Source of the DNA: Segetibacter sp.
GTDB lineage: Bacteria > Bacteroidota > Bacteroidia > Chitinophagales > Chitinophagaceae
DNA length: 34,865 bases
Direction: 5' to 3'
Assembly: GCA_028288485.1 (NCBI GenBank)
Contig: JAQBNO010000020.1
Coordinates: 1-34,865 of the forward strand
Positions within the stretch are counted from its first letter, which is position 1. Every line of letters starts with the position of its first letter. Under the pieces are notes generated by a model that made no database searches, was not told where the DNA came from, and was given only the letters and a program-made list of their open reading frames with translations. Shown here one piece after another: positions 1-34,865 of this stretch. Made by a program: the position numbers and the translations under genes.

Positions 1-165
1 GGATGGGAAGGTAGTATCTGTCCATTCATTTTGTGTTCGCTGCTGCGCATTGGATGTGGCTGTTATAAAAAAAATGCCTGTAAAGAAAATGCATCTTACA
101 GCAGCTTTTTTGCACTGAAATGCATACAGCGTGTCAAGAACAAGAGTGATAAATTTTGATTTCAC
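1..165 (-). CDS. N-terminal fragment of a secreted protein, cut by the window edge
   Basis: An open frame of 55 codons runs off the left edge. It begins with a GTG codon (163-165) soon after an in-frame TAA. Residues about 23-40 form a hydrophobic segment (RCIFFTGIFFITATSNA) that ends in a good signal peptidase I site, Ala-Gln-Gln, followed by the polar stretch RTQNEWTDTTFPS. This is the look of an exported Bacteroidota protein, so it is probably the next gene of the locus downstream of the 874-aa hydrolase. About 150 bp separate it from that gene. The family cannot be recognised from so little mature sequence. The start codon is uncertain, because the GTG gives an unusually long n-region before the hydrophobic core. 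Confidence 0.5.
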   Translation of the reverse strand, partial: MKSKFITLVLDTLYAFQCKKAAVRCIFFTGIFFITATSNAQQRTQNEWTDTTFPS

Positions 166-313
166 AACGAGTAATTATTTTTTAACGGTTAAGCTTTTAC
201 ATTTACGATTTCACTAAAAAGAATGTGGCGTTTTTGATCCTGCGGCTTCATTAGTGACTCAACCGATAAATCAACCATCTTTAATTTGCATATCGATAGC
301 CATTAAGGTGTGT

Positions 314-2938
314 TTACCTGATTAGCTTTGTAATTATATAGGGTGTCTCCTTATCAAGGTCGGGGAAAATCGTCCCATTGCTATTATTATCCATTACTTC
401 CAGGTAATACATAAAATCCCATTTGGGGCTAATTTGTTCTGCAGGAACTACTACCTGGAATGCATCTTTTTCCCCTGTCGGAAGCATTGCCAATACCCGG
501 TAATCCTGTTCCTGGTTAACACTACGATACCGTAACCGAACCCATTTTATTCCCAGCGGAGCATTTACTTTTACATTTACAGTAATAGGTTTACCAACCG
601 GAGCACTGGTAACTGGTTGGTGAATGAAGTTAAATTTTGTATCAAAATTGGTATCCTGCCCAACTTTATACTGCGGAGCTGACTTCACTGAGGCCGGGGA
701 CACGAAATTCTGCCTTTTTTGTTCAAGCTTTGCGAGCCCATTTTCCAAAGCAACCAGTTCATCTTTCCAGTTTCCGCAAAGGTCTGCAACACGAACGCCC
801 ATCATTAAATCGTCTGCATAAACATCTCCTGCCGCAGTTACAATTTGCCGCCAGGCTTCTATTGCACTGGTTTCATAAGCAATTGCATTTTTGAGTGCTG
901 CTAAGTCCTGTGTTCGTTCAAAGAGGCAATAACTAACTGCTGCAGGTATTCGGCGTGAATGATAAAGGGCAAGACCGGATAAGATCCTGAGATCTGTAAT
1001 CGTTGAATTAAACTCTTTGTTGCGGTTATTTCCTATTGCTTTTTCAGCCTCGGCAATTAAATTATTAATCTCGGCTGCTGTTTTCCGGAACCATACGCTA
1101 TTTGCTCCGGGCCGTAGCTTTGCTGTCTCCCCGCCTTCCAGCAATAATTTAGCTTCTTCATCAAAGGTCAGGAATTGCGGCAGGTCGGTAAGTTGGGCTT
1201 TTGCAAAAGAAGGCAGATCTCCGAGACGCTGCTTTTCAGCCCATCCCCTGGTGGTTGGAAAACTACTGTAAGGGTAAGAAGAGGAAATAATTCTTGGCAG
1301 AACCCAACTTGCCTTGTGTAACGCAGCTTCAACAGACGGCGCAGCCTGTTTGCCAAACCTGCGTTCGAATTCTCTTTTCCAAACCTCAGCAGGTGTTTGA
1401 GGATTATAGCCGATGCGGCCGAACACCTGGAAAAAATGCCAATACCGTTCAAACTCGTAATCGTAATAACGATAGGGAGGTTTCAATAAATCAAAGGGCT
1501 TTGCATCGTGTGGTTGTGCTTCCATTTTGGTTGCAAGAGGTTCATTCACTTCGTAACCATCACCGTTATAAAGATGTGTGCTTTGTGCAAATCGCCGGGC
1601 AAATTCAGGGTCTCCCCACAATAGTATTCTTGAGGTGCCTCCATTCCAGAGCCGCCAATGCATTTTATATTGCTGGGGGTAGCGTAACATGTCGCTATAA
1701 CTGTGTCTGCGGGCACTTTTTTCGGGGTTAATCGCTGTTGGATGAAAAGGCAATCCCATTTGCTCCATCCAGTATTTTGTAGTAATCCTGAACGGTACGC
1801 CGATATCAATCGCACTTTGTATTACAGGTTCCGGTAACTCTTTTGCACGCAGATCGAGGTGCAGGTTAGGAACGGTTGCTTTTAGCATCTTGAAAACGTC
1901 GGACCAGAAACTCTCCTGTTCATTCTCCTTCAAACCCGATTCGTTGTGCATTCGAAATTGAATTGCGTCGAGACCGGGAACCATTTTTACAAATTTTGCA
2001 AGAGCTGTTTTATTGTAACTGATGAGGTTCTCACTGTTTACGCCCCATACAAGACCGGGAACAGGTTTGTCGGGCGACGTTGTTGTTCCTGGAATACCAC
2101 CACCCTGCACTCCACCCCTGTAAATGTGATCCCAGATGCCTACTGTAAACTTAATTCCTCTTTCATGACACATGTCAATCAAACGATTAATAGCAGCAAG
2201 GTTGCGTTGCTGTTCCTGTGCAGTAAGACCCACCATGCGAACGCCTGGGTATCCTTCAACATCGAAAAAGTAGGGATAACACGGGGCGAGGAATCCACCA
2301 TTCTCGTACCCAAAAATTACCACCAGGGAGTTAAACCGGTTTTTCGCCAGCATATCCAGGTACCTCGCCCAATATGCCTGGTCATAAAACCTGCTTTCCC
2401 AATAGGCCCGCTGCATTGTATAAATAGAGATTGCCCGAACACTTGCATCAGGTTTTTCGGTAATTTCTTTGACCTCAGCAAGCGGTGATTTTGAATCGGC
2501 ATTCCAGCTAACCCTGTCTGCTACATCCAAAAGGCCATACATGAGTCCTCTATCATCAGTCCCATTGATCACCCACACCCTCTTTTTTTGCCAATTGGTC
2601 TTCCAGATTGTGAGCGCTTCCGGTACGTCGGGTAATGTACGGTTGGCATCTTTCAACAGGCGGGCTGCCTCACCACCCCCGACAGACAAACCCGCAACAA
2701 TAACCAGTTTGCCTTTGGCTTCTTTTATAGTGCCGACTTGTTCAAATACTATATTTTTTGCTTTCAATGCATCAGTTAGTTTGGTAACGCCACTAGTAAC
2801 TGAAACGCCGGGAGTTTGGTCGGTAACAATAGAAACCTCAGGAATGTCGGCAGCTCCATAAACAGTTGAATTGAGAATGAGAAGCAATAAGGATAATCGA
2901 AATAGCAACGACCTTTTTAAGCGAGTTTTTATTTCCAT
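314..2938 (-). CDS. Secreted GH67-like glycoside hydrolase, large subgroup, 874 aa
   Basis: Predicted exported carbohydrate-active enzyme. The ATG at 2938 is chosen over an upstream in-frame start at 3013 because it opens directly onto a Sec signal peptide (MEIKTRLKRSLLFRLSLLLL, cleavage near YGA-A at about 29). Residues 33-145 are an alpha/beta domain ending in GTDDRGLMYGLLDVADRV. This is the signature of the N-terminal domain that precedes the barrels of GH67, GH20 and GH115. A TIM-barrel-like region follows, with FRMHNESG around Glu333, the best candidate for a catalytic acid, and later a WGDPEF motif and NEPLA. A helical region (GRIGYNPQTP) comes next, and the last 100 residues look like a beta-sandwich with YRSVNQ. 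It resembles the 912-aa neighbour along its length, including the C-terminal module, from which it lies 143 bp downstream. Substrate unknown; a uronic-acid side chain is a guess from GH67. Confidence 0.8.
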   Translation of the reverse strand: MEIKTRLKRSLLFRLSLLLLILNSTVYGAADIPEVSIVTDQTPGVSVTSGVTKLTDALKAKNIVFEQVGTIKEAKGKLVIVAGLSVGGGEAARLLKDANRTLPDVPEALTIWKTNWQKKRVWVINGTDDRGLMYGLLDVADRVSWNADSKSPLAEVKEITEKPDASVRAISIYTMQRAYWESRFYDQAYWARYLDMLAKNRFNSLVVIFGYENGGFLAPCYPYFFDVEGYPGVRMVGLTAQEQQRNLAAINRLIDMCHERGIKFTVGIWDHIYRGGVQGGGIPGTTTSPDKPVPGLVWGVNSENLISYNKTALAKFVKMVPGLDAIQFRMHNESGLKENEQESFWSDVFKMLKATVPNLHLDLRAKELPEPVIQSAIDIGVPFRITTKYWMEQMGLPFHPTAINPEKSARRHSYSDMLRYPQQYKMHWRLWNGGTSRILLWGDPEFARRFAQSTHLYNGDGYEVNEPLATKMEAQPHDAKPFDLLKPPYRYYDYEFERYWHFFQVFGRIGYNPQTPAEVWKREFERRFGKQAAPSVEAALHKASWVLPRIISSSYPYSSFPTTRGWAEKQRLGDLPSFAKAQLTDLPQFLTFDEEAKLLLEGGETAKLRPGANSVWFRKTAAEINNLIAEAEKAIGNNRNKEFNSTITDLRILSGLALYHSRRIPAAVSYCLFERTQDLAALKNAIAYETSAIEAWRQIVTAAGDVYADDLMMGVRVADLCGNWKDELVALENGLAKLEQKRQNFVSPASVKSAPQYKVGQDTNFDTKFNFIHQPVTSAPVGKPITVNVKVNAPLGIKWVRLRYRSVNQEQDYRVLAMLPTGEKDAFQVVVPAEQISPKWDFMYYLEVMDNNSNGTIFPDLDKETPYIITKLIR

Positions 2939-3081
2939 AATGTAAATAAGTTGAAAGTAACCGCGGGCATTTTTAAAACTTGTGCACTTTTCTATTTTTG
3001 AAATCGGCGTCAAATCCTGTTGTGTGTTTTTCAGGCCATTAGTTGATCGGGTAAGGATTAATCAAGGTGATAAAAATGCTT

Positions 3082-5820
3082 TTAAACCTGCCGTACAACG
3101 AAGTAGGGCTGATTGGTTAAATCAGGGTTGAAACCAGGATATAAGGACGCAGATGCAGGTGCTTCCTGCAACTCAAAATAATATTCGAGGGGATATTTAG
3201 TGTTGGTATAAGCTGCGGGAATTGTTGCACGATAACTCTTACCCGATACCTGCATTTCAGCACTTTGATATCTTTCACCCTGGTTTACATGCCGGTAAAA
3301 TAATTTGACGGACCTGGGCATTTTCTGAGCAGACAACTCTAAAATGAGGGGTTGATTGTTACTAAACTTTTCCGGTTTACTGTGGGTGCAGTTCGCCAAT
3401 AAACGCTTTGGTCTTCCCAGCGCTTCCTGCACTGCAGTATTCACTAATTCCTGTTTTGAAAGATCATTGCTCTTAGCCTCATCCAGCTTTTTTGCCATAT
3501 AGGAGATATCCTCGTCCATTGCCGGCAATCGATCCAGCCAATGCCCCCGCAGATGCGGTCTTTCACCAACAGTAATATCTGGTTTATAAACATCTTTGGC
3601 ATTATTGGCGAGTTCTGCAAAATATCCCCTTGCACGCTTATAGGCCTTCAGCGATTCCTGCAGGGCAGCTCGGTTACCGCTTTGTTCGTATAACGCATAC
3701 AGAACACCTGAACGAAACTTAGCTCCGAAGAAACGCCCCAACAATACCTGCATTGATACGTCTATCGCCATCCTTCTGAATTCAGGACTTTTGCTGTTTT
3801 GTGTTTTTGCTTCTGCCTGTTGCAGGTGTTTGGCTGCGGCGTCGGCATAATCTTCTATCCACTGTGCAGTTTCAATGGGGGTGTACTTGCCGCACCTTTC
3901 ACCCTTTAACACCTCCCGGGCATAATCATTAATACTAAGAAAGAGTTGCGGATCAAGAGGGGTTACGTTGCCAAAAACTTTTGGTGCAGGTGTGTCTGAA
4001 TAGGGATGTTTGATATTAGGATCTGCAATTGGATGATTAGTATAGATTTCAGGCCAATAGGTATTATTACCGGCAGAAGTTCCATGCGCAGTCAAAACGA
4101 TAGGAAGTATACGAGTGGCATTTGCCAAAGCTTGTTCTGTTGAATCTGCCGCAGGTCCATACTGTTTACGAAGTAAACGCTTCCAGACGTCCGGCTCGGA
4201 CTGCGGATTGTATTGTAACCGTCCAAACACTCTTAGCGTATAAAGATACTTCTCCCAGTCCCAGCGAGGGCTTAAGGAAGCATCTGCATAACCACAGCGG
4301 TCTCCTGCAATCCCAGATCCTCGGCGACCTTTAAATGACAGCGGTTCCATAAGTTCCACACCTGCACTGCCACAAAAACTAAATGCTCTTGCATGTGCCG
4401 CTGCCGTTAATGGATCTCCCCATAACAATAGTCGTTGAGTACCTGGCCAAATGCGATGAATTATTTTATAAGGCCTGTCTTCTTTTAAAAGGTCACCATA
4501 ACCATAGCGCAGAAAACTACGTGATCCTTCGCTCAGGTTCATTAAAACTGAAGTTTTCTTTTCGGGTTTTGGTACTTCAAGTTCGCGAATGTCGGCCTGG
4601 TGATATGGCATTCCCATGTGTTCGGCCCAGTACTTTGGTGAAATAACAACGGGCATTTTGGTTGCAACCGCCGAATCCATCATTGTCTGGTCCATTCCTT
4701 TTGAGTGCATATCGATCTCCACCGTTCTGCCACAGGTTGCAACTCCCTCAAATACTGTTCTCCAAAACTCGTAACTGCCTTCGTTTACACCACTCTCGCC
4801 GTGAACGCGGAAAGTTACTCCACTAATAGCCGGGCAGGCTTTTAAAAGAGCACGAACGGCATCGCGACAGTAAGGACCGTGATTTTCCTTGGTTATTCCC
4901 TCGTTGGTGTAATTAGGGTTGGGACTATTGAGCCACTCATAACCATGCATCCAGAGGCCCAACTGAAACTGCATGCCCCTCGCAACTGTTTGTTCACTGA
5001 TAAATTTCAGCATTGCAAGATTGCTGTCACGTTCTGCATCGGGCAATTGAGGTACTCGTACGTTGTAGCCCGGAACGGATAAAAAGAACGGGTAAGCAAA
5101 AAGAAAGTATCCGTCTGTAACATTCCGAAGAAAGTCGTACCCGATGCCAAAGCTGAGATTAAAGCGATTATAACGCTGGGTGGCCAACATGGTCAAATAC
5201 TTAGGCCACATTTCACGATCATTGTACCACGGCTTGTCTTCCACATCGCTGGTAAAAAGCCTGGTTAGACTTCTTATTTCATTAGCTGGCCGTTCAACAA
5301 TTGGTTTTTGAACGTTCAAAGAAGCTAAAGGCTGAGCGCTATTCTGTACACGGTCAGCCAATTCGAGTAAGGCGTAAACAAGGCCACGTTCATCGTGTCC
5401 TGCAGCCAGTAATACTTGTTTTCCTGCTGACTTTAACGAAACAAGGCCAAGGGCCTCCGGTACAGCAGGTACGCTTGTTTTTGCTTCTTTAAGTAACTGA
5501 GCAGGAATTGAAGCTTTTGTAGCTCCTGCAACTATACATAAGTTTCCGGCAGGTACTTGCGCCAGCTTTGTAAACCTTTTAACTGCAATGCCCTGGGATG
5601 TCATCGATTCCTCCAGCTCCTTTACGGCCCATAAAACCGGCCCCGATTGAGCAATACGATCACCAGGGTCGGAAACAATGGAAACGCCCTGGGCTTTCAA
5701 ATCATTTATACTTGCGAATGGCATACCTAAAGTGGTAATACCTGTTATTTTTATAAAGTGACGCCTGGTTACGCCATTTGTATCTATTCCTGTATTATTA
5801 TTAGATTCCTGTTTTTTCAT
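3082..5820 (-). CDS. Tat-exported GH67-like glycoside hydrolase, large subgroup, 912 aa
   Basis: Second member of the large hydrolase subgroup. The N-terminus has a twin-arginine motif, TRRHFIK at 18-24, followed by a weakly hydrophobic stretch to about residue 44. This suggests folded export by the Tat system, whereas its paralogs here carry Sec signals. Residues 45-160 form the GH67/GH20-type N-terminal domain, closing with GHDERGLVYALLELADRV. The barrel region holds FRVHGESG with Glu342 as the candidate catalytic acid, then LLLWGDP and ELMEPLS, and a helical part with GRLQYNPQS. The C-terminal 90 residues match the beta-rich module of the 874-aa protein (YRHVNQ). The ATG at 5820 starts immediately before the Tat motif. 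A copy of the dispersed 60-bp repeat lies about 100 bp upstream. Exact family and substrate are not known to me. Confidence 0.8.
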   Translation of the reverse strand: MKKQESNNNTGIDTNGVTRRHFIKITGITTLGMPFASINDLKAQGVSIVSDPGDRIAQSGPVLWAVKELEESMTSQGIAVKRFTKLAQVPAGNLCIVAGATKASIPAQLLKEAKTSVPAVPEALGLVSLKSAGKQVLLAAGHDERGLVYALLELADRVQNSAQPLASLNVQKPIVERPANEIRSLTRLFTSDVEDKPWYNDREMWPKYLTMLATQRYNRFNLSFGIGYDFLRNVTDGYFLFAYPFFLSVPGYNVRVPQLPDAERDSNLAMLKFISEQTVARGMQFQLGLWMHGYEWLNSPNPNYTNEGITKENHGPYCRDAVRALLKACPAISGVTFRVHGESGVNEGSYEFWRTVFEGVATCGRTVEIDMHSKGMDQTMMDSAVATKMPVVISPKYWAEHMGMPYHQADIRELEVPKPEKKTSVLMNLSEGSRSFLRYGYGDLLKEDRPYKIIHRIWPGTQRLLLWGDPLTAAAHARAFSFCGSAGVELMEPLSFKGRRGSGIAGDRCGYADASLSPRWDWEKYLYTLRVFGRLQYNPQSEPDVWKRLLRKQYGPAADSTEQALANATRILPIVLTAHGTSAGNNTYWPEIYTNHPIADPNIKHPYSDTPAPKVFGNVTPLDPQLFLSINDYAREVLKGERCGKYTPIETAQWIEDYADAAAKHLQQAEAKTQNSKSPEFRRMAIDVSMQVLLGRFFGAKFRSGVLYALYEQSGNRAALQESLKAYKRARGYFAELANNAKDVYKPDITVGERPHLRGHWLDRLPAMDEDISYMAKKLDEAKSNDLSKQELVNTAVQEALGRPKRLLANCTHSKPEKFSNNQPLILELSAQKMPRSVKLFYRHVNQGERYQSAEMQVSGKSYRATIPAAYTNTKYPLEYYFELQEAPASASLYPGFNPDLTNQPYFVVRQV

Positions 5821-5918
5821 GGCAATTCCTGTTAAAATATCTCTTGAATTTGATTCTAAAACCCCCTTTTATTTCGCAGCCGTTATTATAATATTCAATA
5901 CGGTTTACGTAACAACAA

Positions 5919-5977
5919 TTTTTTGGTGACGAGCAGTAGTAACTTTTAATCTTCATCGTTGTGTCACTCCCTTGTAC
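5919..5977 (-). repeat. Dispersed 60-bp repeat, copy A (left arm of an inverted pair)
   Basis: Reading the minus strand from 5977, the copy begins GTACAAGGGAGTGACACAAC, continues CGATG, passes TTAAAAGT, then a CTGCTCG stretch and an A-run. The same order is seen in the other copies. It faces copy B at 6076-6136. It belongs to the GTGACACAACG variant shared with the copies at 18792-18850 and 21152-21209. Confidence 0.7.
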
Positions 5978-6075
5978 TGTTGTTTTTTTATTCGGCAAAC
6001 AGGACAACAATCGTTAGGTCAAAGACATTCTTATCGTATTTAAGAAAGATCTGATAGCTGCATATTGATTAACCG

Positions 6076-6136
6076 GTACAAGAGTGCGACGCAACGATGT
6101 TTAAATGAAGACCTGCTGCCCGGCTCATAAAAACTC
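6076..6136 (+). repeat. Dispersed 60-bp repeat, copy B (right arm of an inverted pair)
   Basis: Begins GTACAAG-A-GTGCGACGCAACGATG and ends CCCGGCTCATAAAAACTC. The end is nearly identical to that of the copy at 29253-29312 on the other strand. The core matches the other copies at most positions. It pairs with copy A across 98 bp. Confidence 0.75.
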
Positions 6137-6236
6137 TTCAATTTGTCGCCCATCAACGAATAAAAGACTTTTACTTCACCCTTTTGCGCCCCGGGAGAAC
6201 GTTTTTATTCAATGTTAACCCAGTCTTGAAATTTCG

Positions 6237-7694
6237 TTATTCATATCCCGGGTTTTGCGGGAATACGGTGCGGTTGTTTATTATTTCCATCTGGTTTTGA
6301 GGAATAGGGAAAACAAGCATGTGCGGTTTCATTCCGAAAGGCTGCATTACACTTAGCGCCCTGCCTGTTCTAACAAGGTCGAACCAGCGATGCCCCTCTA
6401 AATACAATTCAAACCTGCGTTCGTCGTAAATTTTTTCACGTGTTTCTGCCTGTGAGAGGTTCGTATAAGCAGGCACGCCGGCACGGGCTCTTACCAGGTT
6501 TAAAGTAGTAAGTGCATCACCGGTTTTTCCGTTCTCGTTTAATGCTTCAGCATACATCAATAAAACATCGGCATACCGCGTAACTTTCCAGTTTGCCCTG
6601 CTGTCGTTTGCTTTTGGTATGGGAGTGAGGTATTTTTTTGTAAATGAACCGATACCTGTTGTAGAAATGGGTATAAAAACGCCGTTCCTGGTAATACCGG
6701 TGGCTGCAGTGATATCCTTACGCAGGTCGTTTGGATTAAATGCAGCAAATAAACCTTCTGCGGGGCAGCCCTGGTCGTTGCCACCTGCAGGCGGCAAGCC
6801 GTACATTTCGGCCATAGCGGTTGCTAACACACCAGCCCCCTGGAAACTAAGCGAAAAATTGGTGGTAAAAATGCTTCCTTCACCTATGCCTTGCTCATAT
6901 TCGATATCGAAGATGTATTCGCTATGGTGTTCATCTTTGCTGTAATCGAACAGGTCGTTAAAGTTTTTCAACAACGAATATCCCATGGTGGTTACTTCTG
7001 CTAATTTAGCTTCGGCTTTTGCAAAGTCTTTACGCGTTAGATATACTTTTCCAAGCACAGCCTTAGCAGCACCCCTTGTAGCTTTTCCAACATCGGCCCC
7101 TGCATATTTCAATGGTAATTTAAGTTCGGCGTCGAGCAGGTCCTTAACGATTACTTCGTCGTATACCTTATCAACCTTTTCTCTTCCTATCAGGTAAGCC
7201 TCATCAATAGAAACGTTGGTAGTAACCATCGGAACATCGCCGAAAATTCTCACCAGATTGAAGTAAGCAAGCGCTCTCAGGAATTTCGCTTCACCAACAT
7301 ACTGGGCTTTATTTTTAACTACAGCGGCATCTGCCTTGTCAATTTTACTTAAAACATTATTTGCGCGTGTTATAACGCTATAATAGTTCGACCAGGTGGT
7401 TCTAAGAATACCGGCATCGTTATTAAGAATAAATTTGTCAACATCGGATGCAGTGAGGTTACTTACAAGACCGCTTTTTGTATCGTCGCCCCGCAGATCA
7501 CCATAATACCAGTGATTTCCAAACTCGTTTTGATAAACTGCATAAATACCAAGAACAGCATCCTGGAAGTCTTTATCGGTTGAATATAAAACATCGGTAC
7601 TTACAGTAGATTCAGGATTTATCCTGATGAAATCTTTACTGCAGGAAATCATTAGTATTGAAGCGAATATTATTATCGTGATTATATTTTTCAT
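6237..7694 (-). CDS. SusD/RagB-family outer-membrane nutrient-binding lipoprotein (first pair)
   Basis: Surface glycan-binding partner of a SusC channel; SusD proteins cap the barrel and capture oligosaccharides. The sequence opens with a lipoprotein signal, and the lipobox LMISC puts the lipidated Cys at 18, followed by SKD. Family hallmarks are visible: NYYSVITRANNVL near 110, AKFLRALAYFNLVRIFGDVP near 135-155 (the SusD-like N-terminal helical repeat domain), then RYADVLLMYAEALNENGKTG and ERRFELYLEGHRWFDLVRTG in the C-terminal SusD/RagB domain. It ends in FPQNPGYE, as does the second SusD here. Its 485 aa is within the usual range. It starts 31 bp after the SusC stop, so the two are surely co-transcribed. 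The ligand cannot be read from the sequence. Confidence 0.95.
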   Translation of the reverse strand: MKNIITIIIFASILMISCSKDFIRINPESTVSTDVLYSTDKDFQDAVLGIYAVYQNEFGNHWYYGDLRGDDTKSGLVSNLTASDVDKFILNNDAGILRTTWSNYYSVITRANNVLSKIDKADAAVVKNKAQYVGEAKFLRALAYFNLVRIFGDVPMVTTNVSIDEAYLIGREKVDKVYDEVIVKDLLDAELKLPLKYAGADVGKATRGAAKAVLGKVYLTRKDFAKAEAKLAEVTTMGYSLLKNFNDLFDYSKDEHHSEYIFDIEYEQGIGEGSIFTTNFSLSFQGAGVLATAMAEMYGLPPAGGNDQGCPAEGLFAAFNPNDLRKDITAATGITRNGVFIPISTTGIGSFTKKYLTPIPKANDSRANWKVTRYADVLLMYAEALNENGKTGDALTTLNLVRARAGVPAYTNLSQAETREKIYDERRFELYLEGHRWFDLVRTGRALSVMQPFGMKPHMLVFPIPQNQMEIINNRTVFPQNPGYE

Positions 7695-7725
7695 ATCTAA
7701 ATTTTCTTGTATTATTTAATGAGCA

Positions 7726-10700
7726 TCAAAATCCAACATTTAACCCTACTGTAAGACTTTTAGGTAAAGGATAGTCGTTTAAGTCTATTCCGGGAGTCAG
7801 AGAATTTCCCGAGTTGCTTGAGTCTGGATTCCAGGAAGTATATTTCGTGAAAATGAATGGGTTGGTAGCATTGATGTAAACCCTGGCGGAATTTAATGTA
7901 AGTTTCTTAGAAATACTTTCGGGTAATACATAACTCAAGGTAATGTTGTTGATCCTCATGTATGTTCCGTTATCGATCTCCCTTTGACTGCTTTCGCCCC
8001 GAATGTTACCGGTAGGAGCATCGTTGGGCCTTGGGGTATTACCATCTCCGGGGTTTTCGGGAGATTTCCAGTAATTGTTGGATAAAGCCAACTGGTTAGT
8101 ACGTGCCCTGGTGGATAAGTTTGCTCCTACCCTTGTTTTGTTAATCACCTGCGCTCCTTTTGAGCCCTGGAGGCCGACATTCAAACTTAAGCTGCGGTAA
8201 GAAAAACGGTTGGTCATGCCATAATAAAAATCAGGATAAGGACTGCCCATAATGGTCTTATCGAGGCTATTTATTATACCGTCGGGCTTTCCGTTAGGTC
8301 CACTCACATCTACAAATCTTGTATCTCCCATACGTGAGCGGTTGGTTGTACCGGGAGCGAAAATTGGTCCGGCGTCTAATTCTGCCTGGTTTTTAAAGAC
8401 ACCGTTGGTTAACCAGCCATAAAACATTCCTATCGGCATGCCGATTTGTGTGATATTGGCATTGGTAATAATAGGGTCGCCGGAAGGTCCTAAGCGAACA
8501 ACTTTATTTTTATAAGTGGAGAAGTTGAGATCAGTAGCCCATTCAAATTTCCCCTCTAAGTTTGTGGTGCTTAGCACAAACTCCCAGCCCGTATTTCTAA
8601 CCTCACCTATATTTTTTAAAGCGGTATTGAAACCGGTTATTGCCGGAACGTTTACATTCAATAATAAACTTGAATTATTGGATTTAAAGTAATCGACCGT
8701 AACGTTAATTCTTCGCTTTAAAATACTTGCGTTCACACCTGCGTTAAACTGTTTTTGCTTCTCCCATGTTAATACAGGGTTAGCCAATCTTCCGGGTGCG
8801 TACCCTCCTACAGCGGTATTTCCCAACACATATTTTTCGTATATAGCAGTAGCGATATGTTCGTAATTACCTATATTGTTATTCCCGGTTTCGCCATAGC
8901 TGGCGCGGAATTTCATATCGTTTATTAAACGAATGTTCTTAAAAAAGTTTTCATCAGATACACGCCAGGCAACTGCTGCCGAAGGGAAAACGCCGTACTT
9001 TCTTTCACTTCCAAAACGCGACGACCCATCGGTACGTATAGATGCGGTTAAATAATATTTACCACTAAAATTGTAGTTTGCCCTTGCCAGGTATGACACC
9101 ATTGCCCACTTATCTCTTGTTGATGTTCCATCTGTAATTATTCCACTAACTGCGCTCAGTGTAGGAACAAGATTATTGGAAAACCGGTCGCTGTACAAAT
9201 AATTGGCTTCCAAAACATCTTTTTGTGCAGTATAACCAACTACACCTGATATGTTGTGTTTATTCAGGCTTTTGTTATAATTCAAAGTATATTCTGCAAG
9301 CCAGTTCTTATTGAGAGAAGATTGATCACTTGCATAAGCCACCTCATTTAGAAAGGCCGGGATTTTTGGACGGAACTTGCTTTCACGGGTACTCATCATA
9401 TTTGCCCCTATTAACACATTAAACTTCAAGTCATTGAAAATTTTATATTCGGCATTGATATTTCCTATCAACCTCATTCCGCTCCTCGGATGTTTAATTT
9501 CGTTAACGAGCGCCAAAGGATGATAAAAATTTCCGGTAGCAGCCAGACCATTATAAGAGTAATAGTCGCCGTTGGCATCATATACAGGATAGTAAGGGGT
9601 AACAGCCATTGCGCTTCCCAAAACATTTTCGTTAGGTCCACTGGTTAAGCCGCTTGCAGTAACAAGGTTCTCTTCGGTATAGGAAGGGTTTAGATTAACC
9701 CTCACTGATAGTCTTTTTGAGACCTGCGCATCAATATTTGCCCTTACCGAATACCTGTTGAAATTTGTATTCCGGATAATTCCCTGCTGGTTAAAATATT
9801 CTCCACTTATAGCATACCTAACGTTGCTGCTGCCTCCGTTAATCGCTATCTGGTGTTGTTGCTGGGGTGCAGTGCGTAATACGAGGTCAAGCCAATCAAT
9901 ATCAGTCGTATTTCTTCCGGCCAGAACATCCATAATTATATCCGGAACTGCTAATCTCCATGTATTTCCCGGCCCCGAAACATTATTTCCTGCGTCAATG
10001 TTCCTGTTTTTAACACCATCGTGAAAGTATTGCGCCTCTTCCTTTGCATTCATCATTTTTGGCTTTAGCGAAACCTGCTGCAAACCATAATAAGTGTCGT
10101 AGGTAAGGTTAGTTCTGCCCTGCTTACCTCTCTTTGTTGTAATAATGATGACGCCGTTTGAACCGCGCGAACCGTAGATAGCAGTAGCTGAAGCATCCTT
10201 GAGAATATCCATACTCTCAATATCATTTGGATTCAGCGTTTGAATGTCTCCAACGGGAAAGCCGTCGACGACATATAAAGGTTCAGAACCGGCAGATATA
10301 CTACCGATACCTCTTATCCTAATTTGTGGTGCGGCTCCGGGTTGTCCCGATACCGGTTTTACCTGCACACCTGCAGCTTTACCCAACAGCGCCTGGTCTA
10401 CCCGCGAAACTGCAAGATCCCTAATATCTTTACCATCGACAGAACCAACTGCACCTGTCAGGTCTTTTCTTCTTTGCGTACCATAACCTACAACCACCAC
10501 ATCATTTAAGTTATTGCTTGATTGCTCGAGGGTGAGGGTTACGTTGGACTGATTATTAACGCTGATTTCTCTTTCCATGTAGCCTACATAGGAAATAACT
10601 AATGTAGCATTGGCTCTTGAAAGGTTTATCGAGAAGCTTCCATCCTCCTTCGTTACTGTTGCATTCGAGGTTCCCTTCTCAGTAACACTCGCTCCTGCAA

Positions 10701-11160
10701 GCGGTTCGCCATTTTTATTCAATATCTTACCATTTACGGGAACGTCTGCCTCTGCCTCTGCCTGGTAAACCTCAGATTTCAAAAATTGTATTAATTTTTC
10801 CTTTTCCTTAAGCACTACCATCGTATTGATGATCTTGTAAGTAAAAGGCTGGTACTTAAAGCAAATGTCTAAAGCTTGTTCAATCGAAGCGTCTGTGATA
10901 TTTATACTTACTTTATTTGCTTTTTGCAATAGCAGATCAGTGTAGATAAAAGTGTACCCTGTTTGTCTTTTTATTTCACGGAAAACTTTTTCCAGGGGTG
11001 CTTTTTTTTCAGAAAGACTTACTTTCTGTGCATATCCCTTTGCACTTACCTGCAGGGAGACAGACAGCAATAAAATCATCGTTAATTTCATTACCAGCAT
11101 TAATTTAGTCACAAGTTGCTGGTTTAAAAACACATGGGTAGGGGTAGCAATCGAAAGCAT
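7726..11160 (-). CDS. SusC/RagA-family TonB-dependent transporter with N-terminal STN signalling domain
   Basis: Outer-membrane TonB-dependent importer of oligosaccharides, 1144 aa. The ATG at 11160 gives the long Chitinophagaceae-style signal ending SLQVSAKGYAQ near residue 45. Residues about 50-120 form an STN domain (KAPLEKVFREIKRQTGYTF, with SIEQALDICF). This domain is used by transducing receptors to contact a FecR anti-sigma factor. A carboxypeptidase-regulatory-like domain follows (about 142-220; GKILNKNGEPLAGASV), then a TonB-box-like VVVGYGTQRRKDLTG and a plug with DILKDASATAIYGSRGSNG. The remainder is a 22-strand-type barrel ending in GLNVGF. The fecR and sigma genes lie directly upstream, which fits ligand-dependent self-regulation. 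It is clearly paralogous to the second SusC, which lacks the STN domain. Confidence 0.96.
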   Translation of the reverse strand: MLSIATPTHVFLNQQLVTKLMLVMKLTMILLLSVSLQVSAKGYAQKVSLSEKKAPLEKVFREIKRQTGYTFIYTDLLLQKANKVSINITDASIEQALDICFKYQPFTYKIINTMVVLKEKEKLIQFLKSEVYQAEAEADVPVNGKILNKNGEPLAGASVTEKGTSNATVTKEDGSFSINLSRANATLVISYVGYMEREISVNNQSNVTLTLEQSSNNLNDVVVVGYGTQRRKDLTGAVGSVDGKDIRDLAVSRVDQALLGKAAGVQVKPVSGQPGAAPQIRIRGIGSISAGSEPLYVVDGFPVGDIQTLNPNDIESMDILKDASATAIYGSRGSNGVIIITTKRGKQGRTNLTYDTYYGLQQVSLKPKMMNAKEEAQYFHDGVKNRNIDAGNNVSGPGNTWRLAVPDIIMDVLAGRNTTDIDWLDLVLRTAPQQQHQIAINGGSSNVRYAISGEYFNQQGIIRNTNFNRYSVRANIDAQVSKRLSVRVNLNPSYTEENLVTASGLTSGPNENVLGSAMAVTPYYPVYDANGDYYSYNGLAATGNFYHPLALVNEIKHPRSGMRLIGNINAEYKIFNDLKFNVLIGANMMSTRESKFRPKIPAFLNEVAYASDQSSLNKNWLAEYTLNYNKSLNKHNISGVVGYTAQKDVLEANYLYSDRFSNNLVPTLSAVSGIITDGTSTRDKWAMVSYLARANYNFSGKYYLTASIRTDGSSRFGSERKYGVFPSAAVAWRVSDENFFKNIRLINDMKFRASYGETGNNNIGNYEHIATAIYEKYVLGNTAVGGYAPGRLANPVLTWEKQKQFNAGVNASILKRRINVTVDYFKSNNSSLLLNVNVPAITGFNTALKNIGEVRNTGWEFVLSTTNLEGKFEWATDLNFSTYKNKVVRLGPSGDPIITNANITQIGMPIGMFYGWLTNGVFKNQAELDAGPIFAPGTTNRSRMGDTRFVDVSGPNGKPDGIINSLDKTIMGSPYPDFYYGMTNRFSYRSLSLNVGLQGSKGAQVINKTRVGANLSTRARTNQLALSNNYWKSPENPGDGNTPRPNDAPTGNIRGESSQREIDNGTYMRINNITLSYVLPESISKKLTLNSARVYINATNPFIFTKYTSWNPDSSNSGNSLTPGIDLNDYPLPKSLTVGLNVGF

Positions 11161-11388
11161 AAATTGGTTTTTGTTGGGTTAAACAATAGGCACACATAAT
11201 TACCTGATTAATCAAAAAACTAACAGTCGGGGGTACCCGAACTTCCTGTTTCCTTTAGGTCAATCCGATATTTTTGTCGGCGCCAGTAATTCTAAATTTG
11301 ATTTGCGCCGGGGAGTGAATAAAATTGTTATTTATATTATTTGTAAGTACCTGTCGATATTATCTAACTATGGTTAATACATTTCCTT

Positions 11389-12579
11389 TTAATTCACGAT
11401 AACTTTTCTGCCTTCAATTTCAAACTTTACTTCACTCGTAAGTTCTAATGCCTTCAACACAACTGAAAGGGTTGTATTTCTTGGAATGTCAGCATAGAAC
11501 AAATCTTTTATTTTATTATCCCCGTACACGACCTCGATATCGTACCACAACGATAATTGCCTCATTACTTTTTGTATATCCGCCTTTTCAAAATGAAAAA
11601 GCCCGTTCTTCCATGCTACCACTTCTGACAAATCCACATCATTTTCTACCTTTATCTCCCCGTTTTTTGATAACCGGGCTTCCTGCCCGGGCTTCAAAAT
11701 ATTGCTGTTACTGCCGTTAATAAAAGTTACAGCACCTTCAACCAGCGTTGTTTTCATTAGGGATTCCTGCTCATAAGCCATTATATTAAAATGAGTGCCT
11801 AACACCCGGACTTCTGCATTTTTTACCTTTACAGTAAAAGGCATTTCCTTGTTCTTCGCTACTTCAAAATATGCTTCACCAGTAATTTCGACCCGTCTTT
11901 CCTTTCCTTTAAATAATGTAGGAAAACGAAGGGATGAAGCGGCATTCAACCAAACCCGGCTATTATCGGGCAACACAATTACATACTGTCCACCTCTTGG
12001 AGTGGATATGGTATTGTAAAAAACTTCACCGTCCGCTGCGTTTGAAGCATTATAAGTAAGCTGACCGTTGATTTTCAATACGCTCGTAGTACCCTGCTGC
12101 ACCAGCTGCCCGTTAGCCGCATCGTCGAGGTAAATAGTTGAACCGTCGGCCAAAGTCAACAAAGCTTTATTGCTACCTGGCGGTACATCTTTTCCATTCA
12201 GTTTATACTTCTCCTCCTTTTTCGTAATGTTCTTTGTATTTTCAATCCGATGATTTTTAAATACTGAGTAGGTATTTAGAATAAGCAGCCCGATAACACA
12301 GGCCGCTGCAATTCTTATTGTCCACATTTTTAAAAGAGCAGACTTATTTTTTTGTTTCTTCACGCTAATTCGCCCATAGATGCCAGCTAAAATTCTCCTG
12401 GATTTCTGTTCATCCAATAATTGCGGCTGCTCCAGGTTCTCTTCAAATTGCTGGTGCAACAAATCCTGCAATTCATTTGGTTCATTGTTATTTAAATATT
12501 CCAACAGCCACTGTTTTTCCTCCTCTGTCCACTCGGTTTTGTTCAATAATTGCGATAATTGATTTTTCAATTCTTCCAT
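11389..12579 (-). CDS. FecR-family anti-sigma factor
   Basis: Inner-membrane regulator that holds an ECF sigma factor and receives the signal from an STN-bearing SusC. The 396-aa protein has a polar cytoplasmic N-terminus (1-83), one transmembrane helix at about 84-106 (MWTIRIAAACVIGLLILNTY), and a periplasmic FecR domain with STPRGGQYVIVLPDNSRVWL and ITGEAYFEVAKN. It ends in a DUF4974-type secretin-like domain (about 325-396; FEKADIQKVMRQLSLWYDIE), the usual Bacteroidota arrangement. The start ATG at 12579 is the first in the frame and gives the expected N-terminal length. It lies between the sigma factor, 498 bp upstream, and the STN-type SusC, 228 bp downstream. These gaps are wider than usual for a sigma-FecR-SusC unit. 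Confidence 0.95.
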   Translation of the reverse strand: MEELKNQLSQLLNKTEWTEEEKQWLLEYLNNNEPNELQDLLHQQFEENLEQPQLLDEQKSRRILAGIYGRISVKKQKNKSALLKMWTIRIAAACVIGLLILNTYSVFKNHRIENTKNITKKEEKYKLNGKDVPPGSNKALLTLADGSTIYLDDAANGQLVQQGTTSVLKINGQLTYNASNAADGEVFYNTISTPRGGQYVIVLPDNSRVWLNAASSLRFPTLFKGKERRVEITGEAYFEVAKNKEMPFTVKVKNAEVRVLGTHFNIMAYEQESLMKTTLVEGAVTFINGSNSNILKPGQEARLSKNGEIKVENDVDLSEVVAWKNGLFHFEKADIQKVMRQLSLWYDIEVVYGDNKIKDLFYADIPRNTTLSVVLKALELTSEVKFEIEGRKVIVN

Positions 12580-13077
12580 GATGATTTATTTTATCCAATC
12601 AATACCAGTTCAACTTAAAATAAACATATTCTTTCGTTCGTTGAACAGAATCTTCAATTTCAATGGCTCGCGTATTATAAATACCGAGTAAAACAGAAAA
12701 CGGGGGGGTAATTTTTAAAAAAAATAAAAAAAAGGTTGCAACTTAAAAGGATGGAGATACAAGCGTCTATCTCTAACTTAAAAATTTTCAGGTTACCGTT
12801 GCAATCAACACATGAAAACATGAGCAAACTGTTGCATTTCCAGTAAGTACGGTTGTATTCTTCTTTCTGCAGGTTGAAAACATACCTTAAAAAGTGTCGG
12901 CGAGCCCTTTACCTTTTAACGAGACCGACACCACCAAAGGGATTCATTCGGACAACAGTAGTGGCCATAACAGCGGAAGCCGGACCATAAAAAAAGCCGG
13001 CACTAATGGCTATGGTGTTGGTATACCGCATGCTGAAATACTTTATAAGCATGCCAGAACCAAAAAAGATTGTAAAT
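12580..13077. other. 498-bp gap between sigma factor and anti-sigma factor genes
   Basis: No gene supported. It contains a run of seven G (12702-12708) next to long A-runs (12717-12734), about 120-150 bp upstream of the anti-sigma factor start, and a candidate minus-strand hairpin at 12894-12931. Open frames on either strand here lack any recognisable protein feature. Confidence 0.6.
12894..12931 (-). terminator. Possible terminator hairpin after the sigma factor gene
   Basis: On the minus strand GTGTCGG (12931-12925) can pair with CCGACAC (12900-12894) across a 24-nt loop, followed at once by TTTTTAAGG. It lies about 147 bp after the sigma factor stop codon. The 7-bp stem with a U-run fits a weak intrinsic terminator, but the long loop lowers confidence. 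Confidence 0.3.
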
Positions 13078-13659
13078 CTAAAACCGCAAGAGTAGTGAAA
13101 GAATTGTGATGTGCACAACCGTGGAGTGATAGTTAGGATGCTTCTGAATGTCGTGCTTGATATAACTGATAGCGGCAGACAAGTACTCTTTAACGGTGTG
13201 CTTTGAAATGCGTAATTCCTTTGCAGTTTCATCGTAGCTCTTACCTTCAAGTTTACACAGTTCCAACACCTTTCTTTTTTGAGGAGAAAGTTTATTAATA
13301 GCTTCCTTCAGCAAAATGGATTGTGTCTCCCTGAAATTAACTTCCAGCTCATTCGAATATTTCATTCCTGCGTTCTCGTTACACACGACCGATTCCCTCA
13401 ATGTTTTTTTAAGAAAGCTAACTGACTTATTATAACTCACTACAAATAACCAACCTGATATTGATTTCGCCGGATCTATGACCATGCGGTTTTCCCATAA
13501 ACTCGTAAACACTTCCTGTACTATATCTTCACTGGTAGTGGTATCCCTCGTCAATTTTAAAACATTATAATAGATGGCGTGGTGATACTTATGGTATAAA
13601 GTATCGAAAGCATCGACGTTATTTAGGCGGAGACGATTGACAAGCTCGTTTTCATCCAT
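13078..13659 (-). CDS. RNA polymerase ECF sigma factor (sigma-70 family, Bacteroidota type)
   Basis: Transcription initiation factor of about 193 aa, likely released by the neighbouring FecR protein to activate the locus. Region 2 is seen near residues 20-60 (AFDTLYHKYHHAIYYNVLKL then TSEDIVQEVFTSLWENR). Region 4 is seen near 115-170 (INKLSPQKRKVLELCKLEGK, SYDETAKELRISKHTVKEYL, the helix-turn-helix). The tail is hydrophobic (VVHITILSLLLRF), as often seen in Bacteroidota SusC-linked sigma factors. I take the ATG at 13659 (MDENELVNRL) as the start; an in-frame TTG three codons upstream (13668) is possible but less likely. It is the first gene of the sigma-FecR-SusC-SusD group and follows a 571-bp gap. 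Confidence 0.95.
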   Translation of the reverse strand: MDENELVNRLRLNNVDAFDTLYHKYHHAIYYNVLKLTRDTTTSEDIVQEVFTSLWENRMVIDPAKSISGWLFVVSYNKSVSFLKKTLRESVVCNENAGMKYSNELEVNFRETQSILLKEAINKLSPQKRKVLELCKLEGKSYDETAKELRISKHTVKEYLSAAISYIKHDIQKHPNYHSTVVHITILSLLLRF

Positions 13660-14230
13660 ATTGTTCAACTGAAAACTTTAATTACTTAATTAAATGTACA
13701 ACAAAACCAATAGTTGTTAAAAATTATTAAAAATATTTAAGCCAATGCCAGATTTTATTTTAAGATTTGTTCAAATGTTTCGTATTCCTTTAAAGAACGA
13801 CGACCTTGTTGACCCTCCCGGTTCTCTTTTCGGAAGAAGCACCTTTTTCATTCACTGGCTTCGGTTGCGACACTTACCTTTATTACCATCCATGCAGTTT
13901 TAAGACGCCAGGGCCACACACAGTTCATTCGCTAATTCATTTCCAATGTTAAAAATAAGTATGTGTGAAAACTTAAAGTGTAGTATTGATTTTAAACCAA
14001 ATCACCCAATGGTTGGCGCCGGTGCGTTTCACTTTAATTACCAATTTTTTTGATACCGGCATTAGCTCCCTGGTTGATCATCGTTGCGTCGCATTACGTT
14101 CGTCTGCATCTCGCTGTGGTAGCGTTTAAAGAAGGCAAGGAAAATCGTGGATATATCTTCCACCAATTACACTAACATTTTAAAACATAAAAGTTCTAAG
14201 GACCGCCTTTCCTTTGTTTTTCTTTGCAGA
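13660..14230. other. 571-bp gap upstream of the sigma factor gene
   Basis: No gene supported. The sigma factor promoter should lie here, in the A/T-rich part at about 13670-13790, but I find no clear TTTG/TAnnTTTG pair. One degenerate copy of the dispersed repeat (14079-14099) lies towards the upstream hydrolase gene. Confidence 0.6.
14079..14099 (-). repeat. Degenerate copy of the dispersed repeat core
   Basis: The plus strand reads CATCGTTGCGTCGCATTACG. Its first 14 bases are identical to the start of the copy at 29289-29312, and it then diverges. The CGGCTC part of the full element is not recognisable nearby. Confidence 0.45.
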
Positions 14231-16411
14231 TTATTCAACCGATTGGCGGGCAATACCTGTTACACCGTTTGCAAACTCTATGTCCTTAACAACATCTGGT
14301 CTTATTTTCTCCCAATGGAAACGAAGATGGTCATTTTCTCTCCATGGCTTTCCATTCTCTTCACTATAATGAACCAACGGCATATCATTATAAATGGGAC
14401 GGGTTATGGCAATTACAACGTCCCAGTATCTTAACGCGTTTTGCAAATGCTCCACCGCTTTTTGTTTGTTATTTGCGCCTCCTTTGACCTTATAAGTTTG
14501 CAGTGCAACTGCACCTTTTAGTTTTTCGGCAAAATGCAATCCCAGGTTTGCCCATGCTTTAATATCGGCTACTTCATACATGAGTGAATTGTTACCAGCC
14601 GTTTGAATACTTTTCACCAAATCAAGTGCTTTGTTACAATCCTGTTCCAGCATTTGAGCCAGAACCGGTGGTGTAATTTTATTGCGTTCAAACGAAACGC
14701 CTGAGGAAATTGCTTTTACATAATCAGCCACCGAAACGTAATCAGGATCTGTAGCCGGCTGCTTCGTCAGCCTCTCCACGGATATATATTCTACCCGTTT
14801 CACTTTGGGATCGAGGGCCATAAAGCCTTCACTGTACAACATGAAGTCCCAGGTAAAATCGAAGGCAGAACCAAGTCGTAAAGGAGTTTTCCCTGCAAGA
14901 GCAGAAGCCTGCAGTAAATTGTCCGCCTGCTTGCCATAACGCCGGGTAAACTCTGCCTTAAACTTCTCATCGGGTGTTGCCGGGTTATACAATAGCCTTC
15001 CCCAGATCTTATAAAACAACCATTGCCTTTCAAATGCGTATTTCCAATTCACCTTCATGCCCGTTTTTGTAAAATAATCTTTAGCGGGAATATAAGTTTC
15101 TGATCCGAGAAAATAACCACCAACGTAGGCTGGGGTATTCCGCGCAATATGTTCACGAACAAATTCAGGAACTCCCCAGCGGAGGCAAAAGAAATCTTCG
15201 TTACGCGCTGTCCAGGTAATTTTATATTGTTCAGGAACTGGATTGAACAAAGCATCATACATTTTTCCTCCATGCACTTTCACCAGCTTCGGGGTTGAAT
15301 GCGCGTGCGACCAGTTGAATTTCAGATCAGCCCAAATAGGTCCGTCAATAAATTCCAGGTTTCCTTCTGCTTCTATCACCTTCCTGGTTAGCCTTTCGGT
15401 TTCAATGCTTGTGGAACCACCCGAACCTGTGTTGGCCGACAGTGGAATTCTATGCACCAGTTTCAACTTTCGGTTTGCAAGGCGCATTCCTTCAATAATG
15501 GTTTCGCTCATCCACTCCTCCCGTTCTTTTGGAATCATTCCACCCATGTACTCACCGTGTGTAAGACCCATTCCTGTGATCTCAGGATATTCCTGCAATA
15601 ATTGTGTTACACTTTCTCTTGTATAACGTTTAATAATTTCCGACGTATCTCCTTTTCCGAAAAAGTAGTCGTGTGCAGGGTTATCTGTTGCAACATTATG
15701 AGCCTTTGCAAAGGCCGGACTTACAAAAATGTTGAAAGGAAAGATATACGTTTCAATAGCCCGCTCTTTGGCAAGGCGAAAAATACCATGGAACAAAGTC
15801 TGCCACTCTTTTAATTCAGCATCGCTAAAGGGACTTGCCTCAGGAAAGTTCTTGGCTTTGATCATGTAGGTGTATGGATGCAGGTTCCAAAGAGTAAGTG
15901 AATTGAAGCGGTTTTCGGCCATCATATCCAAAAAAGCTTCCCAATATTTCAGGTCCTTGCAAGTCTCTACATGCTGATCAAGGGAAGCACTGCGACGATA
16001 AGTATCCCAGGGAAGATCATATTTAATGGCACGGAAAGGCAGGTTAGGTTTCTCGCTGGCTGCTTTTATATTTTTCAGCTCGACTCCATTACCGAGGTCT
16101 TCAGCTATTGATAAACTTCCGTAGATCATTCCCCTTTCGTCGCCACCGGTAACCGTAATTCGCTTTCCATCGTTTGCAATGGAGTAACCTTCTTTACCAA
16201 GTTTAGTTGAGTCAACAGCAAGCTTTATTACGAAGGCGGCCTTGGTGTCTTTTACAGGAGTTCCTTTTTTTGACAAGGATTTAGTCAACATCCTTGCTGC
16301 GTAAGCTGCCTGTGGCTGTGCTTTTGAGTAAAGAATATTTACAGTTTGAGAAAAAGCAACGCCGATACAACCGGCAATGGCTGGCAGAAAACAAGCAATT
16401 ATTTTTTTCAT
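14231..16411 (-). CDS. Secreted GH67-like glycoside hydrolase, 726 aa
   Basis: Exported hydrolase-like protein with a short Sec signal ending GVAFSQ at about 22. Residues 23-115 are the N-terminal alpha/beta domain with TGGDERGMIYGSLSIAEDL. The barrel region begins RAIKYDLPWDTYR and carries LTLWNLHPYTYMIK, PFNIFVSP, and GMGLTHGEYMGG with Glu287 as the best candidate acid. Next come FNWSHAHSTP, TARNEDFFCLRWG (Asn404-Glu405-Asp406) and GSETYIPAKDY (Glu438). A helical C-terminal region with WGRLLYNPATPDEKF completes it. It is about 65-70 percent identical by eye to the 721-aa protein just upstream (152-bp gap), so the two are a tandem duplicate. Overall layout recalls GH67, but the catalytic motifs are not those of classical alpha-glucuronidases as I know them. 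A dispersed repeat lies about 80 bp upstream. Confidence 0.82.
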   Translation of the reverse strand: MKKIIACFLPAIAGCIGVAFSQTVNILYSKAQPQAAYAARMLTKSLSKKGTPVKDTKAAFVIKLAVDSTKLGKEGYSIANDGKRITVTGGDERGMIYGSLSIAEDLGNGVELKNIKAASEKPNLPFRAIKYDLPWDTYRRSASLDQHVETCKDLKYWEAFLDMMAENRFNSLTLWNLHPYTYMIKAKNFPEASPFSDAELKEWQTLFHGIFRLAKERAIETYIFPFNIFVSPAFAKAHNVATDNPAHDYFFGKGDTSEIIKRYTRESVTQLLQEYPEITGMGLTHGEYMGGMIPKEREEWMSETIIEGMRLANRKLKLVHRIPLSANTGSGGSTSIETERLTRKVIEAEGNLEFIDGPIWADLKFNWSHAHSTPKLVKVHGGKMYDALFNPVPEQYKITWTARNEDFFCLRWGVPEFVREHIARNTPAYVGGYFLGSETYIPAKDYFTKTGMKVNWKYAFERQWLFYKIWGRLLYNPATPDEKFKAEFTRRYGKQADNLLQASALAGKTPLRLGSAFDFTWDFMLYSEGFMALDPKVKRVEYISVERLTKQPATDPDYVSVADYVKAISSGVSFERNKITPPVLAQMLEQDCNKALDLVKSIQTAGNNSLMYEVADIKAWANLGLHFAEKLKGAVALQTYKVKGGANNKQKAVEHLQNALRYWDVVIAITRPIYNDMPLVHYSEENGKPWRENDHLRFHWEKIRPDVVKDIEFANGVTGIARQSVE

Positions 16412-16489
16412 ATGTCAATTTTGAAATGGAACGCAACCCCTGAATGGGCTCTAAACGATGCAAAATGAAATGCTGATATTATTGTTGCC

Positions 16490-16547
16490 GTACAAGTGTG
16501 CGACGCAAGGATGTTGAACAGAAATTCTGCGGCCGGGCTCAAAAAAT
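16490..16547 (+). repeat. Dispersed 60-bp repeat upstream of the 726-aa hydrolase gene
   Basis: Begins GTACAAG-T-GTGCGACGCAAGGATG, continues to CTGCGGCCGGGCTC and an A-run. The sequence just before it (TATTGTTGCCGTAC) looks like a collapsed opposite arm, as if an inverted pair had lost its spacer. Confidence 0.7.
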
Positions 16548-16563
16548 AAATACGATCTCTCTA

Positions 16564-18729
16564 TCATTTACTAACAGTGGCCACTGTTGCACTTTTTGCT
16601 GTTTCAATATCTTTGGCAACATCAGGCCTGATCTTTTCCCAGTGAAACTCTAAACGCTGGTTTTCTTTTGAACGAACACCGCCTTGTTCGCTATAATGAA
16701 CGAGTGGCATATCATTGTAAATAGGACGGGTAATAGCGACAACAACATCCCAATATTTCAGAGCATTTTCCAGGTGAGTTACGGCGCTTTGCTTATTCTC
16801 TTCGCCACCCCTGCTACGATAAGTTTGAAGCGCAACGGCAGCCTTCAGTTTTTCGGCAAAGTGCAACCCCATATTCGCCCAGGTTTTAATGTCTGCCACC
16901 TCGAACATGAGTGTATTGTTACTGGCGGTCTTAATTGTTTTTACCAGCTCAAGCGCCTCTTTACAATCACGTTCAAGCATATTGATTAAAACAGGAGGCG
17001 TAATCTTATTGGCAGCAAATGTGCCACCCGACCCAGTTGTTTTTACATAGTCAGCAACTGAAACATAATCAGGGTCAGTTACAGGCTGGTTAATGATCCG
17101 GTTAATTGAAATATATTCTACCCTTTTTATTTTATTATCAAGCGCCATAAAACCCTCGGTATATAAGGTTAAATCCATCGTGAAATCGAACAAAGAACCG
17201 AGGCGCAAGGGAGTGGTTCCGGCAAGCGCGGAGGCTTTTAATAAATTGTCGCCGGCTTTACCATAACGGCGGGTAAACTCCGCCTGGAAAATAGCATCGG
17301 GTGTGGAAGGATTGTACAATAATCTTCCCCACAATTTGTAAAATAACCACTGACGTTCAAAAGCATACTTCCAATCTACCTTGATCGCAGGCTTTGTAAA
17401 ATAATCTTTTGCGGGAATATAGGTTTCAGACCCTATAAAATAACCACCCACGTACGACTGGTCATTTTCGGCAATATGCGCACGAATGAAACCGGGCACT
17501 CCCCAACGGAGGCAGAAAAAGTCTTCATTCCTCGCCGTCCAGGTAACCTTGTAATTTTTCGGCTCAGGTTTAAAGTAGGTGTCGTACAACTTGCCACCAT
17601 GAACCTTTACCAATTTTGGAGTGGAATGTGCGTGTGACCAGTTGTATTTCAGGTCGGCATAAATAGGCGCCTGCAGGAAAGAAAACCGGCCTTCTTCATC
17701 GATTGCCTTCCTGGTTAATTTCTCGGTTTCGATACTTGTAACGCCTAAAGAGCCGGTGGTACTTGAAAAAGGAATGCGGTGAATGAGTTTTAATTTCCGT
17801 CCTGACAAACGCATACCTTCTATAATCGTTTGCCGCATCCAGTCTTCACGTTGCTGCGGACTCATTCCGCCCATTCCCTCACCCAAAGTTAGTCCCATGC
17901 CCGTGATCTCAGGATACTCCTGCAGCATTTGGGTTACACATTCGCGGGTGTAACGCTTAACCAGTTCCGAGGTATCGCCTTTAACAAAAAAGTCGTGCTG
18001 AACGTTGTCAAGGTTATGTGCCTTCGAAAACCCGGGACTCACAAATATGTTGAATGGAATGATATAGGTATCGATCGCACGCTCTTTAGCCATTTTAAAA
18101 ATGCTGGAGAAGAGTGTTTTCCATTCCTTCATTTCGGCATCGTTAAATGGCGATGCTTCAGGAAAGTTTTTCGGCTTGATCATGAAAGTATACGGATGCA
18201 GGTTCCATAACGAAAGCGAGTTGAGGCGATTTTCGACCATCATATCCAAAAAAGCTTTCCAGTAATTTACATCCTTACACGTTTCCATGTGCAGGTCAAG
18301 CGCGTAGCTGTGGCGGTAAGTATCCCATGGCAAATCGAATTTGACGGCGCGTAACGAATAATTCGGCTTCTCGCTTCCTGGTTTTATATTTTGCAAACGC
18401 GTACCGTTTCGTATGTCTTCAGCAACTGATAATCCGCCATAGATCATTCCTCTTTCATCGCCGCCGGTAATAGAGATCTTCTTTGCAGCTGTAACAACTG
18501 AAAATGCTTCGCTTTGCAGGTTTCCTGTGTTTACAGAAAGGTGAATTTCAAAATCGGCTTCTGATTCTTTCAAAGTATATCCTTTGGCTGTGAGTGATTT
18601 TTTAATCACTCCCGCAGCATAGGTTGCTTGTGGGGAAGCTTTGGAATAGACCAGGTGAACAGCCTGCGAAAATGCTGAAGGAATAAACCCGGTAAGTGCA
18701 ATGATTAATAGACAAATTATTTTTTTCAT
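16564..18729 (-). CDS. Secreted GH67-like glycoside hydrolase, 721 aa
   Basis: Close tandem paralog of the 726-aa protein. The Sec signal ends PSAFSQ at about 22. The N-terminal domain holds TGGDERGMIYGGLSVAEDI. In the barrel region are LSLWNLHPYTFMIK, PFNIFVSP, GMGLTLGEGMGG (Glu284), YNWSHAHSTP, TARNEDFFCLRWG (401-403 Asn-Glu-Asp) and GSETYIPAKDY (Glu435). All candidate active-site residues seen in the 726-aa copy are kept. The C-terminal part has WGRLLYNPSTPDAIF and the shared ending around RPIYNDMPLVHYSE. It lies 159 bp downstream of the 732-aa paralog, and a dispersed repeat occupies most of that gap. Differences from its twin cluster around the His285/Leu282 position and the 320-350 loop, which may tune substrate choice. 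Confidence 0.82.
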   Translation of the reverse strand: MKKIICLLIIALTGFIPSAFSQAVHLVYSKASPQATYAAGVIKKSLTAKGYTLKESEADFEIHLSVNTGNLQSEAFSVVTAAKKISITGGDERGMIYGGLSVAEDIRNGTRLQNIKPGSEKPNYSLRAVKFDLPWDTYRHSYALDLHMETCKDVNYWKAFLDMMVENRLNSLSLWNLHPYTFMIKPKNFPEASPFNDAEMKEWKTLFSSIFKMAKERAIDTYIIPFNIFVSPGFSKAHNLDNVQHDFFVKGDTSELVKRYTRECVTQMLQEYPEITGMGLTLGEGMGGMSPQQREDWMRQTIIEGMRLSGRKLKLIHRIPFSSTTGSLGVTSIETEKLTRKAIDEEGRFSFLQAPIYADLKYNWSHAHSTPKLVKVHGGKLYDTYFKPEPKNYKVTWTARNEDFFCLRWGVPGFIRAHIAENDQSYVGGYFIGSETYIPAKDYFTKPAIKVDWKYAFERQWLFYKLWGRLLYNPSTPDAIFQAEFTRRYGKAGDNLLKASALAGTTPLRLGSLFDFTMDLTLYTEGFMALDNKIKRVEYISINRIINQPVTDPDYVSVADYVKTTGSGGTFAANKITPPVLINMLERDCKEALELVKTIKTASNNTLMFEVADIKTWANMGLHFAEKLKAAVALQTYRSRGGEENKQSAVTHLENALKYWDVVVAITRPIYNDMPLVHYSEQGGVRSKENQRLEFHWEKIRPDVAKDIETAKSATVATVSK

Positions 18730-18791
18730 GAACAGAATTTAATAGGTCGGCACCGTTTATTTTAGTTATTTGTTCTTCCGGAACCGGAATT

Positions 18792-18850
18792 CTTTTTTTG
18801 CTCCGGCTCCAGTTCTTTTAATGACCTCCTGTTGTGTCACTCCCTTGTAC
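18792..18850 (-). repeat. Dispersed 60-bp repeat upstream of the 721-aa hydrolase gene
   Basis: On the minus strand it begins GTACAAGGGAGTGACACAAC, then runs through TTAAAAG and CTGGAGCCGGAGC to an A-run ending near 18792. It belongs to the same GTGACACAAC variant as copy A at 5919-5977. It sits about 60 bp before the 721-aa start codon. Confidence 0.65.
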
Positions 18851-18888
18851 TTGTATTTTTCATGGCAACAAGTTCGACATGCAAGAGA

Positions 18889-21087
18889 TCATAGTTTGCC
18901 AAAAGGTACCGCTTCCTTGATCAACAAAAGATCCCGTTCCACTTGTGGCAGGTACTTCGACCAGGAAAACCTTTTTGCATCTTTATAAGCATTTCCGCCG
19001 GAATTATAACCTTCAATATAAGGCACTTCAATGTAGTGCTTCGATGTAATATCGCTGACTGTTTTCCAATGCTGTATAGACCTGCTAATTAATTCAAGTG
19101 CTTTTTGTTGTTGCGCTTTATCACCCGTACTCCGGAACCTTTGGAGCGCTACACCAGCACGAAGTTTCCCGGCAAAATAGCTGCTTAAATGCGCCCAGGT
19201 TTCAAGGTCGTCTAATTCACACGCCAAAGTGGGAGATGCATTTGCTCTAAGTTTTTGCACCTGTTGTAAAACGAGTTTACTTTCTGTTTCCAATGAATCG
19301 GCAATGGACAAAGGGCTAATTTTTCCTGTTGGCAATAGCTTGTTCTCCACAGCCAGTTTCACATACTCGGGAATTGATAAATAGGAAGGTTCTAATACCG
19401 GGTGGTCGATCAGTTCGTTGATGGAAATAAAGGAAGATACCGTGTCGTAAAGGCCTGCATTGGCAGCAAAAGGAGCCAGGAAACCTTCTGAATAAAGGGT
19501 ATAATCCCAGGTAGCTGCAAAAAAAGAAGCTAAACGAAGTGGCATTTGACTTGCGGCCGAGTAAGCTTTCTGCAAAGTTCTCCCGGTATTTTTACCATAA
19601 CGCTTGTCGAAAGCCGCCTCAAAAACTGTATTTGCAGTAGTTGGATCGTATAATAACCTTCCCCACAACTCGTAAAACAGCCATTGTTTTTGAAATGCAT
19701 ATTCCCAGTTTACATGGTTATTTGCAACATGCGAGTAGTCTTTCGCCGGGATATAACCTTCCGAACCGACAAAATAACCATTTACATAAGGAGCTGTATT
19801 TTGGGCAATATGGCGACGAATGAAATCTGCCTGTCCCCAACGAAGAATAAAAAAGTCTTCATTGCGGATCATCCATTCAATGCGGTAATTGTTTGGCTGG
19901 GGATTCCAGTATCCATCGTCACGCTTTCCCGAATGAGAGTCGTGGGTCATGGCTAAAACAGGCGTAGAATGGCCGTGCGACCAGTTAAACTTCACTTCCA
20001 CCAAAGTGGTGTCGGGAAGTTTAGCATTATCAATTACGCGGCGCATTTCTACAGGATCAGAAGAAAGCACTGAACGGTGGAGCAATTTAACCGGTCGCTT
20101 CGCTGCTTTGATGCCTGCTACCACGGTTTCTTCAATCCAGTCTTCCCTGTCTTTAGGAGTCATTACCGGTAAGTTTGAACGGGATGTGGTGAAGTTGCTC
20201 ATCCAGTCTGCCAGCGTAATGCCAATACCGGCAAGGTCAGGATATTCGTTGATGACCTGGGTTACCACTTCACGGGTATATTTTTTAACGATATTGGAAG
20301 TATCATTGCGCTCAAGAACGCCATAAGTTTTAGCAAATTCTGGTGAAACGGCAATATTCCAGTTAACAATAAAAGGTTCAATTCCACGGTCTTTTGCCAT
20401 CCTGAATAAGGAAGTCCAGAAGTGCTTCCAGCCGGCCATTTCTTTCTCAGTAAAATTATTAGCTCCCGGAAAATTTGTAGCTTTTACCATGAAAGAAAAC
20501 GGATGAATATTCCATAAAGAGAGAACATTGAACCGGTTCTCCGCCATCTGGTCAAGAAACTTTTGCCAAAAAGAAAGATCGCGACAAACTCCAGAATGAA
20601 GATCCATAGAGGGACCTGAACGATAAGATGACCAGGGTAAATTGAATTTAATGGCTCGTACGGTAAAATGAGGACCCGTTTTTTTAGGAGTAATTGTTTG
20701 CCAGGTTTTACCCATTTGTAATTGTCCGGCTACTTCCATCGCTCCGTACATGGCTCCTACTCTATCACCAGAGGTAATTAAAAGCTGTTTGTTTTTGAAG
20801 CTGATCTCGAAACCTTCCTTTTGAGTAGTTTGATCAGCAGAGATCTTTATTACTATATCAGCATCGGTATTGTTAGTTGCGAGCCCGATCTTCTGTAACT
20901 GTTGACCCCTTTTTTGAAGCGCTTCTCCTATTTTGCCAACTCCAAACAAAACAGGTTGTTCCTTCATATCAAAGGCAACTTTCACTTGCGCCAAAGCCGA
21001 TTTGGATAGTATGCATAGTAATACAACGGGGATCAGCCGAAGTAACTTTATAAAGATGCTTGTGTAAATTCTGGCAGCTCTTCTCAA
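18889..21087 (-). CDS. Secreted GH67-like glycoside hydrolase, 732 aa, altered candidate acid motif
   Basis: Third hydrolase of the tandem group. The TTG at 21087 is my preferred start, because it leads straight into a signal peptide (RRAARIYTSIF then LLRLIPVVLLCILSKSALAQ, cleavage near 33). The frame stays open upstream to an ATG at 21216 and a TTG at 21237, but that stretch is made of a dispersed repeat. The N-terminal domain has SGDRVGAMYGAMEVAGQL. The barrel keeps LSLWNIHPFSFMVK, FNWSHGHSTP, IRNEDFFILRWG (409-411) and GSEGYIPAKDY (Glu443). However, the Gly-Glu of its paralogs is Ala-Asp here (GITLADW, Asp294), with a 15-residue-longer loop after it. It may act on a different substrate or be a binding protein. 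It follows the second SusD. Confidence 0.8.
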   Translation of the reverse strand: MRRAARIYTSIFIKLLRLIPVVLLCILSKSALAQVKVAFDMKEQPVLFGVGKIGEALQKRGQQLQKIGLATNNTDADIVIKISADQTTQKEGFEISFKNKQLLITSGDRVGAMYGAMEVAGQLQMGKTWQTITPKKTGPHFTVRAIKFNLPWSSYRSGPSMDLHSGVCRDLSFWQKFLDQMAENRFNVLSLWNIHPFSFMVKATNFPGANNFTEKEMAGWKHFWTSLFRMAKDRGIEPFIVNWNIAVSPEFAKTYGVLERNDTSNIVKKYTREVVTQVINEYPDLAGIGITLADWMSNFTTSRSNLPVMTPKDREDWIEETVVAGIKAAKRPVKLLHRSVLSSDPVEMRRVIDNAKLPDTTLVEVKFNWSHGHSTPVLAMTHDSHSGKRDDGYWNPQPNNYRIEWMIRNEDFFILRWGQADFIRRHIAQNTAPYVNGYFVGSEGYIPAKDYSHVANNHVNWEYAFQKQWLFYELWGRLLYDPTTANTVFEAAFDKRYGKNTGRTLQKAYSAASQMPLRLASFFAATWDYTLYSEGFLAPFAANAGLYDTVSSFISINELIDHPVLEPSYLSIPEYVKLAVENKLLPTGKISPLSIADSLETESKLVLQQVQKLRANASPTLACELDDLETWAHLSSYFAGKLRAGVALQRFRSTGDKAQQQKALELISRSIQHWKTVSDITSKHYIEVPYIEGYNSGGNAYKDAKRFSWSKYLPQVERDLLLIKEAVPFGKL

Positions 21088-21151
21088 GATTATGCTATTT
21101 ATATTTCCATTCGTCTCGTTGCATCCTGTACCGCCAAAATCAAGCTTTGCG

Positions 21152-21209
21152 GTACAAGTGAGTGACACAACGATGTTGATTAAAGTTATCGTGTTGGTCC
21201 AATAAAAAT
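21152..21209 (+). repeat. Dispersed 60-bp repeat upstream of the 732-aa hydrolase gene
   Basis: Begins GTACAAGTGAGTGACACAAC and runs through ATTAAAGTTATCGTG to CAATAAAAATT. A worn opposite arm (CTCGTTGCATCCTGTAC, about 21116-21132) lies just to its left, so this may be another inverted pair with a short spacer. It overlaps the artificial upstream extension of the 732-aa reading frame. Confidence 0.65.
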
Positions 21210-21309
21210 TCTTCATTTTGCCGGCGTTGAGTTGCAAGTAGTGAGTGCTTGAGCAATAATTCTTACTCTACTCACGCAGAAAACTCGCTACTGACGACTC
21301 TGCACTCCC

Positions 21310-22749
21310 CTATTCATACCCCGGATTTTGTGGAAATACGGAACGGTCGTTTATAATCTGCAACTGGTTTAAAGGTACCGGGAAAACGGTCATGTATGGT
21401 TTCATTCCGTAAGGAGCCATCACTGCGAGGGCACGCCCTGTTCTTACCAGATCGAACCATCTTTGTCCTTCAGAAGAAAGTTCCAGTCTTCTTTCCAGGT
21501 ATATTTTTTCCCTTGTTTCTGCCTGCGAAAGACCCGAGTAAGTGCCAACTTTAGCCCTGCTTCTTACCTTATTTAAATTGGTAATGGCAGCGTCGGTTTT
21601 GCCGTTTTCGTTCAAGGCTTCAGCATACATTAATAATACATCAGCATAACGGATAACTTTCCAGTTTGCCTTGCTGTCGCCCCCGCTCGGTACGGGTGTA
21701 ATATATTTAAGTGTAAAAGATTGCTGGGTTTGAGCTGGTAGTTTTACGAAATTTCCGTTCTTGTCAACCACCCCACCCTGAACTACTGTAATGTCTCTTC
21801 TTACGTCGCCCGGCTCGAACAAATTAAACAAATGCGGTGGCGGTGCATTGTTATCTCCGAGCGTACCCTTAACTCCAAAAACATCCGCTATAGGTGTAAA
21901 CTGAGGAAGAAATGCATTGGTTATGCCGTTTCCTTCACCAATTCCTTCCTCGTACTCAATGTCGAAGATGTATTCTTTATGATGTTCATTCTTCGAATAA
22001 TCGAATAGTTCTTTGTAATTCGGCAAAAGGTCGTAACCCATTGTAGTTACCTCCTGTAGTTTCGCTTCCGCCTTTGGAAAATCTTTGCGGGTTAAATACA
22101 CCTTCCCCAACAAAGCCTTTGCCGCTCCTTTGGTAGGTCTTCCTACATCGGTACCTGAATAGGTTGCAGGCAAATTATTTTCTGCGGCTGTTAAATCGGG
22201 AATGATGACTTCACTATAAACCTGTTCCGCTTTCTGGCGACCGGTTTTGTACGAGTCGTCAACAGATACCGGGGATGTGAGGAGAGGCACGTCGCCGAAT
22301 ATTCGAACCAGGTCAAAATAGGCAAGTGCCCGAAGGAACTTCGCCTCAGCTTTATGACGTTCTTTATTTTTCACCACTGCAACGTCGGCAGGCTCTATTT
22401 TCGATAAAATTTCATTTGCCCGGCTAATTACCTGGTAGTAATTGCGCCAGGTATCCCTTAAAAGTGGATCGTCATTATTTAAAGTGAAGACATCTACAGC
22501 AACGCGGCTTAGATTAGCAAGTACCTCATGCCTTGAATCATCGGCACGCAAATCACCAAAAACCCAAAAGTTATTATACTGCGCCTGCAGCGGAGTATAA
22601 CAGCCGATTACCGCATCCTGGAAATCCTTATCCGTTTTGTACAAAACGTCGACAGTAACTGTTGATATCGGAGTCAACCCGATAAAGTCTTTCTTGCACG
22701 ATACCATCATTGATAAGGCTATGGCACATGTAAAATATATTTTTTTCAT
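21310..22749 (-). CDS. SusD/RagB-family outer-membrane nutrient-binding lipoprotein (second pair)
   Basis: Surface glycan-binding lipoprotein of 479 aa. The ATG at 22749 gives MKKIYFTCAIALSMMVSC, a lipoprotein signal with Cys18 followed by KKD. A TTG ten codons upstream overlaps the SusC stop and is not needed. It shows the SusD N-terminal helical pattern (AKFLRALAYFDLVRIFGDVP near 135-155) and the C-terminal SusD/RagB domain (RYADVLLMYAEALNENGKT; ERRLELSSEGQRWFDLVRTG), and ends FPQNPGYE. It is a clear paralog of the first SusD, most different in the middle (about 240-330), the region expected to shape ligand contact. It begins 26 bp after its SusC partner and is followed by the 732-aa hydrolase. 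Confidence 0.95.
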   Translation of the reverse strand: MKKIYFTCAIALSMMVSCKKDFIGLTPISTVTVDVLYKTDKDFQDAVIGCYTPLQAQYNNFWVFGDLRADDSRHEVLANLSRVAVDVFTLNNDDPLLRDTWRNYYQVISRANEILSKIEPADVAVVKNKERHKAEAKFLRALAYFDLVRIFGDVPLLTSPVSVDDSYKTGRQKAEQVYSEVIIPDLTAAENNLPATYSGTDVGRPTKGAAKALLGKVYLTRKDFPKAEAKLQEVTTMGYDLLPNYKELFDYSKNEHHKEYIFDIEYEEGIGEGNGITNAFLPQFTPIADVFGVKGTLGDNNAPPPHLFNLFEPGDVRRDITVVQGGVVDKNGNFVKLPAQTQQSFTLKYITPVPSGGDSKANWKVIRYADVLLMYAEALNENGKTDAAITNLNKVRSRAKVGTYSGLSQAETREKIYLERRLELSSEGQRWFDLVRTGRALAVMAPYGMKPYMTVFPVPLNQLQIINDRSVFPQNPGYE

Positions 22750-22775
22750 ATTGTTATCGTATTGAAGTGATGATA

Positions 22776-25700
22776 TCAAAAACCAACTGTCAAACCTATA
22801 ATAAGGGTTTTTGGTATCGGGTAGTTATTCAACTCGTTACCTGGGGTTAATGCATTTTCGCTGTTACTTACGTCTGGATTAAAAGCAGTGTATTTTGTGA
22901 ACAGGAAAGGATTTGTAGCATTTGCATATACTCTTAAAGAGCTTAAAGCCAGCTTTTTAGCAATCCTGTCGGGCAGCAGGTAGGCTAAAGAAATATTGTT
23001 TACCCTAAGAAATGAGCCGTTATCGAGCCAGAACTGGCTGTAAGTTCCACGGATATTACCGGTAGGAGCATCATTAGGTCTTGGGGTGACACCGTCACCG
23101 GGATCTTGTTCTGACTTCCAATAATTATTTGAAAAAGCATATTGCCTGTAGCGTCCTCTTCCTGTATTACCTGATGCCCGTGATAAATTAAGTATTTCAT
23201 TCCCCTGTGATCCCTGTAGTGTGATACTTAAACTAATTTTATCGTAAGAAAAACGGTTGGTCATTCCATAATAAAAATCAGGGTAGGGTGAACCCATAAT
23301 CGTTTTATCAAAACTATTGATAACGCCATCCGGCTTACCTGAAGGCCCGCTAATATCTACAAACCTGATATCGCCTACCCTTGAGCGATCGCCGGCACCG
23401 GGATTAAAAATGGGGCCTGCATCTAACTCGGCCTGTGTTTTAAAAATTCCGTTTGTTAACCAGCCATAGAACATGCCGATCGGCTGACCGATCATGGTAA
23501 CATTACCGCCAGAATAAATCGGATCGCCGGTAGGCCCTAATTTCACTACTTCATTTTTGTAGGTAGACAAATTAAAGTCGGTGGACCAGTCGAATTTTTT
23601 AGAGGCTATGTTCGCAGTACTCAGCACGAACTCCCATCCCGTATTTTTTACTTCGCCAATATTTTTAAGAGCCGTACTAAAGCCTGTAACATCAGGAACG
23701 TTTACATTCAACAACAAATCGGTATTTCGTGACCTGAAATGGTCTATTGTGATATTAATTCTTCTCTTGAACAAGGCTGCATCAAGGCCAATATTAACCT
23801 GCTTTTGCTTCTCCCAGGTTAACAACGGGTTTGCGAGTCTTCCGGGAGCAAAACCTGCAACAGCGACACCGCCCATCGTATATCTTTCATAATTGATGGT
23901 AGCATAATGTTCGTAATTGCCAATGTTATTATTACCTGTTTCGCCGTAACTACCCCTTAATTTCAGTTCGTTGAGAACACGAACGTTTTTCAAAAAATTT
24001 TCATCCGAAATTCTCCACGCTACCGCTGCTGAAGGAAAAACGCCGTATTTTTTTTCTGCGCCAAAACGGGAGGAGCCGTCGGACCGAATAGATGCAGAAG
24101 CATAATACTTACCTTCGAAGTTATAGTTAAACCTCGCCAGGTACGAAAGCATCGACCATTCACTCTGGTCAGAAGTACCGTTTGTAATTATCCCACTTAC
24201 TGCACTTAATGTAGGAACGAGATTATTCGGGTACCTGTTACTTGTAAGAGAATTTGACTGAAAGGTTTCTTTTTGGCTGGTATAGCCTGCTACAGCCGAA
24301 AAGTTGTGTTTGTTAATTGTCTTATTATAGTTAAGGGTATATTCAGAAAGCCAGCTATATAACATGGAAGAATTATCGGTTCCTACAGCAGGGTCATTAA
24401 AAAAAGCAGGCAGCGATGGTTTAAATAGCATGCCTTTCGAGTTCATATAATTACCACCGAGCAGAATATTAAACTTTAGGTCATCCGTTATTGTATAAGC
24501 TGCATCAAGGTTTCCTAAAAATCGCATTCCTTTGGTGGATGCCATTGTTTCTCTTGCAACAGCGAGGGGATTCTGGAAATCTCCCTGGGCTGCCAGGCCG
24601 GAGAAAACGGTGTAATTCCCGTCTTTATCAAGCAAGGGGTAAAAATTATTAACAGATAGTGCGGTAACAATACTACCGGTTGTGGTTTTATCCGGATTAC
24701 CGCCTGTAACAGGAATGGCGCTCTTTTCGGTAAAAGCCGGGTTTAAATTTACTCTTACCAGCAACCTTTGCGACAATTTGGCTTCAACATTTGCCCTGAA
24801 CGAATAACGGTTGAAGTCGCTGCCGATTACTATTCCTTCCTGTTTAAAATAGCCACCGCTTAAAAGATACTTAACATTCTCACTTCCTCCTGTAGCCGTT
24901 AACTGGTACTGCCTTTGAGGAGCAGTTCGCATAACCTGGCTTAAAGCATCAACGTCGTAGGTATTCTTCCCCGACAGCACGTCTAAGATATCCTGGGGAA
25001 CCGGACGCCTCCATGTTTCCACCGGTCCTGAAACATTGTTTCCTTCATCGATATTCCTGTTTTTAATTCCGTCATAATAATATTGCGCCTGTTCCCTCGC
25101 ATTCTTCATTTCAGGTACTTTCAGTACTTTCTGCCAGCCGGTATAAACGTCTAGCGAAACTACCGCTTTACCCGCCCTTCCTTTGCGGGTATTAATAATA
25201 ATTACGCCGTTAGAACCGCGTGATCCGTAAATTGCCGTAGCTGAAGCATCCTTCAATATATCCAGGCTTTCAATATCATTGGGGTTTAATGTTTCAATAT
25301 TTGAAGTAGGAAAACCGTCAACCACGTACAAAGGACCGGTTCCTGCCGAGATACTTCCAATACCCCGAATATTAATCTGCGGTGCAGCTCCCGGTTCTCC
25401 CGAAACAGCCTTTACCTGAACGCCGGCTGCCTTACCTGCTAATGCCTGGTCTACCCGGGTTACTGCTAATTCCCTTATATCCTTACTTCCTACTGAGGCA
25501 ATGGAGCCTGTGAGATCCTTTCTTCTTTGCGTACCATATCCCACCACTACAACCTGTTCTAACGAAGCAGTTGTTCCTTTCATCTTAATGACTAAAGATA
25601 AAGTTGCGTCGCTTTTAATGTTATAACCCGCTAAGGTTTGTGTCTCGTAGCCGACAGTAGAAAATGTAAAAGTGTAAGGGCCACCTGAAGTTACCCTTGA

Positions 25701-25925
25701 AAAGGTAAAAACACCCGAACTATCGGTACTGGTTCCCGAGGTAAAATTGGTTGCGGTGTTCCTGATAACAACCGACACGCCTGGTAAAGGTGAACTGGCC
25801 TCATTTTGAACAATGCCTTTAACTGCGCTGGTATTTTGCGCACCTGCATTTAAAAAAAAGAAGATAAAAAAAAGGAACAACAGGGCAAAAATATTGCCCT
25901 TGGATTTAAGTAGATTAAATCGCAT
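22776..25925 (-). CDS. SusC/RagA-family TonB-dependent transporter without STN domain (second pair)
   Basis: Outer-membrane importer of 1049 aa. The signal peptide (LFLFFIFFFLNAGAQ, cleavage near 30) leads directly into a carboxypeptidase-regulatory-like domain (about 33-115; VKGIVQNEASSPLPGVSVVI), then VVVGYGTQRRKDLTG, a plug with DILKDASATAIYGSRGSNG, and a barrel ending GLTVGF. There is no STN domain, so unlike its paralog it should not signal through FecR by itself. Long stretches are shared with the first SusC, for example PYPDFYYGMTNRFSY, which indicates an old duplication of the whole SusC/D pair. It is the first gene after a 1.1-kb gap and probably heads the unit SusC-SusD-732-721-726. 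Confidence 0.96.
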   Translation of the reverse strand: MRFNLLKSKGNIFALLFLFFIFFFLNAGAQNTSAVKGIVQNEASSPLPGVSVVIRNTATNFTSGTSTDSSGVFTFSRVTSGGPYTFTFSTVGYETQTLAGYNIKSDATLSLVIKMKGTTASLEQVVVVGYGTQRRKDLTGSIASVGSKDIRELAVTRVDQALAGKAAGVQVKAVSGEPGAAPQINIRGIGSISAGTGPLYVVDGFPTSNIETLNPNDIESLDILKDASATAIYGSRGSNGVIIINTRKGRAGKAVVSLDVYTGWQKVLKVPEMKNAREQAQYYYDGIKNRNIDEGNNVSGPVETWRRPVPQDILDVLSGKNTYDVDALSQVMRTAPQRQYQLTATGGSENVKYLLSGGYFKQEGIVIGSDFNRYSFRANVEAKLSQRLLVRVNLNPAFTEKSAIPVTGGNPDKTTTGSIVTALSVNNFYPLLDKDGNYTVFSGLAAQGDFQNPLAVARETMASTKGMRFLGNLDAAYTITDDLKFNILLGGNYMNSKGMLFKPSLPAFFNDPAVGTDNSSMLYSWLSEYTLNYNKTINKHNFSAVAGYTSQKETFQSNSLTSNRYPNNLVPTLSAVSGIITNGTSDQSEWSMLSYLARFNYNFEGKYYASASIRSDGSSRFGAEKKYGVFPSAAVAWRISDENFLKNVRVLNELKLRGSYGETGNNNIGNYEHYATINYERYTMGGVAVAGFAPGRLANPLLTWEKQKQVNIGLDAALFKRRINITIDHFRSRNTDLLLNVNVPDVTGFSTALKNIGEVKNTGWEFVLSTANIASKKFDWSTDFNLSTYKNEVVKLGPTGDPIYSGGNVTMIGQPIGMFYGWLTNGIFKTQAELDAGPIFNPGAGDRSRVGDIRFVDISGPSGKPDGVINSFDKTIMGSPYPDFYYGMTNRFSYDKISLSITLQGSQGNEILNLSRASGNTGRGRYRQYAFSNNYWKSEQDPGDGVTPRPNDAPTGNIRGTYSQFWLDNGSFLRVNNISLAYLLPDRIAKKLALSSLRVYANATNPFLFTKYTAFNPDVSNSENALTPGNELNNYPIPKTLIIGLTVGF

Positions 25926-26102
25926 ATGACTTGCTGTTTTTAGAGTGTAAAAGGTATCAGATACCGATGTCGTTATTCGTCGTCTCTGGTGAGGAGAAAA
26001 CTTTTGTAAGTAAGATCAATTATTATAAAATAGACTTAGTCTTGTTAATGTATATCAGAATATTTTAATTGTAGTGTGATACCAACTTCAGTTTTTTTAA
26101 TA

Positions 26103-26126
26103 ATCATCGTTGCCACGCTCGGTTCA
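26103..26126 (-). repeat. 24-bp repeat, perfect inverted match to 34795-34818
   Basis: The minus strand reads TGAACCGAGCGTGGCAACGA followed by TGAT, identical over 24 bases to the plus strand at 34795-34818. The GCAACGATG part is shared with the 60-bp repeats, so it may be a related subtype. Confidence 0.75.
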
Positions 26127-26730
26127 CAAGCCGTTCTTCGTAGCAGCGGTGGCAGTCTACCCTGAGTTTGGCGAAGGGGCGCAATCACTTTATCTGCAAA
26201 TCAATCGGCAGCTTTTGCTTTAAGCGAAGTGGCTACTTGTCGTGAACGAAATGTACTTATTGTAAAAACTATAACTGCAACTAAACGTTAACTGTTATAA
26301 AACAGGAGGACTTAATAAAAGAGGAAACATTTTCATAGCACCAGCGGTGCTGGAAGAAGGTGAATTTGATTGCATATGGCTTGGCTTAAAAGTGAAATAA
26401 TATTTTATTTCCGGTAATAACAGGAAACACACGTTAGGATGCTTATTGCTATCTCTTAATGAACATTATCAAACACTATGGTACGGATTGAACACAAACT
26501 ATCTACCCTATTTATCGTTGAAGGCGAACAGCCCCTGTAACTACAGTCCCTGATGTTCTTAATATTTATACGATCAACAAAGTATTTACCCCTACAGCAT
26601 TTAAAAATATTTTTCTACCTTAAATGACATTTATTAGATGCTAAATCAATGTCGTCGACTTAAGGTAGTACGCTGTTGGTGCCCTCAACAGCAGACTTAG
26701 CCAGAGTTGTTCATGTTTTACTTATCATGT

Positions 26731-26769
26731 TTTGTTTTTCTTTTTTTCTTGATAAAAAAGAAAAACAAA
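26731..26769. terminator. Perfect 16-bp hairpin, possible two-way terminator
   Basis: TTTGTTTTTCTTTTTT (26731-26746) is the exact reverse complement of 26754-26769 across a 7-base loop. The stem is almost all A/T, so it is not a classical G/C-rich terminator. Its place between the GHL6-like gene (stop at 27047) and the second SusC would suit insulation. Similar A/T hairpins are common dispersed elements in Bacteroidota. Confidence 0.45.
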
Positions 26770-27002
26770 GATCAAGACTGCATACAAAAGGCTAAAAATT
26801 AGCAGGACAGGCTGAAATGAAATAGTTGCAGCTCGCGAATACTCTCGATCTTCTGCGGGACTTACAGGCAAAGAATATGAACAAGCAACGGTAACATCAT
26901 TTCATCTACCTCGGTAATTTTTATTTTTTGCAATGGTCTCAGCGATTGCTCCGCAATTCCTGACCGTCGAAACAAAAATGCAGGGACAAATTTTTTAAAC
27001 TA

Positions 27003-27026
27003 CACTTTATGGATATCCCTAAAGTG
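27003..27026 (-). terminator. Imperfect palindrome just after the GHL6-like gene
   Basis: CACTTTA (27003-27009) and TAAAGTG (27020-27026) flank TGGATATCCC, itself nearly symmetric, giving a 24-base imperfect palindrome 20 bp past the stop codon. On the minus strand it is followed by TAGTTTAAAAAATTTG. It could be a weak terminator or a binding site. Confidence 0.3.
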
Positions 27027-27046
27027 ATTTTGGATAGGATAAGCAA

Positions 27047-29200
27047 TTAACGATAAAGACAAAGCAACATTTCGAAATCTGCAACCTTTGGAACGATGCA
27101 TTCAACCCACCCATCCGTTTGCTTAAACTGGATTGTTGTGCCTGATCTCAACAGTTTAATTTCTTTTACCGGTTTCAAAGGTTTGAAACGGAGCATTGTA
27201 TTATAAATTGAAACAGGTTCAAGTAATGCAGCACCTATCTGTCCTGAATGGTTCAACATCCCTATCCATTCAAAAGCGCCATTTCGATTTGACAGGCGTG
27301 TCATTTCAATTAAGGGTGAAGCGTCGGTAACAATTGAACTTTCAACTTTTAAAAGGTTTTTAAGAGCAGATGCAAATAGGGCTTTATGTGCGTAATGTCC
27401 TTTAAAATTGTATTGCGAACCTATTTGCCAGGGTATGAAAACCGATTTTCCTTTTCCGAAATTGTTATTGATTATTCCGGGAAAACCTGTTATTTCAGCT
27501 TCTGTATAATAAGCTTTCTCGGGCGGTCCAAACATGGTTGCGGGAAGTAGTTGGAGGTAACCTTTTGCACCAGTACCAACTTTGCATTTTAGAAAGTCGC
27601 CATACATCATCATCAAATCAAAATCTTCAAATTCCTTTTTACCAAGTGCAGATTTATCAGTTGGCGTTACTTTAAGATAAGTCGATTTTGCCTGCTTAAA
27701 AGTTTCATAACCTGGAAGAACGCCAAGCGCTTCCAATCTTATTTTGTTTGTCGGCGTTCCAATTCCATCTTTTGTAGACGTGAAACCTGTAGATAAAATC
27801 TTACCGCCATTTTTTACATAATTATCAATAATGGCTATAAACCTTTCATCCATATCACTCACATCTGCCAGGATAAGGGCCTCATACTCTTCGAGTTTTT
27901 TGGGCGCCCTCGCATTTCCCACGGCGGCAGGTTCCAGCACATCAAACATAGTGTGCTCTTCCGACAACAGTTTTATCAGTCCCTTATATTCGTCTTTTGA
28001 ACCTCTTACAAGTGCAACCTTACTAACAGGCTGAAGGTTAGCAAACAACTTTTCATTGGTCTTATGAAAACGATAAATATCATTCATGATCGGGATAAAC
28101 CGCCTGTCTTCCTGGTTGGCGAGGGTACCTATTACATACACATCGAGTGGCGCACCGTTTAACATATTTTCGAGCACCCAAACCCGTGATATGTTTGGCG
28201 AAGTGGCAATATGGCGATAGCCGATAGCCAAAAAATATTGAAGTAAATTGCTGGGAGTTCTGTCCTTATACGAACCGATAACACGCTTCACATGGTCGGT
28301 AGAAAAATAATTCCATTCATATTCAGCGGTCAGCCACGAACTTGATTCACTTCGGGTAAGATCGACACCTGCATCGGTATAGGTGCAAATAACCAGCTTT
28401 GGATTTTGTTTTTTTATAAAGTTTCCAACTTGCGTAAAAAGCTGTTCTGATGTGGTTTTCCTGAATGCATTATACCTCCTGTAAACCGGGTCGCTCATGT
28501 CTTCTTTTACAGGAAGCGTCATGCCCGTTGAATCATTAAACCGCTTTCTACAATTCGTGCATTGACAAATGCCATGATATACCCCGCTATAATCTGAAGT
28601 GGTATAACCGGGCATATTAAAAAAGATCCCGTCAAGGTCATAATTGTCGATCGTCTCTTTTAAAATGTCGAAAGTGTATTGTTGTTGGTAGCCGCCATTT
28701 ACGCAAGTGTGTACCTGCCCGTTATAATTTACATTTTTATCATCTGTTCCTACATACAGCCACTCAGGCTTTTGTGCCGCCAAAGTTTCGTTGATCTTGC
28801 TTACGTCAAAACGCCCTAAAACCCGAATTCCCTTTGCATGAAGCCTCTTTAATAGCGTACCAACAAGGTCGCCTTTCATAAAAGTATTCTTATAATGAAA
28901 AGGAAGCCTGGTAGGATAGTTAGCCACGATACCTCCAACGTTTAATAACACCACATTTGCCGATGCCGCTTCTATTGACTTCACATATGCATCTACATCC
29001 ATCAGCGCATCTATTTCACGTAAGTTTGTTTGTATTAGCCGGATGGGTGTACGGTTCCACCAGGTGGTATCATAGCGACCGGGATCAATAGCAGGCAACT
29101 GAGCAAAGCTGAACTTGCTTATTAAAAGTGTAGTGATAATACCGAACACGCGGGCGAGGTGTATTTTTCTAAAGGTTCTCTTAGCAGGTCTCATTTTCAT
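27047..29200 (-). CDS. Secreted GHL6/GH42-like putative glycoside hydrolase
   Basis: Predicted exported hydrolase of 717 aa. The N-terminus is a basic Sec signal ending ISKFSFAQ at about 34. Residues 50-400 look like a TIM barrel of the hypothetical glycosyl hydrolase 6 type. LDGIFFNMPG lies at about 189-198, followed by the family-like cysteine motif C-x-C-x-x-C (Cys212, Cys214, Cys217; GICQCTNCRKRF), which could bind a metal. Residues about 395-610 resemble the class-I-amidotransferase-like trimerisation domain of GH42 beta-galactosidases (VALVRGS, EALILADVSDMDERF, NYVKNGGKILSTGF). A small beta domain ends the protein. It is unrelated in sequence to the six GH67-like proteins and stands alone between a 332-bp gap and the 1.1-kb gap. 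An activity on alpha- or beta-galactoside-like linkages is only a guess. Confidence 0.78.
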   Translation of the reverse strand: MKMRPAKRTFRKIHLARVFGIITTLLISKFSFAQLPAIDPGRYDTTWWNRTPIRLIQTNLREIDALMDVDAYVKSIEAASANVVLLNVGGIVANYPTRLPFHYKNTFMKGDLVGTLLKRLHAKGIRVLGRFDVSKINETLAAQKPEWLYVGTDDKNVNYNGQVHTCVNGGYQQQYTFDILKETIDNYDLDGIFFNMPGYTTSDYSGVYHGICQCTNCRKRFNDSTGMTLPVKEDMSDPVYRRYNAFRKTTSEQLFTQVGNFIKKQNPKLVICTYTDAGVDLTRSESSSWLTAEYEWNYFSTDHVKRVIGSYKDRTPSNLLQYFLAIGYRHIATSPNISRVWVLENMLNGAPLDVYVIGTLANQEDRRFIPIMNDIYRFHKTNEKLFANLQPVSKVALVRGSKDEYKGLIKLLSEEHTMFDVLEPAAVGNARAPKKLEEYEALILADVSDMDERFIAIIDNYVKNGGKILSTGFTSTKDGIGTPTNKIRLEALGVLPGYETFKQAKSTYLKVTPTDKSALGKKEFEDFDLMMMYGDFLKCKVGTGAKGYLQLLPATMFGPPEKAYYTEAEITGFPGIINNNFGKGKSVFIPWQIGSQYNFKGHYAHKALFASALKNLLKVESSIVTDASPLIEMTRLSNRNGAFEWIGMLNHSGQIGAALLEPVSIYNTMLRFKPLKPVKEIKLLRSGTTIQFKQTDGWVECIVPKVADFEMLLCLYR

Positions 29201-29252
29201 ATGCCAACAATTATTAAAGCTTTAACCAGTTTTCAATTAATATTTACGCAAG

Positions 29253-29312
29253 TGTTTTTATGAGCCAGGCGATATTACTACTACGATTCATCGTTGCGTC
29301 GCACACTTGTAC
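29253..29312 (-). repeat. Dispersed 60-bp repeat, left arm of an inverted pair
   Basis: On the minus strand it begins GTACAAG-T-GTGCGACGCAACGATG and ends CCTGGCTCATAAAAACAC. It is the best preserved copy, and its end almost matches copy B at 6076-6136. It lies about 50 bp upstream of the GHL6-like start codon. Confidence 0.75.
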
Positions 29313-29432
29313 GGTTTATTTTTTATTGAACCACTAAGGCTGGAAGCACACAAAGGAGCACGAAGGCTTCGTGAAACTTATGGTCTTCCCTGGTGTCTTA
29401 CTGGTTCTAACACGCCGAATAGTTCGATTCCA

Positions 29433-29496
29433 GTACAAGGGTGCGACGCAAGCAAAGCTTAATAGCAGTAAAAAAGTCCGGCTCCCAAAAAATAAC
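29433..29496 (+). repeat. Dispersed 60-bp repeat, right arm of an inverted pair
   Basis: Begins GTACAAG-G-GTGCGACGCAAGC and ends GTCCGGCTCCCAAAAAATAA. It has drifted in the middle but keeps both ends. It faces the copy at 29253-29312. Confidence 0.65.
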
Positions 29497-29532
29497 AAAC
29501 TCGAGAAGCACCCTCTAATTGCAGACTTTTTA

Positions 29533-31839
29533 TCAATCTCTGAAAGGCTTTTCGGTTGTATTTTTTGTTTGGTATTTAATCGTGCCTGGTTTCCAATTTC
29601 TTGCTATAGTAATGTCTGCCTCTACTTTCTTAATCAGTTCAGGAATATTTACAAAACCAACACGGTTATAAAGAGCCGGTTTATATTGAGAATCGTACAC
29701 TTTGGCATATTGTGCCCAATGCTTCTTTGCTTCCTGGAGGAAGGCTATTGCCTTGCTGCGATCGCTTTCGTTGGAAAACTGGTCGAACAACGCAAGACTA
29801 CATGCAGCTTTCATTTTTGCTGCGTAGTAATTGCCAATATGAGCAAATGCTTCAATATCACCGAGGGTTTGATCAAGCTCGGTAAATGAACCGACCTTGC
29901 GCGCCGGTAAAGCTTTTAAACCCGACAAAGCCTCTGCAGAAAGACGGGTAAGTGTATCGGCGACAGCCATTGGAGATTGAAGAGAATCAGTCTTTCCTTC
30001 ATGGTGGTATTTAGCCCAGAGATAAATATTCCGGATATTGCTACCCGGCATGGGCTCGCGTTCGATATAATCTGCTACGGTAAAAAAGCCCTTATGTGTA
30101 GGGTGACTTATATTGGCCTCAGGAAACCATTTCAAATCAATATCGCCCCAAACATAACGGGTGATCCATGGAAAGATCATCGACGCCGATGACCAGGGTT
30201 TGTACAATTTCTTAACATCTATTGCCGGTAGCCGGGTTTGCAGGGTTTTTATAAAGATGTCATCAGGGATATTGGGGTTATAACTTAACCGCCCCCAAAG
30301 CATGAACGAATACCACTGTTTTTGCATAACCAACTGATGCTCCGGGCCTCTTGTGAGGTAGTCGCGGCCCCAGTTATAACCGTCGGGTCCCATATAATAA
30401 CCGGCGATTTTTTCCGGTTCGGGAATATCCTTAATAAACTGGCGGGCGAAGTTGTTATTGGCCCAGCGAAAACTATAAATATCGTCGTTCCTGACCGTTA
30501 ACCAGCTTTTGGTTTGTTGAGAAAGCAAAGGCATGGCCGCATCAACAAATGGTGGATTTGTAATGGAGTACATGTGTGCAATCGCATACTTCAGGCTCAG
30601 ATCAAAAGGACCGGCATATTCGCGAAAGGCATCTTTAATTTCACTAAGGGAAGTCTGGTGAAAGCGATGAATAAGGCGGAAGTTGCGTTTAGGTTCTTGT
30701 TTAAGTGCATCGCGAATACCTTCTCCGTAGGTGCGCCATAACCATTTTTCGTTTGCATATTCGCCTGTTGATTTTCTATTCATCGCCTCCCCTGCTGTTA
30801 TGCCGATTCCGGCAAGAAGAGGGTAAGTGTGCACCATTTCACGAACTGCAGCACGAAAATAACTAATGGTGGTATCGTTATCCTGCCTGTTTGTAATGCC
30901 ATGTTTGCCTTCGGCGCCATTGGTAAAAATATTCCAGGTAAACACATACACTTCAACCCCGCGGTCGTTAGCCATTTGCATAACTTCTTTCCAGAAAGCG
31001 ATCTTCTCGTCGATGGTTATCTTCTTAACGACTTCAACATTCTGGAGAAGGTGTGGACGAACAAAGTTTACTCCCTGGTGGCTGTAACTGTCGTCAAATT
31101 TTTCTTTTGTGCGCCAAACATCGTTTAAAGCAACTTCAGGAAATTCAGGAATTTTAACCATAGAAGGGAAAGGATGAAGGCTCCACAAGCTTAAAACGTT
31201 GTACCTGTTTTTAGCCATTTCATCTAAATAGGTTTCCCAAAATTCCTTTTCCCAAACGTTTGGGATATTTTGTTGAGCGGCGTCACTCGGATCAGTATAA
31301 CTCGGTGTTCTTAAATCGAGTGGTATATTAAATTTTATTCCTCTCCGGTCGAGGTAAGGTTTGTTGTCGGAGTTAGCGATCGAATTAATTGTTTGCAATC
31401 GAAATGCCTCCGCAATATCCAAACTTCCATACATTGCGCCGGTTTTATCACCTGCTAAAACATAAATATTTTTTTTGTCGCCATTGTTTTTTACCCTGAT
31501 AGCATAACACTGCCAGCCCAGGTTTTCAGGCATTTTCAAATTCTCATCGTTCGCAGTTTTAACGGATGTTGCAGAGTCTGAAATGATCCTGATAACCATT
31601 TCATCGTTCGCCTTACTATTTAAAAAAGAGGAACCGGTTACTATATATTTTTTTTCAGTAGCGGCTTTCCTGATTTCGTTGCTGGCGTACATCAATTGAT
31701 TTTGGGTAGCAGTAATTTGAATGTTTACCTTTTTTTGCTGCTGAATGTTTGGCTTTTTTTGTTGTGCAAAAGTTTGCTCGAGGCTTGCTGTTGAAACAAC
31801 CAATAGCAGTATTAATAATTTCAAAATTTTTATTTTCAT
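29533..31839 (-). CDS. Secreted GH67-like glycoside hydrolase, 768 aa, divergent member
   Basis: Exported hydrolase-like protein, most distant of the small subgroup. The ATG at 31839 is preferred to an upstream in-frame start at 31977 because it opens a Sec signal (MKIKILKLLILLLVVSTAS, cleavage near FAQ-Q at 26). A Lys/Gln-rich linker (27-38) precedes the N-terminal domain with LAGDKTGAMYGSLDIAEAF. The barrel has RRGIKFNIPLDLR, LSLWSLHPFPSMVK, TWNIFTNG and GIGITAGEAMN (Glu351). It differs from the other three at two conserved spots: Asn-Asp-Asp (451-453) in place of Asn-Glu-Asp, and GPDGYNWGRDY (Asp486) in place of GSE-Y-IPAKDY. An extra loop of about 30 residues lies at 240-275. It is a lone gene upstream of the GHL6-like gene and ends 332 bp before it. 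Confidence 0.8.
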   Translation of the reverse strand: MKIKILKLLILLLVVSTASLEQTFAQQKKPNIQQQKKVNIQITATQNQLMYASNEIRKAATEKKYIVTGSSFLNSKANDEMVIRIISDSATSVKTANDENLKMPENLGWQCYAIRVKNNGDKKNIYVLAGDKTGAMYGSLDIAEAFRLQTINSIANSDNKPYLDRRGIKFNIPLDLRTPSYTDPSDAAQQNIPNVWEKEFWETYLDEMAKNRYNVLSLWSLHPFPSMVKIPEFPEVALNDVWRTKEKFDDSYSHQGVNFVRPHLLQNVEVVKKITIDEKIAFWKEVMQMANDRGVEVYVFTWNIFTNGAEGKHGITNRQDNDTTISYFRAAVREMVHTYPLLAGIGITAGEAMNRKSTGEYANEKWLWRTYGEGIRDALKQEPKRNFRLIHRFHQTSLSEIKDAFREYAGPFDLSLKYAIAHMYSITNPPFVDAAMPLLSQQTKSWLTVRNDDIYSFRWANNNFARQFIKDIPEPEKIAGYYMGPDGYNWGRDYLTRGPEHQLVMQKQWYSFMLWGRLSYNPNIPDDIFIKTLQTRLPAIDVKKLYKPWSSASMIFPWITRYVWGDIDLKWFPEANISHPTHKGFFTVADYIEREPMPGSNIRNIYLWAKYHHEGKTDSLQSPMAVADTLTRLSAEALSGLKALPARKVGSFTELDQTLGDIEAFAHIGNYYAAKMKAACSLALFDQFSNESDRSKAIAFLQEAKKHWAQYAKVYDSQYKPALYNRVGFVNIPELIKKVEADITIARNWKPGTIKYQTKNTTEKPFRD

Positions 31840-32190
31840 ATAGTTGCAGTTGTTATGGAAGTTTATAAATCGTATAATGCCTAAGTTTTTTATCAGTACT
31901 TTATTCTCAATTAGCTTTACCAACTTTATGTCAAAATCCCACGCGCTTTGGCTTCGTCGTTGCGAGGAACGAAGCAATCTGGTCTATACATTTCGTCCGC
32001 TCCTATTTTAAGCGGATTGGTTCATCGTTCCTCCTGCCAATGACAGTTGTTTTTGTCATTCCGACGTAGGAGGAATCCCACTCGCATTAGGAGATTCCTC
32101 GTACCTCGGAATGACAAAGGGCATGTCATTTCATTAAACTTCTCCCAGGACCGGAAATTAACCACTCGCAATGACGACATTATTGGATAT
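31840..32190. other. 351-bp gap with repeat elements
   Basis: No gene supported. It contains a TTGCGAGGAACGAAGCAATC segment (about 31960-31979), a type of dispersed intergenic sequence often seen in Bacteroidota, and a long inverted repeat at 32054-32116. It divides the PUL from the glycerate genes. Confidence 0.65.
32054..32116. repeat. 63-bp inverted repeat
   Basis: TGTCATTCCGA (32054-32064) is the exact complement of TCGGAATGACA (32106-32116), and an inner GAGGAATC / GATTCCTC pair extends the stem around the loop CCACTCGCATTAGGA. Such GTCATTCC...GGAATGAC elements occur as dispersed repeats in Bacteroidota. Here it could also stop transcription coming from the glycerate kinase gene. Confidence 0.75.
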
Positions 32191-33327
32191 TTATCTTTGA
32201 TGTATCGCTAACAAATTCCCCAACTCACCTGATGTTCGGGTCAGGTTGGCAGCAGTACAGGCCAATGCAGCTGGCAAGTCAAGCGGTTGATGGCCTATTG
32301 GCAGTAAAATATCAAAATACTTTTGCAACTTTTCATTTCTCTCCAAAGGCACCTTGCCTGCCAACCCTACTACCGGTATTCCTTTCAGCTTTGCCTTATA
32401 GGCCACACCAAATGGCCCCTTGCCCTGTAACGTTTGTTCGTCAATGCTGCCTTCACCCGTTATCACCAGGTCAGTTTTTTCTAAAGCTTTACCGAAACCG
32501 GTAAGTTCAAGAAAATGGTCTATTCCATTTGCTAACCGGGCATCCAGGAAAGCATATAACCCTGCGGCGGCACCTCCGGCAGTACCACCATATTTGATAG
32601 CCGACATTTCTTTACTTGTTTGTTTCATGGCAACTGTTGAAAGTTTTGCCAGGGCTGCATCCAATTTCAGTACGTCTGCAGGTGATGCTCCTTTTTGAGG
32701 TCCAAACATGGCAGCCGAACCTTGTTGACCCAATAGTAAATTGTCGACATCGCACAGAACAATTACTTCAGATTCTTTTATTCTTTCATCCACCGCCGAA
32801 ACATCAACCGAAGCGAGTTCAGTAAGACTTGCAGGCAGGTTTTGTAGTTCATTACCGGCTGAATCAAGGAAACGAATACCTAGTGCTTTCAACATTCCGC
32901 TACCACCGTCGACCGTGGCTGAGCCACCCATCCCGATTATTATTTTACGTGCTCCTTTATCAAGGGCTATTTTTATTTGTTCGCCTGTTCCGTATGAAGT
33001 TGCCAATAAAGGATCCAATTCAGCAGCTTGCAATAAGCGTAAGCCTGATGCATCGGCCATTTCTATGACTGCCGTTTTACCTTCATCTATTAAACCAAAT
33101 GAGGCAGTGATTTTTCTTCCCAAAGGATCGTTCACTTCTGCATTTACCAATTCTCCGTTGCACTTTTTTATGATCAGTTCGCCGGTACCATCTCCTCCAT
33201 CACCTATGGGGAAGCATTCGCAGGTGCAGTCGAGTTTGCTTAACATCAGTCCTTCCATAATGGCTGATGCTGCTTCTTCAGCATTTAGACCATGTTTGAA
33301 AGCATTTGGAGATATGAGGATATGCAT
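32191..33327 (-). CDS. garK: Glycerate 2-kinase (GarK/GlxK family)
   Basis: Cytoplasmic enzyme that phosphorylates D-glycerate with ATP, giving 2-phosphoglycerate in this family. The 378-aa protein has the usual family length and shows the conserved SPNAFKHGLNAEEAA start, IGDGGDGTGE at 41-50, a GMGGSATVDGGSGMLKALG segment near 132-150, and GEGSIDEQTLQGKGPFGVA near 290-310. The ATG at 33327 (MHILISPNAF) is the natural start. It lies 98 bp downstream of the tartronate semialdehyde reductase gene, whose product is its substrate, so the two form a pathway pair. Whether it serves the neighbouring PUL is inference. The symbol follows the E. coli garK/glxK family. Confidence 0.93.
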   Translation of the reverse strand: MHILISPNAFKHGLNAEEAASAIMEGLMLSKLDCTCECFPIGDGGDGTGELIIKKCNGELVNAEVNDPLGRKITASFGLIDEGKTAVIEMADASGLRLLQAAELDPLLATSYGTGEQIKIALDKGARKIIIGMGGSATVDGGSGMLKALGIRFLDSAGNELQNLPASLTELASVDVSAVDERIKESEVIVLCDVDNLLLGQQGSAAMFGPQKGASPADVLKLDAALAKLSTVAMKQTSKEMSAIKYGGTAGGAAAGLYAFLDARLANGIDHFLELTGFGKALEKTDLVITGEGSIDEQTLQGKGPFGVAYKAKLKGIPVVGLAGKVPLERNEKLQKYFDILLPIGHQPLDLPAALACTAANLTRTSGELGNLLAIHQR

Positions 33328-33340
33328 TGTGGTGAATGGG

Positions 33341-33412
33341 CAATGGTGAAAGGGGTGAGACGTGAAACGTAAAACGTGAAATGAAAACGTGAGACATTAG
33401 ACGTGAAATAAA
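33341..33412. repeat. Short irregular ACGTGAAA-type repeats
   Basis: The 98-bp gap between the reductase and kinase genes contains several near copies of ACGTGAAA or ACGTGAGA at irregular spacing (GACGTGAAACGT, AACGTGAAATG, AACGTGAGAC, GACGTGAAAT). It looks like simple intergenic repeat, with no clear regulatory meaning. Confidence 0.5.
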
Positions 33413-33425
33413 AACAAAACCTGAA

Positions 33426-34349
33426 CTATCTATATGTTGGTTCTACCGCTTCTGGTTGATCTAAATTATCCAGGTTCGCAAGCTTTTCAAGGGCAAGGTA
33501 TAATGCCTGGTTACCGGATGATCCTTTACCCATTGCCTGAATGCTTATGTATAATTGCTTCACCAGGGCGAGGCCGGGTAACGACAACTTCATTGCTTCG
33601 GCTTCTTCAAGGGCAATGGTGAGATCTTTTACAAAGTTGTCGACAGAAAAACCAGGTGAATAATCACCTTTTACAATTTTGGGAGCGAGTACATCAAGAC
33701 TCCAGCATCCTGCTGCACCTTTCGTAATTGATTCTAACATGGTATTTAGGTCTAGCCCCGCCTTTACGCCATAAATAAGCCCTTCACATACACCTATTAA
33801 AGTGCCGGCAATTGTAATCTGGTTACACATTTTTGTATGCTGCCCGGCCCCGGCGGGTCCCTGGTACACCATGTTTTTTCCGAAGACTTCAAACATCGGA
33901 AGTACGGTATCAACCACCTCTTTTTTTCCGCCGATCATTATCGACAGTGTGCCGTTTATTGCGCCTACTTGTCCACCGGAAACAGGCGCATCAATAAATT
34001 CCGCCCCAACTTTAGTTGCTTCGGAAGCTATTTTTACAGCAAGACTTGGTTTGGTAGTCGTCATGTCTATCAAAACTGTTCCTGGCTTTATGGTTTTAAA
34101 AATACCCTGCTCTCCAAAGTAACATTCCTCTACATCTTTTGGAAAGCCGATTATGGTAACAACTACTTCTGAAGCTGCAGTAAGTTCTGCAGGGCTATCG
34201 AACCAGGTGCAACCCATATCAATTAAGTCCTGGGCTTTTTCCTTTGTGCGGTTGTAAACGTTTACTTTGTAACCTGCGTTTAATAAATGTTTTACCATCG
34301 GGTTTCCCATTAAACCCGTACCAATCCAGCCTATTTTTTTATCCTTCAT
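33426..34349 (-). CDS. garR: 2-hydroxy-3-oxopropionate (tartronate semialdehyde) reductase, GarR/HIBADH family
   Basis: Cytoplasmic NAD(P)H-dependent reductase making D-glycerate from tartronate semialdehyde. The 307-aa protein has the N-terminal Rossmann fold GWIGTGLMGNPM (7-18), with NRT at 33-35 after the second strand; the Arg there suggests NADPH use. Next come the substrate motif DAPVSGGQVGA (120-130) and the catalytic-lysine helix with GQHTKMCNQ (Lys173). All are as expected for the beta-hydroxyacid dehydrogenase family. Other members (3-hydroxyisobutyrate dehydrogenase, GLYR-type succinic semialdehyde reductase) share this layout, so specificity rests mainly on the adjacent glycerate kinase gene. 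It heads a two-gene unit, and its start ATG is at 34349. Confidence 0.88.
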   Translation of the reverse strand: MKDKKIGWIGTGLMGNPMVKHLLNAGYKVNVYNRTKEKAQDLIDMGCTWFDSPAELTAASEVVVTIIGFPKDVEECYFGEQGIFKTIKPGTVLIDMTTTKPSLAVKIASEATKVGAEFIDAPVSGGQVGAINGTLSIMIGGKKEVVDTVLPMFEVFGKNMVYQGPAGAGQHTKMCNQITIAGTLIGVCEGLIYGVKAGLDLNTMLESITKGAAGCWSLDVLAPKIVKGDYSPGFSVDNFVKDLTIALEEAEAMKLSLPGLALVKQLYISIQAMGKGSSGNQALYLALEKLANLDNLDQPEAVEPTYR

Positions 34350-34582
34350 TGTTATTCATTTTTACTTTTTACGGGGCTCCTCGCGAGCCTTAATATAAAT
34401 ATATTGGTTTGCTACAAACACGTAGCTCCCCGGGAGCTGATCTTGACGTTCTCGCCCGAAACAATGCTTAGCGTTCTTTGGGATCCACATGTACGTATTA
34501 AGAGAGGATCGCAAAGAACGCGGAGAATTCGCAAAGGAGCGCAAAGCTTTCTAAATGGTTTGCCCTTGAACGGATTGCGGCC

Positions 34583-34747
34583 CTTCGACTACGCTCAGGG
34601 TAAACCTTCGACTACGCTCAGGGTAAACCTTCGACTACGCTCAGGGTAAACCTTCGACTACGCTCGGGGTAAACCCCCGACTACGCTCAGGGTAAACCCT
34701 TGACTACGCTCAGGGTAAACCCTCGACTACGCTCAGGCAAACCCTCG
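34583..34747. repeat. Tandem array of seven 23-bp units
   Basis: The unit GACTACGCTCAGGGTAAACC plus three bases recurs with period 23: the GAC start is found at 34587, 34610, 34633, 34656, 34679, 34702 and 34725. The first three units are identical, and the later ones carry one to three changes. There are no spacers. The motif TTCGACTACGCTCAGG is itself a familiar dispersed intergenic sequence in Bacteroidota. Confidence 0.9.
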
Positions 34748-34794
34748 GGTACCTTGAGCGTAGAACCTACCACGCAAGATTGGAAAACCATCTT

Positions 34795-34818
34795 TGAACC
34801 GAGCGTGGCAACGATGAT
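34795..34818 (+). repeat. 24-bp repeat, perfect inverted match to 26103-26126
   Basis: Reads TGAACCGAGCGTGGCAACGA then TGAT. It is the exact inverted partner of the copy at 26103-26126, and the similarity stops sharply on both sides. Confidence 0.75.
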
Positions 34819-34865
34819 GCTATGGAATATGAATGCCGGTATCATAAAAATACAACTTCAAATCT

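What the first reader, a model, noticed from the sequence alone, without database searches (positions are those of the whole stretch)
314..31839. Six GH67-like exported hydrolase paralogs in one two-importer PUL
The genes at 314, 3082, 14231, 16564, 18889 and 29533 all show the same order: export signal, alpha/beta domain ending in G-D-x-R/V/T-G-x-x-Y-G, a barrel with R-A/G-I-K or R-A-I start, a Gly-Glu or Glu-Ser-Gly motif, a WG motif, and a helical region with G-R-L/I-x-Y-N/D-P. They fall into a large type (874 and 912 aa, with an extra C-terminal module) and a small type (721-768 aa). The N-terminal domain is known from GH67, GH20 and GH115, but I cannot place the barrels in a characterised family. 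So many paralogs in one locus suggests a substrate with many similar but distinct linkages, or a new family.
Basis: partly seen in the sequence, partly recalled or inferred. Interest (0 to 1): 0.75.

Follow-up and report, generated by a model that had tools for sequence, protein, structure and literature searches.

The report
Six GH138-like enzymes in one PUL
A bacterial genome carries six very divergent copies of a rare sugar-cutting enzyme type beside two matching importers; they fall into three groups outside the one characterised family, four of the six lack one of that family's key residues, and some sister gene clusters also carry genes for using glycolate or glycerate, which gives a testable clue to an unknown glycan.

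Summary
In detail: six large minus-strand ORFs form one homologous family. The closest characterised family is GH138 (BT0997/BPa0997, alpha-1,2-galacturonidase of rhamnogalacturonan II): all six hit its profile at 49-151 bits (cut-off 1300), and the model of paralog D matches the GH138 crystal structure (TM 0.75) far better than GH67 (0.46). They are not GH138 members but three deep clades beside it: A+B, C+D+E, F. A and B keep both glutamates matching GH138 E294 and E361; C-F have no Glu at the E361 motif (0 of 47 relatives) but share two other acids (47 of 47). A true GH138 lies on another contig. The two SusC/SusD pairs are about 61% identical and belong to a rare importer subfamily (4 of 393 genomes searched, own included). 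8 of 17 stretches with that importer also carry small hydroxy-acid genes (LctP permease, glycerate kinase, hydroxyacid dehydrogenase, malate synthase, LutABC or GlcD-like oxidase), against 0 of 20 control stretches; yet only 4 of 29 loci of D relatives do, and the module also occurs alone. Best reading: a PUL type for an acidic glycan, possibly feeding glycerate/glycolate metabolism. Substrate unknown.

The parts
314..3013 (-). Paralog A: large type, A+B clade (874 aa from the ATG at 2938), C-terminal beta domain in the model
3082..5820 (-). Paralog B: large type, A+B clade, 912 aa, twin-arginine-like N-terminus (TRRHFIK, by eye)
6237..7694 (-). SusD1 (PF07980/PF14322)
7726..11160 (-). SusC1, TonB-dependent receptor with STN domain
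11389..12579 (-). FecR-type anti-sigma factor
13078..13668 (-). ECF sigma factor
14231..16411 (-). Paralog C: small type, C+D+E clade, 726 aa
16564..18729 (-). Paralog D: small type, C+D+E clade, 721 aa; modelled (pLDDT 84, pTM 0.88)
18889..21237 (-). Paralog E: small type, C+D+E clade, 782 aa as ORF; Asp at the position of GH138 E294
21310..22779 (-). SusD2
22776..25925 (-). SusC2, TonB-dependent receptor
27047..29200 (-). GHL6 (PF14871) protein with a weak GH42 middle-domain match, distant relative of alpha-L-fucosidase 6tvk
29533..31977 (-). Paralog F: F clade (768 aa from the ATG at 31839)
32191..33327 (-). Glycerate kinase (PF02595; TIGR00045 389.6 bits, cut-off 168.45)
33426..34349 (-). 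Tartronate semialdehyde reductase-like (best TIGR01505, 259.5 bits, below its cut-off of 340.75)

Best explanation
The window is a double PUL. Two sister SusC/SusD importers take up related acidic oligosaccharides, and six exported GH138-fold TIM-barrel glycosidases trim them. SHOWN by computation: all six are homologous to GH138; two were modelled and match its fold (D well, A weakly); they form three clades outside it. A/B keep a Glu at both GH138 positions E294 and E361. C-F have no Glu at the E361 motif, keep an acid at E294 (Asp in E) and share two further acids. Both importers belong to one rare subfamily that recurs with these enzymes and, in part of the loci, with hydroxy-acid genes. 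INFERRED: A/B are exo-uronidases with GH138-like catalysis. C-F are active hydrolases with a re-arranged acid pair and so perhaps a different stereochemical course. The GHL6 protein removes an alpha-L-fucose-like cap. Breakdown ends in a C2/C3 hydroxy acid (glycerate here, glycolate in sister loci) that enters central metabolism through glycerate kinase or malate synthase.
For: GH138 profile hits for all six. BPa0997 is the top PDB sequence hit for the four paralogs searched, F, C, B and D, though B only at E 0.025. Foldseek for D: 6hzg/6hze/6hzf first, E about 1e-29 to 1e-31, TM 0.73-0.75; for A TM 0.51-0.54. Profile-profile probability 99.9-100% of each group to GH138. Tree: GH138, A+B, F and E each one side of a branch, SH-aLRT 99-100. 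E361 motif: Glu in 23 of 23 GH138 and 9 of 9 A/B, 0 of 47 C-F. Acids at D-numbering 402 and 435 in 47 of 47 C-F. SusC1/SusC2 61% and SusD1/SusD2 60.6% identical; the subfamily stands at 46-69% beside these enzymes in L030, L038, L042, L048, L052/L126 and L118, other SusCs in the fetched loci at most about 35%. L118 repeats ECF-FecR-SusC1-SusD1-B-A. Hydroxy-acid genes: L038/L042 malate synthase, GlcD-like oxidase, LctP; L052 LctP and a D-2-hydroxyacid dehydrogenase; L146 malate synthase beside LutABC-like genes; L148 LctP and glycerate kinase. 8 of 17 stretches against 0 of 20 controls. The own genome has no glyoxylate carboligase over cut-off (best 321.9 bits, cut-off 711.2) and no GarL hit, which argues against those two known routes to glycerate.
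Against: No activity or substrate is known. Nine of the 17 importer stretches have no acid gene, L118 and L048 among them. Of the 29 loci found with D as query (L020-L048) only 4 (L020, L030, L038, L042) have one of the acid genes searched; L111-L114 (C/D relatives) and L115-L117 (F relatives) showed none. An LctP-hydroxyacid dehydrogenase-glycerate kinase module also stands without this importer in the stretches fetched from the own contig C8 and from G005, G006 and G009, so its place in a PUL may be chance capture. The association is partly circular because several bait proteins came from the target loci. The KY motifs were aligned to GH138 in three comparisons but not in the C/D/E against A/B comparison. 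A's model is weak (pLDDT 68, several barrel loops under 50).
Confidence: 0.55

Rival explanations
1. The PUL degrades an ordinary uronate-rich plant or algal polysaccharide, and the glycerate/glycolate genes are unrelated neighbours from core metabolism.
For: LctP-hydroxyacid dehydrogenase-glycerate kinase modules occur without the importer in stretches of G000:C8, G005, G006 and G009. Acid genes are in only 4 of 29 loci of D relatives, and L118 and L048 have none. UxuA-like genes sit near family members in L024, L037 and L120 and mandelate-racemase-family genes in Haladaptatus.
Against: Different combinations recur in loci of the importer subfamily (LctP + GlcD-like oxidase + malate synthase; LutABC-like + malate synthase; LctP + dehydrogenase + glycerate kinase), against 0 of 20 control stretches, all from G492.
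Confidence: 0.35
2. C, D, E and F are catalytically dead paralogs that serve as binding proteins.
For: No Glu at the motif of GH138 E361 (0 of 47); the E-type proteins also have Asp for E294 (3 of 3).
Against: Three positions stay acidic (Glu or Asp) in 47 of 47 members, and C-like and D-like forms are kept together in Cecembia and Cognataquiflexum.
Confidence: 0.12
3. All six are GH138 alpha-galacturonidases acting on rhamnogalacturonan II.
For: GH138 is the best profile and fold hit.
Against: 49-151 bits against a cut-off of 1300. A true GH138 (1551.8 bits) sits on another contig beside a GH28 gene. Four of six have no Glu at the E361 motif. By Pfam the only other glycosidase-like protein among the 15 window ORFs scanned is the GHL6 one.
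Confidence: 0.05
4. They are GH67- or GH115-type alpha-glucuronidases.
For: Weak PF03648 matches, F reaching that cut-off in the genome scan (24.3 bits); GH67 is the next fold after GH138 for D and GH115 for A.
Against: GH67 TM 0.46-0.47 against 0.75 for GH138 on the D model; the genome's strong GH67N hit (85.3 bits) is on contig C64.
Confidence: 0.05

Closest known systems
GH138 (BT0997, BPa0997; PDB 6hze, 6hzf, 6hzg)
   Same: Domain order, TIM barrel, helical C-terminal region; Glu at both catalytic positions in A and B
   Different: About 20% identity over the D model; far below the family cut-off; no Glu at the E361 motif in C-F; separate clades; no other pectin glycosidase family seen by Pfam in the window
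GH67 and GH115 alpha-glucuronidases
   Same: N-terminal alpha/beta domain and barrel architecture
   Different: Much weaker structural match than GH138
GHL6-type alpha-L-fucosidases (Mfuc3; PDB 6tvk)
   Same: GHL6 with a GH42-type middle domain, as Mfuc3 is described in a passage of PMC4723247
   Different: Weak sequence match of the window protein (E 1.4e-9 to 6tvk, mainly the C-terminal half); its activity is unknown
SusC/SusD polysaccharide utilisation loci
   Same: SusCD pairs, ECF sigma/FecR regulation, exported glycosidases
   Different: Part of the sister loci join the importer to glycolate/glycerate uptake and oxidation genes; paper searches listed nothing that by title or start of abstract describes this

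Membership tests
GH138 | Score over the NCBIfam NF049878 cut-off (1300 bits) | tested here: not met
   49.2, 62.5, 141.4, 151.3, 121.2 and 107 bits for A, B, C, D, E, F
GH138 | GH138 fold | tested here: met
   D model TM 0.75 to 6hzg. A model TM 0.51-0.54 at low confidence. B, C, E, F not modelled
GH138 | Glutamates E294 and E361 (catalytic role recalled; an E361S chain is named in the PDB) | tested here: not met
   Met in A and B (E294 with a one-residue register shift). Not met in C, D, E, F: no Glu at the E361 motif; E294 is Asp in E
GH138 | Cleaves GalA-alpha-1,2-Rha of RG-II chain A | not testable with these tools
   Activity of BT0997 from passages of PMC7939467
GH138 | Falls within the GH138 clade | tested here: not met
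   Tree of 63 of 79 members, quick method
GH67 | PF03648 N-domain over its cut-off (24.3 bits) | tested here: inconclusive
   F: 24.3 bits, marked over, in the genome scan but 20.1 in the protein scan; C 19.5, E 15.9; none in A, B, D
GH67 | GH67 fold as best match | tested here: not met
   Second to GH138 on the D model; lower still for A
GH115 | GH115 fold as best match | tested here: not met
   4zmh E 3.4e-13 after GH138 at 1.6e-22 on the weak A model; not in the 50 rows shown for D
Polysaccharide utilisation locus | Adjacent SusC/SusD pair with exported glycan-active enzymes | tested here: met
   SusCD pairs and enzymes; export judged by eye
GHL6 (PF14871) | Score over the Pfam cut-off of 35 bits | tested here: met
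   90.7 bits for 27047-29200; activity not testable

The most novel reading that the evidence does not exclude
These loci are an undescribed PUL type for a glycan that carries glycolate or glycerate residues. C-F form a new glycosidase family on the GH138 scaffold with a re-assigned catalytic pair that acts on the bond to the hydroxy acid, and LctP then imports the released acid.
Probability: 0.22. Interest if true: 0.8.

Novelty: new variant of a known kind. Interest (0 to 1): 0.53.

Why it matters
GH138 has one characterised activity known to me. Here the same scaffold has radiated into three further clades, two of them without a Glu at one of its catalytic positions: a natural experiment in how a glycosidase may change mechanism. 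The hydroxy-acid genes in part of the sister loci give a concrete, testable hint at the ligand of an importer subfamily seen here in the window's family, Cyclobacteriaceae, Spirosoma and Pontibacter.

Tried and rejected
Aldarate route (GarL) and glyoxylate carboligase route as the source of glycerate: not found over cut-off in the own genome. RG-II PUL: no supporting enzymes in the window. A phylum-wide search with alignment A2 gave near full-length C/D/E- or F-type matches in 7 genomes besides the own, among 395 searched (two candidates per genome scored, so a lower bound; three of the seven are F-type). Family of G266: 2 of 92; family of G274: 1 of 2. A as bait: 3 of 148 genomes, own included. 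SusD2 as bait at E 1e-100: 4 of 393 genomes, own included, and 1 of 395, the own (four candidates per genome scored). Paper searches that listed nothing usable on the GH138 mechanism or on a glycolate/glycerate PUL. Papers seen: passages of PMC4723247 and PMC7939467; all others only as search listings. The GH138 structure paper is not held, so the catalytic roles of E294 and E361 are from recall, as is the list of substrates named under next steps. Apiose/apionate, gellan and ring-opened uronate polymers were considered as substrates; nothing here tests them.

Dropped rows: alignment A1, used to place the motifs, held one row that is not a family member (L034:6421-8583, a RecQ-like helicase by eye); it was left out of the structure alignments, the tree and the counts. 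Four of 83 collected rows were dropped before counting (L010 and an L035 ORF as non-members, L043 and L067 as fragments). The tree used 63 of the remaining 79 after thinning. In the tally, L052/L126 are one locus, L146/L147 overlap, and L038/L042 come from related genomes; controls are 20 stretches of one genome, one of which holds a GH138-like hit of 26% identity.

Full report
OBSERVATION. The six genes are real: ORFs of 721-912 aa on the minus strand, homologous in every pair. GR[LI]xY[ND]P is in 6 of 6 and in none of 9 other large window ORFs (0 of 12000 shuffles). By coordinates and strand the genes fall into three runs in transcription order: TSR-GlyK-F-GHL6; SusC2-SusD2-E-D-C; ECF-FecR-SusC1-SusD1-B-A. 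That these are operons is an inference from spacing and order.

WHAT THE SIX ARE. Apart from chance-level rows, Pfam gives only N-terminal hits: PF02838 in C, D and E (E below its cut-off), PF03648 in C, E and F (below cut-off in the protein scan; F reaches 24.3 bits and is marked over in the genome scan), and none in A and B. NCBIfam gives one family for all six, NF049878 alpha-D-galacturonidase, at 49.2-151.3 bits against a cut-off of 1300. The four paralogs compared with PDB sequences (F, C, B, D) all have BPa0997 on top, B only at E 0.025; A and E were not compared. AlphaFold2 on D (32-row alignment) gave pLDDT 84 and pTM 0.88. Foldseek put the five GH138 chains first (E about 1e-29 to 1e-31, TM 0.73-0.75, 19-20% identity), then GH67 (E about 1e-14, TM 0.46-0.47), GH84 and GH20. 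The model of A is weaker (pLDDT 68, pTM 0.63), again with GH138 first and GH115 next. The other four were not modelled, and the second structural aligner was not available.

NOT MEMBERS OF GH138. Profile-profile comparison of the A/B, C/D/E and F groups with GH138 gave probabilities of 99.9-100%. A tree of 63 of 79 members separates GH138, A+B, F and C+D+E; the groups tested (GH138, A+B, F, E) are each one side of a branch at SH-aLRT 99-100. It was the quick method, and the program warned of long branches that meet, so the order among the clades is not claimed. The own genome has a true GH138 at C184 (1551.8 bits) next to a GH28 and an MGH1-like glycosidase gene.

CATALYTIC POSITIONS. Counting along the printed BPa0997 alignments puts E294 in LGE and E361 in KYNGE. 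The E361 motif K[YF]xxE has Glu in 23 of 23 GH138 and 9 of 9 A/B relatives; at the same place C/D/E relatives have Ser (40 of 40, K[YF]NWS) and F relatives Ala (7 of 7). The E294 position is Glu in all 79 rows but the three E-type proteins, which have Asp; in A/B it is shifted by one residue. In C-F, positions 402 and 435 of D are Glu or Asp in 47 of 47. How sure is the placement: MAFFT lined up the KY motifs of all groups. HHalign lined up KY in A/B, C/D/E and F against GH138, Glu on Glu for A/B, but put a gap after KYN in C/D/E, shifted F by one, and did not line up KY between C/D/E and A/B. The MAFFT alignment did not line up KY either. In none of these does a Glu of C-F fall on E361. That 402 or 435 takes over catalysis is inference.

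IMPORTERS AND SISTER LOCI. SusC1 and SusC2 are 61% identical, SusD1 and SusD2 60.6%. The same subfamily, at 46-69%, stands beside family members in L030, L038, L042, L048, L052/L126 and L118; other SusCs in the loci fetched by then are at most about 35% identical. L118, from another genus of the same family, repeats ECF-FecR-SusC1-SusD1-B-A, and L048 repeats SusC2-SusD2 with E and D. The importer is rare: 4 of 393 genomes near the own, own included, and only the own among 395 sampled over the phylum. The window's family is probably Chitinophagaceae: contigs of the same-genus G007 and same-family G016 have the same length and ORF layout as named records L020 (Chitinophagales bacterium) and L036 (Parafilimonas terrae).

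HYDROXY-ACID GENES. Window: glycerate kinase and a tartronate-semialdehyde-reductase-like gene beside F. Own C94: ECF-like, FecR, SusCD, GHL6, LctP, xylose-isomerase-like barrel, D-2-hydroxyacid dehydrogenase (below every NCBIfam cut-off shown for its L075 homolog), F-like, an unknown propeller-like protein and a second GHL6. L038/L042: SusCD, C- and D-like enzymes, malate synthase, FAD/Fe-S oxidase, LctP, DUF386; the L038 malate synthase matches malate synthase A 3cuz at E 3e-48. With SusD2 alone as bait, 3 of 9 newly fetched stretches (L141, L146, L148) carry such genes. Over 17 stretches of the importer type 8 have at least one acid gene, against 0 of 20 stretches of 20 kb from G492. Limits: several baits came from the target loci, stretches differ in length, two pairs overlap, and all controls come from one genome.

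AGAINST THE ACID LINK. With D as query, only 4 of 29 loci (L020, L030, L038, L042) have LctP, GlcD-like, malate synthase, glycerate kinase, TSR or dehydrogenase hits. L111-L117 showed none. Of 9 full-length LctP genes in 25 genomes, 4 lie beside the importer or these enzymes and 5 do not; those five sit beside the hydroxyacid dehydrogenase, four of them with glycerate kinase as well. So the module also lives on its own.

OTHER CONTEXTS. Haladaptatus plasmid L049 has one E-type and three A/B-type genes among four annotated mandelate-racemase-family genes. Sinorhizobium L050 has a B-type gene among ABC transporter genes. These fit acidic-sugar catabolism but name no substrate.

VERDICT. Real, and partly re-interpreted: three GH138-sister clades in a double PUL of a rare importer subfamily. 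Membership of GH138 fails on score, on clade and, for four of six, on a catalytic position. That they work as glycosidases of acidic glycans is likely; the glycolate/glycerate link is suggestive and open.

Noticed in passing
window 34582-34737: 6.8 copies of a 23-base tandem repeat (CCTTCGACTACGCTCAGGGTAAA) near the end of the window.
   Followed up: no
window 33360-33415: Short AT-rich repeats (ACGTGAAA...) between the glycerate kinase and reductase genes. No Rfam family reaches its cut-off in the window.
   Followed up: no
L075:16000-17121, L052:2618-3730, L030:941-2038, L147:7458-8531, L150:2-2341: A protein of about 370 aa (propeller-like by eye) recurs beside these enzymes, importers or acid genes. 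Two copies had no Pfam hit, one had no PDB hit.
   Followed up: partly
window 3082-5820 and L110: B and its ortholog start with a twin-arginine-like motif by eye, unlike the other paralogs; no signal-peptide program was run.
   Followed up: no
L150 (own genome C8): Locus without SusCD in the 14 kb fetched: two propeller-like genes, DUF386, LctP, malate synthase, hydroxyacid dehydrogenase and glycerate kinase.
   Followed up: partly
L053:7204-8910 (own genome C117): A 568-aa protein whose residues 26-192 match only the C-terminal part of the GH138 profile (NF049878 positions 723-888): perhaps an exchanged accessory domain.
   Followed up: no
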